64,000 nt of DNA, taken from contig JAFCMP010000094.1 in assembly GCA_017506865.1 (NCBI GenBank), positions 1-64,000 of the forward strand, in the 5' to 3' direction. The DNA comes from Tribonema minus (taxonomy: Eukaryota > Sar > Xanthophyceae > Tribonematales > Tribonemataceae). Below are positions 1-64,000 of this stretch, piece after piece. Position numbers and translations under genes: made by a program. The first letter of the stretch is position 1. Each line of letters begins with the position of its first letter. Under the pieces are notes generated by a model. That model did not search any database and was not told the origin of the DNA. It saw only the letters and a list, made by a program, of their open reading frames with translations.

Positions 1-559
1 CTAACCCTAACCCTAACCTAACCCTAACCCTAACCCTAACCCTAACCCTAACCCTAACCCTAACCCTAACCCTAACCCCTATAACCTAACCCTAACCCTA
101 ACCCTAACCCTAACCCTAACCCTAACCCTAACCTAACCCTAACCCTAACCCCTAACCCTAACCTAACCCTAACCCTAACCCTAACCCTAACCCTAACCCT
201 AACCCTAACCCTAACCCTAACCCTAACCCTAACCCTAACCCTAACCCTAACCCTAACCCTAACCTAACCCTAACCCTAACCCTAACCCTAACCCTAACCC
301 TAACCCTAACCCTAACCCCCTAACCCTAACCCTAACCCTAACCCTAACCCTAACCCTAACCCTAACCCTAACCCTAACCCTAACCCTAACCCTAACCCTA
401 ACCCTAACCCTAACCCTAACCCTAACCCTAACCCTAACCCTAACCCTAACCCTAACCCTAACCCTAACCCTAACCCTAACCCTAACCCTAACCCTAACCC
501 TAACCCTAACCCTAACCCTAACCCTAACCCTAACCCTAACCCCTAACCCTAACCCTAAT
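1..559. repeat. Telomere, C-rich strand (CCCTAA)n
   Basis: An almost uninterrupted CCCTAA array runs from the first base to about 559, then changes abruptly to unique sequence. The C-rich strand reads 5' to 3' from the window start, so the window begins at a chromosome end with the TTAGGG strand pointing outwards. Variant units (CCTAA, CCCCTAA and one ATAA interruption) are scattered near 20, 77, 130-170, 263, 316 and 541, and the longest uniform run lies in the inner half. TTAGGG is common to many eukaryotes, including brown algae and their relatives, so it does not by itself fix the lineage. Confidence 0.97.
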
Positions 560-2219
560 TACTGCTGCCCCCCCGTCATGGGCTTCCGGCCCCTCGCAGA
601 ATAGACTCGGAGACAGCAGACCCCCTCACGACAAGCCCCTCAACAACAGAGGCCGCCTCAACAGCGAAGCACACTTTCAGGACACCCCAATGATGCCAAC
701 ACCAACAAACCCTCAGCACAGCACTCCTTGCACACCATGTGCTTAGATAGTGGTAGGTATACCACAACAGTGTGTGCTCGCAGTGCAACTGGAGTTTCAG
801 CCCGCACAATGTGCATCTGGTAATAGGCAATACAATGTTGTGCTTGAATGGTTTTATTGTGCTTCAATCATTATGTTTGTTTTCGTTGTGCTTCAAGGTT
901 TCCTCGTCCTATGCAAACTTCTTTCTTCGCATTGACGTTCATGGGGGCTCAGCGCAGTTTCTGTTCTGTATGCTCTACTTTATTCACTTACGCTGGCGGG
1001 GCAGCAACCCTAGGAAATTCCAAGTTATGCAGCTCTGTGCTCGTGTCGAGCATGTGCTCACTAGCATGAGCGAACGCAGCCAGATACACCATCACTGAGA
1101 CAACCCCATCTGCGGCACAGTAGAAAGTGCAACCCTAAGGATGAATCCCTAAGCACTGCCTCCACTGGGGGCTGAAGTCGCTCTGTTTGTGCGGTGCATA
1201 CTCCTCAGCCATGGTGTCAATGAGGGCGCTGGCTTTACCACCGATCACACCAAAGGAAACAAATGCCGCTGGGGCAAGTGTATGCTGGCTTCACCACCAA
1301 TCACACCATAGGAAACAAATGCCGTTGTGGCGAGTGTATGCTGGCTTCACCACCAATCACACTAAAGGAAACAAATGCCGCTGTGGCGAGTGTCTGTTGT
1401 ACAATGTGCATATGCCATGCTTTATCTGTGTGTTTTTCCAAAACACAATCATCCAACACAGGTTGCTGCTGCTGTTGGCATGCTCATGGAACCACAACAA
1501 AGCACTCTACTTGGATGGGTTGGTCTGGTTGAAAAAAGACAAAGTCAGCAACAGAGCTGCCAAAAGAAACGTTCAACATTGCAAAAATATTCCTATGATA
1601 TCCTATGATACTGCTGTTAGGAGAAGGGTTGCGCGTGCAACAACCCCTGTGTGCTACCTGCCGGTATCTGGGGGGCAGCGTGCGAGCTGCGAGCAGCAGG
1701 GCCATGTGCATGATCGTAGTTACACGCACAACTGCAGACGCTGAACGAGAAAACGCACAAACGCACAAGCTCGCACTATGTGCATGCTGGCAACTAACTC
1801 CCAATCTGCGTACCCCGCAGGAGCCAGATGATTGTGCGTAGGGTCTACTATGCCACCTGCCGCACATGGGTAGAATCGGCTTTCCAAACACACGACCTAC
1901 AGTATGCAGCTGAAAGGTTCCCAGGCACTGCAGCAGGCTTCGTTTACGGCTCGCTGGTGTTTGCTGAGCTGGGGGGTGCCTTACCGAATCATAGGCAGCT
2001 ATACTGTAGCATAGCGCCCCAAAGCACTTAATGGCTGCAGCTCACCAGCAGACATATGCGAATAACGCCATATCGTCACTACAACGGTCACCAATCCTGT
2101 CCCATACGCCATTGTGCGCGTGCGTGCAGTGTTGCCAGCGCTGCCGCCCCACCCCCCCGTCCCCCCACAACAGCAGCTTGCGATTACCGGACCGGCTGCA
2201 AGTGTCAGTGAGATCAAAA
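560..2219. other. Subtelomeric spacer
   Basis: I see no convincing gene here. Short open frames occur on both strands, but none shows family motifs, consistent splice sites or biased codon use. The stretch holds a 56-base tandem repeat (1228-1395). Its right end is the 3' flank of the KH-protein gene, whose stop codon lies at 2220-2222. Confidence 0.6.
1228..1395. repeat. Three tandem copies of a 56-base unit
   Basis: Units begin at 1228, 1284 and 1340 with GCTGGCTT(T/C)ACCACC and differ at only a few positions. The period is not a multiple of three, so a reading frame shifts from copy to copy, which argues against a protein repeat. This looks like a young subtelomeric minisatellite. Confidence 0.9.
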
Positions 2220-3063
2220 CTACTTCCTGGCACCTCCACGCAGCAGAGCAGCGAAGCTCACTGTGCCGTATGCCGTCTTAACGGGAGCTGAAGCGCTGCC
2301 ATTGCCATTGGCAGCAGCGACAGGCGCACTTGCCGCCACCACCGGCGGCGCCGCCGCCGCCGCTGCTGGCTTCACGGGCGCAGCAGCAGCGGCGGCGCTC
2401 TTGGCGGCAGCAGCAGTGGGCTCAAACTTCTTGCCGAACAGCAGCAGGTCGGTCAGCGCAGCAGCGGCGGCAGGGTTGGGCTGCGTTGCGCGCGCAGGCA
2501 CCGCAGGGGTGGAGGCAACAGGCGCCGCAGCGGCCGCCGCCTCCGTAGCAGCGGCTGCTTCCGCCGCAGCTGCTGCCTGCGCAGCGGCTTCCGCAGCGGC
2601 AGCAGCGGCAGCTGCGGCCGTGTGCGCAGCCTGTGCCGACGTGCCCTCCGCCGCCGCGGCAGCAGCAGCGTCGCCATCGGTACTGCTGTCGCTGATGGCA
2701 GGTTCCATGGCCACAATCTCAGGGTCTTCATAATCCTGAGCATCATCGTGAGCGCTGTCGCCGTCGCCAGCATCGTCGTCGCTTGCTGCATCCGCCCAAG
2801 AGGCTGCGCGCGCGAGCTTTGCTGGCTCTACAGGCGTGCTGTCGCCCGCAGTTTCGCTGTCCTCATCAGAGCTTGCGGCATCAACTGATGCGTCCTCGGC
2901 TGCTTCTGATTCAGGTGCTGCGTCTGCAGGCTGCATGGCCGCTGCCGGTGCAGACGCTTGAGCAGCAGCAGCAGCGGCGGCAGGGGGGTGTCGCGAAGCA
3001 CGATCCTCGTCCAAGACCTGCTGTATGCGTGCCTTGGCGGACTCCACGCCAGCCGTAGGTCCC
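2220..3063 (-). other. KH gene last exon: end of KH14 and acidic/Ala-rich tail
   Basis: The first residues (GPTAGVESAKARIQQVLDED) complete the last KH module that begins in the 3574-3914 exon. The tail that follows alternates acidic Ser/Asp/Glu stretches with long Ala runs interspersed with Pro and Thr, and ends SFAALLRGGARK before TAG. Such composition is expected to be disordered. The GC-rich GCN-repeat DNA keeps other frames open on both strands; those frames are shadows. Confidence 0.8.
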
Positions 3064-6000
3064 CTGCAAAGAATACAAGAGCACCATTACGTCAGCTTGG
3101 CAACACAACTTGATTTGATCTGAACTCGTCACCACAACCACAACGCCTGCAAATCCGTGATGTTGATCGCAACGCGTCGGTCGGTACAATGCCTGCGATC
3201 TCGAATGTTGACAGTAAAGTGTATTATGGCGGTTTTGTTGTGTGGTCACGTCTTTGTGTGCACGTCCGGCCTGCCTTGCCATGCACGAGATCTCTAGTGC
3301 CTGTGTCTATGTACACCTTTCCTGTGCTGCTCTTGAAGTTTTGATGCTTGTGTAAGTGCAGTACTGTCTATGTCATGTTGTGACTGACTGCAAATGTACT
3401 GTGACTGATCTCGCTGACAGGCGTGTATTGCGTTGGCTAGACCTGACGCGGCGGGAAAAGCCCTTACAAGCAGCGATGGGCGCAAGCCTGCAGTCAATAT
3501 GTGCTTGAACTACGCGTGCACTTCACGTTTGCAGTTGCAATCACCTACTTCAACTTGAGGTTCACATGCTGACCTGATGCGCACCACGCCCGCCGTCCTG
3601 TCGCAGTCGATTCGCACGCCCATGCACTGCTCCTGTATAGCGCGCACCCCCGCCCCGCCCTTTCCAATGATCACTCGCATGAGGCGATCCGGAACGGCCA
3701 CTTCTGCTGAGTCTTTCTCCGCAGACCACTCCCGAGAGAACGTTGCCAGAGCTTCCTTAGCCTTGATGACAGCTTCAGCAGGACCGTTAATGGTCACACG
3801 GCCGGTGCTGTTGTCCTCTACGGAGATTCTGGCACCGGTTGTGGTGCGCAGGTTGTTGATATTGGAGCCGTTCTTGCCGATGAGGCGAGGAAGCGATGCC
3901 GGCGGCAGCAGCACCTGAGAACAAGAGAGGATTGGCCCATGTGAGTGAGTGTCTTGAAGTAGGGTTAGAATTAGGGTTAAGGTTAGCGTTAGGGCTAGAT
4001 TAGGGTTGGGGTTAGGGTTTGGGCTAATAAGCCAAGGTGCGACTACACATTTGTTATGCACAAGTGTGATTCAATTTTAATTTGCAGATGCGACCTGTGC
4101 TCAAACAGTACAAGGCAGTGCGCATCTGGTGCCTCAAAGACATGCGTGCCATGGCCTTTGCGCTCACAATGAGGGTTAGGTCTGAGGCTCTGACCACAGG
4201 CCATGGGCAGGGGTAGCGCAAGCACCATATGCACTGGCCAATGATTGATGGTTGTAAATGCTGCCACTTTGCAAAGCGTCCGCATGCGCTGTTGTGCAGG
4301 CTGGGGGTATGCAAAACCGAACATGAGCATGTACACCTTACCTACCTACCTGCTTCAGTTCACAAACATCACAACTGCTCATGTACTTCTTGAAGTGTGT
4401 CGCGCGATACGATTGTGCACTTTCCGCCTGTGTGAGCGTGCTGTGCAGCATAGGTAGGTAGTTGCACTATGCAAAACGCTCACATGTGCTCACGCGTACA
4501 AAACCAAATGCTCCAGTCCCGCAAATACACATGCATTACCTGCCTCAGCATGCTCAGTTATGCCTGTACCTCAAGTATGTTGCGCAGAAAGGTCGTGCAC
4601 TTCCTGTTTTGGGGGCTACGGTTAGGGTTCACCTTAGGGTTTTGCATGTACCTGAGCATGCTCTGCAGCATGGGCCGCGGAGAGAGCAGACAGAGCAGCC
4701 AGGATGGTTGCGCGTTCCCTTGCGCAATGCTCAGCAGTGTCTCCCCTCACGTGCAGCTGCATTGCGCGCGAGTCCAAACGGATCTCCGCCACCACACGCG
4801 CACGCGGCTTCTTGTCCGCTGCTGCTTTCTCTGCAGTGCAGGCACAAAATGCGCGGCAATCGGTTGAAGGTTGGAGACAAGTCACATGTGAGGTTTGTTG
4901 CCGTACTCGGCGGATGGTTTGAGTTGAGGTCAGGTCACCTCTGTAGATACATGCATTGTTGCTAATCCTGACCCTAAGCTATACACTCACGCCCGTGTGT
5001 ACTAACCCTAACCCTAACCTAATTCTAACCCTAAGTGTGTTTTGGTGAGACTTGAATTTGTCCAGTGCAGTGTGTGTTAGATACAACTGATACCAAGGAA
5101 GTGTGTATTTAGCACTCAAAGTGATTGAACTTCCACTTCAAGCACATGCCCGAGGGCACCGCAGCACATTGTTGCAAAAATACCCCCACTTTCTGGTGGC
5201 AATGGGCCGAAGTCAACCACCAAACACGTGATTTGGCATACGGCATACTGAATATATACAGCTGTTCATGGCATTGGATGCGTACCTGAAAGTATGCATC
5301 TCCATTCGCGTGCTTGTGCTATTTGTCTCAACTGAAACCATCTATCACAGGTGCTGTACAGGTGATTGACGACGTCAAATACTGTTAGTCTGAAAATGAC
5401 GCTTTGGACTCCCAGGATGAATACCGCACTACTCATGACTGCCATGCCCCAGATATGTCAATCTCACCAAGCTACTCGGAATCTTAATGCACCAACGATT
5501 AATGCCATCACCCAAAGACGCCAAGTTCTCACAAGTGTTTCTGCATGCACTGCAAAGTTGCTGATGCTTCTTCGCGTGCTTCAAAGTTGCTGAAACTGTG
5601 CATGCAACAGTGTGCATGCAATGGCACGCGTCGCACCTGCTGCTGCGTTGGAATCCTCAGCATCACCCACATCACCCTCCTCAGACGCCACAGCAGGCTC
5701 CTCAGCAGCCTCGGACGCAGCCGAAGAACCTTCATCAGGAACGGTACGCGGTCCCAGGAACTCTCCGGAGCGCTTTCCGGTGATAATGGGAACCATCCAA
5801 GGCTCAATGGGGATCAGCGCATTCGTAGTGCGCCACTGGGTCAGCACTGAGTTGAGCGCCGTGACCGCTGCTTCAACGGCCTGTGACGCTCCAATCAGCA
5901 AAAAGTGATGCTCCAATCAGCAAAGTGACGCTCCAATCAAGCATGTGTCAGTGAGTGACGCTCCAATCAGCAAGTGACGCTCCAATCAGCATGTGACGCT

Positions 6001-9000
6001 CAAAATCAGCAAGTGACGCTCCAATTAGCATGTGACGCTCCAATCAGCATGTGACGCTCCTCATCAATACTTCTACTTCTATTTGATAATTCATGTGGTG
6101 GGTATTGATCAGCTGGCGCTGTGCGAGGGGAACGTGTCGTGTCGTGACTGACTGGGCGTAGTGCATGTAGAAGTATGGATTTTGGCAATGATGCAATCAT
6201 CGTTGTTGAACGAGGTCAGTATCAAGAGGCGAGGCTTGAAGTGATTGAGTAACTAACGCATTGGTCACTGGTTAGTGAATAAGAATCTTGAGCAACTTTT
6301 ACAAACTTTGAAGTGCTATCTACACGTCTGATGTGTGGAAGTCTTCACGGTCCGGTGCGTCACGCATCGCCGTCAAGAGCTCATGAAACACATGATGAAA
6401 ACATGCAATGACAAGATGCAAGCATCTCACCATAAGGCTAGCATAGACAACATCACACGGAAGCCAGTCATATTGCTACACCCCGACCTGATGCGTATGC
6501 CGAGTAACATTGAAACATGACAAAATGCTGTGCCACCGATATACCAACGATGCTAATTGTATGAAGTGTCTCACTCAGCACCTATCAAATGTGTGTGGCA
6601 CAGATAAGGCTGCATAATATCTGCTTCATCGAGCATGCATTACTGTCGCTCACAAATTACTTCTTTTGACAATTAAAGTCCCAGCAAGCAGGGCTATGAT
6701 CTTTCTACTCATCGCAGGCAGTGAAAGCACTCTGCGATTATCCGTTGTTCAACCTCATGTGCCACCAATACAGCACTTGAGCAGGAGTATCTGTCAGTTG
6801 CTTGCAAGTACAGTCATTCAAATGCAGTTCAGTGAACTGTACAGCTGTGTACCCTGTACCTTTGCCTCGCCACGCACGCGAATGCAGTTCAGTGAACTAT
6901 ACAGCAGTGTACCCTGTACCTTTGCCTCGCCACGCACGCGCACGCAGCAGCAGGTCGGGTCCAGCAGTAGCACAGCGTGTGTGCTGACGGCTATAGCATC
7001 CAGTGAAGATGTTGACGCCACGCTAAACAGGGCAGGGCGGGGCAGGTCAAAGGTGGCAAACTGGCCCGGGAAGACAAAGTCCAGCATGGAGTACGCGTCC
7101 CTCTGGCGGACAGAACACACATAATAACAGGCAGGGTTGTGGGGGTAAGTTGAGCAGGTCCGTAGCACTGGCAGGAAGCTCATGCCAAGTGATCATAATG
7201 CGCCGCAGACCGGGTTAGGCTTAGGGTCAGGACCGGTATGTACTGTACCAGCGTGAAAGTAGTTCATGATATCAATCAGCCAGTTCTCTGGTGCAAAGCG
7301 AAATTAGTGAGCTTACACGTGGGACACACTGCACATGTTCCAGGCAGATGAGCCACTGCAGGGGTGCGTGGCCAGAGGGGAGGTTCCAACTGTCAGATTC
7401 AGTGCCGCTTACTGCCAACACGTTTCATAATTTTGTTATCACAGTAATAGGTAGTCTGCGCAATGCTCGTATGCGTGCACACACCAACATGCGGAAGGCA
7501 TCCTTACAAATGTGCATGGGGAGCTGAGGATGGGAATGACGCGTGGTATGGGTGTTGAGTGCACGGCCCTTCAGCACATGCCCACATAAACCATCGTACT
7601 GCTGCAGAGTATGAAATAGAAAGTCAGCAACATGGTGTGAACATTGCGTCTTGTGCAGTGCCAGAGCACCACAAAATGTCGGCATGTGATTTCTTTTACA
7701 GTACCAACATACATACATACCTTGGCTTTCTCAATGGCCGCCCATGGGCCCTTGATGACAATTGCCTTCCGGTCGCCATCGATGCTGACTTCAACTTTGT
7801 GCTGCGTCGCGAGCCGCTTGCAGTTGGCACTACCTACCCGGGCAACCTGCATATGCAGCCAGGCAATGTAGCAGTCACATGTGATGTAGAGAACAACTTA
7901 GCAACAACACAGGGATACTGCTGCATGGTGCGCCTTACCATGATTGCTATGCAAGGGGCTAGACTTGCCGATCATGACATTCGTGCATGCAGCAGGCTGC
8001 CAGGGGTAATATCACCTTGCAGCTAGAAGCCCACAATGAACCTGATGCCAACCAGACGCACTTTTGAGATGCGCAGAACATTTGTGCTAGCACACTGACA
8101 ATCACGTTGAGGGCGGTACCCCAGTATCTTTCTGCATCTCACTACGTTTTCAAAAGCATTGCTGGGCACTGCGTCACCAAAGTGACCGTGGCAGTGAGCA
8201 GCCTAAACTGCCACAGTCCCCACCACCATGCGCACAACAACGTGGTGTATACCGCTGCACAGCTGCGCATCGCACCACGACAACCACTGCTGCCTCAACT
8301 ACACTGATGAGCAGTGCTGCGCATCGCACCGCAAACAAACTTTGCTGAGCACTGCTGCCTGGCCTGAGCCTCACGCAATGGCACGGCTGCGGCACACATG
8401 ACCCTGATGAGACCACGACCCTGCCTGCATATCAGAACGGGCCAAACCCTAACCCTCGTTGCGAGGAACAACAACACGCACTGAGCACTGCTGCCTCACC
8501 TGCGCGTCGCACAGCGGCACGGCCACCGCGCCAGCGACCATGGCCGTGACGTGCGCCCTCGCCAGCTGCGCGTTCTGCAGCGCTCCGCGGATGACCACAT
8601 CGCTGGGGTTGCTAGGGCTAGGGTTACCACCAGCGCCAGGGTTACCACTAGTGCTAGGGCCGGGCCGCGCCTCTGCGTGTACGTCGAAGTCCTGGCTCAC
8701 TGTTCTGAGCGCTGCTGCGAGTGCCGCAGGCGGCCACTGCGAGCCTGAGGGGAGGGCGACGGCGGCGGTGATGCGCACGCCCGCTGCAAAGGCGCGCAGC
8801 CCGTCCTTGCCGGAGGACAGGGTGGCGCTGTCAGGGGCGTGTATGCGGATGTGTCCGCGCGAGCGCAGGAGGTCAAAGGTCACGTTCAGGTCGCTCTGAA
8901 CCTGCAGGGGGGGGAGGGGGAGGGGGAGGGAAAGGGGATTGAAGTGTGCACTGTCACCATGGCTCGAATTGAGGTGCGGGGATATGGGGCGTGAGATGAG

Positions 9001-12000
9001 CTTGAGAGCGCGACATACACAGCGCGGGGAAGGGGGGGGGGGGGAGGGGGTTGAAGCGGTTAACGACAGCGCATAGCTCAGCTCATGTTGAGGCTGCGTC
9101 CTGTTGGGCACTCACGTGGCTGCTCATATGTTGCCTCCTGGTTCTCAGTAATCACACCTCGCAACACATGCGGGGGGGGCGTGGGGGGTGCAGGGGGGGG
9201 AGGGGTTGAAGCGTACACTGCCACCACTGCTCAAACTAAGGACGTTGCTCAAAGTAAAGAGTGAAAGTAGAGGTTAGGGTCAGATGAGGCCTGAGAGGAA
9301 CTTGAGAGCGCTACGTACACAGCAGGAGGTGAGAGGCCGCAGTGAGGCTGCGTTCCAGCTCTTGGCAACAGGGCAGTTGTGGCTCAAAAGCGTCTGTAGC
9401 AAAGGCTTGCTCAACCTAGCTCATGCCCTAACCCTGACCCTACTCCTAAGGCACCCCCCTCACCTTCTTGACAGTGGCGCCCTGACGCCCCACCAGGTGC
9501 CCCATGACCTCCCCCTCAAACGGCACCACCTCTATCCACTCCTTCAGCGCCTCGCACAGACCGCCCCCCTCCACTGCAAGCCGCAGCTGCGCCAGCGCGC
9601 CCGCCACCGCCGCGCGCGTCCCGCGCACCGTCACTGTGCGCTGCGCGCTGTCGCCGCCGCCGCCGCCGCTGCTGCTGCCGCCGCTGCTGCTGCCGCCACC
9701 GTTGTGCTGCGCACTGCTGCTGCTGCTGCTGCTGGTATGCTGAGCACTGCCATTGCCGTTGCGGTGCGCGCTGCTGCCGCCGCCGCCTCGACCGCCGCCG
9801 CGCCGCCCTGCAGCGCCGCCGCCGCCGCCGCCGCCGCTGCTGCTGATGCCGCTACGCGGTCCACTGCCGCCGCCGTTGACAGCACTGCCGCCGCTGCCGC
9901 TGCTGCTATCGCCATTGCCGGCGCTGTGACCGATAGTGCCACCGCCATTTGTGGCGGGAGGGGAGGGGCGGGGGGTCGGGGAGAGCGCCAGGTGGCAGCC
10001 TGTGGCGGCGGCAATGCCGGGCAGCGCTCGCGACGCCAGATACGGAGCGTCCTCACTCAGCACCTGGTACTCCTCAGCGTAGTTTGTCTCTTTGAAGTGC
10101 TCCAGAAGGGCCACAGCCTGCAATGTACACAATTGACAAATGGACGAAGGTGGCCACAGTGAGAGGTTAGGTTAGCGGATTGATTCAATCACCAAGCAAG
10201 CTTTCTGATCTGTGGCTTAATGCTGACCCTGGTGCCAGACAGGTGATGTGGGTAGTGCAATAACGCAATCGTACAAGTTGGAAGAATTGAGCGCTGACAC
10301 ATTGTGACTACAGCCAGCTGCACCTCCCACCACATTACATACAGACATTGGACCAATGTTGACGCAGAGCACATACAATACAAGGCCACCGCTGAAGGAA
10401 GTGCTCACTTTCCAACATCAAGGATTAGGGTTAGGGCTAGTCTAACATACTGACAACATGATTGTTGTGTCAGGCTGATGCGCCTCTATGAAACACATGA
10501 CAAAGTGTGGCGCGTCATTCACTAACCCTTACCCTAACCTAAACCAAAATAAGAAGGACAGTGAACCAAGTTTGAGGCAGAAATGCATGCACAGCCACTT
10601 AAAATAAGAAGGACAGTGAACCAAGTTTGAGGCAGAAATGCATGCACAGCCACTTCTGAAAGGTGATGCTTAATGTCCAACTCAGCCACTGAGGGTCTGG
10701 CTGTTGAGCGCACTGACGCAAACCCATCATTGCGCTCTCTTCAAAACTTGACCCTATGGACAACGCTTGCAGGCATCGGCTCAAACCTTGCAAACATGCC
10801 TGCATGAGTGTGCCTTGAGGGACGCTACCATGAGCTTTCGCTCTGCGAGCTTAGAGCACATTCTCATACGTTCTGTAGCATGTATGCTTTTTTATTATTC
10901 ATTTTTTTTTTTTTACACAGCGGTCAACAGCAGTAGCACAACCACCTTGTACATCATTACTTGCTATAATTACACTGTGAGGTGTAAAACTCGTGAGGTA
11001 AGAGTGGATGCTGTGGCTATGTTGGTACTTTTCTACTGCTCGGACTGCGCATGGATGTCCCTGAGTTGAGTTCTGCAAGCTAATTCAAGAACTTACTGTA
11101 TTCATCAACTACCTTATCAAGAGCTGCCTGCTCTCCGCGCAGCTGCACAAGGCCACTAGGATTGATGTCCATGATGACCCCCAGCCCGCCTGCTGTTACA
11201 CCACGCGGCTGAGCACTGTCACGCCCCTCTCCCTCTGTCACTGAGCCTGTCACACTCGGTACTGGGGCTGTTGGCATGCAAGCAATGGCAGCGGGACCAG
11301 GAGCAGTGAGTGTTCAGCAACAATTGACGTTGTCCAAGTGTAATGGGGGGCAAGTGCGGTCTTCGGGTTGGGTTGAAGGTTAGAATAGGGCAAGTGCGGT
11401 CATGCTTGCCTAACCCTAAGCCTGACTATGAGTTTACCTCTGAGTTACAAGGTGAGCCGTCACTTGCACAACGATATGCGCTTATCTGAGAACGTTCAAA
11501 CATGAGCACACGTTAAACGCAATGCTTTGACATTGTGGCTTCCAGGAGGTTACTGATCACCGATCACAGCGCATGATGCATATAATGCAGCTTTCTTGCA
11601 ACAGTTGATGAAAAAGAAAACAGCCCAAATTGATTGAGCCCCGTGCGACATGATGCAGGTAGGGCGGTGCCTGCAGTATAACGCGGTCTGCGCATTACGT
11701 CATACTTCGAAAAAATTGATGCTTCTCGTCGCATTCTGGCAAAGGCTGCTGCATCTTAGGGCTGGAGTTCACACATGTCACTATTTCAAGGGTTGTCAGT
11801 GGCAACGGGCGGTGCAGCAGATGGAGCGAGCCCTTTCCCCTAAACCTGACCCTAACTTCAACCCTACCATGAGTGCCGCACACAGCCCTGTAACCGTTGC
11901 CACAACCATTATATCTACGGGCCCATGTAAAGTATTTGCGCTTGCAGACACGGTCACCACCACCATGCAGTACAACCACAGTACACCTGTAGTACACCAA

Positions 12001-14763
12001 ACAGTACACTTACAGTCCTCGCCGTCCGTTACGGGGGGCGTGGCCGACAGCGACGTTTCCGTTTCGGCCTCCCCCCCCGCGCTGGCCTCTGAGTCAGCTT
12101 CAAGTAGGGTACTCAGGGGGTGGTGGGGGGTTGCCAGGGGGGTCGCGCGAATGTGCGCACGCAGGCCCGATGCGGTACGGCTCAGCAGCTGCTGAACCGC
12201 TTCCTGTGAGACAGTTACAGAGTGGCCAGTGAGTATGTGGGGTGCTGAATGGTGCTTGCAAGCTGCACTGCTGCGCTCTGAGTGGCCAGTGAGTACGGGG
12301 GTGGTGATGGGTGCTTGCGAGCCTGCACTGCTTAAGCGTTGAATGCAAGTCATGCTCAATTGGGGAGCAGCGCAAGTTGATCAGCAATGATCGAGCGTGA
12401 TGCACTTGCACGGCTTCAGCGCCTGTACTGCCTAACCTAACCCTACCCCTACCCTCACCTCAACCCTCAACGTTGAATGAGTGATGTACTTCAGAGCGTA
12501 TAATTTGATGGCGGTTCTGCTCAGTCACGTTGCTTGCTGCGTCTTCAAGTGAATCGGCAACTGGCAAAATGTCTCCATCAGAGGCATGTGGCTTCGCACT
12601 TGACCATGCCTCATTATTGCGTCTTTCGATGTAGTCTAGAAGGTAGGTCTTTTACTCATACTGCAGCAGCAGCACAGGTTCTGGGCAAGAAGTCGCCAAA
12701 CTGGCATGCATGCGCAGAGGGGCCCAGGCCCAACTCAGTGCCAGTGGGCAACTGTTTGCATTGCCTCTATGTATGTACTACGCATTGCAAGTACGCGAAA
12801 TGTGCACTATGGCGGCATACACAAGTGTGTGTGCGATGGAGGCAGAAGAACAATGCAGCATCAGTGGCTGGGCACTGCAGAACAGCATTGCTGACACAGC
12901 CACTCAGAAGCCTTCGTGTTCTACTGGCTCATGCTGCATTTACCACCGCAACTTCAACTGTTGACTCTCAGCAACAAAATTACAATTCAAAAGGCCTGCC
13001 TTTGAGGGTACCACAGCAAATAGATTGAAAGGATTTAGAATGAAAGGTAGGTACACATGTGATCGCCACCGAAATGGACAAAGCAATGTGCGTACCTTTC
13101 CCAAATGCACATCCCTGGTCTGGTTGTGGCGCACTATCTCATCGACTGCAGCCTTGGCACTGGCCAGCTGCTCATTGCCGGTGGTGTCATAGGCAGTTGC
13201 ACACAGCGCCAGGGTGTTGGTGGCCCAGTCCACTTGCATCTCCACCAGCGGGCATATGCTGCGAATCTGGTGAACCGCACAAAGAGGGGAAAAAAGGATG
13301 GATGGATGGAAGATGAAGCAGTTACAAGACATGCAACAGCAGTTGTTCGCCGCATCATCGTCTCGTTTTTCCGGCGCATTGACATGCTGTCATCATTGAA
13401 AGAGAAGGGAGCAGCTGCAGTGCTCTCAGAGGTGTTCGGCACCTGACAGCAACTGACAGGAGCAAGCAAACAGCAAGATCTTCAACCGAAATTGATAGTT
13501 GCGGCAAAAAGCTGTGGCACAAAGCTGTCAAGTGCTTGCTGTACTGCATGCCTATCCTTGTAGCGCCACGTCTGGTTGTTTGAACGATTACATTAGCTAG
13601 TCATCATACATAATGCAGCGCACGAGCAACCAATCTGACTTTAGTAAAAGTATATTCGTGCTCTCGTTTGAGATCACATACGTCCGTACCCTGTTGACTG
13701 CAAGCAAGATGCATACCTCGAAGTATATTCCTTGAGTTTAGGGTTAGAGTTGAGCTGACCCTGATCAAACATGCATATACATGCCCTTGTTTGAGATCAT
13801 CGACCCTGTAAACTGCAACAAACATGCTTCAACTTCAAGTAACATATATAGACTGTGACAACAAATTATAAAACAATGCGTTGTTTTGGTCAGCTTTAGT
13901 TGTTCGTAGTATAATGTTTTCGTTAGTTTCAGACATTCGTTATGTCACTCTCTAATGTATACATACTTCTACCTTATTGATGACGCTCCCGCCCTTGCCC
14001 ACAACTCGTCGAGCATTTAGCTTGAACTTCGAGTACAACGCGTACATGCCTTGCAACTCGTCAAGGTAACTTGCTTCAACTTGCTTCAACTTCAAGTAAC
14101 ATGCATACATACCTTATTCATGACGCTCCCGCCCTTGCCCACCACCGCCCTCAGCTGCGCCCCCGCCAGGGCTAGCGTCTAAACTCAGACGGCCTTGGCG
14201 CAACTGACTTTGGGTTTCGAGCCCTGGCTAAACTAGTTTAGCCATGGCGCAACTGGCGCAACTCTTATTAAGGCTTCTAGTGCTTCTACAGTCACTATTA
14301 AGGCCCATAGAGCTTACGTAAGGGTTAGGGTTAGGGTTACAGTCATGACTTACCCTAGTTAAACGCTAACCCTAGGCAAGACTCGCGAGTTTACGCGAGT
14401 AATGAGCAATACTTGAGAGTAAATGTGCGAGTATCGCCAGTTGCGCCACGAGTCGCTTGAGCCGGCAGGTGGCGCAACTGGCGCAACTCAGTGGCGCAAC
14501 GTGTTTGGCGCAAGAGTTTAGTTTAGACGCTAGCCCTGGCCCCCGCCATCCTCATGCATACTGCCTTCTTCAACTTCAAGTAACATGCCCCAACTTCAAC
14601 ATACCTTGTTGATGACGCTCCCGCCTTTGCCCACCACCGCCCTCAGCTGTGCCCCCTCCATCCTCATACACACCGCCCGCGTCTCCGCCTCCGCCAGCTC
14701 CGCACGCAGCAGCACCATCGCCTTGGCCACGCGCGCCGCCGCCCCCTTCACCCTGATGCCCAC

Positions 14764-14796
<33 letters not shown>

Positions 14797-17700
14797 AGGG
14801 GGCTGAGGCAGGTGCTCAGCGGCAGTGTGTGGCGCCGGCCGTGCGGCGTGCGGTCTCTGCACCAGTATGGACACTCCGCCGCCGGCATCCTGGCATGCGT
14901 AAAGGAGTGTAATTAGGATTAGGGTTTAGGATTAACCCTACGAACTATTGCATTTCAAGTGAGGAACTGATGGTTACAGAGCGGTTGGCTGGCGCAGCAA
15001 GTGCTCTGCTTTTACTGCAGCACAAACTTAGAGCTGTGCATGGTGCAAATAGCCCACACCAGCATATATGGTCTCTAAAGTGATGATAGTGCACATCAGC
15101 CTCAGCATGACGGATGAGCAGCAAGTATGCGCTGGCACTAACCCTTACCCCTATACCACCCTAACCCTAACCCTAATCCCACATCACAAGGGGGACAAGG
15201 ACACAACAAACATGCAGCTCTGCTGTTCATGACAACCAGTGACGCAAGTCCCTCAAATCATGGAGCACCCACCTTCTGGATCTGGCGGATGAGCTGCGCC
15301 TGATTGGCCATCAGGCAGCCAATTAGATGCCTGCGCTGGTCCAGGCATATGAACTCCTCACGCGTGCGGTTGTCGTCGATGATGCTCTGTAACTGCTCCG
15401 CAGCGGCGGTGACGCCAGCCTGCTCCCCTCTAACTGTCAACTTCAATTCCTTTCTGCTGACGTCCACCGTGACGTTGTGGTCATCCTGAATCCCCCTGCA
15501 TCCACAAAAACAGGCAAACGTTAGTATTAGGGTTAACGTTGGGGCTAGGCGAACCATAGCGGGTAGGTCAACGTTGTGTCGCACATGTGCTCGTTCTCGG
15601 AGCACAACAATTAGAAAGCCGGTCGCTGATACGATGAGTTGTGGTATTCAATGCTTGTAGCCATCATCACAAAGGGGTCATCATCAGCACGCGCTGAATG
15701 CAAGTTCAGAAAACAGTAACAGGGGAAGCTGATTTGATGCAGGCTTTCTGAATGCCTGGGATCAGGACTAGAGTTAGCAAGCTTGTGATAGAGATTTGTT
15801 AACAAGAACACCAGATTGTCAACAACGAAAGACCAATGCTGTGACATCCATTATGTCGCAGGTGTGCTACATTAGGCCACAGGTGTGCACAAGCAAACGC
15901 CGCAAGAAGACGGACAACCTATCGATCACCCAATGCGTTAAGTGAAGGAGCTTTCATCGATGAACACGAAAACCCAAGATGTGCTCCTCAAGTATCATTT
16001 GACTCACCTGAGTGTCATGCCCTTGGTACCCATAATAGCCGGAATGTCGGACTCAAGTATGGGCAGGACCTCATGGCCACAGTCGAGGGCCTGCAAGCAG
16101 TGCACAGTTCAGAGTAAGACGTTCCGGGGTGAGTAAGACAACAGAAAGCAATAATGAACAAGCGTGTCAACTGCTGCACTAATAGAGCAAGCTCATGCAC
16201 TGTGCATGCTGGGTGTGCATGGGACAAAAGTATTAACAAAATCAAAGCATTTGCTTCGTGCAATGCATGGCAGGGCTTGAATGTTGTTCATCAGCTTTAG
16301 ATTTGTGTGCGCTGTGCTGTGAAGAACAATGCTGGCTATGACCTTGTGCACAGTGCAATAGGTGCCGCATTTGGAGCACGCAAACACACAATCGGCAAAA
16401 TCACCAGCGGTGTCACCGGCTCCCTAAAAGAATTCCACTGAGATACGGGACCCGGTCATACCAACTTCTGTTTTTTTGCCTGGTCTAATTCAACAGCCTG
16501 GAGCACAGGCAACAACAGCGCATAAAGAGTCTCAACCATACACAGGTATCGATAGCCATGGGGATGCAGCGCAGGTGACCAGGTTTAGTTAAAGTTGGGG
16601 TTGGGCTTATCACTGAGCATGGAAAACAGATTGCGAACAGCACTGCATGGTGTGGGGCCTGAATTCTGCTGCAGCAACTGTAGTGCTAATTTATTACCTA
16701 ACCCTACACTAAACCCTAACACTAGGGTCCGTAATCAGGAAAATGGCGTGCCTCTTTTGAAGAGGCTTACCTGGAGCTTATCCTGCAGCATGGCGAGTCC
16801 TTCCGGAGTGCCCCGCACCCACAGTTCATCGCCGGCAGTTTCGGCCGTTTCCTCCCCAGCATCATCTCCTGCTGCGGCTGCTGCGGAGCGTCTGAGGCCC
16901 ATGGCTACACAACACTGCTCTGACAGAAGTGCCTTGAGAGCAAATCTGTTGACCTGCAAGGACAGTACAAAGTGATTGATTTAGGGTTGGGGTTGGGTTG
17001 TGGTTGAAGTTGAGTTGAAGCTGTACTACTAGTTTCAAGCTAAAGGGATGCACAGGGTCCTTGGCAGTAGTCCACATTGGTGCCTTCGGCAGGTCCTTTG
17101 CAAGGCTGAGGTCTGAACTTGATGGCAAGTTGAAGTTGAAGTTTGATGCCGACCACATACCAGCAAGCTTACATCAGGATGCGTTAACCTCTGCATGGTG
17201 ACATGACCCAGCGCAAGCCCCTTGACGAGGCATGACCACACAGGAACACCTTGAAACTGCGCAGGGAAACTGCCGATGATCAAAGCTGATTGTCAACCGT
17301 ACTTCTGACTGGGGTTCCTCCTGTCATGTAGTCGATAGGGTAAGTCAATGAAAACAGCGAGCCTAGCCCTAGTAATGATGAATTGAGCGCTGCGCCCATT
17401 GCCTGTCCTTGTGTAATTCAAGCAGCAGTACTGCGGCCACATTAGGGCCAGAAGCAGATTGAAGCTGCTGCTTCATCTCAACGCCGCGTCAAATCTAGCT
17501 TCATAATGATAGTGTCACTGACCCTGGCCGCTGCCACCGCCATCTGACCATAACCTTAGCCCTAACCTGGTAACCTCGTGGCGCAAAATACATCGCAATT
17601 GCCAAGTCCACGGCGGGCTGCTGTTAGGTCTTGGGGGTTCTAACCCTAAGCGAAAAAGTTCAAGGGGAGGATGGGTTCGTGCTGAGCATTGCTGCTGATC

Positions 17701-20700
17701 TTGAGCACCGCCACCACTTGAAACCTATCCCTAACCCTAACTTTAACCCTAAGCCTAGCCCTGAGCGTTGCTGCTGACCTTGAGCGCTGCCACCACTTAA
17801 CGAACCTAACCCCCTAACCCTAACCCTAATCCTAACCCTGAATCCAACCCTAATTCTAGCGCTGAGAGCTGCTGCTGACCTTGAGCGCTGCCACCACTAA
17901 CCCTAATCCTAACCCTATCCCTAACTTAGGCGACCCTTATGAACCCTAACCCTACCCCTAACCCTAGAGCTGAGCGCTGCTGCTGACCTTGAGCGCCGCC
18001 ACCACGTCGGCGCTGATGGCTATCTTGCTGTCCACAGTGGCGATGGCCGCCCTCACGCGCGCACATGCCGCGTCCACCGCTGCCTGCGACCCGCTCACAT
18101 CAATCGCTATGCCGCTGCCGCCACCATTGGTGGCGTCGCCGCTGCCGTCGCCGCTGCCGCTGCCTGCGCTGCTGCCGCCGCCGCTGCTGCCGCCGCTGCT
18201 GCTGCTGCTGCGCTCCCTGCACACCACTCCACAGTCTTTCTCGAGGTCGGCGAGCGCGGCGCGGCTGCGGCCAATGATGCGCCCAATCTGCGCACGCAGT
18301 AAGTGAATACCAGAGTTTGAGCATATATACAATTAGTCATGGTAAGTGTGTATGGACTAGTCTGGACAATGATGCGCCCAATTTGCGCATGCATGGAAGT
18401 GAGTTTTGAAGTGTGGGTATGCATAGTAATTGATGCGCGGTTGCAGCCGATGATGCGCCCATTCTGTGCATACATCAAGAAAGTAGAAGTACTAGAGTTT
18501 GAGTATGCATACTTGTAGACGCGCAGTTGCGGCCAATGATGCGCGACTGTTAGGTGCACGTTATGTTCGGCTTGGTTTCATACCTACAACAAATTACACA
18601 TGTACATGTACACAACCGAACACTGAGAGCTCATTAAAAAGTACCTGACTCTCACCTTGTCAGAAGGCACGTGCACGGTGGCAGTTACCAAGTCCGCCAC
18701 CCCCACCCCCCGCGCCCAGGGTTAGGTAAGGCTTAGCTGCATACATACCTCAAAGTAAGCATGCACATGTCCTTAACCAACCGCTGAAAGTCGAAAGCAG
18801 TTGTCTGACTCTCACCTTGTCAGAAGGCACGTGTACGGTGGCAGTTACCAAGTCCGCCACCCCTACCCCCGCCTTGACTGCCAGGTGCACCTTGGCCAGT
18901 CCCCGGCTCAGCTCGTTGACCTTCTCAGTGTTAGCCTTGGACTCCTCAATGAGCGCACCAACCTTGTCCTGCAGCGCTTCAATGTCCTTCTCCTGGCGCG
19001 CACGCTCCTGGAAGAAATCAGCAGAATTGTATAATATCAGCAGATTTGTACGATTGTTAAGACGTGCTGATGTGCTGTCAAAGTGAGGAAAGACTTGTGA
19101 CAGCAGCTCAGCGCTAAGTTTCAATGTCCTTCTCCTGGCGAGCGCGCTCCTGAAATAAATCAGCAGAATTGTATACTTTCAGCAGGATTGTATAATTGTT
19201 GAGAATTGCTGATGTGCTGTCAAAGTGAGCAATTGTATAATTGTTAAGAAATGCTGATGTGCTGTCAAAGTGAGGAAAGCCATGTGACGGCAGCTCAGCG
19301 CTAAGTTTCAATGTCCTGCTCCCCATGCTCCTGAGGGTCCATGGGCAGAGTTGCAGGATTGTTGAGCAGTTTTGCATGATTGTAAGGCCATCAGCAGCAT
19401 TGCAGTATGGTTGAGAAGTGCTGATGTGGCCACCTGATAGCATGGACAGTGCTGTCAATGAGAAGCGAATATTGGTGACAAGCAGCTCAGCGCTAACCAG
19501 GTATCACTTCCATTTCCTTCTCCTGACGCGCGCTTCTCTGAGGGTCCATAAGCAGAATTGCAAAATTGACAAATTGATTGTCATGAGCTGATACGGCCAA
19601 GTAAGTCAGGCACATAGTAAATAACATCGGTCTTCTGCGCCCAATCCTTGCAGGTGGATTCAGAATTGCATCCAGCATGGACAGTGCTGACAAGGCGAAG
19701 CAAAGTTTAGTAGCAACAGCAGCTCAGCCCTTCTGTAACGCTTCCATTTCCTCAACCTGGCGAGCGCGGAATTCATCTAGAATTCATCTGGAATTCATCA
19801 TAACAAATTGCATGATTCTCAGTTGATATGAAAAGGACCATTACGTAAGTAGCAGGTCACATAAGTCTGCTGCAGCTGATCCTGAAGTTCGCCACCAGAG
19901 AATTGCATGATGACGAGACATGCACAACGGAAACGCGCTTGTGCAGTGTCTTCAACGACCAATAGAGGCAAGCAGCAAAAAGCATTGCATCCCGCAGGGA
20001 GATGAATTGCTAAACTATTACTTGAAGAACGAAGTATGAGATTATTAACAGCAGCTCAGCTCTGACGCCCGCTTTGACCACCAATGACACCAACCCAGGC
20101 GATGAATTTGAACAGAAATCTGATGAGATGCACCAGCGCAAACTCCAAGTGTTCAGGGCAGACAGGCAGATGAGCCAGCTGGCTGTGATGCGCAATGAAG
20201 CCATCTGCAGCAACAACCTGCATGTACTCTACATTTGCATTCTGCATCGCACTACCTGAACATTGGTACTTAGGGTTAGGGTTAGTCCAATGTGTCAATA
20301 GCGCTGGACCATGTTGAGAAGCAATGCTGCATGAGGAGGAGCATATATCTGGTTCTACACTTAAAGTTAGCTAACGGCAGGATGCGGAAGTCAAGATTGA
20401 ATCAGCATCAGCGGCGGCTGTGAGCATGACGCAAAGCCAAGGCTTCGTAACGGTTCAGTCGATGCACAATGAGCATTGCGTTGAAGATTTCGCCACACAA
20501 ATCAAGCAGAATCTGCAGTCCTCTGGCCACTGCATGCATGCTGTGTGCATCTCGAGGGCGAAGCGTCGCCGTGTTGAGCCGGACATCCGGAAAAAAACGG
20601 TAAACGCCGATTCTTAGCGATAACGGCATCGTCAGGCCAGTGCACTGCGAAGATTGTTCTGCTGCAGTTGGCGCAATGTACGATTTATCAGGCTCTTGCT

Positions 20701-21170
20701 GCTTCACGAGGCAGCGGCTGTTGCAGACACGCTGGTCACATCACGTCGAAGACGGTACAGGTGTGTATAAAACGTCAATCTCATCTCCACACCACAGGAA
20801 AGTGCATTAGCGGCCTGCCAGCATCTGAAATTCAAGCGTACACAAGATAGACGCAGCGAATTGCCAACAATGGCTGCCGCACAACGCCACATACCTTGAT
20901 GTCCTTGATTTTTGCGCGTGCCTGATCCTGCTGCCGAAGGACCTCCTTTTCCTTTGACAAGGACATAGAATTGGTGCTCCGATAGAATTCCAGCTTGGCT
21001 ATCTCGTCCTCGAGCTCCTTCTCGGCCTCCCTTGGGCGCCTTGGCAGTCGCTTCCTCGCCGCATCCACCCTATGACGGGTTTCCAGGATCTTCACCTCGA
21101 GCGCAGACCTCTCGCCCTGTGCCTCCGCCAGTTTACTCTGCAGCAATGTGGCAACCGCTGCGGAGTCCAT
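2220..21170 (-). CDS. Vigilin/Scp160-like multi-KH RNA-binding protein
   Basis: Nineteen exons, in translation order: 20895-21170, 18816-19007, 17988-18287, 17173-17256, 16771-16953, 16008-16090, 15273-15495, 14605-14889, 13096-13266, 12014-12203, 11113-11267, 9464-10117, 8500-8901, 7721-7846, 6920-7102, 5637-5880, 4652-4830, 3574-3914, 2220-3063. All phases close and the total is 5115 bases (1704 residues). The product has a charged coiled coil (about residues 1-130), about 14 KH modules and a disordered tail. Clear KH signatures are IGRSR, MGTKG, VGKGG, VGRQG, IGKNG and IGKGG; several other modules lack a proper GXXG loop. Vigilins carry 14 or so KH domains and bind mRNA at ER-associated ribosomes, so that role is inferred. 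I started at the first ATG in frame (21168-21170). Least certain are the 3' end of the 5637-5880 exon, where three phase-1 donors are possible, the GTAGTT donor of the 11113-11267 exon, and whether small exons hide in the 1.9 kb first intron. Confidence 0.85.
5881..6062 (-). repeat. Minisatellite built from a splice acceptor
   Basis: The acceptor of the 5637-5880 exon reads TGCTGATTGGAGCGTCACAG on the minus strand. That 18-20 base sequence recurs about nine times, with small changes and spacers of 0-20 bases, across 5881-6062, immediately upstream of the exon in transcript order. The unit contains a branch-point-like CTGAT followed by the AG end, so each copy is a potential 3' splice site. 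Confidence 0.88.
6821..6940 (-). repeat. 60-base duplication across a donor
   Basis: Two nearly identical 60-base units (from 6821 and 6881) each contain the end of the 6920-7102 exon (minus strand, coding VRVRGEAK) and its GTACAGGGT donor. The distal unit therefore offers a second, equally good 5' splice site 60 bases downstream, which would add 20 in-frame codons unless a stop intervenes. Confidence 0.88.
8150..8410 (-). repeat. Decayed copies of the 8500-8901 exon end
   Basis: The exon ends in a segment coding AVAVPLCDAQ before a GTGAGG donor followed by CAGCAGTGCTCAG. Recognisable copies of this junction lie downstream on the minus strand at about 8335-8395, and weaker pieces at about 8160-8200 and 8262-8330. 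They keep the GTGAGGC and GCAGTGCTCAG blocks with scattered changes. Confidence 0.65.
9464..10117 (-). other. KH gene exon 12: KH modules with Ser/Gly/His insert
   Basis: The exon starts AVALLEHFKETNYAEEYQ, the last helix of one KH module. It then gives a degenerate module interrupted by a long Ser/Gly-rich low-complexity insert encoded by GCC/GCT-type repeats. It ends WIEVVPFEGEVMGHLVGRQ plus GATVKK, the first half of the next module with an intact VGRQG loop. The GTGAGG donor after AAG-AAG leads in phase to VQSDLNVTFDLL in the 8500-8901 exon. The plus-strand poly-Ala frame over this exon is an antisense shadow. Confidence 0.8.
10546..10655. repeat. Perfect 55-base tandem duplication
   Basis: Two essentially identical copies (from 10546 and 10601) begin AAAATAAGAAGGACAGTGAA and end CACAGCCACTT. 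They lie inside the intron between the 11113-11267 and 9464-10117 exons of the KH gene and do not include an exon edge. The lack of divergence marks a recent event. Confidence 0.95.
13963..14165 (-). repeat. Two extra copies of a KH GXXG-coding exon end
   Basis: The 14605-14889 exon ends coding LRAVVGKGGSVINK before a GTATGT donor. Minus-strand copies of this end plus donor lie downstream in the intron at about 14107-14165 (coding LRAVVGKGGSVMNK) and 13963-14010 (VVGKGGSVINK). Protein-level conservation is high, so either could serve as an alternative donor or as a fragment of an extra KH half-module. Confidence 0.88.
17680..17900 (-). repeat. Three copies of the 17988-18287 exon end
   Basis: The exon ends coding VVAALK before a GTCAGCAGC donor. 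The block, which reads GCTGCTGACCTTGAGCGC on the plus strand, recurs at about 17685, 17768 and 17870, each followed by CCACCACT. The copies alternate with tracts of degenerate CCCTAA repeat. Confidence 0.88.
18360..18550 (-). repeat. Three copies of a KH acceptor and exon start
   Basis: The 17988-18287 exon starts IGRIIGRSR just after its acceptor. Upstream on the minus strand, at about 18366-18395, 18437-18480 and 18520-18548, are copies of the acceptor plus ATTGGGCGCATCATTG-like sequence, together with part of the flanking intron. Spacing is about 70-85 bases. Confidence 0.85.
18635..18725 (-). repeat. Copy of the 18816-19007 exon end with donor
   Basis: A segment of about 85 bases repeats 18806-18875 almost exactly. 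It covers the end of the exon (coding DLVTATVHVPSDK) and its GTGAGAGTCAG donor. The copy diverges at its upstream edge into a C-rich stretch. Confidence 0.88.
19115..19775 (-). repeat. Four decaying copies of an acceptor and exon start
   Basis: The 18816-19007 exon starts coding ERARQEKDIEALQ. Copies of this start plus 60-130 bases of its upstream intron (with the AATTGTATAATT and GCTGATGTGCTGTCAAAG blocks) lie at about 19115-19270, 19305-19370, 19497-19560 and 19735-19780. Identity falls with distance from the exon, as expected for successive outward duplications. Confidence 0.87.
20895..21170 (-). other. KH gene exon 1: N-terminal coiled coil
   Basis: This exon encodes 92 residues from MDSAAVATLLQSK, rich in Glu, Lys, Arg and Gln with heptad-like Leu/Ile spacing, and ends in KIKDIK at a GTATGT donor. 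It splices in phase to exon 2 (ERARQEKDIEALQDK), which continues the helix. Vigilins usually have no long N-terminal coiled coil. In yeast the vigilin Scp160 works with the separate coiled-coil protein Bfr1, so a fused partner is conceivable but is only inference. Confidence 0.75.
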
Positions 21171-21685
21171 ATTGCTGGGAAGGGAGGGCGGCAACGCTTG
21201 CAGCTGCAGGGCACGGGCACTGCACTGCGTTTGGGCTGCTTCACGCGACGTTTCGAAGTCCAGCTTTTTTATTCAGAGGCGCTAACTAGGGTTAGCTTCG
21301 CGCGCGCAACCCTAGCCCTAAGTTTAATTTGTCGAGAGCTGCCCCAGTACACCAAAAATTCGCCCGAAGGTTTGCAGGCGCTGTAGCACAGTAACAGTGA
21401 GGGTAACTTAGGTAGTTTAACTTGGAAGATACATCTGACGTGATGACGTGCACCTACTTGGTCACAAGCGACAATGTACATTTGGTCGGTCACAAGACGG
21501 TGGTGCACCATGAATTCTGAGCAGAACTGGCACCGTGCAGACTAGTCTCACATGTATTCATGCCTGCTTGCCACGTAAGAAGGGTGGGGTCGGTTCATGG
21601 CGGCGGCAGCGCCCAGCATGAAGCAGTTGAGAATGAGGTCGAGGGTCTTCCGTTGTCAATTTAAAATGCGAGGCCTGAGGCCCCC
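21171..21685. other. 5' flank of the KH gene
   Basis: No gene is visible. This is presumably promoter and 5' leader for the minus-strand KH gene. It contains one short degenerate TTAGGG tract near 21287-21330 and no clear TATA-type element that I would defend. Confidence 0.4.
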
Positions 21686-21688
21686 GAG

Positions 21689-21850
21689 GTGTCGCGGTGC
21701 AACGTGCTCGTCATCGACCGCGACCGCGACCTTGCCGGCGCGGACAACCTCCTCATGCGCGGCGTGGCGCTGCTGTTGCGGGGGGAGCGCCTCATTGAGT
21801 TCTGCCGGGGCCCTGGCTGTGGCAAGGCGGCCTCTGAGGCCCAGATCTTT
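21689..21850 (+). pseudogene. Possible Fanzor/TnpB-like C-terminal fragment
   Basis: The frame reads NVLVIDRDRDLAGADNLLM and, after a short hydrophobic stretch, ERLIEFCRG. Fanzor and TnpB-type RuvC nucleases end with a third RuvC motif of the kind RD-x-NAA-x-NI, followed by a helix and a basic, Cys-containing tail. Here RDRDLAGADNL matches the pattern loosely, with an apparent inserted RD. Upstream the frame meets stops and no zinc-finger Cys pairs are visible, so it would be a broken remnant. It could also be unrelated. Confidence 0.35.
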
Positions 21851-22837
21851 AGGGCTTGCAATTTGGGGCAAATAGGGCTACTGTCGTGGAGAAAGCACTG
21901 ACGGAAGAATGGGGGCGCGAGCCTTTTTCTAAGTTGCGCTTTTTGAAAAAAAGAAGCAAGCGAGACCATCACCTCAACATTTGCTTGAATCTGAAACATG
22001 TGCACCGCCTCATGTTTTCTGTTGCATTGAGATTATGTTATGCGCATGCTGCAGGATTACATCTGCATAGCCTCACCACATCAACACACCACCACGCTCT
22101 GGCGATCAGCGCCAAAAAGGGTTTCTGGTCCTAACCCTAAGTAGCCCTAATCCTAAGCTAGGGCCAGTGCCTCAGAAGTGAAGTTGCGCATGACATGTTT
22201 GAAGTAGACGAATCGAATTGAAGCATAGACTTCGTGAGCCCTCAAGAGCTCTGAGGCCGCGAAGCGTGGCCGTATGCTTGAAACTGCAATGCGATACACG
22301 CCAAGTGCCAAACCGCTGCATGCGGTCAGAGCCGCCTGTGCAGCAACACCTCGCGAGCTGGAGAGCCAGCGCCAGAATAAGCTCGAGGCTTCCAGGGTGT
22401 TCCCTGCTAGCAGCAACTCGACCCCAGCGCGCTGATCGGTGAACGGTTACAGCGGTACGCACGTACGCATACCCGGCGCGCAAATCTCAGCACGCCCAGA
22501 CGCATCAGTAGTGTGGAGAATCGCGCGCGCACCGAAATACAATAAGAGAAGGCTCGCGCCCTGAAGGTCCCTCGCCTACAAGTGGGAGCGTCACCTGCAT
22601 TGCCTGCACTTGCACACTTTTGCACGGGTGTTGTGGTGGGGCGTCTTCTTGCTGGCCAGTGGGCCTCTCCTGTGGGCCGAGAGGCCCCGTGTTTCAGCAA
22701 TTACTGCAAATTTGAATAGAAAACCAAGGAAAGGTTTCATGCATTTTTGCCAGTGATAATGAAAGCTGTTCAGAATGCAAGCAAATGGTGTATTTCGATG
22801 TCCATAAGCACATTCCATCTGTGAATTGCGGCTCCCT

Positions 22838-22918
22838 AGGCAGCAACTCTCCCCCCCTCCCCCCTCTTTGTTGTGTGCTAGGCAGCTGTAATTCCCCCCC
22901 CCCCCCTCTGTTGTTTGA
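22838..22918. repeat. Two copies of a C-run unit
   Basis: The block CTAGGCAGC, then a short spacer, then a run of C, then CTCTTTGTTGT or CTCTGTTGT occurs twice, at about 22838 and 22878. It sits directly before the Fanzor-like central fragment and may be part of the same mobile sequence. Confidence 0.7.
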
Positions 22919-23265
22919 GGCGCTGGCCAAGCGCCTCTGCGGCAGCCAACTTTGCTGCGGTGGCATACGACATGCTGTCCATGCGCACGCGCCATTACTG
23001 CACATGGGAGCGGCGGATGCAATCCTTTAACTCGGATCGCGCACGGGAGCGGGCGGTGGCCCGCGTGGCCCTGAACATCATCGAGCCGCACAACACGCGC
23101 GTTCGCCTCTTCGTCTTCTTTGGGAATTTGAAGGCAGAATTCGGAGTGGCTCCCGCGGCTCACCCCCAGGAAGCGGCTCATACGCCACCTGGTATGCCTC
23201 GAGCCGACGGTCCTGTTGGACGAGTTCGGCATGCCCCCTTCACAACCCTCACTTTCTGCATGTAG
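22915..23265 (+). pseudogene. Possible Fanzor/TnpB-like central fragment
   Basis: One frame reads MRTRHYCTWERRMQSFNSDR and later NTRVRLFVFFGN. After a frame change of one base it continues TPRKRLIRHLVCLEPTVLL and DEFGMP. The order FFG, basic P-x-K-x-L block, hydrophobic strand and DEF resembles the RuvC-II region of Fanzor proteins, where an acidic residue precedes TS-x-x-C. The TS-x-x-C part is absent and the frame is broken. This piece lies downstream of the C-terminal-like piece at 21689 although both are on the plus strand, so the order is rearranged or two copies are involved. Confidence 0.4.
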
Positions 23266-24001
23266 CCGGTAGCATAATCACGAGAACACGGTACACAGTG
23301 TATATGCTGCAAGCATGTCATAGCAGCCTCCAGCACAGACTAAGCGACAAGGAGAGCTCCACACACACCTTAGAAACCGATTCGTTTCACGACAAGGTCG
23401 CAACTGACTCCAGCCGAAATCCTCTCATGACAGTGAGGCGCACTAACCGCCCATTCACTGTCTTGTAGATGACGGCGTCGCTGCGGTTCTCGCTGACGTC
23501 GTCGTGTCTGTCGTATCCTGTCGTCTAGCGGTGAGAGGGCCCCTGGGCATGTGCTGACATTGTGTGCGTAATTGCGACGCCGAGCCTCAGCGGATGGTCC
23601 TCAGCGGGTGCTACGCCACACACGGCGGGTGCAACATACCTCGACTATTATTTGACATTGCTGGCATTCTAACCCACCCCCCCACTCCGTCAACGCGGCG
23701 CTGATTGAAGTTAGGATTGCCACAACGATTCATCACTATAGCTTAGCGTGCAGTGACAACAGTAACCTGTTCTCACAGTTGCCGAACCAACATCCTCACA
23801 GTTGCCGAACCAACTCCATCTGCATGCATGCAGGCAGCAGCAGCGGAGATGCTCTCCAGAATTGAACGAAGTGAAGAATAAATAAACGCAACTGCAACTT
23901 CTTTACTTTTTTCACAGACGTGAACGAGCTCCTGTTATTGCCCGATCGCGACATACTGACGTTCATGCTGTCGTCTAGGCGACACCACGACAGACTGGCG
24001 C
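23266..24001. other. Spacer with possible upstream exon
   Basis: No gene is established. The segment 23918-23975 reads VNELLLLPDRDILTFMLSSR on the plus strand after a pyrimidine-rich TTTTTTCACAG acceptor. It could be an upstream exon of the following gene, but the frame then meets a stop. The junction-like string CTGTCGTCTAG occurs three times (about 23517, 23970 and 24009), which looks like another duplicated acceptor. Confidence 0.4.
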
Positions 24002-25609
24002 ATGTTCCTGTCGTCTAGATCACACGCGAAGAAGGTGACAACCTGTGCCTTGAAGTTCCCGCCTTCTGGCAAAAGTGGTGCCTCTGAGGCCGACATGCAT
24101 CACATCGAGGACGAGACAGCAGTGGCCTGCATGATGGCCGAGCGACCAGTGGCTTGGTTTGCAGTTTGTGGCGTTTTGCGATTGTTCGCTGACGACAACC
24201 GCAGCTGCTTGAGGCTGGCAGAACAGAAGTTGGCGAATGCGATCGAACGGCAAGATCAAATGACAGCAGAGGCGGCTGCCTGGGATATTCAATGGCAGAC
24301 AGAGCTTCAAGATGCCCTGGACCCATTTGTTCCGATGTCGCAGGAAGAGGAGCAGCTGCAGCGCGAAGGTGAGCGCATATAGCAATGGTATGTTCCGCAA
24401 TCGCGGCATTGCCTGTGTTTCGTCCAAAATCGGTACTGGTCCCGTGTAATGCGCCTTTTGTCACAGGCGAAGTTTTTTTCAGAAGGGATTGGCCAGTAGG
24501 TTTGAGCTGTGTGCACGCAGCCGCCGAATCTGCTGCCTCATGATGTTGCATGCCAGCCGCGCTCATGCAGTATACAAAATATGTTTTGTGTCGTTTTTTC
24601 TTGTGATGTGGACAGGGGTGAACTTGAACGAGATTCCTATTTCCGCTGTCGAGCGTGAGTTCCAACAGCAGCTCTCCTCGACTGGCCTGCTGCCTGGCCT
24701 GATGCGGACTTTCTTTAGTTTGACACTCCCCTTTTATGGCATCAAAAACCTCCAAGATGCGCAGTCCTTGGAGCACGATTCACCGTGTTTTAAGGGTGTT
24801 CCAGAGGCAATGGTCCAGCGGTTTTGGACGGCCGTGATGCAGATCAGTGAGAATGAAAAAGCAGGTGAGCCAGCTGGCTGTTGCTGCTAGTGTTGCTGCT
24901 ACTGCTGTTGCTGCTAGTGGCGGCATGCTGCTGTCATGCCCATTTGGTCAATGGAGGCACAGGAGGGCTGATGCTTGTAGAGTCAGCCGGTGTGACACAA
25001 AGGATGCAGTGCTGAGGCACTTGTTACTTGACAACGGGAGTGACTTCCACTGTTGAACATCTCGAAATCAAATCATCAAGCTTATGGTGCACATCTTTTG
25101 CCTATGTGTACAAATTGCAGAATGCGATTGCGCATTGTCGTTCGTGTTTAAGAGCGTCTACTTAGCTCACCACCGTGCTAGCGATGTGGCACTGATGGAA
25201 GTGCAGGCGGCAAGTGCACGCGGCAAGTTTGCGTGCTGCTAGCCCAGATCATCGAGAGCCAGTGCGCACACCTGCTTGAATAGGCACATTTCTGCTCAGC
25301 AGGACACACTCGCAACACATGCTAAGCTGTGTGCTGCCCGTGCTTACAGAGGCTCAAGTGGTTGACTAGGGTTAGGGTTGGGGTGGGGGCCAGGGTGTAG
25401 GCTTTAGCGTTAGGGTTAGTACCTGAGGTGTGACACTTTTTCATGCACGCGCTACTGCTCAATTTTGTGTTCATGCAGCTGCAACGTCCCCAACGGTCAG
25501 CTCAGGAGTGGAAGAAGCCAAGTCATCTCCGCCAGGCCTATGGCAACGTTTACTAAGTCAATGGGGACCTCTTGCTACATTTGGTGGCAAACACGCCAAG
25601 GACTCTTGA
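24002..25609 (+). CDS. Unrecognised three-exon protein (5' end uncertain)
   Basis: Exons 24002-24368, 24616-24864 and 25479-25609 join through GTGAGC donors in phase 1 and total 747 bases, giving 248 residues from the ATG at 24002. That ATG is only a candidate start: a TCTAG acceptor lies just inside it at 24018, so a further upstream exon may exist. The protein is soluble-looking, with a helical Glu/Gln-rich stretch in exon 1 (near LAEQKLANAIERQDQM), a hydrophobic LMRTFFSLTLPFYG segment in exon 2 and a short Ser/Pro-rich C-terminus ending FGGKHAKDS. I recognise no family. Coding status rests on matched phases, good splice sites and protein-like composition. Confidence 0.6.
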
Positions 25610-25885
25610 TCATGGGCGATGCGCCGGTGTTCCACTGGCTATACATAGTGTACTTCATTTGCTTCCGCTTAAGGGGCGGAAATCCTATGGAACAATGGAA
25701 GATATGCAGCTCTCGCTGCTCGTGTCAAGCGTCTGCTCACGCGCATTTGTGAACGCAGGTGAACACATGCGCTACCCACTAGTTGCTGGCGTTTGGTGAC
25801 TTAGGGTTAGGTTATTGCTAAGCCTGTGGCCCCGATGCCACTTTTTTGCACTGCCACAGCACCATCAAGAGACTGAGCAACTCTG

Positions 25886-26796
25886 TTGCGTGTTGTGCTA
25901 GGAGTTGTTCGATCTGAAAATCCTGCTGTACTTGTGGACCGCCCGGGTGCGGCGCCCATGTCCAGTATGGCAGCAGCCACGATGATTTTGGTTGCGCTCT
26001 TCATAGACGGGTGGGGCATACAGGGCGAGGTGTGCCCATGGCAGTGCAGTGACGTGAGCCCCACCTCCACGCATGCGATCAGCTGCCCCAGCCAGCACAT
26101 ACGGGGGCACAACGCGACACACACTGCCCAAACGCGGTGCCTGCAGCGCATCTTGAGACAGCACCATGTCTCTATTGTCCGCAATGAGGACGCTAGCGTC
26201 TTCAAGGTACCGGGATATTGGGCGGACACAGTCATTGACCCAGGTGTCTGCACTTTAGCAGTGCATACCGTAACAAGGGAATAGTGCTAGACACAAGTGT
26301 GCGCGCACCCACAGCGAGCTCGTACCTGACAGGCAAAACAAATGCCTCGAACACGGACGGCTATGCTGCTGGGGTGGGGGAGGACGCGAACGTCAAGCAC
26401 CACACCGGCACCTTGACGTCATCTTGGGCTTTTGTGCCATTCGTGCAGGAGTCGTACGGACGGCTGGGCAAGCAGACAAGGCTTTTTGTCAAGGAGTTGG
26501 CAATGCATTCAGCACTGTGCTCAGGGGGGGGGAAGGCAGATGTGTTACGCAAGGCCGGGTTAGCTAAGCGTCAGATCCTCATTGAACTGAGCATGTCGCT
26601 GGCGCGGGAGTTGGCGGAGCGCGTCATGGTGTACACACGCGGAGCGCGAATGCTGGGCTGTGTTGCAGCGCCTCCCGTGGGCCTTGATAAATTACAAGTC
26701 CATACGCGTACTACTTGTGGACTTGTAATTTATAAAGGCCCACGGGAGGCCGGGTTGCCTATGCAATCGAAAGTTTGTGTCAATGAAGCAACCTAG
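25886..26796 (+). pseudogene. Decayed retroelement-like ORF (C-terminal part)
   Basis: Two consecutive plus-strand frames (25886-26284 and 26284-26796) carry pieces resembling the end of RT-bearing ORFs found as degraded copies in algal and oomycete genomes: RPGAAPMSSMAAATMILVAL, then SSWAFVPFVQESYGRLGKQ, a helical region and ILIELSMSLARELAERVM. The second frame runs into the inverted duplication at 26520-26985, so the natural C-terminus is lost. A related fragment lies at 43270-43557. No catalytic RT motif is present in the window, so the family is tentative. Confidence 0.4.
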
Positions 26797-26985
26797 TCTG
26801 CACTGCGCCCTAGGAGCTTGGATACCGGCACTGCAACACAGCCCAGCACTCGCGCTCCGCATGTGTACGCCATGATGCGCTCCGCCAACTCCGGCGCCAA
26901 TGACATGCTCAGCTCAGTGAGGATCTGACGCTTAGCTAGCCCGCCTTGCGCAACACATCTGCCTTCCCCCCCCGCACAGTGGTGT
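26520..26985. repeat. Inverted duplication with a perfect inner hairpin
   Basis: The inner arms 26670-26702 and 26718-26750 are reverse complements over about 33 bases with at most one or two differences, around a 15-base loop. The outer arms, 26520-26668 and about 26829-26985, are also reverse complements with scattered changes, and about 78 unpaired bases lie on the right side between the inner and outer arms. The arms contain the last part of the retroelement-like ORF. This is a young foldback, possibly from template switching. Confidence 0.93.
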
Positions 26986-26989
26986 ACTG

Positions 26990-28087
26990 TAACTACTGCA
27001 TATGTTCATTGTTGGAAACTCTTGGTAATGGCGCAAAGAAGCCCATGGTGATCCCCTAACCCTAACCTTATCCCCCCTCACCTTCACTGTGCATGCAGAC
27101 AGCACACAAGACTGACGTGCCAATCTCCTGAACAGATCAGCAATGATGTCCCTGACATTGTCTGCACCTTCACCCGTGTAATAACTTTTAAGCGTCTGCA
27201 CTCGCTGTGAGGAGCCCCATATAACAGCCTTGTGGCCCACCTTTGCCGTCAAGTGAGAGGCGTGAATTTATTGCCAGTCACACCGTCAGTGATGTCACAT
27301 CAGTGATGTGCAGGCGGTGCTCGATCAAAGAAATTGTGACCCTCATGGGTGACGCTCCACAAATGGTAGGCAGTTGAAGTTTAGACAAGGGCTTGAATTT
27401 TGAGGAGCTTGGGGCTTCACTTCATCGTGTCAGCTACTTTTTTTTACGATGTCTATAGACGGTCGTGGATGCCTTGCTTTCCAATGGCACGAGAGCGCTA
27501 CGTATGTGCACTGTTTGTTGAAGTATGAAGTAACAGAGCTATGTACCCATTCACCAATATCCGCTGCCTTAAGGCTCTCATCAAACTAACCACATCACCA
27601 TGCTGGCTTCAGGGCTATGTTGAGGATGCCGCACTACAGCAGCAAACGTGACACGGTCGATGGGCATGTGAGAAGGCAGGCACGACTGCCAATTTGACTT
27701 GACACCGTGAAAAGAAGTCATGGATCCTACTCGATGCAGGTGGGGGTGAGCCACGTCAGCCGCGCTATTCAACAGTGGTGAAGGAAACAAATGGCGTGAA
27801 AGTAAAAAAATGATTGCATGGCAACAGTATGCCAACAAGCGCATGCATGCACTTCAAGAGTCAACTGTGCAGAGAAGTACAGAGAGGTCAGCAGTGGACT
27901 GACACCGAGAGCGCGCGCGCGCATACCTACTGCATTCAATATCAAAAAGGAGAGTAGTTTGTAAACATGTACGCACGACAAAGGAGGGTGGGCCACATCA
28001 GGCCCACACACTTCACCTCGCCACAGCGCCGCTGCGAACGGCTCTCAAAAGCACATGTATGCACAAGGACAGTAAATCGGTACCACT
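26990..28087. other. Spacer downstream of the CDF gene
   Basis: No gene is visible on either strand. There is a short CCCTAA tract near 27055 and a repeated GTGATGT motif near 27286-27310. Short frames lack motifs and consistent splice sites. Confidence 0.5.
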
Positions 28088-28395
28088 CGTGGGCGCGCGC
28101 CCGCTCACAAGGGGGGGGAAGAAGAGTTGTGGGGGAAGCGTTGCCAATGGCCGGTCTGAAGCCCTCATAAGTCGGTGATGCAGATAAGCCTTTGCTGGAT
28201 TCGCGTGACATGTTGCCAGATGAAGTGCGAATCTCCACTCGCGGGTGTGCCCGCTCACACGGGGGGGGGAAGAAGAGTCGTGGGGGAAGCATCGCCGCTG
28301 GTTGGTCTGAAGCCCTCATAAGTCGGCGATGCCGATGCGCCTTTGCTGGATTCCCGCGACATATTGCCAGACGATGTGCGAATCTCCAGCAGCTT
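28088..28395 (-). repeat. Tandem duplication of the CDF gene's 3' coding end
   Basis: Two units of about 150 bases (about 28088-28235 and 28238-28395) share CCCGCTCACA, a G run, GAAGAAGAG and CTGAAGCCCTCATAAGTCGG. The proximal unit forms the last codons of the CDF gene, coding EIRTSSGNMSRESSKG onwards. The distal unit keeps the same frame open, with a few substitutions, beyond the stop codon. Confidence 0.88.
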
Positions 28396-31300
28396 GCGCT
28401 CGACCTTGTGCTCTGGGTAGTCGCGCCTTGCGTAGTCCACATGTACGAAGGCGCGTTCGACTTCGTCCAGGGCTTCCAGCTTGTGCTGCAGCTCCAGCGC
28501 AATGTCGTGCGACTGGCGTAGGGCAATGACGATGGACACGAAACAAAAAACGCAAGTACATATGGAGTCAGATTGGCGGGTCATTATTTCGGCCATTGTT
28601 CGGTGACAAAAATTAAGTTTGTGAATTGCGCACATGTATCTACGGTGAGGGCCAGGTTTAAAACCCTAATCTTAGGGTGGGGGGTTAGGGTTATCAGTGC
28701 GCTCCTGTTAAAATGCCATCAACAACCTCTATGAATGCAATTGCCAGACATGGTTAATGGCCAGAACGTAGGTACATCACATCAATGATTATCTGGTCAC
28801 TAGCGTATGTATGTACTGGCTGGCCACCGCAAACTGTTTGTCCTAAACTGTACAGATTTATGTACCAGCAGTATAGGTACACCTGCCAAAGGCTTGGACA
28901 GCGTCATCATTTATGTGCATGTGCACCATGTCGCACACGGGTGTGGCCACAGCATACATACATGCACATGCATTCGCATCATAAACTCTTCAGTACTTGC
29001 CTCACAACAGAACAGCATGCTGGCTGGGTGAATGTCCACATTGTGTGTGGCCTGTACTAAACATCAGCAAAACTTCAACCCTAACCCGTAGCAGTATCAC
29101 CCTAGCCCCACTCTAACCTTCAAAACTTTAAAAAGTCAGAGCACTTGTGAACTTGTACTCCAAAGTATTGAAGCAGGCGCTGCAGCATTTGCCTGCGCGA
29201 GCAGCATGGTGCGGGCATCACAAATTCATACGAGTACTCGCAAACTGGTACAAACTGCAGTGAGCATCGCAGCAACTGTACGCACTTGTGAACTTGTACT
29301 CCAAGGCATTGAAGCAGTCATTGTAGCACTCGCCTGCAAGCAGCATGGTGGGCTATCACCTCAGCCTCATGAGGGCGATCACGCTAACCTTAACCCTAAC
29401 CCTCAAAAGTTTACGCGTACAAGAAATTCAGAGCACTTGTGAGCTTGTACTGCGAAGTATTGAAGCCATGATTATACTTCAAAAGAAGTACTTCAAGAAG
29501 TAGCACTTGCCTGCGCGAGCAGCATAGTGGGTGGCATGATGACCTCCATCTCCACCATAAACCGCGCGCCAAAGTGGTATGCGCGTGTGCAGTCCACCGC
29601 AATGAACTCGTGGTGCTCATTGGCCAGCCCCTCTATCATCACTATGAACTCCTGCGGAGCGCTCTTCCCAATGATCTTCTCCGTCTGCTCCAGCGTTAGC
29701 GAGACCCAGCGGCTGATGATCCATACGGAGATGAGGATGGCACCCACGCCATCGACCCACCAGCCGCTGTGGACCTGGACATGTACGTGTGTATGTGTAA
29801 AGGCATCAGAATACGGTATGTATGAGCAGATTCTTTCAAGCATATACTTTCGAAGTACACACATATATATATATATATATAAACGAATCAAAAGATCGTA
29901 GAGCTCTAGGTGACAAGGGATGGTTAGCCGCATATATATGTACGTATGTATGAATGGCACCGACGCCATCGACCCACCAGCCGCTGTGGACCTCGGTTTG
30001 TATGTATGCATGCACGCATGAATGCATGTATGCGATGATGTACGTACGCCAAATGTATGCATGTATGTAGGTACAAGTATGTAGGCTTGCGAATGTATGC
30101 ATGCATGTACATCAAATGTATGCCTGTATACACTATCAAGTATGTGTGCTTGCGTCAAGTCTAAATACGTATGACACGAGAGGTGAGCAGCTGCACGGCG
30201 CCGTAACGGCGCGCACCCACAGGGGCTTTGATACAGTTGCAAACCTCGCATGCAACTCACAAATAGGGGTATGGTTTAGGATAGGATTAGGGTTAGGGCT
30301 AGGGTTTGCTCGATGTCGCCCACGCCATCCATGAATAATCTGCCATGGACCTGAATATATATGACTATGAAAATGTGCTCCAAAACACATATGTACCAAC
30401 TCGCTCACCATTGCTATGTTGACAGTTGTGGTCTGAAAACTCACCTTGGCTGCGATCATCGCAGTGCCGATGGCTGCCAGGTTGGACACGACGTCATTCA
30501 GGTGATCTTCCGCCAGCGCCACCAGCGAATCCGAGCGCGGCCGCACCAGCATGCACGCGTTCCACAGCAGCAGCTTGGCAAGAGTCCCTCCCCCCAGAAT
30601 GAGGTACAGGGCAAAGTTGACCTCAATGCCTGGCAGCTCCCCCAGCTTGAATCCCCTGTACAGATCTGCAGGGGGGGGCAGAGACGCGTAATGTAATATA
30701 TATAGAAGTATTATCATTGATTTATGAATGATTATTGATAATAATGGAAACAAATCAAATGATCGTAAAGCTCTAGGTGACAAGGAGCGGTTAGCCGCAA
30801 GTGCCTTCCACCAATAACCGTGATATAACGCTGGTCGAGGCGAGCTGGGTTAGGGTTAGGATTAGGGGTAGGGTTTGGTTGAGGCGAGGTGGGTTAAGGT
30901 TAGGGTTGAGAATGAGGGTGATGGCTGATTGCGTGTGGTCTGCTAGGCCTTGTGCCAGGCGCAGTTAATACAGAAATTTCTGATTAGCAGTAACCTAGCT
31001 GTTGAGCACTGGCACATCAGACAGCACACAATGATGACAAATTATCGCTGACTGATAACTCGATCATGAGTCATGAGCTACATGCGCTTGCATCATTCAA
31101 CGACGCCTCCCATGAGTGACTTGTTGCTAAGCCCCGTGAACAACATACAAAGCTTTCACGGCGTGGCAGTTACACTATTCAAAACTCTCACCTGCAACAG
31201 CGTACTGCAGCACCTCCAGCGAAGCCACGCTCATAATGCATGAGCACCCTATCACCCCCAGTGCTTCCAAGCGATTCCGCCCAACAGGGTACTCCTTGGA

Positions 31301-31960
31301 AGGCCTGTTTGTAAACAAAGAAGCGCAGTGACATTGCAACATTGTGGGGTGTTGGGTGTCATTCATAAACAGGATGTTGGCATACATGGCAGCTGATGAC
31401 AGCAGATGGAACTTCCTGAAATGAGTGACAGGAGACATGCTGACAAGACTGAGTCGCAGCGCATGTGCAGCGGAAGCAGCGTGGGCAACCGCTTTATGAA
31501 CACATTGAGCGCACAGGATTTGGCAATATTAGGCAGGTACAGCGTGTCATTTTTAACAGGGCCGCACGATGGCTGCACAACTTCAAGCGCGCAGCAATCA
31601 CGTACGTGCACCTCTGTATCCAAAGGCTGTAAGCCTGAATACATAAATAAGTGGCACGCTCTCCTATCTTTACCTGAGCATGAAGTACTGGGACAGCGAC
31701 AGGACCACTTGAGACAGCACATCGACAGCGCTGTCCGCCAGGCTCGCTGCCACTGCCTTGGAGTAGTTCGTAGCAACAAGTGCAAAAAGCTTTGCAAACA
31801 CCAGAAAGATGTTCACGACCCACGAGGCCTGAAAGATCGCTTTTGTAAGCTTCTCCTGCCTCTCTGAGGGCGATGCAGCCTGACTAGGAGGGGCGATCGA
31901 TTGATAGCTTATGGCAGGCCTATCGTCGCCATTGTGCACGCCATTGCTCTGCTGCAGCAT
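28255..31960 (-). CDS. Cation diffusion facilitator, Mn-type (MTP8-11-like)
   Basis: Five exons: 31674-31960, 31192-31304, 30445-30665, 29511-29774, 28255-28512; 1143 bases, 380 residues, all phases closed. The fourth intron begins with GC (CAG then GCAAGT). The product is an integral membrane antiporter expected to move Mn or a related divalent metal out of the cytosol into a compartment or out of the cell. The hydrophobic segments of the CDF fold are present. The two metal-site motifs are both DxxxD: DSAVD (residues 76-80) and DHLND in exon 3. That is the signature of the Mn-CDF group, whereas Zn-CDFs have HxxxD. The cytosolic C-terminal domain ends with LEALDEVERAFVHVDY. The KEYPVGRNRLEALGV loop is typical of plant Mn-CDFs. 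The start is the first ATG of the open frame (31958-31960); an upstream exon is possible. The gene is divergent from the tyrosinase-like gene. Confidence 0.9.
29160..29360 (-). repeat. Copies of the GC-donor end of CDF exon 4
   Basis: The exon end at about 29500-29540 reads CTTGCCTGCGCGAGCAGCAT on the plus strand. The same block recurs at about 29190-29212 and, shortened, at 29328-29350, each with shared flanks such as GAACTTGTACTCCAA. The copies lie downstream of the exon in transcript order and keep the GCAAGT-type donor at least in part. Confidence 0.85.
29858..30140. repeat. AT and GTAT/GCAT microsatellite tract
   Basis: An (AT)n run lies at about 29863-29881. TATG/CATG-type repeats follow (29935-29952 and about 29998-30130), interrupted by the exon copy at 29952-29994. 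The whole tract is intronic in the CDF gene. Confidence 0.85.
29881..29930. repeat. Dispersed repeat of about 50 bases, four copies
   Basis: The block AATCAAAAGATCGTAGAGCT followed by CTAGGTGACAAGG and GGTTAGCCGC occurs here and at 30752-30796, and inverted at 41816-41868. The first half occurs at 43808-43831. The copies at 41.8 and 43.8 kb face each other across the YCII exon and MITE. It could be the conserved end of a mobile element or a SINE-like piece. Confidence 0.8.
29945..30357 (-). repeat. Copies of the acceptor and start of CDF exon 4
   Basis: The exon starts coding VHSGWWVDGVGAI. The plus-strand block CATCGACCCACCAGCCGCTG with the adjoining acceptor recurs almost perfectly at 29952-29994. 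A decayed version lies at about 30308-30355, next to a TTAGGG tract. Both lie upstream of the exon in transcript order. Confidence 0.87.
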
Positions 31961-32136
31961 GGCGGTGCCGTCGTTCACGGCGCCGACAGGGAAGGCGCCG
32001 CTGCGTTGGCACGGCGTCGGGGAGTAAAACGCCGCTCACAACGCCGCTCACGACGTCGACCAGGAAGCTGCCGTTGGAGCAAATGTAAGCCTGAACTTCA
32101 ACACGCACACAGTTCATGTTTGAAGGTAACTAATAG

Positions 32137-32348
32137 AGCGTTTCTGGAAGGCGAAGCAAGCTCCTGACGAGTCCGTGCCTTCGCTGCTGCTGTTCCCCTG
32201 GTACGTGCAGCACCTGCTGGCACGTGTCACCGAGTTGCAGCAGCAGCGGCTTGCAGAAGCTGGCGGTATATTGCAATCCGAAACCGGTACGGTTGAAGTT
32301 GGGTGCCAACCAAAAGTGTGTGTGTGTGGCATGCTGGTGTGCTGCTGA
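32137..32348 (+). other. Orphan exon-like open frame
   Basis: After a TAACTAATAG acceptor-like string the plus strand reads ERFWKAKQAPDESVPSLLL, then FPWYVQHLLARVTELQQQRL, then AEAGGILQSET, and continues to a stop at about 32346-32348. The composition (amphipathic helix, Gln/Leu/Ala) is protein-like. It lies between the divergent CDF and tyrosinase-like genes, just before the latter's start codon. It may be a lost exon, a captured fragment or a short upstream reading frame. I recognise no family. Confidence 0.3.
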
Positions 32349-32374
32349 ACCACAAGGAGGCGTCGCCAATTAAC

Positions 32375-35300
32375 ATGGGCCGCCGCACTGTGCTAGATCA
32401 GCGGCAGGGGCAGTGGCTCGGAGCCGTAGCCGTGCTGGGCCTGGGAGTCGCATCTTTGATTGTCAACGCGCCTGTAGACAGCACTCATGTAGCAGACCTC
32501 GCACGCGCACGAGGGCCGCCGTCTATCGAGAAGCCACTGGCGACAGCAACAGCAGCGCTGGCGACTGATCTCAAGCAGCTTACGGTGGAGATGTCCAATG
32601 TGTACACTCAGGACGGCGGAGGATCGCCCTCTGTTTACTATCCTTGGGACTACATTGCGGAGCCTTACAAGGTGACCACCTTTGAGCTGGTGGACGAGGA
32701 TTTGCCGGACTCGAGCGATAGCCTGGACTATAGGTGGATACTGGACGGTCACCTGCAGGGCGTGGGGAAATCGACACAGGCGGTGAGTTGTCGACTCGAC
32801 GGCGATGATGTCATCTTTGACTGCACTCATCACTTGTATGTGTACCACTTAGTTTCTGCATGCGCCTCACGGACAGCAGTAGCAGTGTGCGTGTACGGGC
32901 TCAGACGACTGCTGCGAGTGCGCTGGCAGACCATCGCATGCAAGCCGCTGTCAGTCAACACGCGCTGTGAGTCTGGAGCTGCGAGAGGCTTCGCAAAGAA
33001 TGACAAACTGGAGTACGCGGCTTTGGCAGCTACCTACTGTAGTAAAAGCGAAATCATGTACCAGGCTTTAGCAGGTGCAACGGGTCAGGTGGCTTAGCAG
33101 CCAAGCTCATTGCGGTCTTTGTGCATGAAAGTCATATCGAAGATGCGTGTCGAGTACACCGAGTACGCGTGCTTTCAATCATTAGGTGTTGCTGCAACAG
33201 CAGCATCCTTCTCTGCGCAGCGATGCACCACATTCATATGCTGTGATGCACTAGATGTTGCCTCCAGCAACTGCAGTAGCGTGCTTGCACAACACTATGG
33301 CTTTCCTTGAGTAGTCCTTCCTTGTCTATTAAGTTAAAACATGTCCTACTTGTGATGGCATTCCAGCAATTTCACATGGCACCCATGAGCCCTGCAGGCC
33401 ATAGGCCATTTGAATCCTTGCAGCACACCCAACATGCTCATAGGTATAGCCTGCGTACTGCACTCTGAAAGGCTTCCAAAGTAGCAGTGTTCAGGGCATT
33501 GCGTAAGCATGTATCGTTTCTGCTCTTTGGAAAGTGCGCTAGGGCCTGGACCTATGGCTTGGGTTTAGGTGTGAAATTGCCCGTGATCGCGTTAGTGTTG
33601 TGCCATGCATACAGCCTCATAGAGATTTCAGTTTTTGATGCTTCTAGTACATGTAGCATACTGAGTTCTAGTCCAGCAGACTGATGGTCACCCCTCAGTC
33701 GCGACGTGCGTTCGCAGGTTGTTGGCTACTTCAGCTTATACTTCTTGTTGTGACGCTCACGCTGCTCTCGCACTCGGCACTCGTCCTGCGCCAGGTCTTC
33801 ACCTCGATTGTTGCGTACTTCAAGTTTAACTTCTGGTTGTGACGCTCACACTGCTCTCACACTCACTGCACCAGGTCTTCACCACCATCGGCAACTACAC
33901 CATGACCGTGGAAGCCTTTTGGCCGGGTGTTGATGCTGACCTTGCAACATTGCTCAGCACCAACATCACTGTTGTGGTCAAGTACGTGCGGCGCGAGATT
34001 CGGCAGCTGATCGATCAGGACAGGGAGGCGTTCTTCAGTGCCGTCTCCGTTCTTCAACGCGTTCCGACTCGGGTGAGACCTTGAGCTAGGGTTGTAGGGT
34101 CACGATCGCATTGGTAGTTTGGGGGTATCTTATAGTCAGCTGATTGGTCAGGACAGGGAGGCGTTTTCCAATGCCGTCGCCGTTCTTTAGCGCGCTCCTA
34201 CTCGGGTGAGATCTAGGGCTTTTCGGGTCAGAATGGAACCTCCAATCCTGTGTCATGCGAGGTCTTCCTCTTCATAATGCTGTGACCATTCTGTTGCGGA
34301 TTTCGACATCCTGAAGACTTTAGGATTGGGTTAGGACCTAGTGTTGACCAAAACGTAATCCTAAGTTAGCTCATTGATCAGGACAGGGTGGCAATATGTA
34401 ATGCTGTCGTCTTTCTGCTGCGTCTGCTGACGTGCGTGGGACCTGGCCACGTTGGAGTGTTGTTGTAAAAATCACGGCGACGGTCAGGAGGAGGTCACGG
34501 GTCAGATTAGCGCTGACGTTAAAGTTGAAGTTTGCATTTGAAGTTCGCAGGAGTCAAGGTCAGGATGGTCAGGCGTGTTGTGGAGCGTCATCCGATGGAA
34601 TGGCAAACCCTGATCTCTAACACTAACGCTAAACCCAAGGCCCTACAAACGCCACACCCTCATTGCTCGAGAGCATTCGAGTGCCCGCTGCTTTCAAACC
34701 TCCAGTCCTTGCTTCTGTGACACATGGTGTTGACCGTGTGCTGGCGCCCTTGGTGTCACAGCATTGCTCAGCTGCTGATGGCGCATGCGTCACCAGTACC
34801 GTAGGTACGGCTGCGCTTGAACACCGAACTTCAACTTCGATTTGAAGACGACCCTGTGTCTCTGACATCAATCCTGACCTCTCTCACTTCACGCGTTTCT
34901 CTCATGCTTTGTTGCGTGCCGCAATGGCTTTTGGTGCTGCTTCTGATGATGATGCTGATGATGCTCAGGTGGGGCACTTGAACATCAAACTTCAACCTCA
35001 ACACAAACACGCCCTGTATTTCATGTCTGAAATCAGTCCTGACCTCTCTCACTTCACGCATTTCTCTCACGCCTTTTGTGTCGCGTGCCGCAATGGCTGC
35101 TGCTGCTGCTGATGATCTAAAGTCAGTCCTGACCTTCCGCTCAGCGCATTTTTCTCACGCCTTTCTATCGTGTGCCGCAATTTATGCTGTGGCTGCTGCT
35201 GCTGATGATGGTGATACTCAGGTGGGGCAGCGCCTCTACGGCTCAGACTACTACTCCAAGGACTACCTGGTCAGAATGCACCTGTACTTTGGCGGCACTG

Positions 35301-38300
35301 CTGACTGCGACCACTGGCACCAGGGTCCTGGCTTTGTGACCAGTCACATGGCGTATACGCTCATGTTCGAGAAGGCCCTGCAGGCTGTCAACCCAAGTGA
35401 GTCTGAAGAAGACGCGTCGGAAATGGTGGGAGGGAAATGGTATGTGATGCTCATAAGTGAGATGACCGCATGTTCAGTGTGTTACAACGAGGGTAACGTC
35501 AAACAGGGCTTTGTGACCAGTCACATGGCATACCAACTCATGTTTGAGAAGGCCCTGCAAGCCGTTAACCCAAGTGAGTTCGATGGAAAAGTGTGTCGGA
35601 AATGTTGGGAGAGAATGGTGTGCGATGCAGATGAGTCAGATGACCGCATGTTCAGTGTGTTACAACAAGGGGAACGTTGAAACAGGGCTTTGTGACCAGT
35701 CACATGGCGTACACGTTTATGTTTGATAAAGGTCCTAAAGTCCGTCAACCCAAGTGAGTCAGAGTCGAGTGCTGAAAAGCGGCATAATGACAATCTTGTC
35801 ACCGTCAGTGTGTCGCGGCCTGGTGGCGTGTAACATTGGCTTCTTAGGGTTAGGGTTAGGGTCAGGGTTAGGGTTAATTCGAAGCTCGTGGTACTTGCCC
35901 TCATGGCCACATCATGTTAGAGAGCGAGCTGACATGCCAAATGATGTTGCGACGTCTGCCTAACACTTACCCCAGATCTCACAGGCCTGGACTAGTGCAG
36001 CCGCCCGCTTGCCGGTGTATGAGACATCACATGTCCGCCAATTGCAAGTGCAGTTGCAAGCTGCGCTGTGCGTCTGTCATCTGTGCTTTACCCTAACCTA
36101 ACCCCAACCCTGACCCTTCGTGTGCTCCAGAACCTCAACATGATCGTAGCTCATGCGCTGCACCGCTTCAAACTGCACCTGCCGAATCTGCACACCATGC
36201 AGTTACGGTAGTTGCAGAGTAAACAACAACACCCACCAGTTGGTCGTGCGCCTCCGCTGACTTCAGTTTACCTGGCGCCACTGTGGCAGCCTCATCAACC
36301 TTACCCTAACCTTAGGTCATCAATCTAACCCTAACCCTAAGTCGTGCGCTTTCGCTGATGACCTAATGTAAACCCTAGCCCTAAGAGGTCGCTGTGGTAA
36401 CTTCATCAAGCCTGGCTCGCCGTCAACTTAAATCGCAGTTGCTGCCCTTTGTGCTTTGCTCCCTGGCCAACTATCCTTTGACCTAGATACTGTGCCACAC
36501 TGGCAAAATCAAGAAGCTCAGCTTGCACTCGTTGTCTACGTGCGTGTTTGTAACCATTATTTTCCTTTTTACCCTTGTTTGTCAGGTGTGTCAGTGCCAT
36601 ACTGGGACTTCACGCTGGAGTCAACGTTCTATGAGCCTGCCACATGGCGCGACAGTCCTGTTTTCAGCGGCGACTGGTGAGGCACCTGCTTGCGGTTACG
36701 TTTAGGGCTAGGGCTAGAGTTGCGGTGAGGGTGCGAGTTACAATCACGTCGCTCGGTTTCATTTCTTTCTGCTGGAGAGTACTACATTGGCCCTTGAGCC
36801 TTCCGCTTGCGCGATACTTTGCTCTGTCCGGTCTTTGGCCTTCATTGGCAACGAAATGCGCCATGTAGCGTAGGTGTCGTGGGGGCTCAGCCCTGACCTC
36901 ATTGATCCGTGTCTTACTTACGTTCCATCTGTAGCTGCTGTCATATGCTGACAAAACCCGCTTGAACTGCTCTAGATGATTGTGCTATCCTGTATGCGCA
37001 TGCATTCCGTGCAGATTTGGCGAGGCGCGCCCCGAACTTCAACTTTATTCAACACTTGGTTGACCAAAAGTGTATTGACCACTACCAAAATTTTTGTGTT
37101 CTCCGCAGGCGTGGCGAAGCGAGCCCCGACATTTTGTCAGCACTTAATTGAATGATAGTGTTTTCACCACTGAGACACTGTTTTCATTCTCTGCAAGTTT
37201 GGCGAGGCAAGCCGCAAAGTTTGTTCAGCACATTGACAGTGGATAATAGCGTCTTTACCAGCGCCATACTGTATGTATACGGTGCAGGTTTGGCGAAGCC
37301 AGCCCCGACAACGACCTCCACACCCCCAACAAGGGGCGCTTTGCGTACGTGCCGACTATGAACAATGCGCGCGAGTTCAGCAAGGTTTACAACTCGTACG
37401 GCCTGCTGCGTGCGCCTTGGAATGCGGACCCGACTCCCTTCATGACACGCAGCAAGAAGGTCTACGGTCTCGACAACAACATGAAGCCCAGCGGCTGCCT
37501 GGAGTACGCTAAGGTCAGTTTCTAGGGTTAGGGCCACACTAAGGGTTTGGTTTTGCAAGTATATATCTCAAGTATGGGTGAGTGTGGTGTCTCAAGTAAG
37601 GGTTAGGGTTTTCATGACGCCCAGTAAGAGGGTCTACGGCTTGGATAGCAACGTGAAGCCCAGCGGCTGCCTGGAGTACGCTAAGGTCAGTTTCCAGGGC
37701 TAGGACTAGGGATTGGTTTTAGGGTTTGAGTATGAGTGAGGGTAGGGGATAAAGTTAGGGTTAAGGGTTTTCCTGACACGCAGCAAGTCTGGATAACAAC
37801 ATGAAGCCCAGGCGGCTGCCTGGAGTACGCCAAAATTAGTTGCTAGGGACAGAATTTAGGTGAGTTTTAGGGTTCAGCATATGGGTTAGGGTGGGTTAGA
37901 AGTTGGGTTTTCAGTTAGGGTTCGGGATCAGTGTTCAGCGCGTCGGGTGAGGTACACAGAACCCACACCATTCATGATGCGCAGCAAGAATGGGTGGTGC
38001 ATTCTTAGGGTTAGGGCTAGGGCGGAGGTTAGGATTAGCTTTTGACATCATCATGCCCAGCGGCTGCCGGGAGTATGCTAAAGTCGGTATAGGGCATTAC
38101 AATCTTTAGGTTAGGGTTAGGGTCACGCTGGTGACCTAATCACACCATGATCCATTGCCTGCGTTTGAAGCGCTGACTTAGGGTTAGGGTGGGGCTGAGG
38201 CTCAGAAACGCCCCTTCGACGCAGGGCTTTGCTTTGTACTTGCTGCTGCATCAGTAAGTGGATTGCATTTCCCATGCCGTTGAGCAACAGATTGTACTTA

Positions 38301-40337
38301 TGTCATGGTATACATTTACGACTGTGCCGCGTCGAGAGCACTGTCCAAAGTCTGCCGCTGCATTTAAAAGATGACAATGCATTCATTATTCAGCAATCGA
38401 CTGCTGCATAGCATCATTATGTACCCATTACACACGGATGCACGTTTGGTGTTGTGGGCTGTTGACAACTCCACAGGTGATCAACTCATGAAACCGAATT
38501 AACATTGTGTGCTGTTGTCTATTCTACAGGTGATACGCATGGGTAATTGGATGGACCTGGCCCGTCAGCTCAACTCAGCGGCGCATGGCCACATTCACGA
38601 GACAGTCGGCGGGAGCTGGAACCATGCATTTGGCAGCGAAGTCAACGCGTCAGATACCATCTACAGCTTTGCGCATCAAATACAGGCAAGTGTCCAGCAG
38701 TGTCGCTTGAGGTTAGGGGGGGTTACGTTTAGTCTGTCGTAATGATCATGTGTGTTTACTCACGAAGTTGCAGTGTACGTCACTTGTGGTGAGTTGTTGA
38801 AGCGGAAAAGCAGTCACTTAGCCCTAGTTTCTAGTCACCATGATGAGGTGGCATAGGGTTACAAACAATAGGGTTAGGGGTAGGCGCAAAGCGTGAACCT
38901 CTGTGCTGGGTGTGTGCTCAACAGCTTTGACAGCACTGTTACACAAATTCTGGAAGCGGTGATTGCGCCCTGCTGCAGCCACGGTGTATTGATGATGTGC
39001 GGCGCGCAAGCCAACCGTAAATGATGGCTGTGACTCATGACTCAGACTCTTCCATAGTATGCAGGAGCAGTTGTTTTCCTCTGGCATGTGCTGCCGCGCT
39101 GAGCGTAGACTTTTTCTCATGACTCCTGACTCAGACTCATGGTGTGGTGTGGTGTGTTGTGCGCTGCCGCAGGCACTGAGCAAGGACGTCTGGCGCGCAG
39201 GCTACCTTCTGTGTGCCGATGGCTGTGACCCCTCACTGCCCGCCAGCACGTGCGAGTGCGAGTGCTCGGAGGACAGCATGCAGGGGCAGGACCCCTATGA
39301 CGTTCTGCTTAACAGCGGGGTTCTAGCGACGGCTCTCTACTTTGACACCAACGGCACGCTAATAAGCTCGTTTGTGGCAGAGGACGGCGAGGTGCACTAC
39401 CAGCTGGAGGGCTACACCGAGGTAAACTTGAAGTGATTTATGCAATGTGTTGCTGCTTTTTGGTGCCGTGTTTTTGGTGTAGGATAACCTCAAGTGCTGC
39501 ATTTTACCGGAAAATTACTTTGCTTCAGCCTTAAATGGGTTAGATTTAGGATTGGCAAGCTGCACTACCAGCTGGAAGGGGTACACAGAGGTAAACCTCA
39601 AGTTGAAGAAGAGACTGATATATGAACTTCTAAGTATTGTCTTTGAACCACTGGGCTCGCAGACAGCCGCAGCATCTTCATGTCTGAGCTGCACAGGGGA
39701 AGGCAGTGCCAGGGCTGTTAAAACCACAGATCCGCTACAGGGCTACATGTGTAGACTGCGTAGAGCTGAGGTTCAAGTAGACTTCAAGTTGAAGAATAAT
39801 ATGCACAAGTGCTGCTGCACTTTGGTGCCCCTGTTGTTGATGTAAGATGGCCTCAAATGCTGCACGGCAAATACTTAGGGTTAGGGTTAGCCCAAAGTCT
39901 AATTTCTTCCTGCATGTTTGCTCTGAGCGTTGCTGCAGGAGGAATCCGCGGTCATCTACCAGGACCTCCTCACCACCCTGTGCAACCCGGGCCACATAGG
40001 CGACATGTTCCAGGCCACCAGCAGCAACGACATCACCTTTTGGGTGCTTCACCCCACTATGGACAGGCTCTGGCACTACGTGCGCCTTACCAATGCCTCC
40101 AGCTACAACGAGACATGGGAGGACACTGCCACGTGCTACGGCCACAATCCCACGGATATCCAGCCGTTCAAGGGGCTATTTGGCGATAGTGACGGCAGCG
40201 GCCGTGACTACTACACCAACGCGGAGCTATACGATGCGCTGCACCCCGCCAGCGACGCGATGCCGTACGTGTATGCGGACTTCAACTGGGACCACTGCAC
40301 GGCGCTGGGCTACAGGATGAAACCTGTCTCCGACTGA
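32375..40337 (+). CDS. Tyrosinase-like binuclear copper protein, membrane-anchored
   Basis: Eight exons: 32375-32782, 33875-34072, 35222-35396, 36586-36676, 37288-37513, 38530-38685, 39173-39421, 39939-40337; 1902 bases, 633 residues, all phases closed. A basic N-terminus followed by a hydrophobic segment (about residues 14-31) suggests a type II signal anchor. A beta-rich region (YRWILDGHLQGVG, TTIGNYTMTVEAF) comes next. The copper A site is CDHWHQGPGFVTSHMAYT (about residues 235-255), followed by VPYWDF. Copper B is HGHIHETVGG (about 385-394) and FWVLHPTMDRLWHY (about 534-547). Cys-rich exon 7 (CDPSLPASTCECECS) may form disulphides. The family oxidises phenols to quinones (melanin or cell-wall chemistry); substrate and role here are inferred. 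The intron after exon 6 starts with GC (CAG then GCAAGT). Several introns carry decayed copies of exon edges. Confidence 0.9.
34136..34445 (+). repeat. Two decayed copies of the tyrosinase exon 2 end
   Basis: The exon 2 end codes QLIDQDREAFFSAVSVLQR before a GTGAGA donor. Copies lie downstream at 34136-34212, still with CGGGTGAGA, and at about 34366-34445, more eroded and with the donor changed to GTGGGA. Internal stop codons show they are not functional exons. Confidence 0.92.
34855..35221 (+). repeat. Copies of the exon 3 acceptor region
   Basis: Three units share the order CCTGACCT(CT/TC), CTCACTTCACGC or equivalent, TTTCTC, and GTGCCGCAAT followed by a GCTGCTGATGAT run. They start near 34865, 35033 and 35123. 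The last leads into the true acceptor (ATACTCAG then GTGGGGCAG at 35222). The first unit also ends in GATGCTCAG followed by GTGGGGCA, a complete duplicate acceptor at about 34967. Confidence 0.88.
35397..35760 (+). repeat. Two extra copies of the copper-A exon end
   Basis: The exon 3 end, from GGCTTTGTGACCAGTCACAT to the AAGTGAGT donor, recurs at 35506-35578 and 35685-35758 with period about 180. Each copy is preceded by AAACAG or GAAACAG and keeps the donor. The first copy still encodes GFVTSHMAYQLMFEKALQAV without a stop, so it could be used as a cassette exon or alternative copper-site segment. The second has a frame disruption. Confidence 0.95.
37010..37290 (+). repeat. Array of four acceptors before tyrosinase exon 5
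   Basis: The exon 5 start (GCAG then GTTTGGCGAAGCCAGCCCCG) at 37288 is preceded by three copies at about 37011, 37105 and 37191, period 88-94. Each has GCAG/GCAAG plus (A/G)TTTGGCGAGGC or CGTGGCGAAGC and a shared downstream intron segment (TTCAGCAC, TGACC/TGACAG). Confidence 0.93.
37612..38095 (+). repeat. Three decaying copies of the exon 5 end
   Basis: The end of exon 5 (coding MKPSGCLEYAK, donor GTCAGT) recurs at 37612-37690 (nearly intact, donor kept), 37771-37846 (one-base insertion, donor lost) and 37971-38092 (split by a TTAGGG tract, donor changed to GTCGGT). Decay increases with distance from the exon. Confidence 0.93.
39555..39870 (+). repeat. Copies of the exon 7 end and following intron
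   Basis: The exon 7 end codes HYQLEGYTE before GTAAAC. A close copy lies at 39557-39605 and a weaker one near 39735-39790. The third is followed by TGCTGCTGCACTTTGGTGCC and CCTCAAATGCTGCA, which match the intron directly after the true exon (39440-39520), so the unit includes intron sequence. Confidence 0.82.
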
Positions 40338-41881
40338 CCGTTTGCGGCCATGCTCGGAACGGGCGCAAAATCTGCTTGCCAATGTCTGCAACTTCAACTT
40401 CCAACCCGGCAGCCCATCGCGCAGCAATATGACTTTAAGATGGAGGATGTAACAATCAACGACGTGCCCAGCAGCATGCTTCAAACGGTCATGAAGGCTG
40501 CCATTGCGCAGCGCAGGGAGGCGTTGGGAGGCGCACACGCCCCGTTCGTTCCGCCGCATTCGTGGTGTTTAAGAAGTTGAAGTTGAGGCCGGTGTTGGAC
40601 CCGCAGGCTCGCCTCTGCCCCGCATTCTGCATTGATGATTGATCGTTGATTGAGGGAGGGGCGCAAAGTACGGGTGCACGCCATCTAACTTCAACTTGTA
40701 CTTGGTGCAAGTTGAAGTTGGAGGTGCACCAGCGGCCGCGCCGCTCCCCGAGTGCATTTTTGTCCTTGAGTAACGTGTATTCCACATTGTGTTTAACTGT
40801 CTCGGTGGCGTGTGAAGTGGGCAGCGCAGCACCGCTGCAGCAGCTATGGACGTGGGTGGCACTGCCTTGCTGCCGTCATAGCTACTGCCGCCAATGCCGC
40901 ATATCCACCATGCGTAGACTGTGCCTCATGGCCACAGATAAAGTAGGGGAGGTTGGGGAGGGTGTGTTCAAGTGTGTGGTGAGGGGACATGTTCTGGTGT
41001 TTTTTTAGGGCAGAGCAGGAAGTTGGAGTGAATGATCATCAATGCTGGTGTCAGGGTGAAATTGCCGTTTCCCCCGTTGTTTCCATGTTGCTGATTAGAA
41101 CTCTCGCGCAGCTGTCACATCTTGCTGCTGTATCTCATTGATGTCTTGATGAAACTGCTACATGTAGCATCGTTGCTGTTGTGAATGGTGCCGGTGTTTC
41201 GCCTGCTTGCACGCCAGACTGACAGTGTAGGTGTATGAACTTGCTGAACTTCATGTCGCTTTTTATCCAAGTCACTGCGCACTGTCACTGCGCCACAGTG
41301 GGCAAGCACAGAGTTTACAAAATTCTGCCTGTATTCTTGTTGTTGTTTTTTCATAAATGACAACAATGGGTTCCTGAGGCCAGTGCATGTCCCAGCTTCT
41401 GGACAGATGCATACAACGGGAACAGATGCATGCAACACGCAGCAGGTTGCCAAGCTCCATGCAGGCCCCCCTTTGCCATGACATGCATGCGTCTGGTCAC
41501 AAGCGTAGCGCAACAATACCACGTAGACAGCGCAGCCACTCGCGCTGACACGGCAGCCCACTGTGTGCATGTTTTCAACAGCACCGTTCATTGTGACACT
41601 GCTCAATATACGTCGCAGACGTACGACTGTGAGGTCTGGTACACACAAGATTGTTGACAAGGTAACCATTGCGGCAGTGCTCAAATGTTTGTTGAACCGT
41701 GCACGCTAGCGATGCTACAAACATGCTCAAGCAACAGGCACACAAAAGCAACACTCAGACGACCACCAGGAAAAAGTGTCCACAATGGCACTAATAAGCT
41801 GACGTTTAAATTTGACGGCTAACCACACCTTGTCACCTAAAGCTCTACGATCTTTTGATTCGTTCCCATTTACAGCAGTGC
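40338..41881. other. 3' flank of the tyrosinase-like gene and spacer
   Basis: No further gene is evident. A stem-loop lies at 40673-40730 (arms GGTGCAC/GTGCACC and AACTTCAACTTG/CAAGTTGAAGTT around a short loop), just 3' of the coding region, and could be in the 3' UTR. A dispersed repeat of about 50 bases occurs inverted at 41816-41868. Confidence 0.5.
40673..40730. repeat. Inverted repeat (stem-loop)
   Basis: The arms AACTTCAACTTG and CAAGTTGAAGTT pair perfectly around about nine bases. After a small internal mismatch, GGTGCAC pairs with GTGCACC. The loop and stem could form in the transcript or simply be a short foldback element. Confidence 0.85.
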
Positions 41882-44812
41882 TCAGAGGGAGGAGGGTGGG
41901 CGGGCCTGTATGCCTTGAACGCTAAAATACTGCTCGCACGTAATGCTTGCCCACACGCCGGCTTTGTAAAAAGGGTCGTTCTTGTAGAAAGCCTCAACTT
42001 GTTCACGTGTACCCTCGACAATGAAGCTCGATCCCACCATGTACTTGCCATCATCAGTCACCATGGGCCCTGCTGTGATCTTAGTGATGAAGTTGGGACT
42101 GTCGGGATCTGCAGTGCTTGCCTGGTAGGCCTGCATAAGCACGACAGAGCACAACACATGTACCAGCAGATTGAACTAATATTGTGTCAAGGAGGGCGCA
42201 GCGGAATAGCGGTAAGTAGTTTAAGACACGCTACAACCATGTAGATGGACAACGTTTCAGACACTAGATGAAGCGAGCATTTCAAGAACTGAATGATGTA
42301 GTCGTAAGCAGGGATTATCACGACTCCACAATATCTGTACTACTCCGACTCCGCTCCGCTGAGCAGTGACTTGTGAGCCTACGACTCCGACTCCGCTCCG
42401 GGGAGCTGGCACCAGTCGTTGTATGACTCCGACTCCAACTCCGAGGAGCAATGAGCCGGCCCAAACGACTCCGACTCCGCTCCGGCCGGAGCGGAGTCGG
42501 AGCGGAGTCGGGCGACGACTCCGGTCCAACTCGGACCCTGCCTTGCTGCAACCAGCACCACCTCAAACTGTGTATTCATGTCTCTGAGCCACTTGCAGCC
42601 ACAACCCAGCACTGCGTTGTACCGCTTTGCACCAAATATGCGTGTTTGAGCATGCTCAGCCAAAAGTCGGGGCCTTTCGCTCCGGAGCAACTGTTCGACT
42701 CCGCTCCGACTCCGGCCGGAGCAACTTCCTGGGCGAACGACTCCGACTCCAACTCCACGGAGCAATGAGATATGCCGAACGACTCCGACTCCGCTCCGGC
42801 CGGAGCGGAGTCGGAGCGGAGTCGTCGGCCGACTCCGGGGGTGGAGTCGTGATAACCCCTGGTCGTAAGCGTGTTTGTGCGCACCACATGCAACATGAAC
42901 ATGCAGCATATTGGCACAACATGTGGTGAAAACTAGGTGCTGTCAAGTTTCATTCGGCAACTGCACGCTGCTGCCGTACGAAGGCGCATGAAGCTGCTGT
43001 GCATGACATGCAGCATATTGGCACAACATGTGGTGAAAACTAGGTGCTGTCAAGTTTCATTCGGCAACTGCACGCTGCTGCCGTACGAAGGCGCATGAAG
43101 CTGCTGTGCATGGCATGCCCTTCTGAAGTTAGTGTTGGTGTGTCACAGTGCAGTACGCAGTACGCTAGGGCAGTGCACAGTACAGTGATCACAGTACATT
43201 GATGCACCTTGTAGTACAGCCAAGACTACCCACTATTCTGGTCATTATGATCAGAACTGCTACAAACTTGCCACATTGGCAATAGGGTCATTTGGCAGCA
43301 TCGGGGAGCAGGGGCGGAAGCTGCTGGAGGCTGTGGCGACCGAGTATGCCAGCAGGATGTCAGTGCCCGGAGGAGCGCGCCCTAAAGCTCTCAAGGGCAT
43401 CGCCCTGGCGCGCTTACGCTCGGCACTGTCGGCAGCGCTCCACATGGCGTACTCTGGCCGTGTCATGACACACATGGCAGAATCCAGGGGGGGGGGGCAC
43501 ATGGAGGAGGACGTAGGGGAGGACCCCGAGATGCCATTTGGCGGCGGCGGCGTTTGAGTGGTTGTCGTTGCGACACTTTCAGACTGTCATACGACATGTA
43601 GATTCCTTACAGCTAGATGCCAATCATCTGGGCTTTTTCGCGCCCTGAGCGAGAATTAATAAAAAGTACAGCACAGTAATGCAGTGACCAGTGCAGTAAA
43701 CAGTGCAGGCACTTAAGGCAGGGGTGTTTCATTGGGGTCAGCCATGACAGACTGCCAGGGTATGGGGGGGGGCTTCATCTAAGGAGCGACGTCATTTTAG
43801 CATGACAACGAATCAAAAGATCGTAGAGCTCGGTACCTCTGACAGTACAAGTCCGGGGGCCAATATGCTGCAAGTTCATGTTACATGTGGTGTGCACAAA
43901 CATGCTTACCACACATTTTCATGCTGCAAGTGTATGACGCGCCACATACATCAGCAAATTCTCTACATCTGTGGAAGCAGTGCTGAGTGGTACCACGCAT
44001 TGCATCGGGTACCTTCGTCTGGTCAATGTAGTACCCGTTGCAACACGCTGCCAATTATCTAAGTGCAGGACGCAGACGAAGCAATTTCATCGAGCTTTAT
44101 GTCTTCGACGCCTGTCTACGCACCAGTACTTTTCTTTGATATAGCAGACTTGCCAGAGCTTCCTTTTTTGTCCCATACGTGGTTTCCTACTTCAACCACT
44201 TTTAAAGTTTTCGAACGAACTTCACAAAATGTTGACAAAAGGGCGAGAGCGCCTAGCAATATGGTACTGCATATAGTGTTTCCCTACTGCTGTGGTTATG
44301 TCTGCTTGTGTGCAGCGAGCCTACTGCTACTGCTTGTGACGCAGAATGTTCGCAAGAGCATAGCTTGCGATCGTCGGACTGCACGGTGCTTTTTGCTCAT
44401 GGGCAAAGGATGTTGTATGCCGCATGGTACCAAGAAGAGGGTCCAGCAAAACGCACAGGATCACACAACGTCATCGAAAAGATGCCGCACACTACAGAAT
44501 GTGATTACTTCGTACATACACTGTTACTGTTTCCCCCGCAGTGCAACATGACCACCTGCCTTATCTGTGCAGCTTCCTGGCTCAAGATACATATATCACA
44601 TAATCTGTTTGCCTACAAGCAGCAATCCCTCAAGCCGCTTGCAATCCCGCCTCCGGCATCAGCTACTGCACATGAGACATTGCGCGCACCTTGTGCTCGG
44701 CATAGATGCCGATCCTCTTGGCGCTGCCTGATCGAGGCTCCGCTGGAGGATCCGCCGGGCCACATGACTGATCGTCCACGCACGTGATCACGTAGAGGCG
44801 CTTGTCAGCCAT
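41882..44812 (-). CDS. YCII-related domain protein
   Basis: Two exons, 44690-44812 and 41882-42130, join in phase 0 and give 123 residues. Exon 1 (MADKRLYVITCVDDQ) matches the first beta strand of the domain. Exon 2 holds the core: ITAGPMVTDDGKYMVGSSFI and the helix EQVEAFYKNDPFYKAGV with the DPF-x-x-AG block. YCII-domain proteins are small alpha/beta barrel-like dimers of the ferredoxin-like superfamily. Some are proposed enzymes, but most are uncharacterised, so no reaction is assigned. The usual R-x-x-H-x-x-Y segment between strand 1 and the GP motif looks poorly conserved (YAEHKAYQAS), so a short exon might be missing. The 2.6 kb intron contains a MITE, a 107-base duplication and a retroelement-like fragment. 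Confidence 0.8.
42309..42861. mobile_element. Non-autonomous hAT-type MITE
   Basis: The ends are 21-base terminal inverted repeats with one difference, starting CAGGGATTATCACG (left) and, reverse-complemented, CAGGGGTTATCACG (right). The element is flanked by an exact 8-base duplication, GTCGTAAG, at 42301-42308 and 42862-42869. A CAGGG terminus and an 8-base target duplication are hallmarks of hAT elements. The 553-base interior has two clusters of GACTCCGACTCCGCTCC-type repeats in both orientations (about 42340-42530 and 42695-42850), like subterminal transposase-binding repeats. There is no transposase ORF; the open frames are by-products of the repeats. Confidence 0.93.
42901..43114. repeat. 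Perfect 107-base tandem duplication
   Basis: Two copies, from 42901 and 43008, begin ATGCAGCATATTGGCACAAC and show no differences I can find. The array begins 31 bases after the MITE's right target-site copy. Confidence 0.95.
43270..43557 (+). pseudogene. Retroelement-like ORF fragment
   Basis: The frame reads FGSIGEQGRKLLEAVATEYA, then ALKGIALARLRSALSAALHM, and ends in a Gly/Glu-rich tail. The F-G-x-x-G-x-x-x-x-LL-x-x-(L/V)A pattern followed by a basic helix parallels the piece at about 26430-26640. Both look like tails of RT-bearing elements. It sits in the intron of the YCII gene, antisense to it. Confidence 0.4.
44070..44560 (+). other. Open frames without recognised family (possibly broken ORF)
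   Basis: A 162-codon frame (PVLFFDIADLPELPFLSHTW, then FPTSTTFKVFERTSQNVDK) overlaps a second frame that reads DCTVLFAHGQRMLYAAWYQE. Both look more protein-like than random, and together they suggest one coding sequence with a frame change near 44310-44390. Codons are less GC-rich than in neighbouring genes, which would fit an inserted element. It lies antisense in the YCII intron. I recognise no family. Confidence 0.25.
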
Positions 44813-45473
44813 GCCAGCAACAGCAACGCTCTTTTCCAGTGCACAAACTCAACTCACAAGGAAGGAACTTCAACTCCACCTTTAGAAGTAATACTTGAAG
44901 TTGCCCCCTGTTTATCTGAATTCTGTCATCCAGACCTCTCGTCGCATGCGCACGCTATTTCAGCAGCAAACGGCGGATACTGCGATGCACTTGTTTACTT
45001 CTTGATGCTGCGACGAATGATTGCTGAGACATCAAAACATTGCTATGGTAGTCATCTGTACGTGGCGCCCTTGCATGTGAGGGATGTGCAAGCGGACGGC
45101 CCTACGGGTGTGTCGTGCACACACGCGCAGGCAACCAAAACAGTGACAAGCTAGCCTCTAGTGCCACAAAACAGACGGAACACGACATATGCGTTAATCA
45201 GTCCTGCCTTGAACTCATCCCACCAGTGGTTGCAAAAGGACAACAAGAATGAGAAGAGTTTCTGACAATCAGCATCGTGGACAAACTTGAGTCTTGAGCG
45301 CAAATAGTACGTGCATATACTGACACAAGTTTGGGCAGCGAACGGATTATCTCATCATTGAGCAGCAATCAGTTGCATGCAAAAACCAAAGGGAAGCGCT
45401 GCTGTGGGCCTCAGTGACCATATCAGAACGACAAACACTGCAACATTGATCATTCACTACCACGACACGTTGT
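44813..45473. other. Spacer between the YCII and Sfi1-like genes
   Basis: I see no gene, repeat or motif I can support in this stretch, which separates the start of the YCII gene from the 3' end of the Sfi1-like gene (both minus strand). Confidence 0.45.
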
Positions 45474-48400
45474 TTACATGCCAGCACCGGCGCTCTGGCC
45501 AGCAACGGCGGCTTGAACTTCAGACTGCAGCGCAGCAAGTGCTGGTGCGGCTGTCATGCGCCAGGCAGCAAAGTCTCGTAATCGCGCACGCGCTTCGGAG
45601 GCGTGCTGCTCCAGTGCTGAGCGCACCTGCAGCATCAGTGGCAAGGTGCGCTATGGTGAGGATAAGGTTGGTTAAGCCACGATCAAGAAATAAGTCACAT
45701 GAAGGGATGAACAAAGGGTGCATGACCGTGCTGCTTGTTGTCATTGCACTGCATGCTCTACACACTCAAAAGCTTCAGCTACAGGGTAGCATGCATGCAT
45801 GCATGCGTGCTTCATACATAAACATACATGCCTCATCGCAACTCAACTCAGCGATGGCCTGCTGCATGATACACACTACTTGAAGAAGTCTTCTGCTGCA
45901 TTTCCCGTGTAGGACTCTGCAATCTGCGATACCTGGACAGGCAGCTGTAGGACTCTGCGATCTGTGATACCTGGACAGGCAGCTAAGGTAGGTATACTTC
46001 AGCGTAGGAAGTATGTTTATACCTACATACATACCCTTGGTCACACACGCCCACCGCGATTGCAATCTAAATGCTCCACAGCGCTATTTGATTGCTACCA
46101 CAGCGTTGAAATTCGCAGTCCTTGACGTACTCTCCTGTGGACTCTGCATTCTGTGCAGGCAGCAGCAAATGCATACATACATACCATACATATGTACCAT
46201 ACCTACATACCTCATCATCGCCCACGCCCGCCGCAATGGCGTCTTGCGCGCTCTGCAGCGCCGCCCTGTCGCTATCCCTCTGTGCGCGCCGCTGCGACCA
46301 CTGTAACAGCAGCTCTTCCAGCACCTCCACTTTTTCCGACAGGGAGGGCCCGTTGGCGTGTTGCGCGCAATCATTGGGGCCCTCGCTCTCTGCCTTCGGT
46401 GAGGCCTGGGATGCACTGTGAAGTGGCACTTCAACTGCAGGGGCGAGCGGTGATGCCTGTGCCGTGTTTGCTGACTGTGCCGAGGTGTTACGATGCACTT
46501 CCGGCTTCGCTGCAGCAGTTTTGGCTGCCAATGCTGCTGCGGCTGCTGCAGCAGCAGCCACAGCTGTTGGTGGCGGCTGCGGTATTGACAACAGCCCCTC
46601 TGAGGCTGCAGCACCAGCCAAGTGTGCTGGTGGAGATGGCAACAGCAGCGGCAGCATTGCCATTGCTGAAAATGGCAGCGGTGGCATTGCTGCCTCGGTG
46701 AGCGACGGTGGCTGTAATTGCAATGACGCCCCTGATGCCAGGGCTGCTTGTGATGGTGGTGGCAGTGCTGCTGCTGCTGCTGCTGCTGCTGTCGCTGCCG
46801 TTGCGGTGTGCGGTGCTGAAGGCACTGACTGCGGCGGCGCCACCGCTGCAAACGTGGCCATATGAGCACTGCTGCCACTGCCATGATGCCAATGCAGTGG
46901 CGGTGCTCGTGCGTCATCGGCAGTAGCTCGCACAACATCAACTTGAGGTTGCATTGGCTGTTTCGTCTGCGCCGCGTTGCCCGCAGCTTGCGCTGCATTT
47001 GATGCTGCTGGCGGTGCTTCAGCAACAGGATGATGCAGCTGCACCGGCTGTTGCTGCTGCTGCTGGCGGTGGTGGTGCTGCTGGTGATGGTGGTGGTGCT
47101 GCTGATGCTGATGCTGCTGTTGCTGCGGCTGCTGCTGCAGCTGATGCTGCTGCTGTTCATGGTGCTGCGGCTGCTGCTGCTGCTGAGGGATGTACAGATG
47201 TTGTCGACTCGGTGGCATTGATGTGTCTGCGTAGCTAGATGGCTGGGACGATAGCACTAGCGACTTGGCCGGCGGCGTAGGGAGTTGCTGCTGGAGAGAT
47301 GTTTGCAGTGGGTGGCGGCGGTTCAACTCCTGCACGACAGGACAAAGAGGGAAAGGGGAGCACTTGGGAATTGTGAGATCTCATCATTTGATGTTTCAGG
47401 GCTAGGGATAAGATGAGAGGTAGAGTTAGGGCTGACCCGAACTTGCTTACTAACCGTACTTGCTTACTAACCTAGCCCTATCCCTAAGCGCTGGTGTGAG
47501 AGTATACTGCAAGGTATCATGCACATACATGCGTGCCTTCGGCTCACGAGCAAATACAGTGTTATCTTGATTGCTGCCGATTACGATCATAGACAGTCCA
47601 ATTACGACAGGGTTGGTTGGGGCTCCTCTGCATCTTTTGAAAGCATGTACTTCGAAGTACAGAGTATAATGCAGTGCAAGTAGGATTGCGTGTTGTCAGC
47701 CAGTTCATGTGCTTACAAGTAACGTGGCATTACGTGCGCCAGTTGGCTACAGTCTGGAAAAGTAGTACAGGGCGGCAGTCCCGGTCTGGATGAAAAGTAC
47801 AAGGCAATGCCTGTGGACATGCCTGCAGAACCCATGAAATACTTAAAGTACAGAAATACTTCTAAGTACAGAGTCTTGGTTCACTCCAAGGAGTGCCGAC
47901 TCTTTCAGTATTGAAAGAGTGCCAGTACCTTAAACAGTATACATACTCAGGGCATGCCTATGTATAGACTTGCCTGCAGAACCCAAGCGGGCACCTGTAC
48001 CCTTCCTGCAATGGACTCTTCCGCCAGCAGCTCCAAGGGCCTGCGTGGAGGTGCTCGCTGGGGCGGCTGCCGCTGAGCACTGGACACTGATGAGCGCTGC
48101 TGTTGCTGCTGCTGCTGCGGCGGCGGCGGCTGTGGCTGTGGCTGCTGCTGCTGGTGGTGGTGCTGCTGCTGCTGATCCGGCTGCTGCTGCGGCTGCCGCT
48201 GCTGCTGCTGCGGCTGCCGCTGCTGCTGCTGCCACTGCTGCTGCTGCTGGTACTGCTGTAGCGGAGGCGGTTGCTGCTGCTGCTGCTGCTGCTGCTGCGG
48301 CGGCGGCGGCTGCTGGCGCAGATTCTCGGATGGAGCTGGGGCTCCTGGGGCGGACCTGCGCATGCCCGATATCATTACCAGCACTCAGAATAAGCTCGGC

Positions 48401-51400
48401 TAATCCTTTCCCTAACCTGCTTAGGCACAATGAGAGCACCAAGCGTCTATGCTGTGGCTCGGACTGTGTTGGACTGTGTGTGTTTGAGACTGCCGCGTTA
48501 AAGACGCTGAGACCTCTGTATCGCAAAGACAAACGTGGTGCAAAGAGCTTCCGACTGGCAGCAATTGTACACAGAAAGTAAGCTGAGCCATCAGTCGGCG
48601 GCCCTGCTTGACCACGAAACAGGAGACCAGTGTCGGGAACGAGCAGCTCGCGAAGGTAAATAGAAGCAAATCATTTTGCATGCATGCTTATGACAATTGC
48701 TCTGCCTGTACTCTAGGCGCATGCGACAGATCACCTGGCAACTACATTGATCACCTGGCAACTTGAGCTCGCGCAAAATCACAATAAACACCCAATCACC
48801 AGGCACAGCGGAGCGACCAAAACATCAACGCAGCTCCGCGCCCACCTAAACTCCATGCGCGGAGCCGCCCGCCGAGCTGGCAGCAGCGCTCTGCCACCAA
48901 CTTCAACTCCAACTTCAATCCCTCCCCCCGCAGACACCAGCCCCACCCTGTCCTCCCACCCATGCCCCAGGTATCCCCCCTCTGCCCTCGCGCCACTGCC
49001 GCTGAATCTGCCACCGCTGCCGCTGCCGCCACTCAGGAGGTGGTAAAATTGAGCGCTGCTGCTGCTGCTGCTGCTGTCGCCAGTGCTCAGCAGGCGGCGC
49101 GCGCGCGCCGCGGCGCGCCACTTGCGCGCGCACCGCCCCACCAACTGCCAGCGGCGACGCTCCGCTGCGGCGTGTGTGTTGGCGGCGGCGGCGAGGCGCG
49201 CGGTGATGCGCGCATCCGCTGCGGAGAGCCACGCGAGACCGCCCTCCCGCAGCAGCGACAGCCTGTTGCGGAAGGGGGCAGAAGTGAGTGGCGCAGTGAG
49301 TGCCGTGATCAGAGTGCTAACGCTATAACCTCCTAGGTAGTGGCGGCATACATTTCACAAGGAGAAGCAGCAGGTGCCGTGATCACGCCTATTTCACCAA
49401 GGTTGTACTGTGCTGAGACAACAATGGTCGTTTCAGATGTTAGTTGCTGCCCTGCCGCAGCGCAACGGCCTTTTGCGGAACGACGGAAGTGAGTGGCGCA
49501 GTCAGTGCCGTGGGCAAAGCGCTAATTGTAAACACTAAGCAATGGCTCGGTAAGTGATACGGCCAAAGTGCTAGCCCCTAGCCCCTAAACACTCAGTAAT
49601 GATGGCAGGTCTTGCACAAAGAAAAGCAGCAGGCGCCATGAACAAGTAATGATCGCCTGCTTCATAACGTAGTGCTGTGACCTGACCAAGATGGTCATTT
49701 CACATGGTATTGGTTGGCCTGCCGCACCAGCGACAGCCTGTTGCGCAAGGACGGAAGTGAGGGGCGCAGTGAATGCCGCGATCAGAGTGCTAACTGTAAG
49801 CACTCAGTAATGATGGGCTGTTGCACAGGGAAAAGCAGCAGGTGCCGTGATCAAGTATAATTGCCTGATTCAAAGGTACTGTGGTGCTGTGCTGAGACAG
49901 TGATGGCTGTTTCGCACGGTAAAGGCTGCCCGGCCGCAGCAGCGACAGCCTGCTGCGCAAGGATGAAAGATGTGGTGCTTTCAAAAAGTGTGCTTGCCAG
50001 GCAATGATATGGTCTGTTGTGCAACGGAGTGCCCAAATTGCAATAATGACAGCCTGTTCTGCAAGGACGGAAGTTGTGGTTGGGTGTGCAGACAATGGTA
50101 TTTAAATGGTCATTTGCAAGGGGCAAGACAACGTGATGGGGTTATGAGGATGCTTGTTGTTGAGAGTGGATTGCAACATAGGAAAAGGGGGTTGAAAACA
50201 CATGTTTGAAGTTGCAAGTGGCGGTGGCGACGCTCCCAAACGTCATTAACGGCAGTGACTATAGTAGCTAGCTGGCTGTTTGAGCCTGTGTCAGTGGTGC
50301 CATTAGCCACAACTGGCATCCTCGTCGCTACACTCAGGCCGCGCTGTGCAATAGACATCAACAGCTGGCATGTGTGTATTGGACTCTGTCGTACTGTGTT
50401 GTACTGTGTGTGTACTCTAAATCAGCCACGTCAGCACATGTGGTGCATAGATATCAGATTTGATAGCTGTGTGTGTTGTTCCTGTGTGTGAACTTCAACA
50501 TTCAACTGGGTCATGTCAGCGTTCGTAATGCAGTCTTTGCCCACGGTCGGCGATCGTGCAAGGATCAAGTGCCAGATTTCATGATGATGAAGCATCGTGG
50601 CATCAGACATTGCCATCACACGTGGGGCTGCTGCATACACCCGGTACGGGCGAAGGCACCCCGCCATTCTGCAGTGATTAGCGCTAGGGTGTGATACACA
50701 ATGCATACGACTCGAACAACAGTGTCGAAGGGGACCATGAGTACAACTTTTCCAATACCGAAATGGCAGAAGTGGAGAGGGGCAGAATTCTTTTTTACCT
50801 GCGCATTTCTGCCGCTTGTTCTGAGCGCTGCCGCTTCAGCCTCCTCCGCTGCAGGTACAGCACCAGACCCTGCCACGCGCGGCGCTCGGTGGCCAGCTTC
50901 CATTGCATCAGCGCCTCAGCAGTCTTTTGCCGCGCATGTGCTTCGCCCTGAACATACCTGACAATGGCTGCAGACACGGTACATGCGATGCAGCATGAGC
51001 ATACATAAGGTTCACTACTTCTGCTGATTATAGGCTATGCCTGTATGAATAAGTTTCCACTGCATCAGCGCCTCAGCAGTTTCTCACTGCGTGTTTGCGT
51101 CGCCCTGGGCATACCTGACCATAACTGCAGATGCAATGACAACATATGACATGAGCATACATACTATAGACTAGCTACTATGACGAGTCATTTTCTTTCA
51201 AAGTACTATGGCTTTTATACGGGTCTTGCAGTCCATTAAACCTTAGGGTTAGGGTTAGGGTTAGAAGTTTTTCGCCTTGAGCATACCTGACGATTGCTGC
51301 AGGCGCATTACATGACAAGACAAGGCATGTGCGAACATGACCATAGCTGCTGCTACTGATGAGACAACGTGGCAACATCATGCTGTCTCATCGCGGCTGG

Positions 51401-53931
51401 TGCGCCTAAACCTAACCCTAATCCTAAGCGTGACCCTACCCCCTATTCCCCGCTTGTGAGCATACCTGATGACTGCTGCAACAGAACCACAAGAGATGAC
51501 AAATGCGGCACAAGCATTACCATAGACACTGCTGCTGACAAGACAATGTGGCTGCACGTGCACCTAGTGCAGTAGCGCAGGCAGGCTTTCAGACATGCTT
51601 TATATGCATGCCTCTGTATCCCTAACCCTGATGTAGTAATCTACATAGAGCAACAGAATATACCTACATACCTTTGAACGCGCGCCTCTCCAGCGCCAGG
51701 CACCGGTAGCCCGCGGCCCGCTGCGCCAGCGCGCGCCGCCGCCGCGCCGCCGCCACCGCCCCCCGCCACCCCCCCCACACAGCTCTCAGCAGCACCGCCG
51801 CAGCGTGCCCCCTCGCTCGCGCGCTCGCAACGCGCCTCACCATCGCCCGCGCATGCGCCTCCGCCCACGCCGCCGCCGCCGCGCGCAGCCGCACGCGCGC
51901 CACCGCCGCCGCCGCCGCCGCCGCCAGCGCCGCCGGCGCCGCGCGCGCCGCCCCCCTGCCCTCCGCATGCATGCGCCACCGCTGCAGTGTTTTTGGCAAT
52001 GCGGCGCGCGCCGCATGCACCGCCGCCAGTGCGCCCGCGTCGCGCGCCGCCGCTGCTGCGGCCGCGGCGGTGCGCCACTCGGCGAGCGCCGCTGCTGCCG
52101 CGTAGCGGTCGCGGTGCGCCGCCGCGGCGCCGCGCGCGTCTACGAGGCGCAGCGCCAGCGCCGCCTCCGCGCGCCAGCGCTGCGCGCCGCGTCTGCTGAG
52201 CATCACCGCGCGCAGCTCGCGCGCCGCGGCGGCGGCGCAGCGCAGCACCGCCGCCGCGCGAGCGGCGCTTAGCCACCGGCGCATGATCAGGGAGTGCGCG
52301 CTGCGCAGCTGCCATGCACGCCACGCGTCAGCATATCCGCGCCTGCGCTCGCGCTTGGCGCAGAGGTATTCCCGCCACGCCGCGAAGGCCTCCGACAGCA
52401 GTGGCAGCGCGGCGCGCCGCCGCCGCCGCTGCTGCGCGCAGCACGTGCGCCAGCGCCCGAGCGCGCGCCGCTGCGCCGCCGCCGCTGCCGCCGTCGCGGC
52501 GCGCGCCGCGAGACCGCGCTGCTGCATCTGCTGAGCACTGTGACCGCTGTGCCAGCCATCCAGCAGCCGCAGCAGCAGCACGCGCGCGGCGAACGTGCGC
52601 GCGAGGCACGCGCTGCGGCCGCGCTGCCGGCGCACCGCCGCCGCCGCCGCCAGCCCCGCCAGCCCCGCGCCACACGCGTGCCTGCGACGGAAGCAGTCCG
52701 CGCGGCGGCGCAGCAGCGCAGCCGCGGCGGCGCGCGCAGTCATGTCCCGCTGCAGCGCCGCTGCGGAGCGCCAGGCGGCAGCGCCCGCCGCCGCGCGCCG
52801 CCGCGCCCACAGCGCGCACGCCGCGGCGCCGTTTAGCTGACAGCGCGCGCCCTCTGCCGCCGCCAGCTCCCACCGCGTCAGCGCCCGCAGCAGCGCGGGA
52901 CGGACGGCGGCACGCGCGGCGGCGCGCGCGGCGTCGTGGCGGCGGCGGCTGCGCAGCGCGGCCGCGCGCCAGCGGCGCAGCGCGGCGGCGGCGCGCAGCG
53001 TGCGCACGGCCGCCGCTTCCGCAGCTGCGGCTGCTGCGCCGGCGCGCGCTGCCGCGAGCACGCGGCGCGTGTGGGCCTGCCACAGCGACAGCGCCACCTG
53101 CGCGCGTGCACGGTGGCAGTGCACGGCGGCGGTGGCATGCGCGTCCCTCCTCTCCAGCGCCGCTGTGAAATTGCCGGCCAGTCTCCGCAGGGTCCCCCTG
53201 GCCAGCCCTCTTGCGCGCCAGCGATCGAGCGCCGCCATTCGCGCGCGCTCCTTGCGCCGCTGCGACAGGTAGCGCCGCCACGCTGCGAATGCGGCGCGCT
53301 GGCGATGGCGCGCCCAGAGCTTTACGGCGCTGGCGGTGAGGCGCGTGAGGTGCTGCGCAGCTGCCGCGAAGGCCACCCAGCACCGCAGATGGTGCCTGAG
53401 ACGGCGGCGGCGCGCTAGCGCTTGCAGCAGCGCCGCAGCACGCCTTCTCTCGACGCAGTGCAGACTGTGGTGGTGCCAGCGGCGCAGGTACTGCCTGCGG
53501 AGAGTCGGCGCCGTGGCAGATTGCCGCCCGTCCCTGCGCTCTGCGCTGCGCCGCTTCGTGTTGGAGAGGGCAGAGGCCCACAGCAGCAGCGCGCGCCGCT
53601 GCTGCACGTAGCGGTGCCGCCCCCCCCCAACAGTCATGAGTGACCACCTCTCCCCACGACGTCTGAGCCATCCCTGCCATGCTGTCAATGCCAGGGCCTT
53701 CTGGCAGCGTACGAGGTGGTGCTTGCCTCGCAGCGCCGCCAGCGCAGGTGCGGCGAAGCGCTTCCACTGTGCCACGACAGCGATGGCCAGCTGTTTGCGG
53801 CGTGCGCGCCGCAGGTGCTGCTGCTGCTGCTCCTGCTGCTGCTCCTGTTGCTCCATTCTACGCGTCTCCGCATCGATTGTTGCCTCTGAAGCTGCGTTTC
53901 GCCCACTTCCCAGCTCTATGAGCGCCTTGAA
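45474..53931 (-). CDS. Sfi1-like protein with centrin-binding (Trp) repeats, 5' incomplete
   Basis: Exons, in translation order: 51672-53931, 50799-50967, 48960-49262, 47974-48355, 46211-47329, 45474-45626; phases match throughout (4386 bases, 1461 codons plus stop). The long first exon is Arg/Ala-rich with recurring L-x-x-W-(R/K) units, for example VVAQWKRFAAPAL, LTAWQGWLRRRGE, LLLWASALSNTKR, FAAWRRYLSQRRK and ALDRWRARGLARG. Such tandem Trp repeats form the long helix that binds centrin in Sfi1-type centrosome/basal-body proteins. The next two exons continue the repeats (EALMQWKLATERRAWQGL). The Gln-rich exons 47974-48355 and 46211-47329 are joined mainly by phase and may belong to a neighbouring gene. 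The last exon resumes a helix (VRSALEQHASEARARLRDF). The intron after 47974 begins with GC. The model opens at an acceptor (FKALIELGSGRNAA), so the N-terminus lies further upstream; ATG 53854-53856 is an internal alternative. Confidence 0.7.
45790..46075 (-). repeat. Decayed copies near the 46211 donor, and an alternative terminal exon
   Basis: Minus-strand copies of the 46211-47329 exon end (coding AIAAGVGDDE before GTATGT) lie at about 46025-46075 and 45822-45850. Between them is a duplicated acceptor (GCCTGTCCAG then GTATC(A/G)CAGAT(C/T)GCAG). Its proximal copy opens a frame, VSQIAESYTGNAAEDFFK, to a stop at 45876-45878. That frame is phase-compatible with the 46211 donor, so it is a possible alternative C-terminus. 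Confidence 0.6.
49235..50080 (-). repeat. Five copies of a splice acceptor before the 48960-49262 exon
   Basis: The true acceptor (GCAACAG then GCTGTCGCTGCTGCGG on the minus strand, at 49262) is followed upstream by copies at about 49441-49489, 49711-49757, 49918-49966 and 50026-50073. Each has a CTTCCG/CATCC(T)T block, CGCAACAG-like AG and GCTGTCGCTG(C/G)TGCGGC. Intron pieces such as GTGCCGTGATCA and ACTCAGTAATGATGG travel with them. Confidence 0.92.
50960..51500 (-). repeat. Copies of the acceptor and start of the 50799-50967 exon
   Basis: The exon starts coding AIVRYVQGEAHARQKTAEAL. Minus-strand copies upstream lie at about 51056-51125 (longest; retains the ALMQW-coding part with an internal stop), 51268-51303 and 51455-51482. 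Each keeps CTGCAG plus GTCAGGTATGCTCA-like sequence, and a TTAGGG or CCCTAA tract sits next to the last two. Confidence 0.9.
51672..53931 (-). other. GC-rich exon coding about 750 residues of Trp repeats
   Basis: This single exon is extremely GC-rich, dominated by GCGC, CGCGCC and GCCGCC strings, unlike the surrounding introns. Because of this, four or more other frames on both strands stay open for hundreds of codons. The minus-strand frame with regular Trp spacing is the coding one: its repeats recur about every 25-35 residues, and it alone splices in phase at both ends. Confidence 0.82.
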
Positions 53932-54407
53932 CTGCCCTTACGCATGATAGGCCATGCTAGACCTGTTATGTTGGGGGTTTTAGCTGCTTGTGCTGCTGCT
54001 CCGCGCTGTGGCTAGTATAAACCGCGACATCAAGACCCTCGCGCTGCTTGCTGTAGGATCGCCACAGGTCTCTTGGTGTTGGTGCGGCCGCCGGGGATGT
54101 CGGCGTGCTGTCCTGCAACCCGAACTCAAAGCCAAAAGCGCCCGAGACTGTATATCACAACTACCAGTCAGCCCAGGTCAATTCACAGAATGCTGACGGA
54201 CAGTATTTTGGGCCCGAAGGCCTGTACAGTGCTGCTGATACGCCTCAGTGCACCACAACACTCTGTAGCTTGTCCGTGCTATTTGAAGCGAGGCGCTTCT
54301 TTTCAAACACCTGTCTACTTCAAGCGATTGTTGAAGTTCATAATGGATCTTGTGGCGTGAGTACGTTAATCCAAGTGCGCTGAGGGAGTTGAAGCGGGTT
54401 GACGAGC
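53932..54407. promoter_or_regulatory. Divergent spacer with candidate 5' exon of the Sfi1-like gene
   Basis: This 476-base stretch separates the minus-strand Sfi1-like gene from the plus-strand thioredoxin gene and presumably holds a shared promoter region. On the minus strand, about 54000-54120 reads DSTPTSPAAAPTPRDLWRSY then SKQREGLDVA, which looks coding and could be the missing upstream exon, but I could not find a strong donor joining it in phase to 53931. Confidence 0.35.
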
Positions 54408-57400
54408 ATGCTGCAGCGACCTGCTGCCGTGGCGTTGCTGCTGTGGGCCTTCGCCGCTCTGACGGCAACGGTATCCTCATTCGTAGTTGTCGGCAGCACC
54501 TCCGCCAGGGCCGTGTGGCGCCATCGCAATGCCTGCACCAGCAGCAGAGCCATCGGAAGCAGCTCTGGCGCTGGCGCGTTGCGGATGGGTGCGGTGAGAG
54601 AGATTACGGGAGCAGAGTTTGAGGTGGAGCTGGCTGACACTAGCTCTCCCATTCTTCTGGACATTTTCGCAGTTTGGTGAGAGAAGAACCATGAGTGGAT
54701 CATGACCGTGAACTGCGGCGCTGAAGGCATTTGCATGCTGTGCATGGCACTTCGGTAACCGATGCAGTCCTTGAGTACGGTACTGTGCCTGGTGCAAGAG
54801 AAGAAATAAATTGTATCGTTGCCGCCGCACTGATCAGAATGTGTAGCCCGCTGCCTTGTTCGGTATGCACAACGCCTGCCTCATTGATGACGCTGCCAGA
54901 AACTGGTGAATGAGGCAGCTCATTTGATGCCGTCTGCACTGAAAACGTTGTCTGTCCTAGGTGTGGGCCCTGCGTCATGTTGGCCCCTGAGGTAAGACAG
55001 GCTGGAATGAATTAAATTGAATTTGCAGCCTTGCCAGCCAGTGTAGGACCATCGACACCTGATCCCAACTCACCCATTGATCTGGACCATGAATCAGCAT
55101 GAAGTCTCAAATAGAAGAGGCTCGAGTGATGTACTGTGCGTAAACTCGCCTCCTAACCTGATCTTGAGTGCCAAAGCGCTGTTGCTCACGACCCCTCTGG
55201 TCAGTCATATCTTTGCAATACGATGAGGTGGTCGGTAATAGTGAAAGTGTTGCGGTTGCAGTTTACCGTTGAAGTTTAACGAATTGTAAGGTTCTTGCGT
55301 CGATCATGAACGCCGTCCCATGGCACAAGCGCTGCATACCGCAGGAAACGGATTATAATACCCCCCCCCTTGTATGACCCCCCCCCCCCCCTGTATAAGA
55401 CCCCCCCGTCTTGTTGTTTTGTGCTTCTTGTTGCTAAGACAGGGGCCACTTTGTATAAGACCCCCCCTTCTTGTAAGCTGATGCAGATGGCCAGAGACCA
55501 GACAAAATGGAGTATTATGTTGTGTCCCCTTGAACCTTTTCCCTCGATCAGCCAAAATCAAGTTTAAACTACATATTTTTAATGAAGTTTGAGGCGCACG
55601 AAGGTCACGCACGGTAGTGGCGCCTGTGCCGATACTTGCATGCGCTCCCAGCGCAGCGAGCTCTGAGTAACGCGCAGCTCTGGCAGAGGTTGTGCTGTGC
55701 GCTGCTGCGCACAGCCTTTTGTGGCTCAGCCAGGTTAGGGAGCAACCCGAATCTCAGAACGTTCGGTGAGCAGAATGCTGCGATTGTGCTGCACGATGCT
55801 GCAGATATACGTGAAAACCATAAGGCTGGTGTTCCCATCATCACGATCGCCTGATTGACCAGCAGATGAGGCTATCGCTGCTTGCTCCAGAGCAAATTTA
55901 AATTTGCCAAGGACGGGGGGGTCGTGTCAACGCGAGGCTGGGAAGGATGCTCAGACAGGGGGAACTCTGTATAAGAGGGGCTACTTTGTATAGTACCCCC
56001 CCGTCTCAGCAACATGGGCCTGAAACTGCAAGACAGGGGGGTATTATCCGTTTCCTATGGTACGCCGCAGCGGCTCGAAGTTCAACTTCAATGACCTCGC
56101 GCCCTTCTCGGGTGTTGTTGGACCATCTTGGTTGCAGCACAAGCGGCTGGACGTTTTGTGTAAATGTGCGTACAGGTACACCTGGCACAGCTGAAGTTAG
56201 GGTTAAGGTTACGCTTAACTCCATGTGCCTCTGCTCGTTTGCAGCTGGAGAAAGCGGCAGAGGAGCTGGGCGGGCAGGTGCGGGTGCTGAAGATAGACAG
56301 CGATAAGGAGGACGCCATCACATCGGCGCTCAGGGTTAGTAACGACAATTTCAACACCATTGTATCATAGCTTGAAAATATATAGTATTCCTATAGGAAG
56401 ATATCATCACATCGGCACTCAGGGCTCGTGACTTAAGGCAATGTTCACATCGATCGTGCTTGTGATGAACGTAACTGCCAACTGCCAAAATTATAGAGTG
56501 TCACACCATGTACTTCGTAGACTACAGCGGTCCGCTTAAGTGGTATCTGAACATCCAACATAATTGCGGCAAGCGACAAGGAGGACCTGAGGCCATTAGA
56601 TCATCTCTTTTAGGTTGAGTGAGCTTTTGAGCAAATTTGGTTTGACGCCGTGGCGATGGGGATTTAATTTTTTTAGCGTAAAATGCATTTATAAATGTGC
56701 CCAAACTCTCAAATCCTCCAACAAAAGTTACACCAAGTACTGCTAGTGCAAAGTATGCTACAGTGATCACTTGGCCACAATTTACGTGCGTTCCATTGAC
56801 TATTACTTCAAAAACTCAATTTCATAATGCACCCCAACCAAACCCCACCTCATGAAAACAAAGTGAGCATAATTGATCATTAGTGTCAACGTAGCTGTGC
56901 CAGAAGTGCTGGCAAAACATGTTAAAACGATACCACGATGCACACACTGTGCACTATCCGCAGAGAAGATGTGGTGAAGGGAGGTTTTTGGAAACAGTAT
57001 GATGTGTAACAGCAGAGTCGTTCGGCGCTGAATGCCACTGAACCATACCAAGGGATGCCATTGAAGAGGCCCACAGGTCGAGCACTGGCTGCTAATGCTA
57101 TCAGTGCAATTGCAGCATTGACTCTATGGCATTCATGGAATCGACACAACTTGTGCTGTACTGTGGATAGCACCTCATGAACAGTACAAAGCATACTATT
57201 TCGAAGTAGGAACAATCAACAGCCGGATGCCTTCAGCATAGGGAACCAGTGCAGAAGCTCACAGGACGCTCTTACTGGCTAAGCGTAGTAACTGTGTATG
57301 CTGCCTTAGTAGGTCTGTTCAAAAAGTTGAAACATGCATGCTACATTCATTCGAAGAAGTCACTTTGTGTTTTCCCGAACTACACTATTATGAGCCTCAC

Positions 57401-57590
57401 CCTGATCTTCTCATTGTTCCTGCAGGTATACGGCCTGCCAACTCTGCTGTACATCAAGGATGGGCAGATCGTGTACAGAACAGAGGGGGCTATGCCAGCG
57501 GAAGCAATAGTTGAAGTTGCCAGCGTCAAGTTGCTGGGCGCACCAGAGCCAGACGACCCCTCTGATGGCTTATTCATCGAGACCAACTAG
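54408..57590 (+). CDS. Plastid-targeted thioredoxin
   Basis: Four exons: 54408-54676, 54961-54991, 56245-56334 and 57426-57590; 555 bases, 184 residues, phases closed. The N-terminus has a hydrophobic signal peptide (residues 6-22) and a likely cleavage just before Phe25 (TATVSSF), followed by a Ser/Arg/Ala-rich acid-poor stretch. This is the bipartite leader of secondary plastids, where an aromatic residue at the transit-peptide start directs stromal import. The thioredoxin fold follows: ILLDIFAVWCGPCVMLAPEL with redox-active Cys91 and Cys94, then VRVLKIDSDKE and the cis-Pro loop GLPTLLYIKDG. It should be a stromal dithiol-disulphide oxidoreductase. Splitting the active site onto a 31-base exon is notable. 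Sequence alone does not settle the m, f, x or y subtype. Intron 2 holds a terminal-inverted-repeat insertion. Confidence 0.93.
55342..56056. mobile_element. Insertion with terminal inverted repeats in a thioredoxin intron
   Basis: The left end reads AGGAAACGGATTATAATACC and the right end, reverse-complemented, AGGAAACGGATAATACCCCC; they match apart from a 3-base indel, and C runs follow. Inside both ends are repeated TGTATAAGACCCCCC or TGTATAGTACCCCCC units. The middle (about 55600-55860) carries a frame reading FGEQNAAIVLHDAADIRENH that looks protein-derived. No clear target-site duplication survives, so the superfamily is open. Confidence 0.65.
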
Positions 57591-58696
57591 ACCTACCTTA
57601 CCAACTGCCAACCTGACTGTTGGGGGGTAGCGGGAGCTTGAACACAGCCGTGGGATGTGTCACAACAGCATTTTTCTGACCCTAGGGTTAGGGTTTGTCC
57701 TCAGACCAAGCTTCCCAGTACTTCCGAAGCACCTGGTATTTTCATGTTCTTCTGAAGTATTGGGCAGTGGTGAGCTCGAGTACTGGGCAGATAGTGCGTC
57801 GTTGCATGCAATGGCAGACAATGGCAGGGGTAAGCACTGAGCTTCATGTGCACACACCACTTTAGAGCCGGACCGCTGTCAAGACCACCGCTGCGGGATA
57901 TGATTGTCAAGAATCGAAAGCGTGTGTGGCAGGCGCCGTGACACTTTCAGGGTATGAACACTAATTATTTACTTGTGCTGGCTGTTGCCGCTTTCGCCAT
58001 TTGAGCAGTGCTGCCTGCGTCTGCTGAGCTACCTGCATAATTGAAGTATTTTGTTGTATGGCACTTGCTGCAGAAGTCATGGCGATATATCCTGCTGAGC
58101 AGTTGCTGCTTTGCGCAAGGTCGGTGCAATACGCCAGCCCTAGTAATACTTCAAGTCTGTTAGTTGAGAGTGAGATGTGCTGCACTTGGGAGGCAGGTAC
58201 TAGACGGCGACACAACACAGCTTAAACACATGCAAATGCGCTGCCACAAAAGCACTCACATCACATCTGCAATGCTGGAGCATGCAAATAATGGGACAGC
58301 TTGTGGCATGCCTTGATTCAAGCAGTGAAGAAGCGACAGATCTGCACTCTGTGTGACATGCCTCCGCTAGCAAAAATGACAAGGTGAGATTGCCTCATGT
58401 GGGAAGAATGGCAAAACGATGGCCTTGTATTCTGCTGGCATCACCCCATAAGCAAATTCACTGTCCCTTGAGTGACATGTTCTTAATTGCGACGTAAGCG
58501 TCGGTGCTACCTACCCTAGTGGTAGAGTTTGATCACTTGCTGTCCAGTGCTGTTAGTGGCATGTGTAAGCTGGTGGTGTTGGAGTCAAGCGTGACTTGCA
58601 GCCTTGAGCACCCGTTCCACGGCTGTCGGTGGCCCATGACATCCACCTGTACATGCGTGAAGGGCAGCATTGGCCGCAGCAACAGAGCAGCACAAA
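57591..58696. other. Spacer with a candidate minus-strand terminal exon
   Basis: The only supported content is a minus-strand candidate exon at 57961-58038. After an ATGCAG acceptor it reads VAQQTQAALLKWRKRQQPAQ then VNN and TAG. It is in phase 0 and could be the last exon of the gene whose upstream exon is 59101-59362, skipping the two exons at 58697-58963. The rest shows a TTAGGG tract near 57683 and nothing else I can support. Confidence 0.35.
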
Positions 58697-59362
58697 TCAG
58701 AGACATGCATTGAAGTTGGCCAAATTTTGCATGAATGAAGGCCTGCCACTGCTCGTGTACTTGTAAAAAAACACTGCCGCCACAAAGCACTGAGACCTTA
58801 TTTTCTCCAAGGTGTTTGCAGCCAGAAACTGCCTGCAGCTGAGCATGTTGGAAGGTGGAGCACCTGAGGGAATTGGTGGGGTAGAAAGAAGAGCATAGCC
58901 AGCATGAATTGCACTTGTCGCCAGCATGCAACACTTCCACATATGGTCTGGGCATGAGAAGGTCTGAGCAACGGCGGCATCATGTAGAGTGCTTACCGTA
59001 ACCCTAACCCTAACCCGACCCAGAAACACAACAGATTCAAAGCACGCGACAGTTCAAGCTGTAGATGCATGTGCATCATCACCAGTGTATCCATACACAC
59101 CTGCTGCAGTACAAGCGTAAAGCTGCACAGCGGCGGAGCTTCGTGCTGTTGCGTGTACTCTTGAAGTGTCTGCTCCAGTGGTGGACGACGCTCCTGTCGC
59201 CGGAGCACTTCAAGTTCGTCTGCTGAATGCACAGGTGCCACAGGTGTCGGGGCAACATTGCCCGCAGCCGCAACCAATGTATGTGCAGCGGCGGTAGTTG
59301 TAAGCAGGTTCGCTGGAATGGACACCATAGTGCGCGTGCCGTACGCACGACACAGCCAGCGC
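58697..59362 (-). CDS. Unrecognised gene, 3' exons
   Basis: Minus-strand exons 59101-59362, 58797-58963 and 58697-58742 join in phase (GTGTGT and GTCTCA donors) and end in TGA. The first has an Ala/Thr-rich start (MVSIPANLLTTTAAAHTLVA) and a helical stretch, ELEVLRRQERRPPLEQTLQE. The next reads TFSCPDHMWKCCMLATSAIH. A competing model joins the first exon directly to the VAQQTQAALLKWRK exon near 58038. The upstream part of the gene is unresolved; a candidate exon lies near 60435-60500. No family recognised. Confidence 0.35.
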
Positions 59363-59840
59363 CTGCGCATCATCACAATGAACACAAGATGATTGATGTT
59401 GGCTCTTGAGTACTTGTGATGAAGCTCTTCTTCAAGTGCAGTTCAAAATAGAGGATGATGGGACGGTAAGCAGGGTTGCGTTGCTGGGATGGAGAGCATG
59501 GTGCGCACACTGTACGCACAGCTGGACACATCACCAATGGCAAAAACATCAGGCGTGTTGGTTCGCAAGGGCTTGTGGTGAAGTTCTGCTTCAAGTGCAG
59601 TTGCCAGATTAGAGGATGATGGGACGGTAGAACTTACAAGTGTGTAGTTGGGTACGTAGGTAGCACGTTACGGCCAGCGCCTGCACACATTACCAATGGC
59701 GAATCATCATGCATGTTGCTTCACGCGAGCTTGTGTGGATGATGTAAATGAATGAGATTCTGCTTTGAGTGCAGTCCAAGAAACCCAGTCTCAACCCTAA
59801 TCCTAGAGGATGATGGGACGGTAGAACAAGTGTGCATTTA
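59300..59840 (-). repeat. Three copies of an acceptor region, period about 160-200
   Basis: Units share ACGCACGACACAGCCAGCGC-like sequence (acceptor and exon start on the minus strand), TTCAAGTGCAGTT and GAGGATGATGGGACGGTA. The last motif occurs at about 59452, 59614 and 59808. Exon-start copies upstream of the 59101-59362 exon lie at about 59486-59525 and 59670-59690. Confidence 0.88.
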
Positions 59841-60199
59841 TGCAGAAAGGTATGCTGTTAGGATTGGGGTTAGGGTTGGCGCATGCAGTCGCACAGCTAC
59901 CTGATGGAAACAGCCATTGCGTTCACATTGCGCTTACATGATGAATGGCAGCAAGTCTTGTGAGATCAGCTTCAGCACAAGCACTGCAACTTGTCCCTGA
60001 GTGTAAAGAACACGGAAAGACCTGCGAAGCGTTTGCAGAAAACCGGCTGGAGCTTGGGTAGACTTCTTGAAAGTGTCATTTTGCCATGCAACAAATCCTG
60101 CACCTCACGTAGAAACCTATCAGAGATAGCTTGGGTAGGCGGGATTCATCTGCTACAACCACCTTCTTTAGAGCATATGGCAGTTGCATGCTCGTTGCC

Positions 60200-61081
60200 A
60201 TTGCACGCTTGACGGTTGCAGCAGTTACACGTGCCAGTGAACAGACTATCATGTAATCATTTCTAGCCGCACACGACTGGCGTCGGTCTCCTGTTGACAG
60301 CTACCTCTGGCGGTTTACAACAACAGGCCAGGGAGAACAACAGGCTAGGGAGAAGGAGCTCGCTAAGTTGCATCACCTTTCAGATGCTGATTCCCCCCGG
60401 CTGTCATTCATGGCACCACCTGCCAACCACAAGTCACAGTGAGTGATGACAGTGTTGCTGCTGCCTCCGCCGCCGCTGCTGCCATCTGCTGCCTCAGCTG
60501 AAATGAGAACAGCACGACAACATGACATTTCAGACAAGATGAATTGCAATTTGAATTCTCTCAGCAGACAACAAGGCCAGCAGGATTCTGCTTTGGCAAG
60601 TCATACAGCACATTGTACAGGCTTGAGAGACAAGCAGAATGGCTTGCATCTTCGCAAAGCAGGTACAACAACTGGGAAGTACAACCGTCACTCTGCTGCT
60701 AATCAGGTTTAAGCTACAGTAGGCAAGGGGTTAAGGTTAGCCTAGGCGGTGCGCAACCGTGCCATTTTCAATTGGGTTACGGATTACATTTGGATTAAGG
60801 ATCAGTAGTACAGCAGAGCATCAGGTCACTGCTCTCAAATGAAACTATGGCACCCAGCACCATCAGTTGCATCAAGAGATTGGCTGCCATCGTTCACATT
60901 TTGCTATTTGCGTGTGACTGAATGACACCCTGACGTTTGAGGTGGGGGGGCAGCAGGCAATCAGAGGTGCATCGCAGAGCTGCCGTTTTTGCTTGCCAGT
61001 AGGACAGTAATGAACCATTGATGCCGGTCTTAAAGTTGTGAATGCACCGGATACGATTGCGGCAATTGGCGGGGCCTACGT
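60200..61081. other. Spacer with one weak candidate exon
   Basis: On the minus strand, about 60435-60500 follows a CTCATTTCAG acceptor and reads either LRQQMAAAAAEAAATLSS or, in another frame, AEAADGSSGGGGSSNTV. The GCAGCAGCGGCGG composition makes both frames open, so coding status is unclear. I see nothing else supportable here. Confidence 0.3.
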
Positions 61082-61089
61082 AGTATACT

Positions 61090-62152
61090 TAGGGTCGGCA
61101 AGTCCGTATTCCGTAGATACACCGTATATCCGTATATACACGTTTATATACCCGTATCTCCACATTTGGCCTGCGAAATCCGTATAAATCCGTATTTTGG
61201 GGGATATCAGCCTTAATGCATGTTGCGATGGGCACTACTGGTCATCCTGTCTCTGCTTGAGCTAACGAGGCTGCATACTGCAGCAGACACCTCCTCCAGC
61301 GAGGTTTGAACCTCTCGGCTCATTAGTTTCTTCTCTCTTGAAGTTGCGTGTGCTCGCTCGCTGGGTGGTGTCGTGTGTGGACACACACACGTTTACGCAA
61401 CTGGACATCATTGAAATACTGCGCCTCGCAGCATGGCGGCTGGCGCTACCAGTGTAGTAGCAGCCGCAGGGCTGGGCCGGCGCCTGGCGCATGCAGCTAC
61501 CAGAAGGAAGGTGGAGGGATGTGTGTGCTGTTAGCACGCGCTCCTGTGGTGTGGCGGCGACGATATGACGCGAGGTGCATAGCTAGCGTGATATGACGCG
61601 AGTTGTATAGCTAGCGTGACCAGCCACGTAGACCGGACAGTAGTTGCTCGGGTGTTTGCGAGTCGGCTGTGGCGAATCAACAAAGATCACGCGGTCACGC
61701 TTGCTGATGATGTAGTCGACCTCACTATTTCCCATTGCCTCACTATATGTATTTTCAAATGACCTAGTTGCTGGGAAAGGGAAACCAGCGTATGGGTGGC
61801 GTCTTTGAGAGTTCAGTCCACATCTGCTTGAGTTGTTTGACAGGGCATGTGCGGGTCTTGGGGGGGGGGGGCTTCAAGGGGGGGGGGGGGGGGGGGCATT
61901 GGGCATGTGCTGATCAAACACGTCAACAACATCAGAAATTCAGAATTTCAATATCTTTCTGCCTATATGGTCATCCTATATTGCATCCAAATCACCCTTG
62001 ATTTTTCAACTTGAAGTTATGCCGGGAAGTGCCTGTTCCATCGATTTGGGTTTGTCAGATACGGATTTCATATACGTATATACGGAAAATACGCAGAAAT
62101 ACGTATTTCTACCCGTATATGAAATCTCAATATACGGTTTTTGCCAACCCTC
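61090..62152. mobile_element. hAT-like element, older copy
   Basis: The left end (TAGGGTCGGCAAGTCCGTAT) and the right end reverse-complemented (GAGGGTTGGCAAAAACCGTA) share AGGGT-x-GGCAA and a CCGTAT block. The flanking 8-mers AGTATACT (61082-61089) and AGTGTACT (62153-62160) differ at one base. GGGTTGGCAA-type ends with 8-base duplications are typical of hAT elements. Subterminal CCGTAT/ATACGG repeats crowd both ends (61105-61200 and 62055-62145). The 1063-base interior has long G runs near 61860-61897 and no transposase frame, so it is non-autonomous and decayed. Confidence 0.8.
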
Positions 62153-62310
62153 AGTGTACTGTCGTCTTTTGTGTCGTGTGTGCGGTGCTGCGCAAGTGGG
62201 TTAGGATTAGGGTTAAGATCAGGGTTACAATCAGGGTCAGAGTTAGGATCAATGTTAGGGTTATTGAAGACACTATCACGCAGCTCTGAGCAAACAGGCA
62301 TGACTGACCT

Positions 62311-62515
62311 TCAGGCTCGCCATACTGCCACAGCACCGTCACAGCTAGCGCCATGCAACGGCCGCCGTTGCCATCCAATGGGGTAGACTTGACCAGTGAC
62401 CAGCTTACTTCCGTCACAGCGAGCACTGACACTGGCGAGAATGAGACAGAGTGTCTGTGCGCGCCTAGGGACAGAGCGCCCAACTGCCCTCTGAAAGGCA
62501 CCAGAGGCATCCCTG
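62311..62515 (-). other. Candidate exon of an unrecognised minus-strand gene
   Basis: Between a CTGCAG acceptor (near 62515) and a good GTCAGT donor (near 62311), one frame reads MPLVPFRGQLGALSLGAHRH, then SVSFSPVSVLAVTEVSWSLV, and ends VLWQYGEPEG. Both ends are in phase 1. A further candidate lies upstream near 62700-62775 (frame DQEHSQLPQDIPSSPQGG). The gene, if real, is incomplete and I cannot name it. Confidence 0.3.
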
Positions 62516-62849
62516 CAGAGCATCAATACAAAGAAGGAAACAGGACTCTAAATTATGACTGTGAAATATTTATCAACAAATGCAATACGTACGCTTGCAG
62601 ATGCTGGCTAATGACTGTTGAGGTGGGATGGTACGCCCCACACCATACTAGGAAGCGCCACATTGCACTGATGAAAAGATGATTACACGCTGTGATCTGG
62701 GCTGTCGTATTGGTCCTCCTTGTGGACTGGAGGGGATGTCTTGTGGCAGTTGGGAATGTTCTTGGTCCGCTCTCCTGAGGACAGGGGTTTAGGGGGTATG
62801 TATGTGTGTTGAACCTACAACTTTGGCAATAACTTCTGAGCACATGTCA

Positions 62850-64000
62850 GACAGTGGCTCACAGCGGAGTAGCAGCCGATATATTCACAGTCGTGTGCAT
62901 GCAACCGTGCTAGCAAGACAGTGAAATTCAGCCGCTTTCAACGCCTCCACAGATGTGCTTTGACTTCTACTGCTGCAAAATGGACATGTAGCACAGTAAA
63001 CTATGTAAAAACAACAGGGCTTCAGACCAAATCCTTCTTGCTGGACTGTGGGGATTGCTGACGTGCAGTGGGAAATTGGGAGGTATGTATCTATGCTATG
63101 TCAGCCACGCCCCTGTGAGTGCGTGACAGACGACGGCTACAACGTTTAAGCATTCACTGTGTCCGTGGCCGTGATGAGCGTGCAAGTAATGACTAATGAG
63201 CACTACACACGATGCAATTGCCTGCTGTAGGTGCGGTACCGTATACAGCTATAGAATACTTTATACAGCACTACACGACACTTGCCTGCTGCATCCGCTG
63301 TGTCAGATGCCGTGCGCTTGGCCACACAGGCGACACCTACTGTCTTGAGTACACTCCCAGGTGCCAGCCTGACAAGATTGGGCAGACACATGGAGCATTG
63401 ATGACAGCGTCAAACAAGTGCTGGTTGATTGCATGATGATGATGAGTGATGCAGCCATGGCATGACACAATTCCGCAGTGTGCATCATGGTCTGCTCCAA
63501 GTGCACTAGGAAGTATTTTGCCACAGGATGATCTGCCCAACATTACCTAAGGCATGGGCACATAATTGCGCCGTGTGTACATCTATGAGTTCATGAAAAT
63601 GATCGGTGGTGTCAATACACTGTTGTGTGCGAATGCGACATGGCTCTGGTCACGTGGTTTTGATTATCTTTGCGTTGCTCAGTAAGTTCAGCACAATACT
63701 TCGGACGCACTCACAAATCCATCATATGTGAAATGCGCAGCGTCTCAACCAGCAACAGTACTGACCGTGACCAAGCACATATATTCAACTACTTCGAAGG
63801 ACTTGAAGTACTCAAATGCCAGAATCTGGCCATTATGAAGGGCCAAGCAGTTCCTCGAAAGGAGGCGCAGTTGCACTTTTCGCGGTATGAGTTTGCTTTC
63901 CCCTGTCTGAAATTGTCGCTGCCAACGTATGCATGCTGCGCCATAGGGCACTGCTATGTATGCGTATACGGCACTAGAAGAGTTTGGTATGCACAAATTC
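62850..64000. other. Right-hand spacer
   Basis: No supported gene. Short frames on both strands (for example at 63212-63436 on plus and 63745-63996 on minus) lack motifs and splice support. The window ends here, so a gene continuing to the right cannot be excluded. Confidence 0.4.

Follow-up and report, generated by a model that had tools for sequence, protein, structure and literature searches.

Tandem copies of exon edges in introns of Tribonema minus: junction-anchored arrays with coding constraint

Background

The window analysed in this work, 64,000 nt of Tribonema minus DNA (contig JAFCMP010000094.1, positions 1-64,000; GCA_017506865.1), raises the question of whether introns can grow by repeated duplication across exon edges, as an earlier note on this DNA had claimed for four of its genes, and what becomes of the exon sequence that is copied into the intron.

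Methods

The window was aligned with itself, and direct-repeat pairs of at least 25 bp and less than 3 kb apart were retained; after exclusion of low-complexity and telomere-like pairs, 70 pairs were found. The gene sample comprised 10 chaperonin genes, 6 HSP70 genes and the tyrosinase gene of the window (17 genes, 127 introns, 254 junctions), and was searched for plus-strand repeats within 2.5 kb only; pairs below 25 bp, low-complexity or telomere-like pairs and pairs beyond the modelled gene span were left out before counting. Four kinesin genes served as an additional sample (two exon ends of one model were moved, and a donor family lacking a usable frame was omitted). The null model combined uniform duplication, purifying selection and identical detection, with the ancestral length taken from clean-gene introns and families treated as independent. 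The younger-pair subset consisted of families whose best pair aligned over 30 bp or more of intron at 85% identity.

Results and discussion

Exon-edge copies in the window and beyond

The tyrosinase-like gene was modelled with eight exons (Table 1), and its spliced translation aligns without gaps to the transcript-derived protein P0001 (623/633 residues identical). Copies are present at 7 of its 14 junctions, namely the acceptors of exons 2, 3 and 5 and the donors of exons 2, 3, 5 and 7. The exon ends of the KH, CDF and Sfi1-like genes are ab initio predictions, without transcript support here; the predicted KH donors 6920, 14605 and 17988 and acceptors 18287 and 19007, as well as the Sfi1-like acceptors 49262 and 50967, lie inside repeats, and repeats cover both ends of the predicted CDF exon 29511-29774. 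Repeat pairs touch 13 of the 14 ranges in which the earlier note had seen junction copies (the fourteenth, 6821-6940, is a 60-bp tandem duplication), but the KH range 5881-6062, inspected by eye, is a 19-bp intronic minisatellite that ends at the acceptor and has no exon sequence in its copies. The exon-derived part, previously put at 20-80 bases, was measured in 112 aligned copies from the 17 genes and spans 16 bp (the floor of the script) to 135 bp. An RNA family search of the window returned no match.

Table 1. Gene model, exon-edge copies and background duplications in the window
Feature	Position	Strand	Remarks
Tyrosinase-like gene	32375..40337	+	8-exon model; spliced translation compared with transcript-derived P0001
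Tyrosinase-like exons 1-4	32375-32782, 33875-34072, 35222-35396, 36586-36676	+	
Tyrosinase-like exons 5-8	37288-37513, 38530-38685 (then GC donor), 39173-39421, 39939-40337	+	
Tyrosinase-like exon 2, acceptor-side duplication	33719..33883	+	copy 33719-33803; original 33808-33883 incl. acceptor and first exon bases
Tyrosinase-like exon 2, donor-side array	34004..34416	+	original 34004-34087; copies 34137-34220, 34364-34416
Tyrosinase-like exon 3, acceptor-side array	34813..35229	+	first exon bases included
Tyrosinase-like exon 3, donor-side array	35330..35763	+	177-bp unit (67 bp of exon, donor, intron); copies at 35507, 35686
Tyrosinase-like exon 5, acceptor-side array	37003..37310	+	
Tyrosinase-like exon 5, donor-side array	37439..38123	+	copies ~37611, 37770, 38045
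Tyrosinase-like exon 7 edge, donor-side copy	39386..39603	+	
KH tandem duplication, 60 bp	6821..6947	-	94% matches; spans donor of exon 6920-7102
KH donor edge of exon 14605-14889	13970..14660	-	copies 14084-14168, 13970-14005
KH donor edge of exon 17988-18287	17681..18005	-	copies 17861-17917, 17733-17796, 17681-17717
KH acceptor-side copies of exon 17988-18287	18259..18544	-	
KH donor-side copy of exon 18816-19007	18560..18870	-	
KH acceptor-side array of exon 18816-19007	18978..19767	-	
CDF donor-side copies of exon 29511-29774	29141..29537	-	GC donor
CDF acceptor-side copy of exon 29511-29774	29737..30012	-	
Sfi1-like acceptor-side array of exon 48938-49262	49241..50074	-	
Sfi1-like acceptor-side array of exon 50799-50967	50895..51552	-	
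Tandem duplication, 55 bp, KH intron	10546..10655	.	100% matches; not at any predicted exon; background process
Tandem duplication, 107 bp	42894..43118	.	98% matches; outside genes modelled; background process

Within the 17 genes, copies of an exon edge with its splice site adjoin 69 of the 254 junctions (42 donors, 27 acceptors), and two of the four kinesin genes are loaded with them, which extends the pattern beyond the window. According to the plus-strand search within 2.5 kb, these are tandem genomic duplications, i.e. the copies are adjacent, in the same orientation and derived from neighbouring sequence. For 89 families, leaving aside spacings of at least 400 bp, the middle half of the nearest-copy distances lies at 103-154 bp, and the largest arrays have eight detected copies.

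Loaded and clean genes

Most genes fall into one of two classes, loaded or clean, in a nearly all-or-none manner, and about half of those sampled carry arrays: eight loaded genes have copies at 66 of 126 junctions and nine nearly clean genes at 3 of 128 (Fisher p 1e-21, with junctions taken as independent and the classes set after the counts were seen). Introns measure 851 bp in loaded and 496 bp in clean genes, but 523 and 490 bp, respectively, outside the arrays; because the latter lengths are alike, the arrays account for the additional length of loaded introns, about 330 bp per intron. The proposal that junction copies lengthen introns thus holds in this sample.

Two candidate causes of loading were rejected. 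Contigs C544 and C279 each carry one loaded and one clean gene, therefore the contig is not the deciding factor. The motif AACTTCAA is about 20 times more frequent in the window than expected (40 vs 2.1), but loaded introns have 2.07 ACTTCAA per kb and clean introns 1.57, and the motif is therefore no marker of loaded genes. The telomere-like CCCTAACCC is denser in loaded introns (0.58 vs 0.13 per kb), and may be a cause or a by-product.

Coding constraint on the copies

In the sample analysed, the exon-derived parts of the copies keep coding constraint and are not dead, which goes against the usual expectation for coding copies in introns. Their N/S is 0.27 (0.22-0.33; 131 copies), compared with 0.45-0.52 for simulated dead copies passed through the same pipeline. 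Indel runs amount to 0.0053 per bp, about threefold below dead copies (0.0038-0.0180 per bp in the control, 0.0166 at pS 0.233), and there are 6 stops in the 131 real copies, compared with 0.08-0.20 per simulated dead copy. In 81 copies, N is 152 against 307 expected and S is 231 against 199 expected. As S is slightly above the intron clock, faster silent sites could give part of the low N/S, yet N alone is half of its expectation.

N/S is 0.24 in whole-unit tandem families and 0.35 in the other families. Families with a single detected copy likewise give 0.27 (25 copies), and array turnover was therefore rejected as the sole cause of the low values. The comparison between copies yields 0.40 (0.32-0.49; 35 families); the exon-copy value is preferred because exon evolution between the births of copies lowers the copy-copy expectation. 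The kinesin set (nine copies, N/S about 0.37, 5 indel runs in 410 bp, all hand sums) adds little, its indel rate being no lower than that of dead copies. Both the constraint and the division into loaded and clean genes were absent from the earlier note.

Excess of junction-spanning duplications

The duplications in the 17 genes form 69 junction-spanning, 17 intron-only and 6 exon-part-only families. With the 6 exon-only families left out, the junction-spanning share is 69/86, compared with 45% predicted by the null (binomial p 3e-11, families taken as independent); the simulation placed 471 junction events and detected 391, and placed 699 intron-only events and detected 475. The younger-pair subset retains the excess (28/36 families by hand count vs 42% expected, the null giving 214/508 for ages up to 0.08; binomial p 3e-5, computed with 27/35). 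Loaded genes have 66 junction families to 10 intron-only ones, the former prevailing in each of the eight, while the ratio in clean genes is 3:7, close to the null. Junction-spanning duplications in the loaded genes of the sample are thus far commoner than chance, and the junction-centred pattern proposed for the window is borne out by this test of boundary enrichment.

One explanation for the excess is that initiation is targeted, i.e. that transcription, splicing, steps in base composition or nicks at the exon-intron borders of certain genes provoke tandem duplication there. It agrees with the excess among younger pairs (by hand count) and with the involvement of both donor and acceptor sides, and it is compatible with the exchange discussed below. 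On the other hand, among the words tested, the commonest non-simple over-represented one, AACTTCAA, is not restricted to loaded introns, and targeting alone leaves the constraint on the copies unexplained; we regard it as a possible but rather unlikely account of the arrays.

Alternatively, tandem duplication could be uniform, with duplications inside exons purged, no targeting of junctions and the copies dead; the conservation of one copy would then keep junction duplications visible for longer. The window does contain tandem duplications that lie away from junctions, both gene classes have intron-only families, and the clean genes taken alone would fit. However, the predicted junction share falls well short of that found, also in young pairs (by hand count), loaded genes stand apart from clean ones by their junction arrays, with no visible difference in intron-only duplications (10 families in the 53.6 kb of introns from loaded genes, 7 in the 31.8 kb from clean ones), and the N/S of the copies is below the range of dead ones, all of which makes this explanation improbable.

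Splicing of the copies

The copies are skipped in both transcript-derived proteins examined (P0001 and P0121), the introns of the two genes simply containing them. Service as alternative or duplicated exons, conserved because translated, would account for the low N/S and the paucity of stops and indels, and the copied splice dinucleotides are mostly preserved (GT or GC in 71/76 donor alignments, AG in 39/43 acceptor alignments; 11 genes, possibly with several alignments per copy). Nonetheless, the copies are without the second splice site that a cassette exon would need: the far-end acceptor of donor-side copies does not outscore randomly chosen intron sites (n=82, p 0.755), nor does the far-end donor of acceptor-side copies (n=45, p 1.0). 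The spacing of copies reveals no clear bias towards multiples of three (46, 43, 38), and duplication of a stretch of a chaperonin would probably do harm. Together with the skipping, these observations render a role as exons quite improbable.

Distance gradient and mosaic units

Among 35 families, the copy nearest to the exon is the more similar to it in 25 and the farthest one in 9, with one tie. In the 18 families with at least three copies, ranks 1-2 have pS 0.211 and pN 0.036, and ranks 3 and above pS 0.225 and pN 0.076 (permutation p for the rank effect 0.0014). Amino-acid divergence and indels grow the farther a copy lies from the exon, with hardly any change in silent divergence. The decay with distance described in the earlier note is therefore real as a fall in similarity, but as this fall proceeds mainly via amino-acid changes and indels, it is no simple age gradient; a weak one may exist, since pS by rank (0.218, 0.232, 0.190 and, for rank 4 and up, 0.260) still allows it.

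Within units, four-gamete incompatibility increases with distance (17 arrays, permutation p 0.0015), from 40% of pairs within 15 bp to 58% beyond 30 bp. The units thus look mosaic, with linkage dropping with distance as under unequal exchange. Recurrent mutation or alignment error could also make mosaic patterns, although the effect of recurrent mutation would not easily rise with distance.

The possibility that the units were captured from diverged alleles of a highly diverse population, with silent differences older than the duplication and the copies dead since, would yield low N/S in young copies, and the transcriptome tyrosinase protein differs at 10/633 residues, so that strains may differ considerably, but it is very improbable: constraint better describes how amino-acid change relates to intron divergence (negative log likelihood 59.5 vs 74.8 for allelic capture and 101.6 for dead copies; 81 copies), and capture needs about 5% silent diversity according to that fit (our own arithmetic) and does not predict the rank gradient.

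Proposed mechanism

In our opinion the best reading, and one somewhat more probable than not, is that the tandem arrays are anchored at junctions and that their units and the working exon edge exchange sequence, an exchange that we infer from the constraint and the mosaic units. Short tandem duplications would arise at many places in the genome; where one of them crosses a splice junction, splicing would continue at the original site, leaving the extra copy within the intron. Some genes have these duplications far above chance, and there they would expand into arrays. Unequal exchange or slippage could then bring about recombination among the units of an array and between them and the working exon edge. 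The exon part of a copy could thereby become the real exon end, and any lineage bearing amino-acid changes, stops or frameshifts would be lost at that point; through this loss the copies, the near ones above all, would stay coding-competent without being translated in the intron. Exchange with the working exon is perhaps the cause of the constraint, both the cause and its molecular form being our inference. Families with a lone copy fit such recycling only if exchange, or its load, reaches lone copies too.

Comparison with known systems

Intronic minisatellites are made of tandem units that expand and contract; in the Tribonema arrays, by contrast, each unit has a functional exon edge as its anchor, and the exon-derived part is under coding constraint. 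Introners, which form dispersed families, generate new introns and have altered gene structure in many genes, whereas the Tribonema copies adjoin their exon of origin; one array searched against the genome matched itself, the neighbouring unit and one other locus.

The potato RdRp case (PMC4974935) likewise involves a local tandem duplication across an intron-exon boundary that carries the splice signal along, but there one event creates a new intron; in Tribonema, the introns with copies are longer, the arrays have up to eight detected copies, many junctions of a gene are involved, and the copies are skipped in the two proteins checked. Excerpts of a study of novel intron positions in Drosophila (PMC2891723) also describe how coding sequence with proto-splice sites is duplicated in tandem, 5 of 31 positions being ascribed to tandem duplication in its table; they concern new intron positions, and arrays or constraint on copies were not found in them. 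In the related brown algae, the LRR exons of ROCO genes (PMC11378527) are repeated exon-derived units thought to be shuffled; those are whole 72-bp exons, translated and alternatively spliced, in receptor genes, in contrast to the exon fragments with one splice site in Tribonema housekeeping genes. The closest named relative encountered in this work is Chrysoparadoxa australica, with 86% identity in chaperonin epsilon. In the open-licence literature, and hence as weak evidence, single boundary-crossing tandem duplications were found, but no comparable array system.

Conclusions

The arrays provide a visible route for intron lengthening, contributing about 330 bp per intron where they occur, in half of the genes sampled. 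The contrast between loaded and clean genes that are otherwise similar, e.g. within one chaperonin family, is a natural experiment. More tentatively, and with somewhat less confidence than in the exchange itself, we propose that many genes may keep spare exon ends in their introns and that recombination regularly puts one of these in place of the working end. Intronic DNA would then be under protein-level selection though untranslated there, the constraint falling with distance from the exon. Confirmation of exchange with the exon would mean that exon ends are interchangeable and that recombination exposes untranslated DNA to selection.

Gene sample and models

The chaperonins were collected by a Pfam PF00118 search of the genome, all 10 matching loci being taken as a sample independent of the window, and six multi-exon HSP70 loci were taken from about 20 found with PF00012, picked before their introns had been seen. 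The main sample comprises 17 genes with 127 introns and 254 junctions; four kinesins were taken from 40 stretches listed by a PF00225 search. The whole sample (21 genes, four sources) represents a small share of the genes of a single assembly (158 Mb in 554 contigs, with the window as the opening 64 kb of contig C94). Models were built with a custom small gene finder and hand curation of exon chains, and any predicted exon duplicating a portion of another was excluded as a matter of judgement; the tyrosinase-like model consists of eight exons read from the sequence by hand. Two of these hand-curated models were checked against transcript-derived proteins. P0001 (EukProt transcriptome), a 98% identity match to the tyrosinase-like protein of the window, aligns without gaps to the spliced translation (623/633 residues identical). 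The sole checkable chaperonin gene, g51, agrees with P0121 across 424 residues, and this EukProt protein is 100% identical to chaperonin epsilon across the 424 residues given. The nearest named matches to chaperonin epsilon are from the ochrophyte algae Chrysoparadoxa australica (86%) and Discosporangium (83%).

Distribution of junction arrays

Self-alignment of the 17 genes sorted the repeats into 69 families spanning a splice junction, six with exon sequence only and 17 wholly intronic. Copies (same-orientation intronic repeats of an exon edge with its splice site) accompany 69/254 junctions (42 donors, 27 acceptors), and their spread over genes is near all-or-none: 66/126 junctions in eight "loaded" genes vs 3/128 in nine "clean" ones, a division set post hoc, once the counts were known. 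Members of the chaperonin family are present in both classes. Two of the four kinesins are loaded and two yielded no repeat (15 introns; seven junction families, one intronic, one exon-only). Two HSP70 genes of contig C522 (L046 and L047), in opposite orientation and ~24 kb apart, share 84-89% identity, introns included, and both are array-free.

For the null expectation, tandem duplications were simulated uniformly in the nine clean genes, and those inside or containing an exon were rejected; introns and dead copies were free to mutate, exons were limited by selection, and the same detection program was used. Of the 1,170 events placed, 471 crossed a junction. The program recovered 391 of these along with 475 intronic events, a junction share of 45%, given independent families and an assumed ancestral intron length. 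The possibility raised in the earlier note, that local duplications show no enrichment at exon-intron boundaries, is contradicted in this sample by an observed share of 69/86 (exon-only families excluded). The excess lies in the loaded genes (66 junction to 10 intronic families), clean genes being near the null (3 to 7). Families whose best pair has an intronic alignment of at least 30 bp with at least 85% identity number 28 junction and 8 intronic (hand count). At simulated ages of 0.08 or less, 214/216 junction and 294/304 intronic events were detected; with such near-equal detection, a detection bias does not explain the excess.

The mean intron length is 851 bp in loaded vs 496 bp in clean genes, and 38.6% vs 1.3% of intron sequence lies within junction arrays. 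With arrays excluded, introns average 523 and 490 bp, thus arrays make up nearly all of the difference, which bears out the earlier proposal that introns were lengthened by junction duplication. Short telomere-like stretches (CCCTAACCC) occur inside introns at 0.58 per kb in loaded vs 0.13 per kb in clean genes. The word AACTTCAA (both strands) is dispersed in the window, with 40 occurrences vs ~2 expected. Localized features are listed in the table.

Features located in the window
Feature	Position	Remarks
CCCTAA telomere array	1-558	contig start
Perfect 21-bp inverted repeats	14165-14540	334 bp apart; suggestive of a small terminal-inverted-repeat element that entered at a KH donor copy
GC donor (GCAAGT)	29510	CDF gene
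793-bp tyrosinase intron piece	34298-35085	includes part of array; recurs at locus L045 4998-5790 (contig C86), 97% identity
GC donor (GCAAGT)	38686	tyrosinase-like gene
Sfi1-like predicted exon, 2.2 kb	51672-53885	long open frames on both strands
Very GC-rich DNA around this exon	52-54 kb	GC 0.758

Coding constraint on the copies

The exon-derived parts of copies remain under coding constraint. Across 131 non-redundant copies whose exon-derived part is 20 bp or longer, N/S is 0.27 (0.22-0.33, bootstrap across 60 families; pS 0.223, pN 0.060), and the 7,163 bp compared contain 6 stops and 38 indel runs. When simulated dead copies were passed through this pipeline, N/S came to 0.45-0.52, stops numbered 0.08-0.20 per copy, and indel runs occurred at ~0.012-0.017 per bp where pS was close to that observed. 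Silent divergence is close to that of the copies' intronic parts in 81 copies, for which 231 S changes were observed vs 199 expected and 152 N changes vs 307. With amino-acid change set against intron divergence, constraint fits better (negative log likelihood 59.5) than captured alleles (74.8) or dead copies (101.6). N/S is 0.24 in whole-unit tandem families vs 0.35 in others, and 0.21 with long exon parts vs 0.37 otherwise. The kinesins add little support: nine copies, with frames from domain hits, have S 18, N 21 and N/S ~0.37 (hand sums), with no stop and 5 indel runs, i.e. indels are no fewer.

Exon use or exchange

The copies do not look like exons: they are skipped in both transcript-derived proteins checked (P0001, P0121), a second splice signal at their far end was found no better than by chance, and their spacing exhibits no clear bias towards multiples of three. 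In 18 families with at least three copies, silent divergence is about equal near and far from the junction (0.211 and 0.225), and amino-acid divergence doubles from 0.036 to 0.076 (permutation p 0.0014). By rank, the 131 copies have pS of 0.218, 0.232, 0.190 and 0.260, and pN of 0.053, 0.054, 0.060 and 0.093 (the last value for the fourth and up). Within array units, incompatible site pairs become more frequent with distance (p 0.0015), which is what between-unit exchange would cause. We infer that copies may repeatedly exchange with the working exon end, in the course of which broken ones would be removed; the splice-signal, rank-divergence, N/S and incompatibility data suit this model.

Relation to known systems

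PMC4974935 and PMC2891723 describe single tandem duplications, boundary-crossing or at proto-splice sites, that made introns, and PMC11378527 describes whole LRR exons shuffled in brown algae. A literature search, mainly of open-licence papers, returned no report of junction-anchored arrays like these. We file the arrays as a new variant of within-gene tandem duplication, and their consequence is possibly new too.
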